Assembly: GCA_024398105.1 (NCBI GenBank)
Contig: JAKSJP010000019.1
Location: 1 to 47,174, forward strand
Direction: 5' to 3'
Source of the DNA: Bacteroidales bacterium
GTDB taxonomy: Bacteria; Bacteroidota; Bacteroidia; Bacteroidales; UBA932
DNA: 47,174 bases
Shown: positions 1 through 47,174 of the stretch, in pieces
Numbering within the stretch: the stretch's first letter is position 1
Layout: each line of letters starts with the position of its first letter
Translations under genes and position numbers: made by a program
The notes under the pieces: model-generated
Database searches by the model: none
Seen by the model: the letters and a program-made list of their open reading frames with translations, nothing else
Told to the model about the DNA's origin: nothing

Positions 1-3
1 AAT

Positions 4-35
4 TTTGAAAATTGAATTGATTTTTCTAATATTTG
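4..35 (+). promoter_or_regulatory. Possible Bacteroidota-type promoter for the lipoprotein gene
   Basis: TTTG at 4-7 is followed after 19 bases by TAATATTTG (27-35). This resembles the -33 TTTG / -7 TAnnTTTG pattern but has one extra base in the -7 box. It lies 22 bases before the start codon at 58. Confidence 0.4.
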
Positions 36-57
36 ACAAAACAATTCTAAAAGTATT

Positions 58-501
58 ATGAAAAAACTATTCTGCGCAATTGTGGCAGCTATCTGCCTTG
101 TTTCGTGTGTTTCAAACGTGACTGACATCACCTACAGAATTTCCCGTGGTTCTAACAGAAGTATTTCACAGCATAGTATCAGCGGTGAAGCCATGGATCT
201 CATTGAGGCTTTCACAGACGCATGCAATGAATTTGACAACAACAGCCGTAACTGGATGTGGTTCGTGACTACCTATGGCTCGAATTTCAAGAAGGGCGAC
301 GCGGATGCCATAAAGGAGTTCGAGAAGTACAGCGAGATGCTCCAGAAGATCTACGACGAGTACGAGAAGAAGTTCGCTGCATGTACCGATGAGACAGTAT
401 CCTTCTCACAGACTTCTACCTTGAGTGTTACTCGAGATATACCTGGCGGAGGAACCAAGGAACTTGCATCGAAGACTTTCAGCATTAAGCTCAACGATTA
501 A
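58..501 (+). CDS. Small secreted lipoprotein of unknown function
   Basis: This encodes a 147-residue protein. It begins with a lipoprotein signal peptide: Lys-Lys at residues 2-3, a hydrophobic stretch, then a lipobox LVSC that makes Cys17 the likely lipidated residue. After cleavage the protein is about 130 residues and hydrophilic. The middle (about 45-105) is rich in Glu, Lys and aromatics and probably helical; the C-terminus is Ser/Thr-rich. I recognise no enzymatic motif or family. It stands alone, with its own candidate promoter and a strong terminator directly after the stop codon. Membrane attachment is well supported by the signal; the function is unknown. Confidence 0.8.
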   Translation: MKKLFCAIVAAICLVSCVSNVTDITYRISRGSNRSISQHSISGEAMDLIEAFTDACNEFDNNSRNWMWFVTTYGSNFKKGDADAIKEFEKYSEMLQKIYDEYEKKFAACTDETVSFSQTSTLSVTRDIPGGGTKELASKTFSIKLND

Positions 502-533
502 AAAAAGCCCGGCGCAGAAGCGTCGGGCTTTTT
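502..533. terminator. Rho-independent terminator between the lipoprotein gene and tRNA-Ser
   Basis: The stem AGCCCGGCG / CGTCGGGCT (one G-T pair) encloses CAGAAG and is flanked by A-tract and T-tract. Both strands have a T-run after the stem, so it can end the lipoprotein transcript from the left and the tRNA transcript from the right. Confidence 0.85.
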
Positions 534-543
534 GAAATCAGTG

Positions 544-630
544 CGGTGAGGACGAGATTCGAACTCGTGGTACGGTTACCCGTACGGCAGTTTAGCAAAC
601 TGCTGGTTTCAGCCACTCACCCACCTCACC
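544..630 (-). tRNA. tRNA-Ser (anticodon GCT)
   Basis: Read on the minus strand, the acceptor arms GGTGAGG and CCTCACC pair perfectly, with discriminator G at 544. The anticodon stem GCAGT/ACTGC encloses the loop TTGCTAA, giving anticodon GCT for AGC/AGU codons. A long variable arm (CGTACGG..CCGTACC) is typical of class II serine tRNAs. The T-arm ACGAG-TTCGAAT-CTCGT is intact. The length is 87 nt. The terminal CCA is not encoded. Confidence 0.96.
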
Positions 631-692
631 AGTTCCACCTTTTCAGGTCAACTTGATGACGGTTTCAAGACCGAAATACCAAAGTTGGACTG

Positions 693-721
693 CAAATATA
701 CAACATTTTTCTTTATTGCAA
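693..721 (-). promoter_or_regulatory. Candidate promoter of tRNA-Ser
   Basis: Minus-strand TATATTTG (693-700) is a perfect TAnnTTTG box, with TTG (719-721) 18 bases upstream. It lies about 60 bases before the tRNA 5' end and just beyond the 3' end of the transposase gene. Confidence 0.55.
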
Positions 722-731
722 GGGCTTTTCA

Positions 732-1694
732 TCAAATCATATCCTTGACTTCCTCATAAATAAGACCGCAAAGCCGCGCAACCTGTTTGGCGGAGCTGTT
801 ATATTTTGCGCGAAGTGCGCGGGCAATCCGGAGCCGCTGCTCTGTGTCCAGTGTATTCATCGTCGAGCGGCCGTACATCTGCCGGCAGGTCTCGATTCTA
901 TGCTGGCGCATCTCCTGCATCGGGATCGACAGCCTGGAGATCCTTCCTTCACGGCTCTCCACGTCGCTTTCCCGGCTGGTGCAGAGGAAGAAGTTGTACC
1001 CCGAGGCCGTCCTGAAAACGCGCTCGACCAAGTCCACGGCGACGTACTCCTGTGGCAGCACCAGTCCTTCGATCAGGGCGTCGGAATTTTTATCCACCTT
1101 TCTGGATTTCAGCACCTTACGCCGTTCGAGTGCCGTCAGTTCGGAAAGATCGGAAGCCTTCGGACGGGTCGCCATGGACCATGGCAGCTCCCGGTGGAAG
1201 TATAGAGGGCCAGAGGACCATGGGTAGTTCCACGGCATGTATGACAGGCCAGCGACCGTGGGGTTCCGGACGACATAGCAGATCGCCGTCTTGAGGTAGC
1301 GGTCGGAGTCGATTTTCTGGTAATTGACTGGCACTCTGGAGAGTTTGTTGGAGTAGCCGTAGCGCACGTGGAGGCCACGGGAGAGCCGCGCGACCAAGTC
1401 ATGAATGAAGCGGTTGCACTCTTCAAGCTCGCCGTAGAGGATGAAGTGGACATGGGTGTCCATCAGGACGAAGGCCAGGATTATCACCTTGTACTTGCGT
1501 AGGAGCACGTAGATTCCGTTCATCGCGTCGCGGAAGTCCTGCTCATCATAGAACATCGCATCCACCGCATTGCCGTCCGTGCTGAAGTGCCAGCAGTTCC
1601 GCACCGGAATCGTCTGCCCCTTGACCCACTGCCTGTTCAGCCCTAGGTCCGATTCTATCTGCCGGAGTGTCGATTGGTCGATTTTCATATGCAT
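732..1694 (-). CDS. REP-associated tyrosine transposase-like protein (Y1/RAYT type), copy 1
   Basis: This encodes a 320-residue protein of the Y1 single-strand transposase superfamily. It has the metal-binding His-x-His motif in MDTHVHFILYGE (His81, His83) and a candidate catalytic tyrosine in CYVVRNPTVAGL (Tyr140), followed by the family-typical PWSS segment. The C-terminus (about 285-320) looks like a DNA-binding helix-turn-helix. Known RAYT enzymes nick and move short palindromic repeats rather than their own gene; that activity is inferred here. The open frame extends upstream to 1805, but that part is translated from tandem repeats. I prefer the ATG at 1694 (or 1688), where similarity to the second copy at 43018 begins. 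The gene is intact and GC-rich compared with its neighbours. A palindrome cluster lies about 0.5 kb upstream. Confidence 0.85.
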   Translation of the reverse strand: MHMKIDQSTLRQIESDLGLNRQWVKGQTIPVRNCWHFSTDGNAVDAMFYDEQDFRDAMNGIYVLLRKYKVIILAFVLMDTHVHFILYGELEECNRFIHDLVARLSRGLHVRYGYSNKLSRVPVNYQKIDSDRYLKTAICYVVRNPTVAGLSYMPWNYPWSSGPLYFHRELPWSMATRPKASDLSELTALERRKVLKSRKVDKNSDALIEGLVLPQEYVAVDLVERVFRTASGYNFFLCTSRESDVESREGRISRLSIPMQEMRQHRIETCRQMYGRSTMNTLDTEQRLRIARALRAKYNSSAKQVARLCGLIYEEVKDMI

Positions 1695-1707
1695 TTGATC
1701 TGGCAGG

Positions 1708-1874
1708 CGGTTCTGCCTGGCCACTGGTGGTCGGCGTGACCAGCAGGGGACGGAGGTTTGCCTGGTTGGCGGGTACAGGCGGTTCTGCCTGGTGGGCGGG
1801 CACAACCGCTTCTGCCTGGTGGGCGGACGCAGGCGCTTCTGCCTGGTGGGCGGGCACAGCCGCTTCTGCCTGGC
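1708..1874. repeat. 27-bp minisatellite upstream of RAYT copy 1
   Basis: Units starting at 1780, 1807, 1834 and 1861 share CGCTTCTGCCTGGTGGGCGG with a period of exactly 27 bp. A weaker in-phase unit starts at 1753 and a further copy at 1708. All frames through it are open because the period is a multiple of three, which gives spurious repetitive peptides on both strands. No spacers separate the units. Confidence 0.9.
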
Positions 1875-1971
1875 ACAAATGTATTACCTGTCAGCAAAGA
1901 GCGCAAGAGGGGCGCCCACGAGCCGGTCAGAAAATCAAGATTCCTTACCTTTTTCGCAGGATTCTTTACTT

Positions 1972-2034
1972 TTCGCACTCTTGAAATCACATTTCGCCCT
2001 TATGAAATCACTTTTCGCACTTATGAAATCAGCT
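1972..2034. repeat. 21-bp tandem repeat
   Basis: Three units of 21 bp start at 1972, 1993 and 2014, with the pattern TTCGCMCTTATGAAATCACT. A degenerate fourth piece (TTCGCAGGATTCTTTACT) precedes them at about 1953. The repeat lies in the non-coding gap between the RAYT gene and the PD40 gene. I see no gene in 1695-2419. Confidence 0.85.
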
Positions 2035-2181
2035 GAGCTGATTGCCAGCCGGAGAAACGGCCGCTTTCCCAAGCCCGAAGGCCTGACAGACAGCGCCGCG
2101 GGGAACAGCTGTCCGTTCAGCTATTTTTTTTGGTGGCCGGTAGCGGAGTTTTGGCAAGGGGGGGGGCCGACTATAGCTGAG

Positions 2182-2333
2182 TTTTTGCAATTCGGTGTGC
2201 ATGCCGAACTGCATTCTAGGGGCCTAGAATGGCGTTTGAGATGCACTCCGGGGCCTGCAGGGGCTATGAGTGCACGACAATGTGCCACACAGCGCACAGA
2301 ACGGCGCTTTCCCTGCACTCCGATTTGCAAAAA
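2182..2333. repeat. Nested palindrome cluster (REP-like) near RAYT copy 1
   Basis: The outer arms TTTTTGCAATTCGGTGTGCA (2182-2201) and TGCACTCCGATTTGCAAAAA (2314-2333) are complementary at 18 of 20 positions. Inside are CATTCTAGG/CCTAGAATG (2212-2231, 2-base spacer), TGCACTC/GAGTGCA (2242-2248 with 2268-2274), a second TGCACTC at 2314, and TTCGG/CCGAA (2191-2208). This is far denser than ordinary intergenic DNA and resembles clustered REP elements. Confidence 0.75.
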
Positions 2334-2419
2334 GACAGACGACCGGTGCTGGCTGGCGAAGTCCAAGGCTGGCACCCGTTGGCAGGGACCGCAGCCGGTT
2401 TGGCACCCCGCAGGCGCCG

Positions 2420-4441
2420 CTACTGGGTGACGGTTTCGAGGGTGAGGCCGAGGAGGCCGGCGGCCTTCAGGGCGGAGAGGACGGTGCTGGCGTCGTCGAT
2501 GTCGGTCCAGTTGCCGAGGACGTAGGTGAGTACGCCGTCCTGGGTCTCGCGGACGAGGTCCTTTGTGGTGGCGTTGTTGATAGCGCTGAGGGCGCTCTCG
2601 CTGAGGCGGCCGCCGTCCGGCCTGATGCGGATGCGGTAGTTCTGGACGATTGTCTTCTCAAGCTGGCGGGCGGTGTTGACTGCGATCTTGTCTCCGTCGC
2701 GGAAGGCGACGATGACTGCGCTTGGGAAGCCGGCGCGCTTGACTCTTGACAAGGCGCTGAGACAATCGCTGTAGCTGCGGAAGAGGCCTGCGCTGTAGGC
2801 TTTCTTGCTGCCGTCCTTGCGGACGAATACAGGGCTGAGGCCCTTGAGGTCGCTTTCCTTGGCATCGCCGCTGGTCTTGCTGAAGATCTGGATCTGGTAG
2901 ATCAGGCCGTCAGGAAGGGTGTTGTCCTCGGCGAAACGGCCTACCTTGAGTACCTGGAAGGTGTAGTCGAAGCTGCTCTTTGGCTTGGCGAACTGCATCT
3001 GCGGCACCTGGCCATAGTCAGTCTTGACAAATTCGAAGGCGGCAAGGTCGTTTCCGCGACCGGCATAGCCTGCACCCCCGCGACCGGCAGAGCCGTTGCC
3101 GCCGAAGAGGGCTGCGGCGTCGCTGTCGTCGGAGGCTGCGAGGACGGCCTTAGGGTCGACTACGATTCCGTCGGCGATGAGGTCCATCTCGATGGACTGC
3201 AAGGTCCTGGTCGCTTTGTTGAGTTCGTCGCGGGTGGCGACAAGTGACATTTCGTTTTCAAGGATTTCGTCTGCGACTTCCTTCTGTTCTTCGGCCGCAA
3301 GCTTTGACATGCGCGAACGAAGGAGGTCAAGGCTTTCCTGGCTGCGGGCGATCCTGCCCTTGAGGGACTGGACTTCGCGCAGCTGCATTACGTAGCGGCG
3401 GGTTGCATCAGCCCCGGCAGCACCAACAGCCCCGGCAGCAGAAGTGCCGGCAGCACCGACAGCCCCGGCAGCAGAAGCCCCGGCAGAACCGCCAACGCCA
3501 GACTGGCCGTCCGACGAGCCAAATGCAGCACCGGCAGCACCGCTAGCTCCACTAGCTCCACCAACTGCACCGGCCTTACCCGCAGGTACCATGAGCCTGC
3601 TGAGGGAGAGGGCTTCCTGGGCGGAGAGGGCGCGGCGGACAGGGGTCGTGTCGAATTCGAGGACGTAGACCCAGACGTCGCCGGTGCCGGGGCATTCCCT
3701 GTCGCTGGCGAAGATCGAATAGCGGCCGTCAGGGGTGTTGACGAAGAGATAGTCGTTGTATGGGGAGTTGTATGGGAAGCCGAGGTTCTCGGGCTCGCCC
3801 CATTCCTTGTTCCTTGAGTCCCAATGAGATACGTAGAGGTCGTAGCCGCCGGCGCCATAGAGGCCGTCAGAGGCGAACCAGAGGGTCCTGCCGTCGGCTG
3901 AGACATATGGGAATACCTCGTTGCCGCCGGTCGTGAGCTTCTCGTCAGCGATTACCGGCGCGCTCCAGAGGGTGTCGCTGTGCTCGGTGCGCATGATGCT
4001 GAGAAGGCCGTCCTCGTCGTGGGCGCTGAAATAGATCTCCCTTGCTCCGTCAGGCACGTAGGTCGCACCAGGGAAGGCAGAGGAAGAATCGAAGGCGTTC
4101 GGGGTCTGGCACCATGATCCCGCATCCTTCGGATACCAGAGGTAGAAGCCCTTGAGGCTCAGCTGTTTCTTGGCCACGACGGTCGGGGTGCTGGCGAAAT
4201 GGAGCATGTTCTCGCCGTTGAGGTTCTCCATCCTGAGCTGCTCGAGGCGAAGGGAATCGCCCGGGTCCATGGTACCATGTTCCAAAGCCTGTGCGCAGAT
4301 CTCGGCAGCCTCGGCGAAACGGTACTCCTGGCGGAGTGCCTCGACCTTGCGGACGGTCTCGTCCAACGGGGCCTGGGCCATGGCTTCCGCTCCCAGCAGA
4401 AGGGCCACGATTATCGGGAAATATGCTTTTGGTCTTCTCAT
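2420..4441 (-). CDS. Exported PD40 beta-propeller protein with SPOR-like C-terminus
   Basis: This encodes a 673-residue protein with an N-terminal signal peptide (to about residue 22, AMAQA). A short helical TPR-like segment follows, then PD40-type propeller blades (about 120-265) with repeats such as VSADGRTLWFASDG and NTPDGRYSIFASDR. Next come an Ala/Gly/Ser linker (about 290-345), a predicted coiled coil (about 348-420), and two SPOR-like segments (about 520-600 and 605-673; IYQIQIFSK and TYVLGNWTDIDDASTVLSALK). PD40 proteins in Bacteroidota often occur in OmpA-like periplasmic proteins, and SPOR folds bind peptidoglycan. A periplasmic envelope role is therefore inferred. No OmpA domain is visible. 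It is divergent from secDF. Confidence 0.8.
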   Translation of the reverse strand: MRRPKAYFPIIVALLLGAEAMAQAPLDETVRKVEALRQEYRFAEAAEICAQALEHGTMDPGDSLRLEQLRMENLNGENMLHFASTPTVVAKKQLSLKGFYLWYPKDAGSWCQTPNAFDSSSAFPGATYVPDGAREIYFSAHDEDGLLSIMRTEHSDTLWSAPVIADEKLTTGGNEVFPYVSADGRTLWFASDGLYGAGGYDLYVSHWDSRNKEWGEPENLGFPYNSPYNDYLFVNTPDGRYSIFASDRECPGTGDVWVYVLEFDTTPVRRALSAQEALSLSRLMVPAGKAGAVGGASGASGAAGAAFGSSDGQSGVGGSAGASAAGAVGAAGTSAAGAVGAAGADATRRYVMQLREVQSLKGRIARSQESLDLLRSRMSKLAAEEQKEVADEILENEMSLVATRDELNKATRTLQSIEMDLIADGIVVDPKAVLAASDDSDAAALFGGNGSAGRGGAGYAGRGNDLAAFEFVKTDYGQVPQMQFAKPKSSFDYTFQVLKVGRFAEDNTLPDGLIYQIQIFSKTSGDAKESDLKGLSPVFVRKDGSKKAYSAGLFRSYSDCLSALSRVKRAGFPSAVIVAFRDGDKIAVNTARQLEKTIVQNYRIRIRPDGGRLSESALSAINNATTKDLVRETQDGVLTYVLGNWTDIDDASTVLSALKAAGLLGLTLETVTQ
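3421..3486. repeat. 33-bp tandem duplication in the PD40 gene linker
   Basis: Two 33-bp copies (3421-3453 and 3454-3486) differ at only a few bases. They encode the repeated peptide SAAGAVGAAG in the low-complexity linker. In-frame expansion of a flexible linker is the simplest reading. Confidence 0.85.
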
Positions 4442-4470
4442 TGTTCGTTTTTCGGGTATCTGAAGCTTTG

Positions 4471-4478
4471 CAAATTTA
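4471..4478 (-). promoter_or_regulatory. -7 box for the PD40 gene
   Basis: Minus-strand TAAATTTG is a perfect TAnnTTTG match 30 bases before the ATG at 4441. No clear -33 TTTG is seen. Confidence 0.5.
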
Positions 4479-4519
4479 AGAAATAAGTGCGTTAAACTTT
4501 CTTTCTTGGAAAAAAAGTG

Positions 4520-4527
4520 TAATTTTG
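4520..4527 (+). promoter_or_regulatory. -7 box for secDF
   Basis: TAATTTTG matches TAnnTTTG. A leader of about 85 bases would follow before the ATG at 4616. A second, weaker TATTTTG lies at 4533. Confidence 0.5.
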
Positions 4528-4615
4528 CATTCTATTTTGCCCTCATTAGGGGTTATTGCGCCCTATACTGAGGTCAACTTTGACGAAAATTAATAATTTA
4601 AAATAACCAAAAACA

Positions 4616-7600
4616 ATGCAAAGTAAAGGTGCAATTAGATTTGTAGCGATTCTGCTTGGTATCGCCTGCCTTTGGCAGCTTTCCTTCACTGCAGTCACCA
4701 AGATGCAGGAGAAGAAGGCAGCTAAGTACGCAGAGGCTGCTGTTGCAGCATTCCAGCAGACTCCTGCATGGAGCAAGGTTGCGGCTGAGAATCAGGCTTA
4801 CGTGCTTGACTCCCTCTCAAAGGACCGCAACAGATGGTATACAGATTCCATCTCAGCTGAGAAGGTTTACTTCGGCTACACTTTCAAGGATGTAAAGGCT
4901 AAGGAGATCAACCTCGGTCTTGACCTCAAGGGTGGTATGAACGTAATGCTTCAGGTTCAGCTCGAAGACCTCGTAAGGGCTCTCGCAGGCGAGAATGCAA
5001 CTCCTGAGTTCAACAACGCTCTCGCTCTCGCAAAGGAGCGCAGCGTCAACTCACGTCAGGATTTCATCACTCTCTTCGCAGAGGCTTGGAAGGAAGTCGG
5101 CAACGGCCAGAGACTCGCTCAGGTATTCGGTACCTACGAGATGAGAGACCGTATCAAGCCGGAGTCTACCGACGAGCAGGTCATCAGCGTAGTACGCGAG
5201 GATGCTGAGTCTGCAGTAAGCAACTCATTCAACGTTCTCCGTAACCGTATCGACCGTTTCGGTGTGACCCAGCCTTCTATCCAGAAGCTTGGAAACAGCG
5301 GACGTATCCTCGTCGAGCTTCCAGGTGTAAAGGAGCCTGAGCGTGTAAGAAAGCTCCTCCAGGGAACCGCTTCCCTCGAATTCTGGACGACATATGACAA
5401 TGCTGAGATCGAGCAGTACCTCGCTGAGGCTAACGCTCTCCTCGCTCAGATCCTCGACGACGATGCTGAGGTTGCTGAGGACGCAGAGGCTTCTGAGGAG
5501 AACGCTGACGTACTCGCACAGGAGATCAACGCCAACTCTGAGGATGCTGACCTCGAGGCTGCAAGAAAGGCCAACCCTCTCTTCTCAGTACTCCAGCCTT
5601 CAGGCGCAAGAGGAAACGCATGCATCGGTTACGCACAGGGTGGTGACACCGCTGTTGTCAACAGATACCTCAATAACGCACGCGTAAAGGAGCTCTTCCC
5701 AGCTGAGTTCAAGGCTATGTGGTCAGTCGCTCCTTCTTCATACTTCGCAGGCGCCAATGTCTACGAGCTCGTAGCCATCAAGGCTGCTTCACGTGACGGT
5801 AAGGCTCCTCTCGACGGTAGCTCAGTCACCGACGCACGCGTATCATACGACGGTCAGGGTGTCAACAAGGGCGCACCGACCGTATCTATGACAATGAACG
5901 CAGAAGGTGCAAACAAGTGGGCAAGAATCACCAAGGACAACATCGGCAAGCAGGTGGCTATCGTTCTCGATGGTCTCGTATACTCTTATCCTACAGTACA
6001 GTCTGAAATCACCGGCGGTAGCTCACAGATCTCAGGTAACTTCACTGTAGAGGAGGCAACTGACCTTACCAACGTCCTCAAGTCAGGTAAGCTTCCTGCA
6101 CCTGCAAAGATCATCCAGGAGCAGGTTGTAGGTCCTTCACTCGGTGCGAAGTCAATCAAGGCAGGTATGATCTCATTCCTCATCGCCTTCCTCCTCGTAC
6201 TCGTGTACATGGTATTCTTCTACACAGGTGCCGGTCTCATCGCTGATATCGCGCTCCTCTGCAACGTCCTCTTCCTCTTCGGTACCCTTACCTCATTCGG
6301 AGCAGTCCTCACTCTCCCTGGTATCGCAGGTCTCGTCCTGACAATGGGTATGGCGGTCGATGCGAACGTGATCATCTACGAGCGTATCAAGGAGGAACTC
6401 GCTGCAGGCAAGGGTCTTGGAAAGGCTGTCGCTGACGGTTACAGCAATGCTTACTCAGCAATTATCGACGGTCAGATCACAACCCTCCTTACCGGTATCG
6501 TTCTCTTCGTGTTCGGTTCAGGTCCTGTACAGGGCTTCGCTACAACATTGATCATCGGTATCATCACTTCTGTCCTTACATCTATCTTCGTCACCCGTCT
6601 CATCATCGACGACAGACTCAACAAGGGCAAGAGCATTTCTTTCGAGAGCAATCTCACAAAGAACTTCCTCAAGAACACCAACATCGACTTCGTTGCGAAG
6701 AAGAAGTACTCATACATCATCTCTGGTACTCTCATCGTTCTTTCTATCCTCTCAATCAGTATCAAGGGCTTCACCTATGGTGTTGATTTCAGCGGTGGTA
6801 GAACCTACGTTGTACGTTTCGACCAGGATGTGACCGCAGAGTCTGTACGTGCTGCAGCCGAGGCTGTCTTCACAGACGGTAACTCTTCAGTCGAGGTCAA
6901 GCAGTTCGGTGGTGCATCACAGATGAAGATCACTACTACCTACAAGGTAGACCAGGAGTCTTCAGAGGTTGACGCAGAGGTTGAGCAGATGGTATACGAG
7001 GCAATGAAGGGCTTCTATGCTACACCAATCTCATACGACGAGTTCAAGTCTACACTCGACAACCCTAACGGTATCATTTCTTCTGACAAGGTAGGTCCTA
7101 CCATCGCAAGCGACATGAGAAGAGATGCTATCATCGCAGTCATCATCGCCCTCTTCGTAATCTTCGCTTACATCGCTGTAAGATTCAAGGGCTGGACATG
7201 GGGTCTCGGTGGTGTCGTTTCACTCGCACACACCTCTATCATCGTGATCGGCTTCTTCAGCTTCTTCTCAGGAATCCTCCCATTCAACCTTGACGTCGAC
7301 CAGACGTTCATCGCGGCGATCCTGACGATCATCGGTTACGCTATCAACGATAACGTGGTTATCTTCGACCGTATCCGTGAGTTCAAGAGCCTTCACCCTA
7401 ACACAGACTTCAAGACTAACGTGAACACTGCGCTCAACGCAACTCTCACACGTACAGTCAACACCTCAGTTTCAACTCTCATCCCTATGCTTGCAATCGC
7501 AATCTTCGGTGGTGAGTCGATCAGAGGTCTCTCTGTAGCACTCTGCCTCGGTATCCTCATCGGTACCTACGCTTCTATCATGATCGGTACTCCTGTCATG

Positions 7601-7645
7601 TTCGACGCTACTGCAAAGGCTGAGGCTAAGAAGTCAGCTAAGTAA
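4616..7645 (+). CDS. secDF: Fused protein translocase subunit SecDF
   Basis: This encodes a 1009-residue membrane protein combining SecD and SecF, which use the proton-motive force to pull secreted proteins through SecYEG. The SecD half has an N-terminal membrane helix, the D1 motif GLDLKGGMNVMLQV (about residue 103), a large periplasmic P1 domain, and the RND-like segment GMAVDANVIIYERIKEE. The SecF half has GVDFSGGRTYVVRF and GYAINDNVVIFDRIRE. Six membrane helices are evident in each half. Separate genes are the rule in proteobacteria; fusion is common in Bacteroidota. A very acidic insert of about 50 residues (about 270-320, rich in Glu, Asp and Ala) interrupts the P1 region. Codon use is strongly biased (CTC, AAG, CGT), as in a highly expressed gene. 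It has its own terminator and is monocistronic. Confidence 0.97.
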   Translation: MQSKGAIRFVAILLGIACLWQLSFTAVTKMQEKKAAKYAEAAVAAFQQTPAWSKVAAENQAYVLDSLSKDRNRWYTDSISAEKVYFGYTFKDVKAKEINLGLDLKGGMNVMLQVQLEDLVRALAGENATPEFNNALALAKERSVNSRQDFITLFAEAWKEVGNGQRLAQVFGTYEMRDRIKPESTDEQVISVVREDAESAVSNSFNVLRNRIDRFGVTQPSIQKLGNSGRILVELPGVKEPERVRKLLQGTASLEFWTTYDNAEIEQYLAEANALLAQILDDDAEVAEDAEASEENADVLAQEINANSEDADLEAARKANPLFSVLQPSGARGNACIGYAQGGDTAVVNRYLNNARVKELFPAEFKAMWSVAPSSYFAGANVYELVAIKAASRDGKAPLDGSSVTDARVSYDGQGVNKGAPTVSMTMNAEGANKWARITKDNIGKQVAIVLDGLVYSYPTVQSEITGGSSQISGNFTVEEATDLTNVLKSGKLPAPAKIIQEQVVGPSLGAKSIKAGMISFLIAFLLVLVYMVFFYTGAGLIADIALLCNVLFLFGTLTSFGAVLTLPGIAGLVLTMGMAVDANVIIYERIKEELAAGKGLGKAVADGYSNAYSAIIDGQITTLLTGIVLFVFGSGPVQGFATTLIIGIITSVLTSIFVTRLIIDDRLNKGKSISFESNLTKNFLKNTNIDFVAKKKYSYIISGTLIVLSILSISIKGFTYGVDFSGGRTYVVRFDQDVTAESVRAAAEAVFTDGNSSVEVKQFGGASQMKITTTYKVDQESSEVDAEVEQMVYEAMKGFYATPISYDEFKSTLDNPNGIISSDKVGPTIASDMRRDAIIAVIIALFVIFAYIAVRFKGWTWGLGGVVSLAHTSIIVIGFFSFFSGILPFNLDVDQTFIAAILTIIGYAINDNVVIFDRIREFKSLHPNTDFKTNVNTALNATLTRTVNTSVSTLIPMLAIAIFGGESIRGLSVALCLGILIGTYASIMIGTPVMFDATAKAEAKKSAK

Positions 7646-7670
7646 GACTGAAAAGTTTTCCACAATATGC

Positions 7671-7702
7671 AGCCGGCCCTTTCAAAAGGCCGGCTGTTTT
7701 TT
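7671..7702 (+). terminator. Rho-independent terminator of secDF
   Basis: AGCCGGCC and GGCCGGCT pair perfectly around a short AT-rich loop and are followed by seven Ts. Confidence 0.88.
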
Positions 7703-7710
7703 TATCTTTG
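7680..7710 (+). promoter_or_regulatory. Candidate dnaE promoter overlapping the secDF terminator
   Basis: TATCTTTG (7703-7710) is a perfect -7 box, 19 bases after TTTC (7680-7683), a near match to the -33 TTTG. It supports the ATG at 7730 as the real start, because an upstream ATG at 7667 would lie inside the terminator hairpin. Confidence 0.55.
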
Positions 7711-7729
7711 TTATCCAACTCGCAAAGAC

Positions 7730-10700
7730 ATGGCCTTCGTTCATCTACACGTACATACCCAGTATTCGATCCTCGACGGATTTTCCGATATCTCAAAGCT
7801 GTTTGACAAGGCTGACGCCCTTGGAATGCCGGCTCTTGCGATAACGGACCATGGTAACATGTACGGTGTGAAGGAATTCTTCAAGGCCGCAGGCAAGCAT
7901 CCGAACGTCAAGCCTATCATCGGATGCGAGGTCTACGTCACACGCCACTACGACCACAAGCTGAAGGACAACGACCATCGTCGCTACTACCATCTCATCC
8001 TTCTCGCGAAGAACTACGAAGGCTACAAGAACCTGATGAAGATCTGCTCGATCGGCCACATCGAAGGAAAATACTACGACAAGCCGAGGGTGAGCCACGA
8101 GGTCATCCAGCAGTACCACGAGAACCTCATCTGCTGCTCCGCATGTCTTGCAGGAGAGATCCCTAGAGCCATAGTCGACGGCGACATGGACGCTGCGCGC
8201 AAGGCCATACAGTGGCACAAGGACCTGTTCGGAGAGGACTACTACCTCGAGGTACAGCTCCATAAGACCGAAGTCCCTGAGGTCAGCATGGAAGTATATG
8301 AGCGCCAGATGGTCGCAAACGCCGGTATCTTCGAGCTTGCCCAGGAGATGGGCGTCAAGACCGTCGCTACCAATGACGTGCATTTCGTCAACAAGGAGGA
8401 CGGCCCGGCCCATGACAGGTTGATCTGTCTCACCACCAACACCTTCATCGACGATCCTAACCGAATGAGGTACACCCAGCAGGAGTATCTCAAGAGCGAG
8501 GAGGAGATGGCGGCTCTGTTCCCGGAGCATCCTGAAGCCCTTCAGAACACCCTGGAGATCAACGACAAGATCGAGAGCTACAAGATCGACAGAGGCCACG
8601 TGCTTCCTAAATACGAGATTGACCCTGAGTTCCTTGCGAACATCGACGAGCATCTGGAGAAATATAAGGAAATCATCGACGAGGGCCGTTGCGACAAGAA
8701 CGGAAACGACCGCGGCGAGGAATTCTGCAAGTCCGTGGCATATCTCTGCCACATCACCTATATCGGTGCCCACAAGCGCTACGGCGAGACCTTCACCGAC
8801 GAGCAGGTCGAGAGAATCGACTTCGAGCTGAAGACCATCTGCCGAATGGGTTTCCCTGACTACTTCCTCATCGTCCAGGACTACATCGCCGCTTCGCGTG
8901 CAGAAGGGTTCATGGTCGGTCCGGGCCGTGGTTCAGCTGCGGGCTCAGTAGTAGCCTACTGTCTGGGTATCACCAATCTGGACCCTATCAAGTACCAGCT
9001 CCTGTTCGAGCGTTTCCTCAATCCTGACCGTATCAGCATGCCTGATATCGACGTGGATTTCGAGAATCTCGTCGCTGCGCACAAGTATGTCGAGGACAAG
9101 TATTCTGCCGACCATGTGAGCCGAGTGATCACCTTCGGTACCATGGCCGCGAAGTCGGCCATCAAGGACATCGCCCGCATCAGCCACCTCAGCGTAGAGG
9201 AATCGAACAGGCTGACCAAGATGGTGCCTGACCGTCTCAGCGAGATGGTCGAGAAGGAGTATCCTTTCAATCCTAAGCTCGATGAGCTGAAGAAGGGATT
9301 CAAGGCCTTCGAGAAGGAAGTCGAGGTTGACGATCCAGACCATGAGGGCCAGAAGATAAAGGTCATGAAGACCTTCCAGAAAGGTCTCGAGGAGGTCGAC
9401 GTCAAGATCAAGCTCAAGAACTGCTACCGTCTTGTCGACGATTTCAAGAACGAGCTCGAGAACGGTTCTGAGATCAACAAGGAAGTGCTCAGGTACGCCC
9501 TTCAGCTTGAGGGCTGTATCCGCCAGGTCGGCGTGCATGCCTGCGCTACGATCATCGGCCGAGGCAACCTCACCGACTATATCCCTATCTGTCTCTCGGT
9601 CGACAAGGAGACAGGCGAGAATGTATGGACGTCGCAGTACGACGGCCACTATATCGAGGACGTGGGAATGCTCAAGATGGACTTCCTCGGCCTCAACACA
9701 CTGACCATCATCCATAAGTGTCTGGACCTCGTCAAGAAGCGTTTCGGAGTCGACATCGACATCGAGGCGATTCCTATCGACGATCCTGCGACCTATGAGC
9801 AGATATACAGCCGCGGAGACACCAAGAGTGTGTTCCAGTTCGAGTCTCCAGGTATGATGAAGTGGCTCCAGAACCTCCATCCGGAGCGTTTCGAGGACCT
9901 CATCGCGATGAACGCGCTCTACCGTCCGGGTCCTATGGACTATATTCCTTCGTTCGTTGCCAGAAAGCTCGGCCAGGAGCCGATCGAGTATGACCTTCCG
10001 GACATGGAGGAGTTCCTCTCGGAGACCTATGGCGTCACAGTCTACCAGGAGCAGGTCATGCTTCTGAGCCGCAAGCTTGCATCATTCACCAAGGGTGAGG
10101 CCGACAAGCTGCGTAAGGCGATGGGTAAGAAACAGATCGCCGTCATGCAGGAGCTCAAGGAGAAGTTCATGAAGAACGGACAGGCCAACGGCCATCCTGA
10201 GAAGACCCTCGACAAGATCTGGAAGGACTGGGAGAAGTTCGCCCAGTATGCGTTCAACAAGTCCCATGCGACCTGCTATGCATGGGTGAGCTACCAGACC
10301 GGCTGGCTCAAGTGCCACTATCCATCTGAGTTCCAGGCAGCCAACATGAGCTGCAACCTTGACTCGATGGACGAGATCAAGGCCATCATGGCGGACTGCA
10401 AGGCCCACAGGATCAAGGTGCTCAACCCGGATATCAACGAGTCTTCTGCCGAGTTCACCGTCAACAAGAACGGAGACATCCGCTTCGGTCTTGCCGGAAT
10501 GAAGGGCTTCGGCACCAACATCGTGGACGCCATCCTCAAGGAAAGAGAGGCCAACGGCCTTTTCGCCGATGTCTGGGAGTTCATGGAAAGAATGTCAGGC
10601 ATTGTCAACAGGAAGGCCCTCGAGTCGCTGGTGAATGCCGGTGCTTTCGATTCCATGGGCATAAAGCGCGGTCAGTTCTTCACTCCATGTGAGAAGGGCG

Positions 10701-11539
10701 AGCTGTTCATCGACGAGCTCCTGACCTACGGACAGCGTTTCCGCAGCGGCATGGAAGACGACTGCGCCTCACTTTTCGGCGACGTCGTCGAGCTCAAGCC
10801 TGTAAGACCTGAGCTGCCTGAGCTGATAGGCGAGGAAGACCTTCTCGAGACTCTAAGGAAGGAGAAGGATATTGTCGGTATGTACCTTTCTTCCCACCCG
10901 CTCGACAAGTACCGCTTCGAGATAGAGAGGTTCACGACCAACGGACTCGACACCCTGAATGCCGCCATCGCTGAATGCGAGGCTGCCAAGAAGAAGAGGA
11001 AGGTTGCCGTCGCAGGACTTATCATCTCACACGATGTGCTGACCACCAAGACCGGAAGGCCATATTCGAAGACTGTCATCGAGGACTATAACGGCAGCTA
11101 TGAGCTTGCTCTCTTCGGAAAGGACCACGAGAATCTCGCCCATAAGCTAAGCCAGATCCACACGGCTGTCTACATCAGCGGAGAAATCGCAGAAAAGTAC
11201 TTTGTAAAGCAAGAGAAGGGCCAGGCTGAGAAGAGTGTACCTTATGCGCTGAAAGTGTCCGAAATAAGGCTTTTAGGCAACATTGCGGAGGATCTGGTGA
11301 AGGAGTTCACCATCAGCATCTCTACTCCTATGCTTTCGGGCGAATTCAGGAAGGAACTGATGAAGACGATCAAGGCCAACAAGGGCTCGATTCCGCTCCA
11401 TATGCTCCTGCACGACCCTAAGACCGGCTACAATATCGAGTTCAAGTCGATGAAGTTCCAGGTGGCGATCTCCACGGAATTCATGCAGCAGCTCGACGCG
11501 ATGGGAGTCAAGTACAGAGTCGTAGCGAAGATGCAATAG
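7730..11539 (+). CDS. dnaE: DNA polymerase III alpha subunit
   Basis: This encodes a 1269-residue replicative polymerase of the C family. The N-terminal PHP domain begins FVHLHVHTQYSILDG. The polymerase core holds GPGRGSAAGSVVAYCLG and the catalytic aspartates in MPDIDVDFEN (about residues 438-445), then VHACATIIG and YQEQVMLLS. The C-terminal part (about 1060-1180) has an OB-fold-like segment. I reject the open extension to 7667 because it runs through the secDF terminator and carries no PHP residues. The protein is somewhat longer than E. coli DnaE (1160), as is common in Bacteroidota. No proofreading exonuclease domain is fused, so this is DnaE rather than PolC. Confidence 0.97.
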   Translation: MAFVHLHVHTQYSILDGFSDISKLFDKADALGMPALAITDHGNMYGVKEFFKAAGKHPNVKPIIGCEVYVTRHYDHKLKDNDHRRYYHLILLAKNYEGYKNLMKICSIGHIEGKYYDKPRVSHEVIQQYHENLICCSACLAGEIPRAIVDGDMDAARKAIQWHKDLFGEDYYLEVQLHKTEVPEVSMEVYERQMVANAGIFELAQEMGVKTVATNDVHFVNKEDGPAHDRLICLTTNTFIDDPNRMRYTQQEYLKSEEEMAALFPEHPEALQNTLEINDKIESYKIDRGHVLPKYEIDPEFLANIDEHLEKYKEIIDEGRCDKNGNDRGEEFCKSVAYLCHITYIGAHKRYGETFTDEQVERIDFELKTICRMGFPDYFLIVQDYIAASRAEGFMVGPGRGSAAGSVVAYCLGITNLDPIKYQLLFERFLNPDRISMPDIDVDFENLVAAHKYVEDKYSADHVSRVITFGTMAAKSAIKDIARISHLSVEESNRLTKMVPDRLSEMVEKEYPFNPKLDELKKGFKAFEKEVEVDDPDHEGQKIKVMKTFQKGLEEVDVKIKLKNCYRLVDDFKNELENGSEINKEVLRYALQLEGCIRQVGVHACATIIGRGNLTDYIPICLSVDKETGENVWTSQYDGHYIEDVGMLKMDFLGLNTLTIIHKCLDLVKKRFGVDIDIEAIPIDDPATYEQIYSRGDTKSVFQFESPGMMKWLQNLHPERFEDLIAMNALYRPGPMDYIPSFVARKLGQEPIEYDLPDMEEFLSETYGVTVYQEQVMLLSRKLASFTKGEADKLRKAMGKKQIAVMQELKEKFMKNGQANGHPEKTLDKIWKDWEKFAQYAFNKSHATCYAWVSYQTGWLKCHYPSEFQAANMSCNLDSMDEIKAIMADCKAHRIKVLNPDINESSAEFTVNKNGDIRFGLAGMKGFGTNIVDAILKEREANGLFADVWEFMERMSGIVNRKALESLVNAGAFDSMGIKRGQFFTPCEKGELFIDELLTYGQRFRSGMEDDCASLFGDVVELKPVRPELPELIGEEDLLETLRKEKDIVGMYLSSHPLDKYRFEIERFTTNGLDTLNAAIAECEAAKKKRKVAVAGLIISHDVLTTKTGRPYSKTVIEDYNGSYELALFGKDHENLAHKLSQIHTAVYISGEIAEKYFVKQEKGQAEKSVPYALKVSEIRLLGNIAEDLVKEFTISISTPMLSGEFRKELMKTIKANKGSIPLHMLLHDPKTGYNIEFKSMKFQVAISTEFMQQLDAMGVKYRVVAKMQ

Positions 11540-11540
11540 A

Positions 11541-11568
11541 AAAAGCCTGTGGGATACGCAGGCTTTAT
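11541..11568. terminator. Bidirectional terminator between dnaE and the AraC-type gene
   Basis: AAAGCCTG and CAGGCTTT flank the loop TGGGATACG, with A-rich sequence on one side and T-rich on the other. The two genes converge here, so it can serve both. Confidence 0.8.
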
Positions 11569-11573
11569 TATTG

Positions 11574-12713
11574 TCATATAGACTGTCTGTAGTCGCCCGG
11601 AGTAAAGCCGGTGACAGCCTTGAACTGACGCGAGAAATTGCTCTGTTCGCTGAAGCCGACAGCCATCGCGATATCTGAGATCGGACGGTTGCGGTCCTCA
11701 CGCATGAGCCTCTGAGCCTCAGCGATTCTCATACGGCCGATGAAGGTTCCAAAATTGACGCCTTCCTGAAGGTTGATGGTCTTCGAGAGGCAGACCTTGT
11801 TGACTTTGAGGATGTCGGCAAGAGAAGATACAGTAAGGCCTGGCTCGAGATAGAGCTTCTGGTCCTCGATCATCTTCTTGACTACTGCCCATTTCCCCGG
11901 AGTAGCCTCTCCGCAGTGGTTCATCTCCAGGTCATCATCCGAATCGTCAGAAGGTGCGACGGCCTCTATCGCCGGATAGAAGAGCGAGAGGTACCTCATG
12001 AAGAAGAACACCATCAGCATATAGAGGAAAAGCATGATGACATTGTGCAGGCCGACTGCGAATCTGCTGACCGTCATTGCAGATCCGAGGGCGATCGTAC
12101 CTATTATGACCGCGCAGGTATGGCTGTAACGGACATAGTCGTCCGCCTTTCTCGGGGATTCTGCGAGATAGTTGTTCACCTTCACCTCTGCTCCCCTGTA
12201 GGATTCATAGAAGACATGGATGAAGAATATCACTTCTGCAAGGTAGACTATACCCCAGATCACCCTTGCCAGTACACAGAAGTCAAGTAGCTCTGACCTC
12301 ATTGTGGCATAGCTGTCAAGGGTCAGAACACCACAGAAACATTCAGCCACGAGGAAAAGCAGCACGCACGAAAAGATTGGCGCAGCAGTCTTCAGGACAA
12401 ACTTGGTATTTACCTTCTGCGGGTTGACAAGAATGAGATGGGCATTGCCAAGAAGCAGCACCTGGACACTCGCCGCGATCAGGAAAGGGAATCCCAGAAG
12501 TTCAAGCGGGAGATACGACTTGATAATGCAGTACACGCCGAGCGCGATGTAGGAGACTGCCATCAGATAAAGGGAACGCTTATAGACGCGAAGACGCGAA
12601 TCCTTCGGAACAGGCATGACGAACATGATGAGTCCCATAAGGATCATCGCGACAATCAGCACTTCATATGTAGTTCTTACACTTGGCACACCGCAAGATA
12701 GTATAAAAATCAT
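11574..12713 (-). CDS. Membrane-anchored AraC-family transcription regulator
   Basis: This encodes a 379-residue protein. The first 245 residues hold about seven hydrophobic helices, for example EVLIVAMILMGLIMFVMPV and IMLFLYMLMVFFFMRYLSLF. A short acidic linker (APSDDSDDDLE) follows. The C-terminal 110 residues form an AraC-type double helix-turn-helix, with the second helix region PISDIAMAVGFSEQSNFSRQFKAVTGFTPGDYRQ matching the family signature in pieces. Such membrane/AraC fusions are common in Bacteroidota and presumably sense an envelope or extracellular cue; the ligand is unknown. A perfect 11-bp inverted repeat just upstream could be its operator. Confidence 0.88.
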   Translation of the reverse strand: MIFILSCGVPSVRTTYEVLIVAMILMGLIMFVMPVPKDSRLRVYKRSLYLMAVSYIALGVYCIIKSYLPLELLGFPFLIAASVQVLLLGNAHLILVNPQKVNTKFVLKTAAPIFSCVLLFLVAECFCGVLTLDSYATMRSELLDFCVLARVIWGIVYLAEVIFFIHVFYESYRGAEVKVNNYLAESPRKADDYVRYSHTCAVIIGTIALGSAMTVSRFAVGLHNVIMLFLYMLMVFFFMRYLSLFYPAIEAVAPSDDSDDDLEMNHCGEATPGKWAVVKKMIEDQKLYLEPGLTVSSLADILKVNKVCLSKTINLQEGVNFGTFIGRMRIAEAQRLMREDRNRPISDIAMAVGFSEQSNFSRQFKAVTGFTPGDYRQSI

Positions 12714-12736
12714 TGATTTTGGACTATTTGCACATT

Positions 12737-12776
12737 TTTATCAATTTGAAAATGCATTTTTTTAAAAATTGATAAA
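12737..12776. promoter_or_regulatory. 11-bp inverted repeat upstream of the AraC-type gene
   Basis: TTTATCAATTT (12737-12747) and AAATTGATAAA (12766-12776) are perfect reverse complements separated by 18 bases. They lie 24 to 63 bases before the start codon at 12713. The position suits an operator, perhaps autoregulatory; an AT-rich hairpin is the alternative. Confidence 0.5.
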
Positions 12777-12860
12777 GAAAAAAGATGCTTTCGCACCTAA
12801 CTTCGCAATCGGTAAACAGAAGAGTCTAACTCTATTATATCTTTACGTATGTATGAATTA

Positions 12861-12896
12861 AGCCTTCCTGCAGTGATGCGGGAAGGCTCTTTTGTT
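12861..12896 (+). terminator. Terminator-like hairpin without an assigned plus-strand gene
   Basis: AGCCTTCC and GGAAGGCT pair perfectly and are followed on the plus strand by CTTTTGTTT. The minus side lacks a T-run. The gene to the right (12931) is on the minus strand and may use it imperfectly. No protein gene on the plus strand precedes it. I see nothing else in 12777-12860 except a weak TATCTTTA at about 12838. Confidence 0.55.
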
Positions 12897-12930
12897 TATG
12901 TCTGGAAAGACGTATGGTTTCCGGCGACGA

Positions 12931-13602
12931 TTATCTTACTCTGTCAAGCTTGAAGCCGATCTTCATGTCGCTGTAGTTTCCTGCGAGAGAAGCGATAGAG
13001 CTTGCTGCGGCATTCTGCTTTGCTGCGTAGGTAAGGATGGTCTTTACGAAGTTGAGGAACTTCTTGCCCTCGAAGAGCATCTCGCAGCCTGTAGCAGTAG
13101 GCTTGAGAGAACCGGTCATGGTAAGCTTCTTGAGAGTCTTTGAGAACTGAAGCTGGATCTTTGAGCCGTCCTCAAGGGTACGCCATGTACCGTTGACAGG
13201 AATACCCTTGACTGTACATGTGAAAGTAAGGTCCTCGTTGAAGGTGAAGTTGAGTGCGCCGGCGGTAAGGCCTACCTTTGAAAGATACTCGTCAACCTTT
13301 GTCTCGATTGTTCCGCGTGCGGCAGCACCTGCGATGTTGCTTACCTGGTTGTCGCTGCCGAGAGCGATAGCTGAACCGGTGTATTTCCAGTTTCCTGGGA
13401 GGCTTACAGCCTGTGTGTTTCCTGTGTACGCATATACTACGTTAGAGATGGTATTAAGGATGTTTCCTGCCTTGGAATTGCCGTCTGCAGCGCCGGATGC
13501 AGCGCCAAGCACATTGCCAAGGAGACCGCCGAGGTTCTGAGCCTGAGCATTGAAGCTTACGAGCATTGCGCCCGCAACTAAAAGTGTAACAATCTTTTTC
13601 AT
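12931..13602 (-). CDS. Secreted DUF4923-type protein
   Basis: This encodes a 223-residue protein with a clear signal peptide (MKKIVTLLVAGAMLVSFNAQAQ). A Gly/Ala-rich helical segment precedes a beta-rich domain of alternating short strands (about 65-200), with PGNWKYTGSAIAL near its start and NFTFNEDLTFTCTVKG in the middle. The layout resembles the Bacteroidota family DUF4923, thought to have a lipocalin-like fold. No catalytic residues are apparent. The gene begins 21 bases after the ThiL-like gene ends and probably shares its transcript. The family call is from memory of the sequence pattern; the function is unknown. Confidence 0.72.
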   Translation of the reverse strand: MKKIVTLLVAGAMLVSFNAQAQNLGGLLGNVLGAASGAADGNSKAGNILNTISNVVYAYTGNTQAVSLPGNWKYTGSAIALGSDNQVSNIAGAAARGTIETKVDEYLSKVGLTAGALNFTFNEDLTFTCTVKGIPVNGTWRTLEDGSKIQLQFSKTLKKLTMTGSLKPTATGCEMLFEGKKFLNFVKTILTYAAKQNAAASSIASLAGNYSDMKIGFKLDRVR

Positions 13603-13623
13603 TTTAAATTTATAGATATTAAG

Positions 13624-14628
13624 TTAATCTTCATCATTTTCAACCCAACCCTGGGCTCTCATCGGCATTTCCAGTCCGTCTGGGGTCACCATGACCGCAC
13701 CAACTTCAGGAAGGGCAAGATGGCCGACTATGTCGAAGGTCTGGAAGTCGTGACGGAACTTCTCATACTGCGAGATAGGGACTGTGAAGAGGAGCTTGTA
13801 GTCCTCGCCTCCGTTCATGGCAGCCGATATCGGATCTATATCCAATTCCTTGCCAAGCTCGAAGGAATTGCCCTCGAAAGGAATCTTCTGCGCATAGATC
13901 TTCGCGCCGAGTCCGCTGTCACGCACCAGTCTCTTGACCGCGTCGGCAAGACCTCTCGTGACGAGGTATCCCATGGTCGGAGTGATGCCGCTGTCGTCAA
14001 GGTTGAGCAGGACGTTCGGGCTGAGCTCAGGCTTTAGGTAGGCGCCTATCATCATCCTGTACTTCTCGAGATTCGGCTGGGATCCTTCCTTGTCGAAGCG
14101 CGCCTTCTCTCTCTCGAGCACCTGCTGTCCGAAGTATGCGGCGCCGAGGCTGCCGCTGACGCAGATAAGGTCCTTGGTCTCCGCCTTAGGTCTTACGACA
14201 TTGATGCTGGTCTCGCCGGTAGCGCTGACCGCGATGGTCAGTCCGTTACGCGATGGGACAAGGTCAAGACCGACCTTGCAGTAACCATAGTCCTTGGCCG
14301 CGGCGACGATACCCGACCACAGTTCCCTGACCTGGGCAAGGTCGAGCTTTGCCGACACGCCGATCTTTATGTCCATGGTACGTGGATGCGACATCTCTGC
14401 GTAGAGTTCGCCGGTGACTGCGACGACGCTCTTGTATCCGAGGTGCTTGAGCGGGAAGTAGACGAGATCGAAGTCTATGCCCTCGAGGAATACTCTTGAC
14501 TGGGTTGTTATATAGGCCTTCGACGCTGTCTCGAACCAGGCGCTCTCATGCGGATTGAATGGTGTGCCTTCGTAGAGAGACTCTATAGCCGCTACTCTTC
14601 CTATATCTGAAAAGTTCTGTTCTGCCAT
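13624..14628 (-). CDS. ThiL-like / AIR synthase-related kinase
   Basis: This encodes a 334-residue protein of the PurM/ThiL superfamily. The C-terminal MNGGEDYKLLFTV is the hallmark of thiamine-monophosphate kinase, and VNVVRPK-type strands and LLNLDDSG fit the N- and middle domains. ThiL phosphorylates thiamine monophosphate to the cofactor TPP. The N-terminus (FSDIGRVAAIESLYEG) lacks the usual ThiL opening (GDDAA), so a divergent or different substrate cannot be excluded. I chose the ATG at 14628 because a good promoter (14646-14678) lies between it and the upstream ATG at 14706. The DUF4923-type gene follows. Confidence 0.72.
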   Translation of the reverse strand: MAEQNFSDIGRVAAIESLYEGTPFNPHESAWFETASKAYITTQSRVFLEGIDFDLVYFPLKHLGYKSVVAVTGELYAEMSHPRTMDIKIGVSAKLDLAQVRELWSGIVAAAKDYGYCKVGLDLVPSRNGLTIAVSATGETSINVVRPKAETKDLICVSGSLGAAYFGQQVLEREKARFDKEGSQPNLEKYRMMIGAYLKPELSPNVLLNLDDSGITPTMGYLVTRGLADAVKRLVRDSGLGAKIYAQKIPFEGNSFELGKELDIDPISAAMNGGEDYKLLFTVPISQYEKFRHDFQTFDIVGHLALPEVGAVMVTPDGLEMPMRAQGWVENDED

Positions 14629-14645
14629 CTGAATGAATGTTTCTG

Positions 14646-14678
14646 CAAAAGTAGCGAAAATCGCTGACTTTATACAAA
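14646..14678 (-). promoter_or_regulatory. Promoter of the ThiL-like gene
   Basis: On the minus strand TTTG (14675-14678) is followed after 21 bases by TACTTTTG (14646-14653), a full match to both Bacteroidota boxes. The start codon at 14628 follows 17 bases later. Confidence 0.68.
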
Positions 14679-14711
14679 AATAAGACTGGGCTACATTCAC
14701 ATGCAACCCAG
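14675..14711 (-). terminator. Terminator of the alpha-galactosidase gene
   Basis: CTGGG/CCCAG (14686-14690 with 14707-14711) forms a stem followed on the minus strand by CTTATTTTTG. Its T-run overlaps the -33 box of the next gene, so the two transcription units abut. Confidence 0.55.
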
Positions 14712-14760
14712 ACCGAACTAAAATAAGTTAGTGTATAATTAAAGTAAGATCGTCTTCATT

Positions 14761-16002
14761 TTACATTCCTGTCCTGGAAAGTCTCACCATCAGGCAACCA
14801 TGGGGATTTATATCCGCGACAAGACGTCCCTTGCTTGTACCAAGATCCTTGTGGGCCCAAAGGTCGCGGATGTTGTACTCGTTGGTCCTGAAGTTGATCT
14901 CCGTTGCGAAGTACATTGTCTGATTGAGCCAGTTGTAATCAAGATTCCATGTGTCTCGACCTCTGTTAAGGAAACATACCGCTATCTCACCGTTTGCAAG
15001 AGGCTTTGCCCAGATTTGACGGTCGTGGCCGTCCATGTCCATGAAAAGTACAGCCTGCTTTCCGAGAGGGTCCTGGTTTACCGCTATGGCTTCCTTGTTG
15101 GTAAGTATCTCAATTGTCTGAAGGCTCATGTCGCGGAGATCATTTCCGCTCATAAGAGGTGCTGCAAGCATGCACCACATTGCAAAATGAGATATCTGCT
15201 CGTCCTTTGTCATCTCACCGTTGCCGACCTCGAGCATCTCAGCGTCGTTCCAATGGCCTGGACCGGCGTATTCATGGAGGGGTGCCATAGCATCGATACA
15301 TCCGAGGACTCCGACACCGCCCCAGTCGAACTTACAGTCATAGCAAGCACGGATATCAGGAGTCACTCTCCAGAGATGACCTATGCCCTTGCCCCATTCC
15401 CAGGCCTGGTTCTCACCCCACTCGCAGATGCTGAAGACAATAGGATGACCGGTAGCCTTGATGGCATTTGCCATGGTCAGATAAGCAGCCCTGGCATTCT
15501 GGCCCTCGTTGTCGCACCAGTCGTATTTGAGATAGTCGACGCCCCATTCCGCATAGGTCTTAGCATCGATGAACTGATAGCCCATTGATCCAGGACGGCC
15601 CTGGCATGTATGAGTACCGGCGCAAGAGTATATACCGAACTTGAGTCCGAGGCCGTGGACATAGTCTGCAACTGCCTTCATTCCGTTAGGAAATCTCTCG
15701 GGATCGCAGACAATCACTCCGTTTTCGTCACGGTCGATCTGCCAGCAGTCGTCGATCACGACATACTCGTAGCCGGCATCCTTCATTCCTGAGGAAACCA
15801 TCGCATCGGCGATGTCCTTGATAAGATTCTCGCTGACATTGCAGCCGAATTTGTTCCAGCTGTTCCAACCCATCGGCGGAGTCGGCGCGAGTGACATCCA
15901 CTGTTCGTCGGTAAGCGGTTTTGTTTTTTCTCGATTCTGGGCAAAGAGGGCTGAACTGCAGACTACTGCAGCCATGGCTAGTAATAATGATTTCAGTTTC
16001 AT
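14761..16002 (-). CDS. Secreted GH27 alpha-galactosidase
   Basis: This encodes a 413-residue enzyme of glycoside hydrolase family 27, which releases terminal alpha-linked galactose from glycans. A signal peptide ends near residue 22 (SSALFAQ). The family opening TPPMGWNSWNKFGC (about 41-54) is intact. The nucleophile is Asp161 in YLKYDWC, and the likely acid/base is Asp216 in WRVTPDI. GPGHWNDAEMLEVGNG is the conserved substrate-pocket segment. The barrel is followed by a C-terminal beta-sandwich of about 90 residues. All catalytic positions are present, so activity is likely; alpha-N-acetylgalactosaminidase activity is the main alternative within the family. It stands alone, not in a SusC/SusD locus, with its own -7 box and terminator. 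Confidence 0.94.
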   Translation of the reverse strand: MKLKSLLLAMAAVVCSSALFAQNREKTKPLTDEQWMSLAPTPPMGWNSWNKFGCNVSENLIKDIADAMVSSGMKDAGYEYVVIDDCWQIDRDENGVIVCDPERFPNGMKAVADYVHGLGLKFGIYSCAGTHTCQGRPGSMGYQFIDAKTYAEWGVDYLKYDWCDNEGQNARAAYLTMANAIKATGHPIVFSICEWGENQAWEWGKGIGHLWRVTPDIRACYDCKFDWGGVGVLGCIDAMAPLHEYAGPGHWNDAEMLEVGNGEMTKDEQISHFAMWCMLAAPLMSGNDLRDMSLQTIEILTNKEAIAVNQDPLGKQAVLFMDMDGHDRQIWAKPLANGEIAVCFLNRGRDTWNLDYNWLNQTMYFATEINFRTNEYNIRDLWAHKDLGTSKGRLVADINPHGCLMVRLSRTGM

Positions 16003-16023
16003 AGAAGGAACTTTTTTTTACTA

Positions 16024-16031
16024 CAAAAGTA
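16024..16031 (-). promoter_or_regulatory. -7 box for the alpha-galactosidase gene
   Basis: Minus-strand TACTTTTG matches TAnnTTTG, 21 bases before the ATG at 16002. A clear -33 box is not seen. Confidence 0.5.
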
Positions 16032-16096
16032 AAAGTAATTCAATTAATGAGAACTAAAAAAAACAAATCTATGAAACGGATTCTATCTACCATGAA

Positions 16097-17230
16097 GTGG
16101 AAATTTCACGGAATAAAGAATTTTTGTCATATTTACAAAGAATTCATCAGACCATGGCAAAAACATATTTCAGCAGAGATTATATTTCGGTGAGGATCAT
16201 CTTCATCGCTGCCGTAGTGATTCTTTCCAATCTTGCATGGTCACTGATCCTTGTCTCAAACGGTTACAACCTCTCCGACATCATCAAGCAGAATGGAATG
16301 GTCCAAAGGCTGATCCTGGGCATAATGGAATCCACAACTCTCATTGAACTGCCTTTCATCATTGTATGGAATTCACTTAAACATAAAGATAAGAGCTCTG
16401 TCCACCTGAATACCGTCACAATTCTCATATCCATACTGGTATCAACCCTCTTTTCATGGGCTTTCTGCCAATTCAGGGAAGATATGTTTAACCAGTTCCT
16501 GATAAATTTTGTAACGGACCTGACAATTTCCATGCTTGCCACCACCACCTTCACTATATTGATCAACAAGGACATGGTAAATGAGCTCATGGTGGAAAAA
16601 GAGAAGATTCTTGAGGAAAAGACACGCCTTGCTGAAGCGAATGCGATTGCACAGACTGACGCAATGAACATGAGGATTGACAACCATTTCTTTTTCAACA
16701 GTTTCAGCGTCCTGGCGTCGCTGATCCAGGAAGATCCGCAGAAAGCTGAAGATTTCCTTCTGGAACTTACTGATACTCATCGCAGTATCATTTCTCTAAG
16801 TTCAGAAAACTCAATACAGCTGTCGAAGGAACTGAAATTACTTGATTCGTATATGAGAATGCAAAGATATAGGTTCGGTGACAGGTGCATCAAGCTGGAA
16901 TATGGTCCCGATACAGAAGATTATGGAGAAAAACACATAATTCCTCTGTCCATACTGCATCTCGTAGAGAATGCTATCAAACACAACAGTTACAGTGAGA
17001 AGAACCCTCTTACCATCTCCATCACCCTCGAGCCAGGAAAGGATGGTGTGGATTACATCATAGTCACTAACAACAGGCAAGAGAAGATATCCAAGCCTGC
17101 ATCAACCAGGCAGGGCCTGGAAAACATGCGGAAAAAATATGTTCTCGTATGTGGACATCCACCAATCATAGAGGAAAATGAACATTTCTATAAAGTCAAG
17201 TTACCTATCATGGAACCATGGAAATACTGA
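16097..17230 (+). CDS. LytS-type sensor histidine kinase
   Basis: This encodes a 377-residue kinase. Four membrane helices lie in residues 33-157, followed by a short coiled coil (about 160-188). The phosphoacceptor is His197 in RIDNHFFFNSF, the LytS/YehU-type H-box. The ATPase domain has the N-box HLVENAIKHN (about 288-297) and a G-box RQGLENMRKK. No extracellular sensor domain is visible, so sensing would be by the membrane part. A second ATG at 16154 (Met20) begins MAKTYFSRD and could be the true start. The stop overlaps the start of the response regulator by 13 bases, so the two are translationally coupled partners. Confidence 0.9.
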   Translation: MEISRNKEFLSYLQRIHQTMAKTYFSRDYISVRIIFIAAVVILSNLAWSLILVSNGYNLSDIIKQNGMVQRLILGIMESTTLIELPFIIVWNSLKHKDKSSVHLNTVTILISILVSTLFSWAFCQFREDMFNQFLINFVTDLTISMLATTTFTILINKDMVNELMVEKEKILEEKTRLAEANAIAQTDAMNMRIDNHFFFNSFSVLASLIQEDPQKAEDFLLELTDTHRSIISLSSENSIQLSKELKLLDSYMRMQRYRFGDRCIKLEYGPDTEDYGEKHIIPLSILHLVENAIKHNSYSEKNPLTISITLEPGKDGVDYIIVTNNRQEKISKPASTRQGLENMRKKYVLVCGHPPIIEENEHFYKVKLPIMEPWKY

Positions 17231-17967
17231 TCATAGAAGACGAACGACCAAGCGCTGACAGACTTGTCAAGCTGTTGAAAGAGTGCTGCGCGGATGCCAA
17301 TGTGACATCCGTGCTCCAAAGTGTGCAGGAAGGTAAGGATTATTTCTGCTCTGGCAGGAAAGCTGACCTTATCATCTCTGACATAAGCCTTCCCGATGGG
17401 CTTTGTTTCAGTATTTTTGAAGACTTGTCAATAGATTGTCCTATCATATTCACGACAGCCTATGACGAATACGCACTGAAAGCATTTGATTTCAACAGCA
17501 TAGCATACCTCCTGAAGCCAATCAGAAAGGAAGATCTTGTGAAGTCTTTGGCAAAAATGCCATCACACCCACAGACCTCAGACTCTGATCTTTCAGAATT
17601 GTTGAAGAAACTTTCTGAAGGAAAAGTCAGATGGCGGGAACGTATTCTCATAGAGAATGGAGAAGAACTCAGACCTATCAAGGTCAAGAACGTATCTTTC
17701 TTCAAATATGACATGGGCGCCACCAAGGCAGTCATGAAAAACAAGTCCGGCAGTTATTGTGAACTCTCACTTGACCGTCTTGAAGAACAGCTTGATCCGG
17801 AACGTTTCCTCAGAGTTTCCCGACAGTTCATAATCAACATAGAAGAGGTTATATCAATAAAAAGAATCGACACGAAGCATTCCCTTATCAGGATGAAAGA
17901 ATCAGACGAAGAAATTGTCGCTACAAACATCCGCTGCAACCGTCTGAAAGTAATGCTTGACAGGTAG
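17218..17967 (+). CDS. LytTR-family response regulator
   Basis: This encodes a 249-residue regulator. The receiver domain (1-120) has the acidic pair Glu7/Asp8, phosphoacceptor Asp55 in LIISDISLPD, Thr79/Thr80 and Lys100 in YLLKPIRK. The C-terminal 105 residues form a LytTR DNA-binding domain (ERILIENGEELRPIKVKNVSFFKYD.. FLRVSRQFIINIEEV). It is presumably phosphorylated by the kinase it overlaps. Targets are not visible; LytTR regulators bind paired direct repeats. It ends just before a strong bidirectional terminator. Confidence 0.93.
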   Translation: MEILIIEDERPSADRLVKLLKECCADANVTSVLQSVQEGKDYFCSGRKADLIISDISLPDGLCFSIFEDLSIDCPIIFTTAYDEYALKAFDFNSIAYLLKPIRKEDLVKSLAKMPSHPQTSDSDLSELLKKLSEGKVRWRERILIENGEELRPIKVKNVSFFKYDMGATKAVMKNKSGSYCELSLDRLEEQLDPERFLRVSRQFIINIEEVISIKRIDTKHSLIRMKESDEEIVATNIRCNRLKVMLDR

Positions 17968-17977
17968 TATAAACAAA

Positions 17978-18010
17978 GAAAGAGAAGCTTGATGGCTTCT
18001 CTTTCTTATT
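17978..18010. terminator. Bidirectional terminator between the response regulator and glyS
   Basis: GAAAGAGAAGC and GCTTCTCTTTC (11-bp perfect stem) enclose TTGATG, with TTATT on the plus side and a T-rich tail on the minus side. The genes converge on it. Confidence 0.85.
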
Positions 18011-18023
18011 ATGTATCAATCTA

Positions 18024-19565
18024 TTAAAGATTTCTAAGAAGATTGTTGAGGTTGACCTTCTTGTCAATGAGAGCGCGGAGCTCTGAGATAGGAATTCTCT
18101 CCTGGGTCATGGTGTCACGGTCACGGACTGTCACGCAGCGGTCTACGAGCGAGTCGTGGTCGACTGTGATACAGTATGGAGTACCGATGGCATCCTGACG
18201 GCGATATCTCTTACCGATAGAATCCTTCTCGTCGTACTGGCAGTTGAAATCGAACTTGAGGTCGTTCATGATCTCCTGTGCGAGATTTACGAGTTCCTCG
18301 TTGTTCTTCACGAGAGGCATGACGGCAGCCTTGACCGGTGCGATAGGTGCAGGGATCGCGAGCACTACGCGGCTCTCGCCGTTCTCGAGCTTCTCCTCCT
18401 TGTATGAGTGAGAAAGCACTGCGAGTACCATACGGTCGACACCGATTGATGTCTCGATGACATATGGAGTGTAGCTCTCGTTGGTCTCAGGGTCGAAGTA
18501 CTGGATCTTCTTTCCAGAGAACTTCTGGTGGTTGCCGAGGTCGAAGTCAGTTCTCGAGTGGATACCCTCGAGCTCCTTGAAGCCGAATGGGAACTGGAAC
18601 TCTACGTCAGTAGCAGCATTTGCATAGTGAGCGAGCTTCTCGTGATCGTGGAAACGGTAGTTCTCAGCACCCATGCCGAGGTTCACGTGCCACTTCATAC
18701 GGGTCTCCTTCCACTTCTTGAACCAGTCAAGCTCAGTTCCTGGCTTGATGAAGAACTGCATCTCCATCTGCTCGAACTCCCTCATACGGAAGATGAACTG
18801 ACGAGCTACGATCTCGTTTCTGAAAGCCTTGCCGATCTGAGCAATACCGAAAGGAATCTTCATACGTCCGGTCTTCTGGACGTTGAGGTAGTTCACGAAG
18901 ATACCCTGAGCGGTCTCAGGACGGAGGTAGATTGTATTTGCGCCCTCTGCAGTGCTGCCCATAGAGGTGCTGAACATGAGGTTGAACTGACGTACGTCTG
19001 TCCAGTTGCATGTACCGCTGATAGGACATACGATACCGCAGTCAACGATGATCTGCTTGTACTCAGCGAGGTCGTTGGCCTTCTCGGCTGCGACATATCT
19101 GTCGTGAACCTCGTTGTACTTCTTGAGTTCTCTCTGGACGTTAGGGTTGGTAGCGCGGAACTGCTCCTCGTCGAAGCTCTCGCCGAACTTCTTCTTACCC
19201 TTTGCGACCTCCTTGTTGATCTTCTCCTCGATCTTTCCGAGGTAGTCCTCGATAAGGACGTCGGCGCGGTAACGCTTCTTTGAATCCTTGTTGTCGATGA
19301 GTGGGTCGTTGAATGCACCTACGTGGCCTGAAGCCTCCCAGATCTTAGGGTGCATGAAGATACATGAGTCGATACCAACGATGTTCTCGTTGAGACGGGT
19401 CATCGCATTCCACCAGTACTGCTTGATGTTCTGCTTGAGTTCTGAACCCATCTGGCCGTAGTCGTAGACTGCTGCAAGTCCGTCATAGATCTCACTTGAA
19501 GGGAAGATGAAACCATATTCCTTGCAATGCGCTACGAGTACCTTAAAAAGTTCGTCCTGAGTCAT
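18024..19565 (-). CDS. glyS: Glycine-tRNA ligase (single-chain, class II)
   Basis: This encodes a 513-residue homodimeric glycyl-tRNA synthetase, which charges tRNA-Gly. Class II features are present: GFIFPSSEIYDGLAAVYDYG at the N-terminus, motif 2 around FRNEIVARQFIFRMREFEQMEM (given in pieces), and motif 3 near SIGVDRMVLAVL. The C-terminal anticodon-binding domain (about 390-513) carries YCITVDHDSLVDRCVTVRDRD. The length matches the single-chain bacterial/eukaryotic type rather than the two-subunit GlyQ/GlyS enzyme. Codon use is biased, as in highly expressed genes. It has its own -7 box (minus-strand TAATTTTG at 19608-19615). Confidence 0.97.
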   Translation of the reverse strand: MTQDELFKVLVAHCKEYGFIFPSSEIYDGLAAVYDYGQMGSELKQNIKQYWWNAMTRLNENIVGIDSCIFMHPKIWEASGHVGAFNDPLIDNKDSKKRYRADVLIEDYLGKIEEKINKEVAKGKKKFGESFDEEQFRATNPNVQRELKKYNEVHDRYVAAEKANDLAEYKQIIVDCGIVCPISGTCNWTDVRQFNLMFSTSMGSTAEGANTIYLRPETAQGIFVNYLNVQKTGRMKIPFGIAQIGKAFRNEIVARQFIFRMREFEQMEMQFFIKPGTELDWFKKWKETRMKWHVNLGMGAENYRFHDHEKLAHYANAATDVEFQFPFGFKELEGIHSRTDFDLGNHQKFSGKKIQYFDPETNESYTPYVIETSIGVDRMVLAVLSHSYKEEKLENGESRVVLAIPAPIAPVKAAVMPLVKNNEELVNLAQEIMNDLKFDFNCQYDEKDSIGKRYRRQDAIGTPYCITVDHDSLVDRCVTVRDRDTMTQERIPISELRALIDKKVNLNNLLRNL

Positions 19566-19607
19566 AATTACTATTGTTTTATCTTATTTTTCTGTTTTCA
19601 AAGCCTA

Positions 19608-19615
19608 CAAAATTA
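19608..19615 (-). promoter_or_regulatory. -7 box for glyS
   Basis: Minus-strand TAATTTTG matches TAnnTTTG and lies 42 bases before the glyS ATG, immediately after the folK stop codon. Confidence 0.5.
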
Positions 19616-19620
19616 AGCAT

Positions 19621-20112
19621 TTATTCCAATATATCCTTGAAGTGCAGGGCTAATTCCTCCGACACGACCTCTCTCAGCGGCTTTTTGATGAAATCGCGGC
19701 TGGAAATCAGCTTATGCGGGATACAAAGCTGCGGAGTATCCATCCCGAGCTTTCCGTACAGAAGGATGTCGATATCTATCGTACGGTCATGGTACACTCT
19801 TCCGCCGTCCGCATCGAATTCCAGCGTCTCATGTCTTCCCAGACGACGCTCGATCTCCTTACAGAGCCCGAGCAAGGCTTCCGGCCCTGGTTCCGGTACC
19901 ATGGTACCTTCGCTCCCGGCGCCTTCCGGCAGGTCATAGCGGACGACGCAGTCCAGGAAAGCGGGTCCGTCGAAGCCCCATGATTCCGATTCGTCTATCG
20001 AGGAAAGGCGGGAAAAGGAAACGCCCAGCGCTTCGTCAAGAAGGCCCAGAGCCTGCATTATATTGGCTCTGCGGTTCCCGAGATTGCTGCCCAGCGAAAG
20101 ATAGATTTCCAT
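19621..20112 (-). CDS. folK: 6-hydroxymethyl-dihydropterin pyrophosphokinase
   Basis: This encodes a 163-residue HPPK, which transfers pyrophosphate from ATP to the pterin in folate synthesis. It starts YLSLGSNLGNR, the family opening, and carries the catalytic loop with HDRTIDIDILLYG near residue 120. A stretch of about 12 residues, roughly PEGAGSEGTMVPEPG (about 57-71), sits between the beta-strand FLDCVVRYDL and the helix PEALLGLCKEIERR, where typical HPPKs have only a few residues. It is encoded around the palindrome GGTACCATGGTACC. Catalytic residues are intact, so the enzyme is probably active. It lies 33 bases after the DUF59 gene. Confidence 0.92.
   Translation of the reverse strand: MEIYLSLGSNLGNRRANIMQALGLLDEALGVSFSRLSSIDESESWGFDGPAFLDCVVRYDLPEGAGSEGTMVPEPGPEALLGLCKEIERRLGRHETLEFDADGGRVYHDRTIDIDILLYGKLGMDTPQLCIPHKLISSRDFIKKPLREVVSEELALHFKDILE
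19895..19908. repeat. Perfect palindrome GGTACCATGGTACC inside folK
   Basis: This 14-bp perfect palindrome encodes GTMVP in the folK frame and sits in the extra linker of the protein. An identical copy lies at 43550-43563 in RAYT copy 2. Shorter forms occur at 4267, 41775 and 42060. Confidence 0.85.
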
Positions 20113-20145
20113 TCCTACTCAGATTTGGAAGAAAAGAGCCATCTG

Positions 20146-20592
20146 CTAGTCCAGACCAAGGTCGACACGCGCCTCGTCCGAAAGCATGCTCTGGTCCCAG
20201 ACAGGTTCGAATGTGAGGTCGATCTTGCAAGACTTGATGCCTGGAACGTCCTCCACGCCATTCTTTACTTCCATAAGCACCTCGTCTGCCATCGGACAGT
20301 TTGGTGCGGTGAAGGTCATCACGATCTCAACGTTGTGCTCCCTGTCGATATACAGGTCGTAGATGAGTCCGAGGTCGTAGATGTTGACTGGGATCTCCGG
20401 ATCGTAGACCTGCTTGAGGGCTAGGACCACATCCGAATAGAGCGGAGCTATCTCCTGGGCCTCCTCAGCGGTCATCGGTTCCCTCTGCTTCTTCTCCTCG
20501 ACGATTTCCGTAACAGGGTGGGTCTCCTCTGGCTGAGGATCACCGTAAGGCTTTGTACTTTCCTTCTTCTTGAATATGTTCTTTATTTCCAT
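20146..20592 (-). CDS. DUF59/MIP18-family Fe-S assembly protein (SufT-like)
   Basis: This encodes a 148-residue protein. Residues 1-45 are a charged, variable extension. The rest is a DUF59 domain: ALKQVYDPEIPVNIYDLGLIYDL, the strand IVMTFTAPNCPMADEVL with the conserved Cys, and a C-terminal VWDQSMLSDEARVDLGL. DUF59 proteins (SufT, MIP18, PaaD-like) help deliver Fe-S clusters. Its ATG overlaps the stop codon of sufE by one base, placing it third in the suf operon and supporting an Fe-S role. Confidence 0.88.
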   Translation of the reverse strand: MEIKNIFKKKESTKPYGDPQPEETHPVTEIVEEKKQREPMTAEEAQEIAPLYSDVVLALKQVYDPEIPVNIYDLGLIYDLYIDREHNVEIVMTFTAPNCPMADEVLMEVKNGVEDVPGIKSCKIDLTFEPVWDQSMLSDEARVDLGLD

Positions 20593-21008
20593 CAGAGATT
20601 CTCCTGTGCTATTCTTTTAATTGTAGATATCATTGAGACGAGTCCATTGGCCCTGGTTGGAGAAAGGTTCTCCTTGAGACCGATGTTCTCGATGAACTTG
20701 AAGTCGTCAGATGCGATCTCAGCTGCAGTGCGACCGGAATACACGCTGATGAGAAGGGAAATTATTCCCTTTGTGATGATCGCGTCGCTGTCTGCTGAGA
20801 AATATATCTTGCCGTCCTCGACCTTGGAGTCGAGCCATACTCTTGACTGGCATCCCTTGATAAGCTTCTCCTCTGTCTTTTCCTCTTCAGGATAAGAATC
20901 GAGGTTCTTGCCAAGTTCGATGAGATATTCGTATTTGTCAAGCCACTCATCGTACATTGAGAACGAATCGATGACCTCTTCCTTTATTTCCGCTAATGTC
21001 TTTTCCAT
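20592..21008 (-). CDS. sufE: Sulfur acceptor protein SufE
   Basis: This encodes a 138-residue protein that accepts persulfide sulfur from SufS and stimulates cysteine desulfurase activity. The acceptor residue is Cys53 in LIKGCQSRVWLDS, the family motif. Length and layout are typical. It overlaps sufS by one base (TAATG-type junction) and the DUF59 gene by one base, so the three are translated as a coupled unit. Confidence 0.95.
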   Translation of the reverse strand: MEKTLAEIKEEVIDSFSMYDEWLDKYEYLIELGKNLDSYPEEEKTEEKLIKGCQSRVWLDSKVEDGKIYFSADSDAIITKGIISLLISVYSGRTAAEIASDDFKFIENIGLKENLSPTRANGLVSMISTIKRIAQENL

Positions 21009-22231
21009 TATTTAAGCATTGATATTGCCCTGTTCAGGGATTTGATGAAGTACTCCGCCTCTTCCATAGTATTGTATGGTGCAAGAGATGCCCTGAGCAT
21101 TCCGGTCACTCCGAAACGGTCCATCAATGGCTCTGCACACATCTGTCCTGATCTTGTGGCTACTCCCATCTTGTCAAGTATAAGTGCAAGATCCTCGTGA
21201 TGAACGCCTTCTACTGTGAATGAGAAGAGAGGAATCTTCTGGACTGTTCCACATGGAACTCCATAGATCCTTATTCTATCATCCTTGCTGAGAGCGTCGT
21301 ACAGATACTCCTTCACAGAGTCCGCATAGTCAGTCAACTCCTTGCTGTTCAATTCTTTCCACACCTGGATAGCATCCTTGAAGGTAGGAATCGCATTGAA
21401 ATTCTGGGTTCCTGCCTCAAACTTCTCAGGGAGCTCGGCATATGTCGTTCCGCTGAACCTGACTGTCTCTATCATCTCGCCGCCACCCATGAAAGGAGGC
21501 ATCTGCTCGAGCCATTTCTCCTTTCCGTAGATTACGCCGGTTCCTGTAGCGGCATACATCTTATGACCGGAGAATGCATAGAAGTCACAATCGCATTTCT
21601 GAACGTCAAGTCCTTGATGTACAACACCTTGCGCTCCATCCACCAACACTGGGACACCCTTGCTGTGGGCTATTTCGACGACTCTTTCTATAGGGTTGAC
21701 AAGACCCAGGACATTCGAGATCTGGGTACATGCGACAAGTCTGGTCCTGTCGGTTATAAGGCCTGCGAGACTTTCGACGTCAAGTACGCCGTTGTCGTCT
21801 ATTCTGAGAACCTTGACGCTGGCGCCTTTTCTCTGGCAGACAATCTGCCAAGGCACTATGTTGGAATGGTGTTCTGCCTCTGATACGATGACTTCATCGC
21901 CTTCTTTGATAAAGGCCTCGGCGAATGAATAAGCTACGAGATTTATAGAGTTTGTGGTACCTGAAGTGAATATGATTTCCTTTCTGCTCCTGGCATTGAG
22001 GAACTCCTTGACAACGTCGCGGGTAGATTCATATTCATCGGTAGCTGTCGAAGCCAGTGCATGGACTGCCCTATGGATATTGGCATTGTGCTCAAGAGAA
22101 AGTCTGGTCAGTCTCTCGATAGAAGATGCCGGTCTCTGGGAAGTTGCAGCGTTGTCGAAATAGACAAGATCCTTTCCATAGACCTTGGAATCCAATATGG
22201 GGAATAATTTTCTAGCCTCTGTTACGTTCAT
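21008..22231 (-). CDS. sufS: Cysteine desulfurase SufS
   Basis: This encodes a 407-residue PLP enzyme that removes sulfur from cysteine to build Fe-S clusters. The PLP lysine is Lys224 in AFSGHKMYAATG, the PLP-binding aspartate is in VLVDGAQ (about 198), and His121/His122 lie in SEAEHHSN. The catalytic Cys365 sits in TRSGQMCAEPLM, the class II (SufS) pattern. It leads the sufS-sufE-DUF59 operon. No SufBCD genes are in the window. A -7 box lies 20 bases upstream. Confidence 0.96.
   Translation of the reverse strand: MNVTEARKLFPILDSKVYGKDLVYFDNAATSQRPASSIERLTRLSLEHNANIHRAVHALASTATDEYESTRDVVKEFLNARSRKEIIFTSGTTNSINLVAYSFAEAFIKEGDEVIVSEAEHHSNIVPWQIVCQRKGASVKVLRIDDNGVLDVESLAGLITDRTRLVACTQISNVLGLVNPIERVVEIAHSKGVPVLVDGAQGVVHQGLDVQKCDCDFYAFSGHKMYAATGTGVIYGKEKWLEQMPPFMGGGEMIETVRFSGTTYAELPEKFEAGTQNFNAIPTFKDAIQVWKELNSKELTDYADSVKEYLYDALSKDDRIRIYGVPCGTVQKIPLFSFTVEGVHHEDLALILDKMGVATRSGQMCAEPLMDRFGVTGMLRASLAPYNTMEEAEYFIKSLNRAISMLK
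21245..21260. promoter_or_regulatory. parS-like sequence inside sufS (weak)
   Basis: TGTTCCACATGGAACT differs from the perfect site at 22957 by one central base and the last base. It encodes VPCGT in sufS. The altered centre (CACATG rather than CACGTG) makes ParB binding less certain. Confidence 0.3.
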
Positions 22232-22250
22232 ACATTATATATATAGACTG

Positions 22251-22258
22251 CAAATTTA
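22251..22258 (-). promoter_or_regulatory. -7 box for the suf operon
   Basis: Minus-strand TAAATTTG matches TAnnTTTG, 19 bases before the sufS ATG. The -33 region (TTCG) is poor. Confidence 0.5.
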
Positions 22259-22289
22259 ACAATTCCTATTTCTTTTCTGCCGAATTTTC

Positions 22290-22297
22290 TATTTTTG
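22290..22297 (+). promoter_or_regulatory. -7 box for ruvA
   Basis: TATTTTTG matches TAnnTTTG, 38 bases before the ATG at 22336. It is divergent from the suf promoter. Confidence 0.45.
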
Positions 22298-22335
22298 TAT
22301 CAGCTACAGAAGTCGCATCAAAAACCAATAATCAA

Positions 22336-22929
22336 ATGTTTGACTACATCAAAGGAAATATCATCGAGCTCAATCCCGCAGAAACAGTGATCGAATGCGG
22401 CGGATTCGGTTTCGACATCATGATTTCACTCCAGACTTTCGAGGCGCTGCAGGGAAAGAGCAGCGCAACAGTATATCTCTACCACTACCTCAGAGAAGAC
22501 GACGAACAGTTCTACGGATTCGCTTCAAAGAATGAAAGAGAATTGTTCAAGCTTCTTATCAGCGTGTCTGGCGTCGGTGTAGGAACAGCGCGGATGATGC
22601 TGTCATCTCTTACCGATGAAGAAATCCGTCATGCGATCATCGGCGAGGATGTAAACAGGATCAAGAGCGTCAAGGGTCTCGGTCTGAAGACAGCGCAGAG
22701 ACTGATCCTTGAACTGAAAGACAAGATCGTAAAGGGTGCAGGTGTAGATTCGGATTCTCTTATTCCAGGTATGTCAGTCAACTCTGCTGTCATGGAAGAA
22801 GCAACTACAGCTCTCGTAATGCTTGGATTCACAAAGGCTGCTGTAGGCAAAGTTCTTCCAGATATCGCGAAGAAGAATCCAGAAGCCAAGGTCGAGGATC
22901 TTATCAAGGCCGCATTGAAGAAACTCTAG
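22336..22929 (+). CDS. ruvA: Holliday junction branch-migration protein RuvA
   Basis: This encodes a 197-residue protein that forms tetramers around Holliday junctions and recruits the RuvB motor. The N-terminal OB-fold starts MFDYIKGNIIELNP. Two helix-hairpin-helix motifs follow in the middle: LLISVSGVGVGTARMML and IKSVKGLGLKTAQRLILELKD. A short C-terminal domain (about 150-197) contacts RuvB. Length is typical. Its partner ruvB is in this window at 29498 but in a separate transcription unit. Confidence 0.96.
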   Translation: MFDYIKGNIIELNPAETVIECGGFGFDIMISLQTFEALQGKSSATVYLYHYLREDDEQFYGFASKNERELFKLLISVSGVGVGTARMMLSSLTDEEIRHAIIGEDVNRIKSVKGLGLKTAQRLILELKDKIVKGAGVDSDSLIPGMSVNSAVMEEATTALVMLGFTKAAVGKVLPDIAKKNPEAKVEDLIKAALKKL

Positions 22930-22950
22930 ATTTAGAAAATACTTCTTATA

Positions 22951-22980
22951 AAAAAGTGTTCCACGTGGAACACTTTTTTA
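22951..22980. terminator. Palindromic terminator between ruvA and mnmG
   Basis: GTGTTCCACGTGGAACAC (22956-22973) is a perfect 18-bp palindrome flanked by A-tract and T-tract on both sides. The T-run runs into the mnmG stop codon (22978). The genes converge, so a bidirectional terminator is likely. Confidence 0.75.
22957..22972. promoter_or_regulatory. Candidate parS (ParB-binding) site
   Basis: TGTTCCACGTGGAACA is a perfect 16-bp palindrome. It differs from the widely conserved parS TGTTTCACGTGAAACA only at two symmetric positions and keeps the central CACGTG. mnmG (gidA) is an origin-proximal gene in many bacteria. Overlap with a terminator stem is the competing explanation for the symmetry. 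Confidence 0.5.
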
Positions 22981-24906
22981 TCTATTGAACCATACAAGCA
23001 GGACTGAGATATCCGAAGGTGACACACCTGAGATACGGGAAGCCTGTCCGATTGTTGCCGGTTTATACTTTGCAAGCTTCTGTCTGCACTCAATTGTAAG
23101 ACCTGTTACCTTGTCGAAATCAAATGACTCAGGAATCTTCACATAGTCAAGTCTTGAAATCTTCTCAGCAATAGCCTCCTCTCTGTCTATATATCCCTTG
23201 TATTTGATAGCGATTTCAGCGGCATCGATCAGTTCAGTCTTGTAATTAGAAGAAAGAACTTCAGGAACCTCATCCGCTGTAAAGTCTGAATCCGAAAGAT
23301 TATTGCGGTCAAATGTTCCACATGGAACAAAATCCAACAACTTCTCAAAACTTACCTCAGGACGCGAAACCAGGTCGAATACCGATTTAGATTCAGAAAC
23401 AAGCTTGGAATCTACTGATTCAAGGTATTGATTTGCCACTGCAGGCTTAAGCTTAGCAGTCTCAGCAAATGATCTTATCTTCTGTACAGACTCGTACTTC
23501 TTCATAGTAAAGGCATATCTTGCCTCGTCTGCCAGTCCAATTGCATGTGACTTCTCTGTCAGACGGAAGTCAGCATTGTCCTGACGAAGAAGAATTCTAT
23601 ACTCGGCTCTGGATGTAAACATTCTATATGGCTCGTCTACACCCTTTGTGATAAGATCGTCAATAAGTACACCGATATATGCGTCTTCCCTTCCTAGGAT
23701 GAACGGATCCTTTTCCTGTACCTTGAGTGCTGCATTGATACCAGCGATTATACCCTGGGCCGCAGCTTCCTCATATCCCGTAGTTCCGTTGACCTGACCG
23801 GCGAGGAAAAGATTCTCTATGATCTTTGACTCAAGACTTGCCTTGAGCTGTACAGGATCGAAGTAATCGTATTCGACAGCATAAGCCGGCTTGAATATCT
23901 TTGCATTCTCGAAACCCTTTATCGCATGGAGAGCATCAAGCTGGACCTGCAGCGGAAGAGATGAAGAGAAACCCTGGAGATAATATTCCTTGGTGTTTCT
24001 TCCTTCCGGTTCAAGGAAAAGCTGATGGGAATCCTTGTCGGCGAAAGTTCTCAGCTTATCCTCGATGCTTGGACAATAGCGCGGGCCTTTACCATGGATA
24101 AGTCCGGAGAAAAGCGGAGAATCCGAAAATCCGGAACGAAGGATGTCGTGGACCTTTTCATTTGTATGGAAAATGAAACAAGGCATCTGCTCATTTCCAG
24201 CCTCAGGCGCCGATGGTATAGGAAGGTAAGAGAATCTTGCCGGGTTCTCATCTCCAAGCTGGATCTGGGAAACGGAGGTATCAACAGAGGTGACGTCGAT
24301 TCGAGGAGGAGTACCTGTCTTCATCCTGGCGGTCGATAGTCCCATCTCGACAAGCTTCTCGGTCAGGCCGTAAGAAGAGAGTTCGCCTATGCGTCCTCCT
24401 TCGAACTGAGTCCTTCCGATGAAAAGCTTGCCTGTAAGGAAGGTTCCGGCAGTCAGGATAACTGTCTGAGAATTGAAAATTGCTCCCGTACGTGTACATA
24501 CTCCCACGATACGCGATCCTTCGAAGAGAAAATCGGTCGCTGTATCGACGTAAATATCTATGTTACAATTAGTTTCGAGGATTTTACGCCATTCCGAAGA
24601 AAACTGGCTCTTATCACACTGGGCACGTGGGCTCCACATGGCAGGACCCTTGGATCTATTGAGCATCCTGAACTGTAGAGTACAGCGGTCTGTCACTATG
24701 CCGGTATAGCCTCCAAGAGCATCTATCTCTCTGACTATCTGACCTTTAGCAATTCCACCAACTGCCGGATTACACGACATTCTGGCGAATCCGGTCATGT
24801 CCATCGATATGAGAAGGACCGACGAACCCATGTTTGCGGCGGCAGTTGCAGCTTCACAGCCCGCATGTCCGCCTCCGACTACTATTACATCATAGAAAGG
24901 AAACAT
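22978..24906 (-). CDS. mnmG: tRNA uridine-5-carboxymethylaminomethyl modification enzyme MnmG
   Basis: This encodes a 642-residue FAD enzyme that works with MnmE to modify the wobble uridine of certain tRNAs. The N-terminal FAD-binding [21 protein letters not shown] (given in part) is intact. So are the [12 protein letters not shown] motif with its catalytic cysteine, the segment [14 protein letters not shown], and the C-terminal helical domain that binds tRNA and MnmE. Length is normal. It ends against the palindromic terminator and lies next to ybeY. A parS-like 16-mer is inside the gene at 23314. Confidence 0.97.
23314..23329. promoter_or_regulatory. parS-like sequence inside mnmG
   Basis: TGTTCCACATGGAACA matches the site at 22957 except for one base in the centre. 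It encodes VPCGT on the minus strand. It lies 357 bp from the perfect site, so the two could act together if ParB tolerates CACATG. Confidence 0.35.
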
Positions 24907-24909
24907 ATA

Positions 24910-25329
24910 CTAAAGGTGTGTTCGGATTTCGAGATAGTAATTCTCCTTCTCCCTCATCACCTTGATGTCTTCATCACAGTGATCATCGTATCCGATGAGA
25001 TGGAGCAGTCCATGGACAATTACTCTGTTGAGTTCCTCTTCAAATTCCGTCTTGTAGAAAACCGAGTTTTCCTTGACTGAGTCGACACTGATGAAAAGAT
25101 CTCCTGAAAGCACATTGCCCTCGCAGTAGTCGAAGGTTATGATGTCAGTGAAGTAGTCATGCTGAAGGAACTTCTGGTTGATATCGAGAATATAGTTGTC
25201 GGAACAGAAAATGATATTGATCTGTCCGAGTTTCTTTACCTCACTTTCAGCTACGAGTCTGAGCCAGGCATTGTTAAGCCTGCGCTGTTTGAACTGGAAC
25301 TTTGTCTGCTCGAAGAAATATGATACCAT
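24910..25329 (-). CDS. ybeY: Endoribonuclease YbeY
   Basis: This encodes a 139-residue metal-dependent RNase involved in rRNA maturation and ribosome quality control. The zinc-binding signature HGLLHLIGYDDHCDED (about 104-119) closely matches the family HGxLHLxGYDH pattern, with an extra residue before the last His. The N-terminal half has the expected ISINFVS-like strands (KKLGQINIIFCSDNYILDIN). The gene ends 3 bases before mnmG begins, so they may be co-transcribed. Confidence 0.94.
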   Translation of the reverse strand: MVSYFFEQTKFQFKQRRLNNAWLRLVAESEVKKLGQINIIFCSDNYILDINQKFLQHDYFTDIITFDYCEGNVLSGDLFISVDSVKENSVFYKTEFEEELNRVIVHGLLHLIGYDDHCDEDIKVMREKENYYLEIRTHL

Positions 25330-25344
25330 AAGACTTATATTCTA

Positions 25345-25378
25345 TTTGCAAAACTACAATAAAATAAGGTTATCTTTG
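25345..25378 (+). promoter_or_regulatory. Promoter of hflX
   Basis: TTTG (25345-25348) and TATCTTTG (25371-25378) are separated by 22 bases, giving good matches to both boxes. The ATG at 25393 follows 14 bases later. Confidence 0.58.
25349..25356 (-). promoter_or_regulatory. -7 box for ybeY
   Basis: Minus-strand TAGTTTTG matches TAnnTTTG, 19 bases before the ATG at 25329. It overlaps the divergent hflX promoter, so the two units may compete. Confidence 0.48.
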
Positions 25379-25392
25379 CACAAATTGTTTAT

Positions 25393-26595
25393 ATGATTGA
25401 ATTTTCATCAGAGAAAGAGAAAGCGATAGAGAAAGCTGTCTTCGTCGGAATCATCAAAGATGGTGACGAGGAATGGAAGGTCATGGAGTATCTCGACGAG
25501 CTTGAATTCCTTGCTACAACAGCAGGTGCAGTTCCAGACAAGAAGTTCGTCCAGAGAGTGGACAGACCTGACAAGGCTACCTATATCAGAAGCGGTAAGC
25601 TTCAGGAAATCGCCGATTACTGCGAAGAGAACGAGATAAGCTACGTCATTTTCGACGATGAGCTTACCGGAATGCAGCAGAGAAACATCGAGAAGGTCAT
25701 CAAGACTTCAGGTGTCATAGACAGAACCAGCCTCATCCTTGAAATATTTGCCCAGAGAGCGCAGACAGCCTATGCAAAGACACAGGTAGAGCTTGCGCGT
25801 CTGAACTACATGCTTCCAAGACTTGCAGGTATGTGGACCCACCTTGAGCGTCAGCGAGGCGGTATGGGTACCCGAGGCGGTATGGGTGAGACTCAGATTG
25901 AGATCGACCGCCGTATCGTCAAGGAAAGAATCACTCGTCTGAAGGATGAACTCAAGAAGATCGACCGCCAGATGTCGACTCAGAGAAGCAACAGAGGCTC
26001 TCTCGTAAGGCTTGCGCTGGTAGGTTATACCAATGTAGGTAAAAGTACCTTGATGAACCTTCTGGCCAAGTCAGACGTATTTGCCGAGAACAAGCTTTTC
26101 GCTACTCTTGACACTACCGTCAGAAAGGTCGTAATAGAGAATGTACCGTTCCTTTTGAGCGATACTGTAGGATTTATCAGGAAACTGCCTACACAGCTCA
26201 TAGAAGCCTTTAAAAGTACCTTGGACGAGGTCCGTGAAGCTGATGTCCTGGTACATGTCGTAGATATATCTCATCCGGACTTCGAAGACCAGATGAAAGT
26301 GGTTGAAAAGACCCTACAGGACATAGGCGCTAACAACAAGCCTGTCTATGTCGTTTTCAATAAGATCGACCAGTATACCTACGAGGAATATGACGAGTTC
26401 TCACTCGAACCTAAGGCCAAGGGCAACCGCAGCCTTGACGAGCTTAAGAACAGCTGGATTGCGGACGAGAAGGCACCATGTATCTTCATCTCAGCCATCC
26501 AGAAGACCAATATTCCTAAGCTGAGGAACGATATCTACAAGATGGTCGCTGAGATCCATGCAGGACGCTGGCCATTCAACAACTTCCTTTGGTAA
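25393..26595 (+). CDS. hflX: Ribosome-associated GTPase HflX
   Basis: This encodes a 400-residue GTPase that splits or rescues stalled ribosomes. The N-terminal HflX domain (about 1-195) ends in a Gly-rich linker with GGMGTRGGMGETQIE. The G domain has G1 GYTNVGKST (about 213), G3 DTVGFIRKLP and G4 NKID. The C-terminal part is about 30 residues. Length is typical. It is monocistronic and converges with sdhB. Confidence 0.96.
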   Translation: MIEFSSEKEKAIEKAVFVGIIKDGDEEWKVMEYLDELEFLATTAGAVPDKKFVQRVDRPDKATYIRSGKLQEIADYCEENEISYVIFDDELTGMQQRNIEKVIKTSGVIDRTSLILEIFAQRAQTAYAKTQVELARLNYMLPRLAGMWTHLERQRGGMGTRGGMGETQIEIDRRIVKERITRLKDELKKIDRQMSTQRSNRGSLVRLALVGYTNVGKSTLMNLLAKSDVFAENKLFATLDTTVRKVVIENVPFLLSDTVGFIRKLPTQLIEAFKSTLDEVREADVLVHVVDISHPDFEDQMKVVEKTLQDIGANNKPVYVVFNKIDQYTYEEYDEFSLEPKAKGNRSLDELKNSWIADEKAPCIFISAIQKTNIPKLRNDIYKMVAEIHAGRWPFNNFLW

Positions 26596-26628
26596 AAAAC
26601 TGGAAACAATCTTTTCAGATTACTGATA

Positions 26629-26666
26629 AAAAAAAGAGAGACTGAAGTATCAGCCTCTCTTTTTCT
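26629..26666. terminator. Bidirectional terminator between hflX and sdhB
   Basis: AAAAAGAGAG-A-CTG pairs with CAG-C-CTCTCTTTTT around AAGTAT, with a T-run after the stem on both strands. Confidence 0.85.
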
Positions 26667-26682
26667 GTATGTAGTAATTATA

Positions 26683-27468
26683 TTACTCTGAGAACTTTGC
26701 CTTGAGGAACTCTCTGTTAAGACGAGCGATATGCTCAACTGAGATACCCTTAGGACACTCCATTTCACAGGCACGGGTGTTGGTACAGTTACCGAAGCCG
26801 AGCTCATCCATCTTAGCTACCATAGCGCGTGCACGGCGTGCAGCCTCTGGACGACCCTGTGGAAGAAGTGCGAGTGAGCTAACTCTTGCACCTACGAAGA
26901 GCATTGCAGAACCGTTCTTACATGTTGCAACGCAAGCACCGCAACCTACGCAAGCTGCTGCATCCATACTCTTCTCAGCCTGATCGTGAGGAATGAGAAT
27001 GTTGTTGGCATCCTGTGCAGAACCTGTGCGGACTGAGATGAAACCACCAGCCTGGAGGATCTTGTCGAATGCTGTACGGTCTACAACGAGGTCCTTGATT
27101 ACAGGGAAACCTGAACTTCTCCAAGGCTCAACTGTAATGGTAGCACCGTTCTTGAAATGACGCATGAAGAGCTGACATGTTGTGACGTGATCGTCTGGAC
27201 CATGTGCTCTACCGTCGATGTAAAGTGAACATGCACCGCAGATACCCTCACGGCAGTCATGATCGAATGAGACAGGACCGCTGCTCTTGCATCCCTTGTC
27301 GACAGCTACAGGGTCGATACCTTCCCTGATAAGCTGCTCGTTGAGGATGTCAAGCATCTCGAGGAAAGAAGCTTCCTCTTCGATGTCAGCAATATGGTAT
27401 GTCTCGAAATGTCCCTGTGCCTTAGCGTTTTTCTGACGCCATATTTTGAGATTGAACTCCATAATCAA
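26683..27468 (-). CDS. sdhB: Succinate dehydrogenase/fumarate reductase iron-sulfur subunit
   Basis: This encodes a 261-residue protein that passes electrons between the flavoprotein and the membrane quinone site. It has cysteine clusters for a [2Fe-2S] centre ([13 protein letters not shown], plus an upstream Cys in DKGCKSS), a [4Fe-4S] centre ([15 protein letters not shown]) and the third cluster ([17 protein letters not shown]). Layout is the Bacteroidota type. The gene starts directly after the sdhA stop codon (ATG at 27468, or 27462). Confidence 0.95.
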
Positions 27469-29415
27469 TTAGTCTTTGTAGTTTCTAGTCTTAACTTCAA
27501 TGAACTCGTACTTGAGAGGCTCCTTGTGAAGCTCAGGCTCTACGCCCTCTCCCTTGTACTCCCATGCTGCTACATACATGTAGTTAGCATCGTCACGCTG
27601 TGCCTCACCTTCTGGTGTCTGGCTTTCCTCACGGAAGTGACCACCACAAGACTCATTTCTGTTGAGAGCGTCACGTGCCATGAGCTCACCGATCTCGAGG
27701 AAGTCTGCAAGTCTGAGAGCCTTCTCGAGTTCCTGGTTGAACTCACCAGCCTCACCAGGTACGTTGACATTTGCCCAGAACTCCTTCTTGAGCTCCTGGA
27801 TCTTAGCGATACCGGTCTTGAGACCTTCTGCTGTACGACCCATACCTACATAGTCCCACATGATGAGACCGAGCTCCTTGTGGAGTGAATCGACAGTCTT
27901 CTTACCCTTGATAGAGAAGAGCTTCTCTATACGTGCCTTGACTGCCTTCTCAGCCTCGTCGAACTCAGGAGCTGATGTGTCAGTCTTAGGCTCAGCGAAC
28001 TTGTGTGAGAGATAGTCGTTGATTGTGATAGGAAGGATGAAGTAACCGTCTGCAAGACCCTGCATGAGGGCAGATGCACCGAGACGGTTTCCACCATGGT
28101 CAGAGAAGTTAGCCTCACCGATAGCGTAGAGGCCAGGGATTGTTGTCTGAAGATCGTAGTCTACCCAGATACCACCCATTGTGTAGTGGATAGCAGGATA
28201 GATCATCATAGGCTCCTCCCAAGGTGAAGAAGCGGTGATCTTCTCGTACATATCGAAGAGGTTACCATAACGCTCAGCTACCTTCTGGTGGCCGAGACGC
28301 TTGATAGCGTCAGCGAAGTCAAGGAATACTGCGAGACCAGTCTCGTTCACACCATAGCCGGCATCGCATCTCTCCTTTGCTGCACGTGATGCAACGTCAC
28401 GAGGTACGAGGTTACCGAATGCAGGGTAACGGCGCTCGAGATAGTAGTCTCTATCCTCCTCAGGAATCTGAGAAGCTTTGATTTCACGCTTGCGAAGCTT
28501 GAGGACATCCTCCATCTTCTTAGGAACCCAGATACGTCCGTCGTTACGGAGTGACTCGGACATAAGGGTAAGCTTGCACTGCTGTGTACCATGGACAGGG
28601 ATACATGTAGGATGGATCTGTGCGAAGCAAGGGTTTGCGAAATATGCACCCTTCTTGTAGCACTGCCATGCTGCAGAACCGTTGCTGTTCATAGCGTTTG
28701 TTGAAAGGAAGTAGGTGTTACCGTAACCACCGGTAGCGATTACGACAGCGTGAGCACCGAAGCGCTCGATCTCACCGGTAACGAGGTTTCTTGCGATGAT
28801 ACCCTTTGCCTGTCCGTTGATGATGACGAGGTCAAGCATCTCATGACGTGGGTAGCTCTTTACTGTACCTGCAGCGATCTCCTTGTTGAGTGATGCGTAT
28901 GCACCGAGAAGGAGCTGCTGACCGGTTTGTCCTCTTGCATAGAATGTACGGCTTACCTGTACACCACCGAATGAACGGTTTGCGAGGTATCCGCCGTATT
29001 CACGTGCGAATGGAATACCCTGTGCGACGCACTGGTCAATGATAGCTGCACTTACTTCAGCAAGACGATATACGTTAGCCTCTCTTGAACGATAGTCACC
29101 ACCCTTGATGGTATCGTAGAAGAGACGATAGACTGAATCGTTGTCGTTCTGATAGTTCTTAGCGGCATTGATACCACCCTGTGCTGCGATAGAGTGAGCA
29201 CGACGTGGAGAGTCGCTGATGCAGAAAATCTTGACATTGTAGCCAAGTTCACCAAGAGAAGCAGCTGCAGAAGCACCGCCAAGACCTGTACCTACTACGA
29301 TGATTTCAAGTTTTCTCTTGTTGTTAGGGCTAACAAGATGGATTTCTGACTTACGCTTAGTCCATTTTTCAGCTAATGGTCCGTCAGGAATCTTAGAAAT
29401 TAATTTATCGGCCAT
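27469..29415 (-). CDS. sdhA: Succinate dehydrogenase/fumarate reductase flavoprotein subunit
   Basis: This encodes a 648-residue FAD enzyme that interconverts succinate and fumarate. The N-terminal dinucleotide motif [19 protein letters not shown] is followed by [15 protein letters not shown], where the His is the usual site of covalent FAD. The active-site segment [13 protein letters not shown]-type and [15 protein letters not shown] are present, and the C-terminal helical domain is complete. sdhB follows directly. The membrane cytochrome b subunit (sdhC), which usually precedes sdhA in Bacteroidota, is absent: only 82 bases separate sdhA from ruvB. Codon bias suggests high expression. Confidence 0.96.
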
Positions 29416-29497
29416 ATAAATTGTGATTATTTAAGATCTTTTTATCAGAATGCAATTTTAGTTATTTTTCTTCTAAACTACAATTATATAATTGTTA

Positions 29498-30547
29498 TTA
29501 GGAGTCAAAAATTGTAGGTTCACTGAAGTCCTGCTCCATAGACTTGGGAATATAGTTGTCAAGACCAAGGTGTCTATATGCCAGTTCGGTGGCAATTCTT
29601 CCTCTTGGAGTCCTCTGGATGAAGCCTTCCTTGATAAGGAAAGGCTCATATACTTCTTCGATCGTACCGGCCTCTTCACCGACAGCTGTAGCTATCGTAT
29701 TGGCACCGACAGGACCGCCTTTGAACTTTGTGATTATGGTGTGAAGTATCTTATTGTCAATCTGGTCGAGGCCTCTCTTGTCGATATTGAGAGCATCGAG
29801 TGCATACCTTGCGATCTCAAGGTCGATATGTCCGTCACCCTTGACCTGGGCGAAGTCACGGACTCTTCTCAGAAGAGCATTCGCGATACGTGGAGTACCT
29901 CGGCTTCTCATCGCTATCTCCACTGCAGCCTGGTGCTCTATCCCTACCTTGAGAATTCCGGAACTTCTCTTTATGATCCTGATAAGATCCGCGATGTCAT
30001 AGTACTCGAGAGCAGCCGTGATACCGAATCTTGCCCTGAGAGGAGAGGTAAGAAGACCGCTTCTTGTGGTAGCACCTACAAGGGTGAAAGGATTGAGGCT
30101 GATCCTGACGGATCTTGCACCAGGACCCTTGTCTATCATGATATCTATCACATAGTCCTCCATGGCTGAATAGAGATACTCCTCAACCTCTGGAGAAAGT
30201 CTATGGATCTCATCGATGAAAAGTACATCTCCCTCTTCGAGGGAGGTCAGCAGTCCGGCAAGGTCGCCCGGCTTGTCAAGGACAGGTCCGGAAGTTATCT
30301 TCATATTTACGCCCAGCTCGTTGGCGATGATATGTGCGAGGGTCGTCTTTCCAAGTCCCGGAGGACCATGGAAAAGTACATGGTCAAGTGACTCTCCACG
30401 GAGTCTCGCTGCCTGTATGAACACCTTCAGGTTGGAGATTATCTTCTCCTGTCCGGTGAAATCGGTAAGTTCCTGCGGACGGATAATTCCGTCTAAATCC
30501 TTATCTTTGTCAGTGCCTTGGGCATATGGGTTGAATGAATCCGCCAT
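29498..30547 (-). CDS. ruvB: Holliday junction branch-migration ATPase RuvB
   Basis: This encodes a 349-residue AAA+ motor that drives branch migration with RuvA. It has Walker [13 protein letters not shown] (about 61), Walker [10 protein letters not shown], sensor 1 in [18 protein letters not shown], and a C-terminal winged-helix domain with [17 protein letters not shown]. Length is normal. It reads away from the AT-rich gap at 30548. Confidence 0.97.
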
Positions 30548-30822
30548 GGTCTTCAGAAATAATAATACAAATATAATGATTTTAATTTTTATATTGGTGA
30601 TGTTGTTATTGCTGTGGATATGTTTATAAGTAGTGATACTTTATTGATTTACAATTACTTATTACCAAGATATTTCTGTTGAAAACCCTTTTGATGGCAT
30701 ATTGACAGGCAGTTGATAACTTATTGACCCTCTCTGCTGTACACATTTCAACATGCTTTTCAACAGTTTTTACACAGGTTATCAACAGTTATTTTATACA
30801 TATTGTTGAAAAAGATCGATCA
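30548..30822. other. Candidate chromosomal replication origin (oriC)
   Basis: This 275-bp AT-rich gap separates divergent ruvB and mfd. It holds DnaA-box-like 9-mers (consensus TTATCCACA): ATATCCACA on minus at 30613-30621; TTATCAACA on plus at 30779-30787; TTTTCAACA on plus at 30757-30765 and on minus at 30677-30685 and 30804-30812; TTTTACACA at 30768-30776; TTATCAACT on minus at 30711-30719; and ATTTCAACA at 30745-30753. The left part (30560-30600) is almost pure A/T and could be the unwinding element. Gene orientation switches here from mainly minus to mainly plus. No dnaA gene is adjacent, which does not exclude an origin in Bacteroidota. Confidence 0.55.
30568..30575 (-). promoter_or_regulatory. 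-7 box for ruvB
   Basis: Minus-strand TATATTTG matches TAnnTTTG, 20 bases before the ATG at 30547, within the AT-rich gap. Confidence 0.45.
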
Positions 30823-33800
30823 ATGACAATCAGCCCGGAATCAAGCTCTCTTCTTTCAAGAAGAATAGAGAAATACAGGGATTCATATTGCAGCGGTCTG
30901 TTCCTTTCCGCAAAATGGTTCGTACTTTCCCAGATTGCGCTGAAGGGAACTCATCTTGTTGTGCTTCCTGATTCAGAAAATGCAGAATACTGCTCTTCAG
31001 ACCTCTATAGTCTCATTGAAGGAGACAAGGTCTTCTTTCTTCCAGCTTCAGGAAGGAAAGTAGAAAAGAGCAACTACAAGTCTTCGCTTGGAGTACAGAG
31101 GACTTCGGCCATAGGAAAGATAATGGAGAGAAAACAATCAGACATGGACTCTCTTATCATCGTTACTTATCCTGAAGCCCTTGAGGAAAAGATTCCTGTC
31201 ACCGGAAAGATAAAGAGTTCGGTGCTCAAGCTGAAGAAAGGAGATGAAATCAGCCATGATCAGATAAAGCAGGTCCTTTTCGAAAACAATTTCGAGAAAG
31301 TGGACTTCGTCTCATCACCTGGCCAGTACTCAATCAGAGGATCCATAGTTGATGTATTCTCTTTTTCAGACAACAATCCTTTCCGTATCTCATTCTTCGG
31401 AAACGAGATCGAGAAGATCAGCGTATTCAACTGTAACACACAGCTTTCGGTAGAGACCCGCGATGAGATAGAGATAATCCCTGACCTTGTATCAGGTGAG
31501 AATGAGGAATCAAGCAGCATCATAGACATACTCCCTAAGGACACTGTCGTATGGTTTGATTCTTCAGATCTTTACAACAAGAAGGAATTCTATCTTTCAT
31601 TAGAGAATTTCACAAAGGTATTCTTCCAGGTTCCTGTAGGAAACCAGGATGTAGAGACTGTAAAGTTCAATATTGCTCCGCAGCCTGTCTTCAACAAGAA
31701 CTTTGAACTTCTCTCCGCTGATATAAACAAGAAGATTGACCATGGTTACCGTGTGTGCATCTATGGTGAGAAGAAATCTCAGCTGGAAAGACTTAGCTCC
31801 ATCCTTTCCCAGAACAACGGACATATTCCTGAGTTCATTTCGGAAAAGAACATCCATAACGGATTCATCGACAACGATACATTCACCTGCTGCTATACTG
31901 ACCATGAAATATTTGACCGCTTCCATCGCGTAGCGATCAGAAGGACAGTCGAAAAGAGTGAGCAGCTTACTCTGAATGACATCAGCTCATTCAACATCGG
32001 CGACTATGTAGTCCATATCGACCATGGTGTGGGCATATTCGGAGGACTTGTCCGCATGAAAGACGACATGGGCAGGATGAAGGAAGTAGTGAAGCTCATG
32101 TACAAGGATGGAGATGTTGTGTTCGTCTCAGTCCATGCGCTCCATAAGATTTCAAGATATAAGCCGAAGGATTCACTTCCTCCAAAGGTGAACAAGCTGG
32201 GTTCAGGTGCATGGCAGGCTCTCAAGACAAGAGCGAAGTCAAAGGTAAAGGACATCGCGAAGGAACTTATCAATCTCTACGCAAAGAGAAAATCGGCGGA
32301 AGGATTCGCATTTTCTCCTGATACCTATCTCCAGGAAGAACTTGAGTCTTCTTTCATGTATGAGGATACACCGGACCAGATGTCTGCTACGAAGGCAATC
32401 AAGAGGGATATGGAGGACAGAAGCCCTATGGACCGCCTTGTATGTGGAGACGTAGGTTTCGGAAAGACTGAGATTGCAATCAGGGCGGCATTCAAGGCCG
32501 TTGCGGACAACAAGCAGGTAGCAGTCCTTGTCCCTACTACAGTCCTTGCTCTCCAGCACTACAATACTTTCCTCAAGAGACTCAAGAACCTTCCTTGCAA
32601 CATCGCATATATAAGCCGTCTCCGTACGGCAAAGGAAATATCCGAGATAAAGAAGGACCTCAAGTCTGGAAAGGTAGATATAGTGATAGGTACGCATAAG
32701 ATACTCGGAAAAGAATTCGAGTTCAAGGATCTTGGACTTCTGGTAATCGACGAGGAACAGAAATTCGGTGTGAGCGCCAAGGAAAAACTGCGCCAGCTGA
32801 AGTCTTCTGTAGACACTCTTACCCTTACAGCTACTCCTATTCCAAGAACCCTTCAGTTCTCACTTCTTGGAGCGCGCGACCTTTCCATCATCAGCACTCC
32901 ACCGCCTAACAGGATTCCTGTACAGACAGAGATCATCCTTTTCGACGAGCAGGAGATAAAAGGCATACTCGACTATGAGCTCAAGCGTGGCGGCCAGATA
33001 TTCTTCCTCCACAACAGAGTCGAGGAACTTCCAGCAATCAGGGACATCCTGCAGAGACTCGAGCCTGACATGAAGATATGTGTGGGCCATGGTCAGATGG
33101 ATCCTAAGGAACTGGAAAACATTATGTTGGATTTCATAGAGGGTGACTACGACCTTCTGCTTTCAACCACTATCATCGAAAGCGGACTTGACATTCCGAA
33201 TGCAAATACCATGATCATAAACCAGGCCCAGAATTTCGGTCTGTCGGATCTTCATCAGCTTCGTGGACGAGTAGGCCGTTCGAACAGGAAAGCATTCTGT
33301 TACCTGATAGTGCCGCCTCTCGTGTCCATTTCCGACGATGCCCGTCGCCGTCTGAAGGCCATAGAGGAATTCTCGGACCTTGGAAGTGGATTCAACATCG
33401 CGATGCAGGATCTTGACATCCGAGGAGCCGGTAACCTTCTCGGTGCCGAGCAGAGTGGTTTCATCGCCGACATGGGATATGAGACCTATCAGAAGATCCT
33501 TGCGGAAGCTATGGATGAACTCGGTCTTGAGACAGGTATCTCGACAAAGAACGTAAAGGATTCATTCGTTGAGGAATGTACGATCGAGACAGATCAGCTT
33601 GCACTTATTCCGGATACATATATAGATGTAAATGCCGAGAAGATAAGGATATACAAGGAACTTGACTCTCTTGCCAAGTCAGAGGAGATCGACCGCCTGG
33701 CAACCCGTATCGAGGACCGTTTCGGAACCATGCCTGTCGAGCTGAAGAATCTCTTCGACATCATCCGCATCCGTCAGATCGGCGAGAAGAAGGGTTTCGA

Positions 33801-34011
33801 GAAAATCATCATCAAGAACGGCATCATGATATGTTTCATGATATCAAATCAGCTTTCACCTTATTATAGGAAAGAATTCTTCGAGATCATGGCAACTATC
33901 AGCAAGTATCCTACCCTGTTCGAATACAGCAACAAAGGCGGAAAGAACCGACTTATTTCCAGAAACATCAAGTCTATTCCTGCTGCCCTCAATGCTTTGA
34001 AAAAGTTATAG
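30823..34011 (+). CDS. mfd: Transcription-repair coupling factor
   Basis: This encodes a 1062-residue DNA translocase that removes stalled RNA polymerase at lesions and recruits UvrA. The N-terminal UvrB-like region is followed by the RNA-polymerase-interacting domain (IGDYVVHIDHGVGIFGGLVRM, in parts, about 390-410), the helicase core with Walker A CGDVGFGKTE (about 541) and the box LLVIDEEQKFGV, motif VI around QLRGRVGRS, and the C-terminal TRCF domain. The open frame reaches back to 30724, but that part translates DnaA-box repeats, so I start at ATG 30823. It is somewhat shorter than E. coli Mfd (1148). Confidence 0.96.
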   Translation: MTISPESSSLLSRRIEKYRDSYCSGLFLSAKWFVLSQIALKGTHLVVLPDSENAEYCSSDLYSLIEGDKVFFLPASGRKVEKSNYKSSLGVQRTSAIGKIMERKQSDMDSLIIVTYPEALEEKIPVTGKIKSSVLKLKKGDEISHDQIKQVLFENNFEKVDFVSSPGQYSIRGSIVDVFSFSDNNPFRISFFGNEIEKISVFNCNTQLSVETRDEIEIIPDLVSGENEESSSIIDILPKDTVVWFDSSDLYNKKEFYLSLENFTKVFFQVPVGNQDVETVKFNIAPQPVFNKNFELLSADINKKIDHGYRVCIYGEKKSQLERLSSILSQNNGHIPEFISEKNIHNGFIDNDTFTCCYTDHEIFDRFHRVAIRRTVEKSEQLTLNDISSFNIGDYVVHIDHGVGIFGGLVRMKDDMGRMKEVVKLMYKDGDVVFVSVHALHKISRYKPKDSLPPKVNKLGSGAWQALKTRAKSKVKDIAKELINLYAKRKSAEGFAFSPDTYLQEELESSFMYEDTPDQMSATKAIKRDMEDRSPMDRLVCGDVGFGKTEIAIRAAFKAVADNKQVAVLVPTTVLALQHYNTFLKRLKNLPCNIAYISRLRTAKEISEIKKDLKSGKVDIVIGTHKILGKEFEFKDLGLLVIDEEQKFGVSAKEKLRQLKSSVDTLTLTATPIPRTLQFSLLGARDLSIISTPPPNRIPVQTEIILFDEQEIKGILDYELKRGGQIFFLHNRVEELPAIRDILQRLEPDMKICVGHGQMDPKELENIMLDFIEGDYDLLLSTTIIESGLDIPNANTMIINQAQNFGLSDLHQLRGRVGRSNRKAFCYLIVPPLVSISDDARRRLKAIEEFSDLGSGFNIAMQDLDIRGAGNLLGAEQSGFIADMGYETYQKILAEAMDELGLETGISTKNVKDSFVEECTIETDQLALIPDTYIDVNAEKIRIYKELDSLAKSEEIDRLATRIEDRFGTMPVELKNLFDIIRIRQIGEKKGFEKIIIKNGIMICFMISNQLSPYYRKEFFEIMATISKYPTLFEYSNKGGKNRLISRNIKSIPAALNALKKL

Positions 34012-34026
34012 AATTTGCTATTTTTG
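33996..34026 (+). promoter_or_regulatory. Promoter of coaX
   Basis: TTTG (33996-33999), 19 bases, then TATTTTTG (34019-34026): both boxes match. It lies at the end of mfd and 22 bases before the coaX ATG. Confidence 0.6.
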
Positions 34027-34048
34027 ATTGATAGTCTGAAAAATTATC

Positions 34049-34774
34049 ATGGCAAACCTGATAGTAGATATAGGAAATACTGCAGTCAAGGCATCGTGGT
34101 CAGAAGGAATGACCATCGGAAAGACTTACAGATATCAAGGTGAAAGGGTAAGGAAGTTCATCTTGTCGCTTCTTGAAAAAGAGAAGCCTGAAGTGCTTGT
34201 GATATCATCGGCCTATGAGATCCCGTCCCAGGATGAGAAGCTCTACAAGGAAGCCTGCGGTGCGTTGATTCTTCTTGACAGTGCTCATACTCAGTTGCTT
34301 AAGGAAAATGATATTCCTGAATATCTGAGCTGTGACAGGGCTGCCTCCATAATCGCGTCCAGACATCTTTTCGAAGGAAAACCTGTTACTGTGGTAGACT
34401 TTGGAACTACCATAGCAGTCGATTTCCTGGACAAGGACGGAAAATATGAAAGCGGTACGGTATCTCTTGGAGTCAGGTCAAGACTGAAGGCAATCAACAG
34501 ATACTCACGCTCTCTTCCCCTTATAGAAATGCCTGAGGAAGTACCCCTCACAGGCGATTCTTTCGAGTCTTCTATAGCTGCAGGAGTTATTTCGGGCATA
34601 AAGTTTGAAATAGAGGGATACCTGGGTCTACACCCGGATAATATCGTGATATTCACAGGTGGGGACTCGAATTATTTTGTAAAAAGGATTAAAAAGTCCA
34701 TATTTGCAATTTGTAACCTGGTATTACTAGGATTAGCTTTAATCGCAGACGAGTATGTCAGAAAGAATAAGTAG
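34049..34774 (+). CDS. coaX: Type III pantothenate kinase
   Basis: This encodes a 241-residue kinase for the first step of coenzyme A synthesis. It has the ASKHA-fold phosphate motif LIVDIGNTAVKASW at the N-terminus, the second motif VTVVDFGTTIAVDFLD (about 113-128) and the Gly-rich YESGTVSLGVRSR. The adenosine motif IVIFTGGDSNYFVKR is near the end. Type III enzymes are common in Bacteroidota and need a monovalent cation. Its 3' end overlaps the next gene by 20 bases. Confidence 0.93.
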   Translation: MANLIVDIGNTAVKASWSEGMTIGKTYRYQGERVRKFILSLLEKEKPEVLVISSAYEIPSQDEKLYKEACGALILLDSAHTQLLKENDIPEYLSCDRAASIIASRHLFEGKPVTVVDFGTTIAVDFLDKDGKYESGTVSLGVRSRLKAINRYSRSLPLIEMPEEVPLTGDSFESSIAAGVISGIKFEIEGYLGLHPDNIVIFTGGDSNYFVKRIKKSIFAICNLVLLGLALIADEYVRKNK

Positions 34775-36071
34775 GGTATTGACTATCTGTCTCCTTATGT
34801 TAGTTTTCTGTGTTCCTTCCTTTGCTCAGGATGGGGCACATACTATGTATTCACCATATTCAATCTTCGGTGTGGGAGACATTTATAGTCAGGGAAACAC
34901 TCGCGATATGACCATGGGTGGTGTCGGAATTGCAGGAAGAGATGCCAGATACATCAATATGACCAATCCTGCGGCCATCTCGGCGAGAGATACTCTCTCA
35001 GTCCTGTTCGACATGGGACTTCGCAACGATAACAAGATGTTCAGGCAGGGAGATTTCAAGTCAGCGAACAACACACTCAATCTCAACAACTTCGCAATTA
35101 GTTTCCGACTCAGGAAGAATATCGGTCTGATGGTAGGTATCGCTCCTTACAGCAGTGTCGGTTATGACTATAATTATGAAGTAAGTGATCCTGACCTTCT
35201 CTCTACAGCAGGTTTCGTATCATACACAGCTTCAGGTACCGGAGGTCTCTACCAGGTCTTCGGAGGCGTCGGAACTACTTTCTTCAAGAGACTTTCCGTA
35301 GGTGCGCAGGTAATCGCATATATGGGAAACATCGAGAAGAAATCCTATATGTCGTTCACCAATTCATCGTTCAGAAGTATTTCAAGCGGATATGACCTCC
35401 AGCTTTCCGGAACAGCCGGCAAGTTCGGTCTGCAGTATGAGCAGCCTATAGGAAGTACATACCTTACAGTAGGCGCTACCTATAAGACAGATGCTACACT
35501 CAAGGGTACGGTCAGGGATTATAAGTTCGCTACTCTCTCGAATGTGACTGACACGGTATCTTACCATGTAGATACCCTCTCGCTCAAGAAGAACGTGAAG
35601 CTTGCGAGCGAGATCGGCGTAGGTATATCCATCAGGAAGGTTGAGAAGTGGTCTGCCGAGATCAACTATACCCTCAGCAACTGGAATGAATCCGGCTTTG
35701 ACAGCGCTACCGGTTTCGCGAACCTCGGTTCGTCGACATTCTCTACCACATCGTCTCAGTCTATCCGTGCAGGATTCGAGATCATTCCTAACAGAAATGA
35801 CCTTAGATACTATCTGAGGCAGTGTGCATATCGTGGAGGAATCTATTACGAACAGGCCTATTACAAGCTTGACGGAAATACCGTTAATTCCTATGGATTG
35901 ACCCTCGGAATGACATTTCCTGTCGTAAGATATTACAATGGTCTCACTCTTGGTATAGATATTGGAAGAAGAGGAAGCATGAAGGAAAGCATGACTCAGG
36001 AAAATTACGCTAAGATCCTGATAGGCTTCAATATACATGACCTCTGGTTTATCAAGCACAGGTACCAGTAG
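34755..36071 (+). CDS. Predicted outer-membrane beta-barrel protein
   Basis: This encodes a 438-residue protein with a signal peptide ending at about VPSFAQ (residue 25). It is rich in alternating hydrophobic/polar strands, for example GLMVGIAPYSSVGYDYNYEV and LGVGISIRKVEKWSAEINYTL, and ends in an aromatic-rich tail (HDLWFIKHRYQ), consistent with an outer-membrane barrel. The N-terminus (YSPYSIFGVGDIYSQGN) is typical of FadL-like Bacteroidota barrels. The substrate is unknown. It overlaps coaX and precedes TPR, lptC and PpiD-like genes, a neighbourhood about envelope biogenesis. Confidence 0.82.
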   Translation: MSERISRVLTICLLMLVFCVPSFAQDGAHTMYSPYSIFGVGDIYSQGNTRDMTMGGVGIAGRDARYINMTNPAAISARDTLSVLFDMGLRNDNKMFRQGDFKSANNTLNLNNFAISFRLRKNIGLMVGIAPYSSVGYDYNYEVSDPDLLSTAGFVSYTASGTGGLYQVFGGVGTTFFKRLSVGAQVIAYMGNIEKKSYMSFTNSSFRSISSGYDLQLSGTAGKFGLQYEQPIGSTYLTVGATYKTDATLKGTVRDYKFATLSNVTDTVSYHVDTLSLKKNVKLASEIGVGISIRKVEKWSAEINYTLSNWNESGFDSATGFANLGSSTFSTTSSQSIRAGFEIIPNRNDLRYYLRQCAYRGGIYYEQAYYKLDGNTVNSYGLTLGMTFPVVRYYNGLTLGIDIGRRGSMKESMTQENYAKILIGFNIHDLWFIKHRYQ

Positions 36072-36125
36072 TAGATCTGTAAAGTGCAGTAAGGATTAAT
36101 TGATAACAATAAATTAAAAACTAAT

Positions 36126-37451
36126 ATGAAAAAGTTAACCGTCATCGCTCTCACAGCAGTCATGCTTATGGGCAGCTTTGTTGCAAAGGCACAGGGCAAG
36201 TTCGGTGCTGACAGCGCTGAATGTATCAAGTATCTCTCTTACTACTCAGAGTACTACAAGCAGAAGAACTATGATGAGGCTATTCCTAACTGGAGACAGG
36301 CTTACAAGCTCTGCCCTCCTCAGTCACGTCAGGGTCTTCTCGTAGATGGTAGTACCCTCGTAAGACGTCTCATCACAAAGAACGCTAGCAACGCAGCTTA
36401 CAAGCAGGCTCTTGTTGATACCCTCCTTACCCTCCACGACCTCAGAGCACAGCACTTCCCAACATCTGCTACAACTGCTCTCAACAACAAGGGTACTGAT
36501 ATCAACAACTACCTCAAGGGCAATGACGAGGCTATGTACAAGGGTCTCGATGACATCATCACAAAGCTTGGTGCCGACACAAAGGCTACCATCCTTCTCT
36601 TCGACCTCAACTCAGCCATCGCTCTCTTCCAGGCTGGTAAGCTCGATGCAGAGACAGTGATCAACACATACCAGAGAAACATTTCTCTCGTTGACCAGCT
36701 CACTGCAAAGACTGATGCTGAGAAGACACAGAACAGTAACGTGAAGACTGACATGGAGTCTCTCTTCATCAGCTCTAAGGTTGCAAGCTGCGACAACCTC
36801 ATCGCACTCTTCGGACCACGCTACGAGGCTGACAAGAACAACCTTGACCTCGCTACCAACATCGTGAAGATGATGAGCTCAGCTGACAACTGTACAAGCA
36901 ACGACCTCTATCTCCAGGCTGCTACAACAATGCACTCACTCCAGCCAACAGCTCAGAGCGCATACTTCCTCTACAGACTTAACAACTCCAAGGGAAATGC
37001 AGATGCTGCTTCTAAGTACATGGAGGAGGCTCTTGCTTCAGCTGACATCACTCCAGAGCAGGCTGCTCAGTACAACTACGAGTACGCTACATTCTGCGTG
37101 AAGAACCAGATGAACGCAAAGGGTTTCGAGGCTGCTCAGAAGGCTATGGAGCTCGACTCATCAAAGACAGGTTCATGCTACTATCTCATGGGAACAATCT
37201 GGGGTTCACTCGCATGTGGTGGCGACGAGATTGCAAAGAGAGCTAAGTACTGGGTTGCTTGCGACTACATGAACAAGGCTAAGGCTGCTGATGAGTCTCT
37301 TACAGAGGATTGCAACAAGATGATCGGTGCATACAGCGTATACTTCCCTCAGACTGCTGAGGCATTCATGTACGACCTTACAAACGGTCAGTCTTACTCA
37401 ATCTCTTGCGGTGGTCTCCGTGCTACTACAACAGTAAGAACACAGAAGTAA
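36126..37451 (+). CDS. Secreted TPR-repeat protein
   Basis: This encodes a 441-residue protein with a signal peptide (to about AKAQ, residue 23). TPR-like helical pairs are visible: SYYSEYYKQKNYDEAIPNWRQAYKLCP at residues 36-62 (shown in part), and others around 285-350. Nine or so cysteines are scattered through it, unusual for a periplasmic protein and suggestive of disulfides. Codon use is strongly biased (CTC, AAG, ACA), pointing to high expression. It sits between the barrel protein and lptC, so it may scaffold outer-membrane assembly; that is inference. Confidence 0.82.
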   Translation: MKKLTVIALTAVMLMGSFVAKAQGKFGADSAECIKYLSYYSEYYKQKNYDEAIPNWRQAYKLCPPQSRQGLLVDGSTLVRRLITKNASNAAYKQALVDTLLTLHDLRAQHFPTSATTALNNKGTDINNYLKGNDEAMYKGLDDIITKLGADTKATILLFDLNSAIALFQAGKLDAETVINTYQRNISLVDQLTAKTDAEKTQNSNVKTDMESLFISSKVASCDNLIALFGPRYEADKNNLDLATNIVKMMSSADNCTSNDLYLQAATTMHSLQPTAQSAYFLYRLNNSKGNADAASKYMEEALASADITPEQAAQYNYEYATFCVKNQMNAKGFEAAQKAMELDSSKTGSCYYLMGTIWGSLACGGDEIAKRAKYWVACDYMNKAKAADESLTEDCNKMIGAYSVYFPQTAEAFMYDLTNGQSYSISCGGLRATTTVRTQK

Positions 37452-37463
37452 TAATAATTCCTT

Positions 37464-38096
37464 TTGAAAAGGATTATAGAAATACTCAAGATGATGGCAA
37501 CCGCTGCGGCGGTTGCTATTGTCGTTTTTTCGTGCAAGTCAAAGCTTGACCAGGCAGAGGCCCTGAATCTGGAAGATACCCCTCTCCAGGTGGTGGACAG
37601 CATGTATATGATCGACAGCAAGAACGGTCAGATACAGATGCGAATCCTTACCGGAAGGATGGAGAAGTATGAGAAGGATACTCTCCGCTATGAACTTTTC
37701 CCACAGGGAATAAGTGTGTTCGCCTATAAGGAAGACGGCATCCTGGAGTCAACCATCGAGGCAGAGGAAGCCCGCCATGAGACCTATACGAACGGCGAGG
37801 AGGAGATATGGAAGGCCTATGGACATGTGGTCGTCCGCAATATCGAGAAGCGCCAGACCATGGAGACTGACACTCTGTACTGGGACCGTTCCAAGCAGGA
37901 AATCTACACCGACTGCTATGTCAGGATGTACTCTCCTGACGGTTTCATGCAGGGATATGGCATGCGTTCCGACGAGAGAGCGAGGAATTCTATAATCATG
38001 CGGCCGTTCAACAGTTATACGGTTGTTGTGCAGGATACTACGGTGATACTAGTGGATTCTGCCAATTTTATTGGCCCTTTGCTTAAGAAAAAGTAG
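37464..38096 (+). CDS. lptC: LPS export ABC transporter periplasmic protein LptC
   Basis: This encodes a 210-residue lipoprotein-type LptC, which carries lipopolysaccharide from LptBFG to LptA. The start is a TTG at 37464, giving MKRIIEILKMMATAAAVAIVVFSC; the internal ATGs at 37491/37494 would remove the positively charged n-region. The lipobox VFSC makes Cys24 the lipid anchor. The rest is a beta-jellyroll pattern (ISVFAYKEDGILESTIEAEEA; MRSDERARN). It starts 12 bases after the TPR gene and belongs to the same operon. Confidence 0.85.
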   Translation: MKRIIEILKMMATAAAVAIVVFSCKSKLDQAEALNLEDTPLQVVDSMYMIDSKNGQIQMRILTGRMEKYEKDTLRYELFPQGISVFAYKEDGILESTIEAEEARHETYTNGEEEIWKAYGHVVVRNIEKRQTMETDTLYWDRSKQEIYTDCYVRMYSPDGFMQGYGMRSDERARNSIIMRPFNSYTVVVQDTTVILVDSANFIGPLLKKK

Positions 38097-38185
38097 GTTT
38101 ATGGGCTAAAACGATGGATATTTTGAGGAAATTGTTTAACTTCGCACTCCTTATATTATCGTAAAATCTAAAAAGTTTAAATAAA

Positions 38186-40273
38186 ATGGCATTACTCGAG
38201 AAAATTCGCGGTGGCAAGTTCGGAGTGTTTGCAACAGGCCTTGTAGCTCTTGGTCTGTTGTCATTCATCGTTTCACCACAGGATTTGATTTCCAGGTTCC
38301 AGAACAGCTCTTCAAAGGTCGATGTCGGCAATATCAACGGTAAGAGAATCTCTTACACTGACTTCCAGGCTGACGTCCAGGACATGAGCACCATCAATGA
38401 GCTCGTAGGCGCAGCTCAGGGATCAGAGGCTCAGGCACAGGCAAGAGATGCTGCTTGGCAGAACCTTATCTACAGAGACCTCTTCGTAAAGAAGGCTCAG
38501 GCAGCAGGTATCAATGTAGGCGAGAAGGAGATGGTTGACCTTACAACAGGTAACATGCTCTCACCGCTCATCTACCAGAACCCAGCATTCGTCGATGAGA
38601 CAGGTGCTTTCTCAAAGGATCAGCTCTCTTCATTCATCCAGAGCCTCAACCTTGACGAGACCGGCCGTCTCCGTCTCTACTGGAACTATCTCCAGACATC
38701 TATCGCTAACCAGAAGTATTCAGAGAAGTACAGCACTCTCTTCACACAGGGTTCAGTCGTGAACGCTCTCCAGCTCCGCAAGGAAGTTGAGCAGAACAAC
38801 AACACTACTGACGTCGATTTCGTAATGGTTCCTTTCGGATACCAGCTCGATTCAACCATCACAGTCTCTGACAGCGAGATCAAGGCATACTACAACTCTC
38901 ACAAGCAGCTCTTCAAGCAGAACGCCAACAGAGATATGGAGTACGTGGTATTCGAGGTCGTTCCTTCAGAGAAGGACATCGAGGCTACAAAGGCTTCAGT
39001 TGCTGAGCTCTATGATGAGTTCGCTTCAACAGACAACATGAAGGCATTCCTTCTCAAGAACTCAGACCGCACTCTCAGCGACTACTGGTACAAGAGCGGT
39101 GAGCTTGCAACTGTGAATTCAAACGTTGATTCATTCGTATGGGGTGCTGAGGGCAATGTATCAGACATCATCACAGCAGGCAATGACTTCTTCGTAGTAA
39201 GAGTCATGGACAGCCAGATGAGATCTGAGACCGCTTATGTAAAGCATGTCCTCCTCCAGGGTGATGCTACAGCAAAGGCAGACAGCCTCCTCAGCCGTGT
39301 AAAGGCTGGTGAGAGCATCTCAAGCATCGCTGCTCAGTTCTCAGCAGACCAGGGTTCTATGGACAACGGCGAGCTTGGTTCAATCGGCAACCTCAGCCAG
39401 AACGCAATGATCCCAGGCTTCGAGTCTGTACTCACAGCAAAGGTCGGCGAGCCATTCATCCTCGACACCCAGTATGGCAAGCATATCGTTCTCGTTTCAG
39501 AGAAGTCAGAGCCTGTACTCATGAAGCAGGTCGCTATCCTCGAGAAGGAGTCAATTCCTAGCAAGGAGACTTTCAACAAGTTCTATGCACAGGCAAACGA
39601 GTTCGCTACAGCAGCAGCCGGTGGTTATGAGAACTACAAGAAGGCAGTTTCTGAGCTCGGTGTATACTCACACCCTGTAAACGGCATGATGGAAAGCTCA
39701 GAGCGTCTCGGTTCAGTTGACAATACCAAGGAGGTAACCCGCTGGGTATTCGACAACAAGGCAGGTAAGGTTTCTGAGATCATCACAGTTGACCAGAACT
39801 TCTTCTTCATCGCTACTGTAAAGGCTATCCACAAGGAAGGCTACGCTACAGTTGCAGAGGCAGCTCCTTCAATCCGCCAGAACCTTGCATTCCTTAAGGA
39901 AGGTCAGAAGGTCGGTGAGGACGTCAAGGCTCAGATCGCAGGTCTTTCAAGCCTCGAGGAGATCGCTGAGAAGCTCGGTACTTCAGTAAGCAGCCAGAGC
40001 GGTGTAGCATTCTCTTCACTCAACAGCCAGGGTCTCGACCCAGCATTCATCGGCGCACTTTCAGTTGCTCCTGAAGGAAAGATCGTAGGTCCGGTAGTCG
40101 GCCAGATCGGTGTATACGTATTCAAGGTAACCGGCCGCGACACAGGCGCATACTACACAGAGGATGACGCTAAGGCACGCGAGGCTCAGTACGCAAGCTA
40201 CAACACCCAGATGATCATTCCAGTCATGATGAATGACGCTGACGTAAAGGACAACAGAGCGCGCTTCTATTAA
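38186..40273 (+). CDS. PpiD/SurA-like peptidylprolyl isomerase
   Basis: This encodes a 695-residue envelope chaperone. One N-terminal membrane helix (FGVFATGLVALGLLSFIV, about 12-29) anchors it. A SurA-N-like helical chaperone region follows (about 45-230), then a parvulin PPIase domain (about 350-450) with AYVKHVLLQ and GELGSIGNLSQNAMIPGFE. A second, degenerate parvulin-like domain spans about 480-600. This is the PpiD architecture. It folds outer-membrane proteins as they leave SecYEG. Strongly biased codons suggest high expression. It ends the run that starts at coaX. Confidence 0.9.
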   Translation: MALLEKIRGGKFGVFATGLVALGLLSFIVSPQDLISRFQNSSSKVDVGNINGKRISYTDFQADVQDMSTINELVGAAQGSEAQAQARDAAWQNLIYRDLFVKKAQAAGINVGEKEMVDLTTGNMLSPLIYQNPAFVDETGAFSKDQLSSFIQSLNLDETGRLRLYWNYLQTSIANQKYSEKYSTLFTQGSVVNALQLRKEVEQNNNTTDVDFVMVPFGYQLDSTITVSDSEIKAYYNSHKQLFKQNANRDMEYVVFEVVPSEKDIEATKASVAELYDEFASTDNMKAFLLKNSDRTLSDYWYKSGELATVNSNVDSFVWGAEGNVSDIITAGNDFFVVRVMDSQMRSETAYVKHVLLQGDATAKADSLLSRVKAGESISSIAAQFSADQGSMDNGELGSIGNLSQNAMIPGFESVLTAKVGEPFILDTQYGKHIVLVSEKSEPVLMKQVAILEKESIPSKETFNKFYAQANEFATAAAGGYENYKKAVSELGVYSHPVNGMMESSERLGSVDNTKEVTRWVFDNKAGKVSEIITVDQNFFFIATVKAIHKEGYATVAEAAPSIRQNLAFLKEGQKVGEDVKAQIAGLSSLEEIAEKLGTSVSSQSGVAFSSLNSQGLDPAFIGALSVAPEGKIVGPVVGQIGVYVFKVTGRDTGAYYTEDDAKAREAQYASYNTQMIIPVMMNDADVKDNRARFY

Positions 40274-40291
40274 TAGAACGCTCCTATACAT

Positions 40292-40328
40292 AAAAACCCT
40301 GTAGGTGAATCCGACCTACAGGGTTTTT
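40292..40328. terminator. Bidirectional terminator between the PpiD-like gene and ychF
   Basis: AAAAACCCTGTAGGT and ACCTACAGGGTTTTT form a 15-bp perfect stem around GAATCCG, with T-runs on both strands. Confidence 0.92.
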
Positions 40329-40352
40329 GCTATATCATTGTGTTTCAGCGGT

Positions 40353-41456
40353 CTAGACGTTGAAGAGGAAATGCATGATGTCGCCATCCTGGACGACATA
40401 CTCCTTGCCTTCGATTCCCATCTTTCCGGCGGCGCGTACGGCAGCCTCGGTCTTGTACTGCACGAAGTCGTCGTACTTGATGACCTCTGCGCGGATGAAG
40501 CCCTTCTCGAAGTCGCTGTGGATGACTCCGGCAGCCTTAGGGGCCTTGTCTCCCTTGTGGATGGTCCATGCGCGGCACTCATCTGCACCTGCTGTGAAGT
40601 AGGTCTGGAGACCGAGAAGATGGTAGGCGCTCTGGATGAGGCGGACTACACCAGACTCCTGGAGACCAAGTTCTTCAAGGAACATCTGCCTGTCTTCGTA
40701 GTTGTCGATCTCGGCGATCTCAGCCTCGGTCTTGGCAGCGATGACGATGACCTCTGCGTCTTCGTCCTTGACAGCCTCGCGTACTGCATCGACATGGGCA
40801 TTGCCTGTAGATGCGGAAGCTTCGTCTACATTGCAGACATAGAGGACCTTCTTGTTGGTGAGGAGGTAGAGCTCCTTTGCCATAGCCTCTTCATCTTCGT
40901 TGGCGAGAGCCACGCTTCTGCATGACTTTCCTTCGAGGAGGGCTGCGCGATACTTCTCGAGAAGGTCGCAGAGCTTCTTGGCGTCCTTGTCGGCGCCTAC
41001 CTTAGCCTGCTTCTGGACCTTTGCAAGGCGTGCCTCGACAGTCTCGAGGTCCTTGATCTGGAGCTCGGCGTCAATGACTTCCTTGTCTCTTACAGGATCG
41101 ACACTGCCATCGACATGGACGATGTTGCCGTCTTCGAAGCAGCGGAGGACATGGAGGATAGCGTCTGTCTCACGGATGTTTGCGAGGAACTGGTTTCCGA
41201 GACCTTCACCCTTGCTGGCGCCCTTGACGAGGCCGGCGATGTCGACGATGTCGACTGTTGCAGGGATTGTTCTCTTAGGCTGACACATCTCGGTCAGCAC
41301 GTCGAGTCTCTTGTCCGGGACATTGGTTGAACCAAGGTTAGGTTCTATGGTGCAGAAAGGAAAATTGGCGCTCTGGGCCTTTCCTGAACTGATGCAATTG
41401 AAAAGGGTCGACTTGCCGACGTTAGGCAGTCCGACGATACCGCATTTTAGTGACAT
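40353..41456 (-). CDS. ychF: Redox-regulated ATPase YchF
   Basis: This encodes a 367-residue Obg-family protein that prefers ATP over GTP and is linked to translation and oxidative-stress response. G1 GLPNVGKSTLFN (about 8-19), the segment VDIVDIAGLVKGASKGEGLGNQFL, and a coiled-coil insert (about 130-160) are present. The C-terminal TGS domain (about 280-367) includes AWTIHKGDKAPKAAGVIHSDF. Length is typical. A -7 box lies at 41478-41485. Confidence 0.97.
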   Translation of the reverse strand: MSLKCGIVGLPNVGKSTLFNCISSGKAQSANFPFCTIEPNLGSTNVPDKRLDVLTEMCQPKRTIPATVDIVDIAGLVKGASKGEGLGNQFLANIRETDAILHVLRCFEDGNIVHVDGSVDPVRDKEVIDAELQIKDLETVEARLAKVQKQAKVGADKDAKKLCDLLEKYRAALLEGKSCRSVALANEDEEAMAKELYLLTNKKVLYVCNVDEASASTGNAHVDAVREAVKDEDAEVIVIAAKTEAEIAEIDNYEDRQMFLEELGLQESGVVRLIQSAYHLLGLQTYFTAGADECRAWTIHKGDKAPKAAGVIHSDFEKGFIRAEVIKYDDFVQYKTEAAVRAAGKMGIEGKEYVVQDGDIMHFLFNV

Positions 41457-41477
41457 GTAAACAAAAATTATTCACTA

Positions 41478-41485
41478 CAAAGTTA
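41478..41485 (-). promoter_or_regulatory. -7 box for ychF
   Basis: Minus-strand TAACTTTG matches TAnnTTTG, 21 bases before the ATG at 41456. Confidence 0.45.
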
Positions 41486-41565
41486 GTAAAATTCAGGATT
41501 CTTTACCTCGAATAGCGAAAGAATGCCTTAATTAGGCCTTTTCTAAATTCAAGAATGGCCTGATT

Positions 41566-42777
41566 ATGAAAAATCTGCATCATCTTACCTTAGCAGTCTT
41601 CGTTGCTTTGCTTCTGGCATTTTCACCCGTATCCCTGACGGCACAGACATCCGCCTCCGGCCCCGGGCCTTCCTCCTCCGATTCCGGCAAGCTGCTTCTG
41701 ATGTTCTGGAACCTCGAGAACTTCTTTGACTACATTGACGGCGGGACCAGCGACTCGGACAAGGAATTCTCTGCCCATGGTACCAGACACTGGGGCAGGA
41801 AGAAGTTCCAGACCAAGTGCGCCGCGATCGCCAAGACCCTGATGTGGGTCGGGGGACGGGAGGGCCGCATGCCCGATGTATTCGCCGTCGCGGAGGTCGA
41901 GAACCGCTACGTCCTCAGGCGCCTGATCGAAGATACCATGATCCGGAAATACGGCTACGAGATCGTCCATTACGACTCGCCCGACCCCCGCGGCATCGAC
42001 GTCGCCCTTCTCTACCGGCCGCAGACGCTCGAACTGCTGGAAAGCCGTCCTGTCCGGGTCCATGGTACCGCTCCCTCACCGTCCGTGCCCGGCTCTGCCG
42101 CCGCTGCCCCGGAACCGGCTGTGCTCGTCACCAGAGACATCCTGATGACCAAGTTCCGGCTTTCGGATCAAGGAGGGGACCGCCTTCTGGACCAGGGGGC
42201 GGCTGTCCTGGTTGCCGGCGATACCCTGGCGGTCCTGGTGAACCACCATCCTTCGAAATACGGCGGCGGGGACACGGACTGGCGCCGAGACGCCGCCCTT
42301 GCCCGTTTAAAGGCCCTGAAAGACTCCTTGGTGACCGCCGGCGTGTCGAAGGTCGTCGCGACCGGTGACTTCAACGACACGCCCGAAAACACCCGTTTCC
42401 AGGCCGACACCCTCTGTCCGTTCGTCAACCTCGCCTCACCCCTCTCCGCCCGCGGCGAAGGCAGCATCCGCTTCAACGGCCGCTGGCAGCTTATCGACAT
42501 GTTTCTCGTCACCCCTCCGCTGCTTGGAACACGCACTGTCGAGATGGAAATCCTTCATCCGCCGTTCCTGACGGTCCGCGACAACGTCCACTCCGGCGAC
42601 AAGCCCCTCCGCACCTACTCCGGTCCCCGCTACATCGGCGGCGTCAGTGACCACCGTCCAGTCATCCTGCGCCTGGGACTTGGTCCTGCTCTGGAACCTG
42701 TTCCAGATCCTGCCTTATCAGGCCGGGAAGGCAGTTCCGCCAATGGTGGACCTGGTTCTGTCGATAAAAAGGAATAG
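41566..42777 (+). CDS. Secreted endonuclease/exonuclease/phosphatase-family protein
   Basis: This encodes a 403-residue protein with a signal peptide (to about LTAQ, residue 27). The EEP fold is supported by FWNLENFFD (about 47-55), the catalytic Glu in VAEVENR (about 112), GIDVALLYRP, VNHHPSKYGG, GDFNDTP (about 267) and the terminal SDHRPVIL (about 364). Family members hydrolyse nucleic acids or phospholipids; which substrate is used here is unknown. A Pro/Ala-rich stretch after RVHGT (about 166-186) looks inserted and contains the palindrome motif CCATGGTACC at 42060. Another lies at 41775. The gene is clearly more GC-rich than the upstream operons and uses CCC/GCC codons. Confidence 0.86.
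   Translation: MKNLHHLTLAVFVALLLAFSPVSLTAQTSASGPGPSSSDSGKLLLMFWNLENFFDYIDGGTSDSDKEFSAHGTRHWGRKKFQTKCAAIAKTLMWVGGREGRMPDVFAVAEVENRYVLRRLIEDTMIRKYGYEIVHYDSPDPRGIDVALLYRPQTLELLESRPVRVHGTAPSPSVPGSAAAAPEPAVLVTRDILMTKFRLSDQGGDRLLDQGAAVLVAGDTLAVLVNHHPSKYGGGDTDWRRDAALARLKALKDSLVTAGVSKVVATGDFNDTPENTRFQADTLCPFVNLASPLSARGEGSIRFNGRWQLIDMFLVTPPLLGTRTVEMEILHPPFLTVRDNVHSGDKPLRTYSGPRYIGGVSDHRPVILRLGLGPALEPVPDPALSGREGSSANGGPGSVDKKE
42054..42069. repeat. 16-mer CCGGGTCCATGGTACC shared with the PD40 gene
   Basis: CCGGGTCCATGGTACC occurs here and again, identical, at 4261-4276 in the unrelated PD40 gene. Here it encodes VHGT at the edge of an insert-like Pro/Ala stretch. Confidence 0.8.
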
Positions 42778-42795
42778 CAATGACAACTAGAAAAA

Positions 42796-42926
42796 CATCT
42801 GCCACACGAAAATGGCTTGGAGGGCTGTGAGAGGCCAATCTGTGTGGCAGGTCTGCCGATTTTGCCCATATCTGCCACGGGGGAATGGTCTAGAGGGCCT
42901 TCCGTGGCACATTCGTGTGGCAGATG
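42796..42926. repeat. Nested inverted repeats (REPIN-like) upstream of RAYT copy 2
   Basis: CATCTGCCACACGAA (42796-42810) and TTCGTGTGGCAGATG (42912-42926) are perfect 15-bp inverted repeats. Inside, CTGCCACAC (42799-42807) pairs with GTGTGGCAG (42842-42850), and TGCCACGG (42873-42880) pairs with CCGTGGCA (42902-42909). ATCTGCCAC recurs in direct orientation 73 bp apart (42797 and 42870), each followed by AATGG and GAGGGC. This is the layout of two REP units in one larger hairpin. No protein gene is seen in 42778-43017. Confidence 0.85.
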
Positions 42927-43017
42927 AATTTCGGGTTGCCGCCAATATGAAAAAGACTCGGGAAAACTGACGACGCTTTATGTTACTATTTATTAATCTT
43001 ATGACTTTTAATAGATT

Positions 43018-43989
43018 ATGGATGAGATCAGAAACAATTTAGGAATAGGTGTCGCTTTTGTCAAGGGCCAGAAGACTCCTGTCAGGAAGTGCTGGCACTT
43101 CTATACGGACGGGAAGGCTGTTGATGTCATGTTCTACGACGACAGGGACTTTGCTGCCGGGCTGAACCGTATCCATGTGGTTCTTCAGGACTATGAGGTG
43201 ATAATTCTGGCTTTCTGCCTGATGGACACGCATATCCATTTTGTACTGTATGGGGAATTTGACGAATGCAACCGCTTCATCCATGAGTATTTACGAAGGA
43301 CGTCGGCTGCGATATCCCTTCGCCATGGGGACAGGAGCAAACTACAGGCTGCATCGGTCGGGTACCAGGTCATCAAGGACGATGGCTATCTGAAGACCGT
43401 GATCTGCTATGTCATCAAGAATCCGACGACAGCCGGAATGAAGTACTGTCCGACCGATTACCCGTGGTCGAGTGGTCCTCTCTATTTCCGTTCAAGCGGC
43501 TTCTGGTGCTCGCCACCTTGGTCAAGGCCGGGAGAGGACGGTCTTTTACGGTACCATGGTACCGAGAATCTGGCTGATCTTCCTGTTCGGGACCGCCGGT
43601 CGATGTTGCGGACCAGACAAGAATGGGTACGACCCGCCCAGGTGGTGGACGGAACCGTTTTCCCGGGCGCATTCGTCCGTTCCGATCTGGTGGAAGAAGT
43701 CTTCCGTACCCATAGAAGCTTTCAGTATTTCGTGGGTAGGACCAAAGATGATGACGTTGAGTTCAAGGATAGTTTCATATCCTATCTGTCCGTCCCTGTC
43801 CAGGAGATGCGTCAGCATAAGAACGAATTATGTATGAAGATGTTCGGTGAGAAGACGGTCAAGAAACTGTCGGTCCATCAGCGCTTGAAGCTGGCCAGGC
43901 GTCTCCGTTCCGGATATCAGTCTTCTCCTAGACAGATTGCCCGTCTCTGTGGTCTGGTCTATGATGAGGTCAAGGATAAGCTTGACTGA
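43018..43989 (+). CDS. REP-associated tyrosine transposase-like protein (Y1/RAYT type), copy 2
   Basis: This encodes a 323-residue protein clearly homologous to the product at 732-1694: both share WHFxTDGxAVDxMFYD, the metal motif MDTHIHFVLYGE (His72, His74 here), the candidate catalytic Tyr131 in CYVIKNPTTAG, and YPWSSGPLYF. The C-terminus is a helix-turn-helix-like segment (SPRQIARLCGLVYDEVKDK). It is intact but far from identical to copy 1, so these are long-diverged paralogues rather than a recent IS duplication. No terminal inverted repeats flank the gene itself. The perfect palindrome GGTACCATGGTACC lies inside at 43550-43563, in a variable region after the core. Confidence 0.87.
   Translation: MDEIRNNLGIGVAFVKGQKTPVRKCWHFYTDGKAVDVMFYDDRDFAAGLNRIHVVLQDYEVIILAFCLMDTHIHFVLYGEFDECNRFIHEYLRRTSAAISLRHGDRSKLQAASVGYQVIKDDGYLKTVICYVIKNPTTAGMKYCPTDYPWSSGPLYFRSSGFWCSPPWSRPGEDGLLRYHGTENLADLPVRDRRSMLRTRQEWVRPAQVVDGTVFPGAFVRSDLVEEVFRTHRSFQYFVGRTKDDDVEFKDSFISYLSVPVQEMRQHKNELCMKMFGEKTVKKLSVHQRLKLARRLRSGYQSSPRQIARLCGLVYDEVKDKLD
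43550..43563. repeat. Perfect palindrome GGTACCATGGTACC inside RAYT copy 2
   Basis: This 14-bp palindrome is identical to the one in folK but is read in another frame (RYHGTE). At the equivalent place in RAYT copy 1 (1171-1185) lies GCCATGGACCATGGC, a different palindrome on the same CCATGG core. Confidence 0.85.
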
Positions 43990-44060
43990 TGCCAGGAGGG
44001 ACTTTTTCCGTACAGAAACAAATTCTCCCTCAAGTAGTCGGCTCTATCTAATGTTTTTAC

Positions 44061-44068
44061 TAAATTTG
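44061..44068 (+). promoter_or_regulatory. -7 box for the sulfhydrylase-galK unit
   Basis: TAAATTTG matches TAnnTTTG, 37 bases before the ATG at 44106. The leader is too short for a SAM riboswitch. Confidence 0.5.
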
Positions 44069-44105
44069 TGAGATAAGTCGGAAACAATAAAACGAATACA
44101 AGATA

Positions 44106-45374
44106 ATGAAAAAGAACACAATCTGCATCCAGGGTGGATGGCAGCCGAAGAACGGCGAGGCCAGAGTCCTTCCAATCTATCAGAGCACAACCTTCAAGTA
44201 TGAGTCGAGCGCCGAGATGGGCAAGCTCTTCGACCTTGAGGCTGAAGGTTATTTCTACACCAGACTCGCAAATCCTACCAACGACGCAGTGGCAAAGAAG
44301 ATCGCTGACCTCGAAGGAGGCGTAGGCGCAATCCTCACATCATCAGGACAGGCTGCAAACTTCTATGCAGTGTTCAACATCTGCCAGGCAGGCGACCACC
44401 TCATCAGCACCTCTCAGATCTACGGCGGTACCTTCAACCTCTTCGGCGTGACCCTCAAGAAGCTCGGCATCGAGACAACATTCGTCGATGCGGACGCGAC
44501 ACCTGAGGAGATCGAGAAGGCATTCCGTCCAAACACAAAGTGCGTGTTCGGCGAGATGATCTCAAACCCTAGCATGAACGTCCTCGACCTCGAGAAATTC
44601 GCCACCCTCGCCCATGCCCATGGCGTTCCGCTCATCGTGGACAACACCTTCGCGACTCCTATCAACTGCCGTCCTTTCGAGTGGGGCGCAGACATCGTGA
44701 CACACTCTACCACAAAGTACATGGATGGACATGCCATGGTCGTAGGCGGTGTCGTTGTCGACAGCGGTAACTTCGACTGGGAGGCAAACGCAGAGAAGTT
44801 CCCAGGACTTACCACTCCGGATGACTCTTACCATGGTCTTACCTACACCAAGAGCTTCGGAAAGCTCGCATACATCACAAAGTGCACAGCTCAGCTCATG
44901 CGTGACCTCGGATCGATTCCGTCACCTATGAACGCCTTCCTTCTCAACGTAGGTCTCACAACCCTCCACCTCAGGATGGAGCGTCACTGCTCTAACGCCC
45001 TCAAGGTCGCTCAGTGGCTCCAGGACAACCCTAAGGTCGCTTGGGTGAAGTACTGTGACCTCCCTGGTGACAAGTACCATGATCTCCAGCAGAAGTACCT
45101 TCCAAACGGTAGCTGCGGCGTAATGTCATTCGGTCTCAAGGGCACCCGTGCCGACGCAGAGAAGTTCATGGACAACCTCAAGATGATCTGCATCGTGACC
45201 CATGTCGCAGACGCACGTACATGCGTCCTCCATCCTGCAAGCCATACCCATCGTCAGCTTACCGACGAGCAGCTTGTGGAGGCAGGTGTAGCACCGGATC
45301 TCATCCGTCTTTCAGTCGGCATCGAGGACGTGGAAGACATCATCGCTGATCTCGACCAGGCAATGAACGCATAG
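44106..45374 (+). CDS. O-acetylhomoserine sulfhydrylase-type PLP enzyme
   Basis: This encodes a 422-residue member of the Cys/Met-metabolism PLP family. The PLP lysine is Lys204 in STTKYMDGHAMVVGG, and Asp179 in LIVDNTFATP binds the ring nitrogen. The N-terminal YTRLANPTND and the C-terminal RLSVGIEDVEDIIADLDQA are family signatures. Length (about 420) and the insertion before the C-terminus fit O-acetylhomoserine sulfhydrylase (MetY), which makes homocysteine, better than cystathionine gamma-synthase (about 380). Activity toward O-succinylhomoserine cannot be excluded. The galK start codon follows one base after its stop codon. Confidence 0.88.
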   Translation: MKKNTICIQGGWQPKNGEARVLPIYQSTTFKYESSAEMGKLFDLEAEGYFYTRLANPTNDAVAKKIADLEGGVGAILTSSGQAANFYAVFNICQAGDHLISTSQIYGGTFNLFGVTLKKLGIETTFVDADATPEEIEKAFRPNTKCVFGEMISNPSMNVLDLEKFATLAHAHGVPLIVDNTFATPINCRPFEWGADIVTHSTTKYMDGHAMVVGGVVVDSGNFDWEANAEKFPGLTTPDDSYHGLTYTKSFGKLAYITKCTAQLMRDLGSIPSPMNAFLLNVGLTTLHLRMERHCSNALKVAQWLQDNPKVAWVKYCDLPGDKYHDLQQKYLPNGSCGVMSFGLKGTRADAEKFMDNLKMICIVTHVADARTCVLHPASHTHRQLTDEQLVEAGVAPDLIRLSVGIEDVEDIIADLDQAMNA

Positions 45375-45375
45375 T

Positions 45376-46521
45376 ATGAAAAGCACTATCAATCAGAAAT
45401 TCAACGAGTTGTTCGGCGGACATGGACGTATGTTCGCATCTGCCGGACGTGTAAACCTTATCGGCGAACACACTGACTACAACGGCGGATACGTCTTCCC
45501 AGGCGCAATCGACTGCGGTATCATGGCAGAGATCCGACCGAACGGCACTTCGAAGGTACGCCTCTACTCGATCGACTTCCAGGAGCAGGTCGAGTTCGGG
45601 CTCAACGAGGAGGACAAGCCAGCTCAGTCGTGGGCAAGCTATGTCTTCGGCGTCTGCCGCGAGACCATCAAGCGTGGCGGAAAAGTCGAGGGATTTGACG
45701 CCGTGTTTGCAGGAGACGTTCCTCTCGGAGCAGGTCTTTCGTCATCGGCAGCTCTCGAGAGCACCTTCGCATTTGCGCTCAACGAGCTTTTCGGAAACGG
45801 CTTCGACAAGTTCGAGCTGGCAAAGATCGGCCAGTCTACAGAGCATAACTACTGTGGCGTGAAGTGCGGTATCATGGACCAGTTCGCCTCGGTGTTCGGC
45901 AGGAAAGGAAGCCTCATAAGGCTCAACTGCAAGACTCTTGAGTATAAGTATTTCCCATTCGATCCTCAGGGCTACAAGGTAGTCCTTGTCGATTCATGCG
46001 TGAAGCATGAGCTCGCTTCATCGGCCTACAACAAGCGCCGTGAGTCATGCGAAAGGGCTTCAGCAGCTATAAAGAAGAACCATCCTGAGATCGACTGCCT
46101 CAGCGACTGCAAGCGAGTCTGGCTCGACGAGGTGCGTGGCGAGATCTCCCAGGAGGATTTCCTCAGGGCTGAATATGTGATCGGAGAGGTGCAGAGAGTG
46201 CTTGATGTCTGTGATGCACTCGAGAGAGGAGATTATGAGACTGTCGGAGAGCTCATGTACCAGACCCACTTCGGTCTCAGCCGCCTCTACGAGGTAAGCT
46301 GCGAGGAGCTTGACTTCCTCAACAAGCTTGCCCGCAAGTGTGACGTGACTGGCTCAAGAGTCATGGGCGGCGGCTTCGGTGGTTGCACCATCAACCTCGT
46401 CAAGGACGAGCTCTACGGTGCCTTCATCGATGCAGTCAACACCCAGTTCACCCAGAAGTTCGGACATGCGCCGAAGATCTACGATGTAGTCATCAGCGAC
46501 GGCGCAAGAGAGATCTGCTAG
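45376..46521 (+). CDS. galK: Galactokinase
   Basis: This encodes a 381-residue GHMP kinase that phosphorylates galactose at C1, the entry to the Leloir pathway. The galactokinase signature GRVNLIGEHTDYNGGYVFP (about 23-41), the ATP loop PLGAGLSSSAALES (about 116-129), and the third motif GGGFGGCTINLV (about 334-345) are all present. Length is normal. It starts one base after the sulfhydrylase-type gene, an unusual partner. No galT, galE or transporter is in the window. Confidence 0.96.
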   Translation: MKSTINQKFNELFGGHGRMFASAGRVNLIGEHTDYNGGYVFPGAIDCGIMAEIRPNGTSKVRLYSIDFQEQVEFGLNEEDKPAQSWASYVFGVCRETIKRGGKVEGFDAVFAGDVPLGAGLSSSAALESTFAFALNELFGNGFDKFELAKIGQSTEHNYCGVKCGIMDQFASVFGRKGSLIRLNCKTLEYKYFPFDPQGYKVVLVDSCVKHELASSAYNKRRESCERASAAIKKNHPEIDCLSDCKRVWLDEVRGEISQEDFLRAEYVIGEVQRVLDVCDALERGDYETVGELMYQTHFGLSRLYEVSCEELDFLNKLARKCDVTGSRVMGGGFGGCTINLVKDELYGAFIDAVNTQFTQKFGHAPKIYDVVISDGAREIC

Positions 46522-46665
46522 TCAGCGCCGGAGAGTTGCGTATTGAGTTAGCGAAGACAGCCATATCGTGAAGCTATAGCAATGTTGATTTTGATGTTGT
46601 TATAACTTTCGGTGTGGCTGTGTTTTTCATGGGACGTCAAGGGAGTTGCTTTGACGGCGGATTTC

Positions 46666-46706
46666 TTTGTATCTGAGATTCCGTGTCATATCTTTGCGGC
46701 AAAGAT
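46666..46706 (+). promoter_or_regulatory. Promoter overlapped by a palindrome
   Basis: TTTG (46666-46669), 19 bases, then TATCTTTG (46689-46696) match both Bacteroidota boxes. ATCTTTGC-G-GCAAAGAT (46690-46706) is a perfect palindrome covering the -7 box, as expected for a repressor operator. A second TATATTTG follows at 46750-46757. Confidence 0.6.
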
Positions 46707-46802
46707 GTAGAATCAAGAAGTTGTGCAGCGGTATGGCACAAGCTAAGGTTATATTTGCAAAAACAATAGTAATATGTAGGATCAAGACAGCAGACAATAA
46801 AA

Positions 46803-46838
46803 AATGGAGCCCCAGTCCGGCAAGATCAGTGCTCCATT
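46803..46838 (-). terminator. Hairpin with a minus-strand T-run
   Basis: AATGGAGC and GCTCCATT form an 8-bp perfect stem. On the minus strand it is followed by TTTTATTG, a terminator-like end for leftward transcription from the right edge. No minus-strand gene is recognised there. Confidence 0.4.
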
Positions 46839-46974
46839 AGGTGCCATTGAATTTTGGTACAACACAGGACCTTGTCAGCCCTGATTCCGTTATGGCGTGT
46901 CTAATTTAGGCATAATTCTGCGAAATCTCTGCAGGATTGCCTCAAATACGCGCCATACATACCTCCGATTCCCC

Positions 46975-47018
46975 TGTATAGGGCGAATTGTACCCTGATG
47001 TATGGGCGAACTGTGCCC
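46975..47018. repeat. Two imperfect direct repeats, operator-like
   Basis: TGTATAGGGCGAATTGTACCC (46975-46995, shown one base over the core) and TGTATGGGCGAACTGTGCCC (46999-47018) are close copies separated by three bases. Each has partial dyad symmetry (GGGC..GCCC). Confidence 0.6.
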
Positions 47019-47090
47019 AGTTCTTTCCGGCGGCGCAAGCTGCTTTACAGTTGAAAATTTCCTCTAAAAACAAAGTGAACATGGGAAATT

Positions 47091-47174
47091 TCATCAAATC
47101 CCTCCTCTCCGCTGAAAGGGGGAGCCTCTCAAGCAAGAGGTTATGCGGAATCATCGGCTGGCTTGGATGCACGG
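47091..47174 (+). CDS. Start of a possible phage-type small membrane protein (partial)
   Basis: An open frame from ATG 47091 runs off the window end after 28 codons. The peptide has FIKSLLSAERGSLSSKRLCG followed by a hydrophobic stretch (IIGWLG) that looks like the start of a membrane helix. This pattern recalls small prophage membrane proteins in Bacteroidales with an SSKR-CG-GWL segment; that recall is not verified. If right, a prophage or related element begins near the window end. Confidence 0.35.

Follow-up and report, generated by a model that had tools for sequence, protein, structure and literature searches.

A short word dispersed through the genome of a Cryptobacteroides-like gut bacterium resembles the tags by which some unrelated bacteria recognise their own DNA

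The window, meaning the whole 47,174-nucleotide stretch of DNA that was analysed, belongs to the genome of a Cryptobacteroides-like Bacteroidales species, a gut bacterium (2.43 Mb in 48 contigs, 91.8% complete), and an Rfam scan of it returned a single tRNA and nothing else. Its 33 called genes include dnaE and several others named in a preliminary description of this DNA. Pfam backs three of those names, folK (HPPK), an EEP-family gene and a PD40 gene, but at E <= 0.001 it has nothing for the ORF at 43018-43989, which had been called a RAYT gene. Together these genes hold 10 strand-sites of the 9-mer CATGGTACC at 7 places:

3585-3593, minus strand: copy of CATGGTACC in the PD40 gene (2420-4441, minus strand; Pfam PD40), absent from the earlier list
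4268-4276, plus strand: copy of CATGGTACC in the PD40 gene, within the 16-mer CCGGGTCCATGGTACC
4271-4279, minus strand: overlapping opposite-strand copy, giving the CATGGTACCATG form, absent from the earlier list
9137-9145, minus strand: copy in dnaE, on a conserved Gly-Thr-Met
19895-19908: GGTACCATGGTACC, made of overlapping copies at 19895-19903 (minus) and 19900-19908 (plus), in a variable linker of folK (HPPK)
41776-41784, plus strand: copy in the Exo_endo_phos_3 (EEP-family) gene
42061-42069, plus strand: second copy in the Exo_endo_phos_3 (EEP-family) gene, within CCGGGTCCATGGTACC
43550-43563: the 14-mer, made of overlapping copies at 43550-43558 (minus) and 43555-43563 (plus), in the ORF at 43018-43989 (the RAYT gene of the preliminary description)

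The six places previously listed for the 10-mer CCATGGTACC are all real, with full 14-mers at 19895 and 43550, and the identical 16-mer reported at 4261-4276 and 42054-42069 is visible in the flanks. The 8 strand-hits of CCATGGTACC in the window far exceed both dinucleotide shuffles (mean 0.02, maximum 1) and a null in which codons are resampled with the proteins of the called genes unchanged (mean 0.63, maximum 4 in 1000 resamplings). Reversed patterns do not serve as controls here: CCATGGTACC is unchanged by reversal, and the 9-mer, once reversed, still overlaps that 10-mer.

Across the host genome CCATGGTACC has 250 strand-hits, against 0-17 in each of 60 relatives. The enriched unit, however, is not the palindromic element originally proposed: it is the oriented, asymmetric 9-mer CATGGTACC, whose left flank is degenerate (KGWYCATGGTACC denotes the 9-12-mer with this flank). 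This core occurs 439 times in the host genome (181 per Mb) and at most 44 times in any of 399 congeners, while GWYCATGGTACC occurs 248 times in the host and at most 9 times among 392 other genomes of the order. In an 847-kb sample the 14-mer palindrome GGTACCATGGTACC is a rare form, found at 7 of 156 places, and the overlapping form CATGGTACCATG accounts for 11. Beyond the few bases next to the core, conservation of the flanks fades out in aligned copies, and complementarity across the dyad, examined at 21 offsets, was not consistently in excess (summed z for 24 positions, -14.3 to 10.2); a hairpin or extended palindrome was rejected on this ground. Free motif discovery by expectation-maximisation drifted twice to codon periodicity.

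The codon-model check that the preliminary description had called for bears out its claim that the recurrence beats chance. In the called genes of the 847-kb sample there are 146 copies, against a codon-resampling mean of 19.7 and a maximum of 32 in 200 resamplings. The 174 strand-sites divide into 69 sense, 77 antisense and 28 between genes, so that 16% of the copies lie in the roughly 7% of the sample that is noncoding; gene calls came from our own ORF caller, whose first version (645 ORFs) left 35 copies intergenic and whose second (687 ORFs) left 28. Throughout the sample, as had been noted for the window, copies fall in unrelated genes and in several reading frames. Where the peptide is fixed, the word's coding is still chosen in excess: GTM is coded GGTACCATG in 61 of 87 cases (9.4 expected), HGT carries the word's coding in 38 of 58 (3.3 expected) and xMVP in 26 of 49 (4.7 expected), compared with 8 of 106, 1 of 36 and 0 of 98 at relatives' loci, which are not independent because all centre on dnaE. 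The enrichment is a DNA-level one: it extends to both orientations, to several frames and to intergenic copies, and none of the relatives examined matches it in degree.

As tripeptides, GTM, HGT and MVP occur more often than expected from amino-acid frequencies. A role as a translation-start element was rejected, as copies are spread along the gene length and the ATG of a copy serves as start codon in 9 of 539 ATG starts.

Intergenic DNA and sequence under weak constraint hold more than their share of copies. The density of copies declines with the codon typicality of the gene, from 0.34 per kb in the least typical quintile to 0.08 in the most typical (685 of 687 ORFs used), and the preference for variable protein segments suggested earlier is borne out, since 66 of 114 alignments are gapped close to the site, compared with 258 of 2222 random positions in the same alignments. 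The further suggestion, that the copies had been inserted, holds at most in part: a relative covers 32 of the sites, of which 11 are gapped and may be insertions while 21 are gapless, and in 6 of the gapless ones just 2-3 of the 9 bases are different. Insertion is therefore not needed for several copies, which lie 2-3 substitutions from their orthologue without a gap. For folK, where absence of the linker in relatives had been raised as a check, the 10 relatives shown keep linkers of varying length, all lacking the TMVP peptide in this protein-level comparison. The dnaE copy gives no evidence of recent gain, since all 9 bases are identical in one relative.

Along the chromosome spacing is close to random (CV 0.98 in the 847-kb sample), 20-kb stretches have overdispersed counts (mean 4.1, variance 7.0), and 39 of the 40 sampled hold at least one copy; among the matches listed, every contig from C1 to C12 is represented. 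Of the 20 pairs less than 120 bp apart, 18 overlap, and the other two are spaced at 22 bp and 100 bp.

Measured against congeners, the exact word is 28.9-fold denser and its one-mismatch forms 2.54-fold (shuffled words 0.69-1.66, 5-95%); over relatives, two-mismatch forms reach 1.23-fold, inside the shuffled-word range of 0.79-1.35, and three-mismatch forms 1.06-fold. Against the codon null the ratios for 0, 1, 2 and 3 mismatches are 7.5, 1.31, 1.01 and 1.00, with shuffled words at one mismatch reaching 1.27 at 95% and 1.45 at most; near-match enrichment is weak once codons are held. In a published table for the USS, overrepresentation also falls with mismatch load, but the likeness extends no further than the first two steps. 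According to the available text of the source consulted, mismatch gradients of such a kind are not specific to uptake.

We tentatively favour the explanation that this is a dispersed, species-specific word spread by molecular drive, the likeliest route being biased uptake or recombination in natural transformation. A sequence-specific DNA-handling step would favour word-bearing DNA, and conspecific DNA would then replace near-matches by exact matches. By analogy with the Neisseria DUS and the Haemophilus USS, that step would most probably lie in uptake or recombination during transformation; single copies would have no local function and would jointly label conspecific DNA. The word resembles such tags, its role here being putative. 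Like the DUS of Neisseriaceae and the USS of Pasteurellaceae, it is a non-palindromic 9-12-base word in hundreds of copies, far above codon expectation, in both orientations, with an excess in permissive and intergenic DNA and with exact copies far more enriched than one-mismatch forms; some ORFs begin inside it, as has been reported for the uptake sequence of Neisseria. Unlike them, it is found in Bacteroidota, reaches this level in 1 of 400 genomes of the genus, is less dense than the uptake sequences of the cited literature, and shows a near-match gradient that is weak under the codon null. Terminator-spaced inverted pairs, characteristic of the DUS though not required, are rare (the one at 22 bp).

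The competence genes bear on this favoured explanation from both sides. In DUS and USS systems a type IV pilus and a sequence-specific receptor belong to the competence machinery. A ComEC Competence domain lies in a 370-aa ORF that itself holds a copy of the word, but its presence says little because the profile also matches in 10 of 14 control genomes, and T2SSE (the pilus-type ATPase) matches in the host genome only below its curated cut-off. According to the available text of PMC8459023, a competent Bacteroidota species needs ComEC, DprA, ComF and RecA together with proteins of unknown function. Confinement to one species also counts against an uptake-type reading, as it implies very fast gain, or loss elsewhere; so do the overdispersed counts and the hexamer CCATGG, which is raised even outside the word (563 per Mb in the host, 335 in relatives).

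A possible though less likely alternative is that a protein of chromosome organisation, recombination or repair binds the copies (a Chi-, KOPS- or Noc-like role) and that selection for this binding, not uptake, keeps them. The degenerate left flank is of the kind seen in protein-DNA sites, the information in core and flank exceeds, by our estimate, what marking about 440 sites needs, and the near-ubiquity over sampled stretches fits as well. Chi and KOPS are likewise dispersed short words, but they have an orientation bias, and no such bias was seen here: orientation relative to genes is balanced, and the GC skew of individual contigs, 48 in this genome, has no consistent relation to it by eye. 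Chi and KOPS also differ in that this word is confined to one species among those examined, its sister species lacking a comparable elevation, and its greater frequency in less codon-typical genes argues in the same direction.

Improbable, on the present evidence, is a sequence-specific mutational or short-patch repair bias that makes the word with no benefit or DNA uptake. The gapless substitutions at copies would suit it, as would the enrichment of partial words over 14 congeners (2.1-fold for GWYCATGG without TACC, 11.9-fold for the core without GWY). A target of 9-12 bases is nevertheless hard to explain by short-patch repair alone, known biases of this type acting on 4-5 bases. If the word proves to be protein-binding or mutational instead, some 440 hits in one species would still be an unusually clean case of a word's spread.

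Slightly more doubtful again is an iterated sequence of the HIP type, in which the word is made and maintained by a DNA methyltransferase together with a repair bias linked to it. HIP1 and its alternates in cyanobacteria are dispersed too, and in the available text of PMC4390886 alternate HIPs can be confined to single genomes and in some cyanobacteria are linked to a matching methyltransferase. CATG, GTAC, CCATGG and GGTACC are all contained in the word, and the excess of CCATGG outside it would agree with such a process; GGTACC outside the word, by contrast, is near the relatives' level (194 vs 178 per Mb). The core is no palindrome, and its density is 5-10 times below the 1000-2000 per Mb stated for HIPs. 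The host genome, 91.8% complete, has no match to PF01555, PF00145, PF02086 or PF02384, against matches in 11, 10, 4 and 13 of 14 control genomes, and the methyltransferase link was rejected after these four families.

Short palindromic elements inserted in frame, Rickettsia-like as the preliminary description had proposed or mobilised by a RAYT, are very unlikely. Recurrence in coding sequence and the indel-prone surroundings recall them, but most covered sites are gapless, the unit is asymmetric, and the flanks contain no long repeat unit, consistent complementarity or general insertion signature. The supposed RAYT connection comes down to one of the 156 places, in the one such ORF considered, and REP sequences are extragenic hairpins flanking a RAYT gene, whereas 146 of the 174 strand-sites here lie inside called genes. 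A codon, amino-acid or assembly artefact, for which the commonness of the three tripeptides could be cited, is scarcely credible given the excess over the codon null on both strands, in several frames and between genes, and the spread over contigs and sampled stretches.

We know of no earlier self-DNA uptake or recombination word in Bacteroidota, and a literature search for uptake-type words there found no earlier case. If the word does mark self DNA it would be, as far as we know, the first in Bacteroidota, and such a code inside one species of a large genus would allow the origin of such dialects among uptake sequences to be tested by comparing close relatives.

Finally, other words are raised in the genus. 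In a sister species, CATTGCGG occurs 110 times in 507 kb against a codon null of 21.3, and CATTGCGGC 225 times genome-wide, with at most 83 in the other 149 congeners and 16 in the host. A codon-context effect may be the source of the CATTGCGG excess, because a single copy out of 111 is intergenic although 8% of the DNA is noncoding. It is conceivable, if rather unlikely, that Cryptobacteroides species carry fast-changing, species-specific self-recognition dialects sharing the start CAT (CATGGTACC, CATTGCGG and, more weakly, CATATTCC/CATATTCA), which would be read by a pilus-independent uptake or recombination system new to Bacteroidota. In nine pooled congeners CATATTCC/CATATTCA are raised 2.6-2.8-fold, alongside other words such as TTCCGGAA (3.2-fold).

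The 10-mer palindrome that the preliminary description had reported as recurring within genes was recovered at all the places claimed in the window, with 8 strand-hits against a mean of 0.02 in dinucleotide shuffles, and a mean of 0.63 (maximum 4 in 1000 resamplings) when the codons of the 33 called genes were resampled with the proteins kept (the codon null). Across the host genome it gave 250 strand-hits, against 0 to 17 in 60 relatives, comprising 36 congeners and 24 other members of the order, and the called genes of an 847-kb sample of this genome held 90 copies, well away from the codon null (mean 8.9, maximum 18 in 200 resamplings).

In this sample the asymmetric 9-mer CATGGTACC, hereafter the word, occurred at 156 places (174 strand-sites), with 1 to 30 occurrences for each word differing from it by one change. 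On its left side K-G-W-Y is preferred, with 75% of sites having G at -3, 80% A/T at -2 and 90% C/T at -1; preference on the right is weak. Relative to 14 sampled congeners, the density of GWYCATGGTACC, the 12-mer joining GWY to the word, was 85.7-fold, that of the word without GWY 11.9-fold, and that of GWYCATGG without TACC 2.1-fold. Outside the word GGTACC was near the level of relatives (194 versus 178 per Mb), and CCATGG was still elevated (563 versus 335 per Mb). Two overlapping copies form the palindromes GGTACCATGGTACC (n = 7) and CATGGTACCATG (n = 11); since independent halves would predict about 1.6 and 4.7, by our own arithmetic from the counts, back-to-back copies are somewhat favoured over independence. 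Three of these 18 forms fall in the window by happenstance.

The dnaE relatives suggest that the host belongs to Candidatus Cryptobacteroides, the best 80 of 405 also including Bacteroidales or Bacteroidia bins and one labelled Rikenellaceae; the closest dnaE DNA among 100 sampled congeners was that of G112 and G012, each with 79% identity over about 3.2 kb. The word had 439 hits in the host and 24 and 32 in these two nearest species; the three highest counts in the 399 further congeneric genomes compared were 44, 41 and 41. GWYCATGGTACC had 248 hits in the host versus no more than 9 in any of the 392 genomes sampled from the rest of the order.

Other words were enriched elsewhere in the genus. 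In the sister species G012 (L209-L216, L241-L260), CATTGCGG had 110 coding copies versus 21.3 under the codon null, with 1 of 111 copies intergenic, and CATTGCGGC occurred 225 times across the genome versus at most 83 in any of the other 149 congeners. CATATTCC and CATATTCA reached 3.5-3.8 times the codon null in G033, G096, G114 and G065 pooled, and were less dense in the host than in these congeners.

The enrichment acts at the level of DNA, not protein. Of the 174 strand-sites, 69 lie in sense orientation within called genes, 77 in antisense, and 28 fall between genes, the noncoding share of the sample being about 7%; the ATG of a copy is the called start in 9 of 539 ATG starts, and part of the intergenic excess is therefore located at starts. 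Codon choice for a given peptide was strongly biased to the word in the host, a bias absent from the loci of the named relatives, all centred on dnaE. Copies were spread over the full gene length with near-Poisson spacing (CV 0.98; 14 of 116 gaps below 500 bp, 10.2 expected), and counts per 20 kb were overdispersed (mean 4.1, variance 7.0). From the least to the most codon-typical quintile, genes carried 49, 33, 28, 21 and 15 copies, or 11.4, 9.2, 6.9, 5.3 and 5.4 times the codon null. In a thin sample of relatives, ORFs with a relative held 24 copies (6.1 times the null) and those without held 122 (8.3 times).

How the copies arose was addressed at 146 coding sites in 114 genes, using 3.29 Mb of fetched relatives (at least 40% identity, site covered); 32 sites had a covering relative and 114 had none. 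The claim that copies lie in variable, inserted-looking segments held in part: a gap lay near the site in 66 of 114 alignments versus 258 of 2222 at random positions, some genes supplying many alignments, but 21 of the 32 covered sites aligned without gaps and 11 with them. The excess of gaps near sites fits accumulation in permissive segments, and some insertions would also fit. At the gapless sites the nine bases of the relative differed from the word by 0 (2 sites), 2 (4), 3 (2), 4 (2), 5 (4), 6 (3), 7 (2) or 8 (2) mismatches; the alignments point directly to in-place substitution at the six sites with 2-3, and at the two with none, one in dnaE, host and relative have the word in common.

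Against 3.09 Mb of congeners, density ratios at 0, 1, 2 and 3 mismatches were 28.9, 2.54, 1.23 and 1.06, with medians of 1.14, 1.08 and 1.04 at 1, 2 and 3 mismatches for 200 composition-shuffled words (5-95% ranges 0.69-1.66, 0.79-1.35 and 0.89-1.14); ratios to the codon null were 7.5, 1.31, 1.01 and 1.00. Exact matches therefore stand out, one-mismatch forms do so modestly, and the two remaining classes do not. The available text of PMC1939737 gives 182.9, 2.0, 0.22 and 0.07 for USS, which would become ~184, 3.0, 1.22 and 1.07 if the formula is (observed-expected)/expected, and reports such gradients for other frequent words too. Because the word is orientation-neutral, permissively placed and asymmetric, we consider a word of the uptake or recombination type more likely than inserted elements, Chi or HIP (comparison sources, in part: HIP, PMC4390886; DUS/USS, PMC3630211, PMC2346458, PMC1939737), its link to uptake being a proposal. 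Among the matches listed, literature searches gave no paper on an uptake sequence in Bacteroidota and, for the 9-mer, no title on a genomic repeat. The host encodes ComEC (a 370-aa ORF with a Competence domain, itself containing one copy of the word), and T2SSE matches were under the cut-off. A missing pilus is not decisive, since in the competent Bacteroidota species Riemerella anatipestifer transformation requires, in the available text of PMC8459023, ComEC, DprA, ComF and RecA, together with functionally uncharacterised proteins, several of which have a predicted outer-membrane location. As searches for four DNA-methyltransferase families gave zero matches in the 91.8% complete genome, the host may lack classical restriction-modification.

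A separate repeat, GACCTAGGTC, occurred at 15 places in 847 kb of the host and at none in 1.76 Mb of relatives, and was found in the host genome at these loci:
L049:14486-14808, GACCTAGGTC locus
L052:1327-1445, GACCTAGGTC locus
L058:5079-5172, GACCTAGGTC locus
L061:2266-2275, GACCTAGGTC locus
Fourteen of the 15 places lie between genes; three arrays in convergent gaps account for 13 of these, and five pairs are spaced 25 bp apart. In appearance GACCTAGGTC is closer to an extragenic repeat of the REP/BIME type than CATGGTACC is. Adjoining one array is an 818-bp intergenic gap (L058:4542-5359) that contains several repeats, of which one recurs with CCCACCTACCTCAC and another with TACCTGGCACCTCCGGC.
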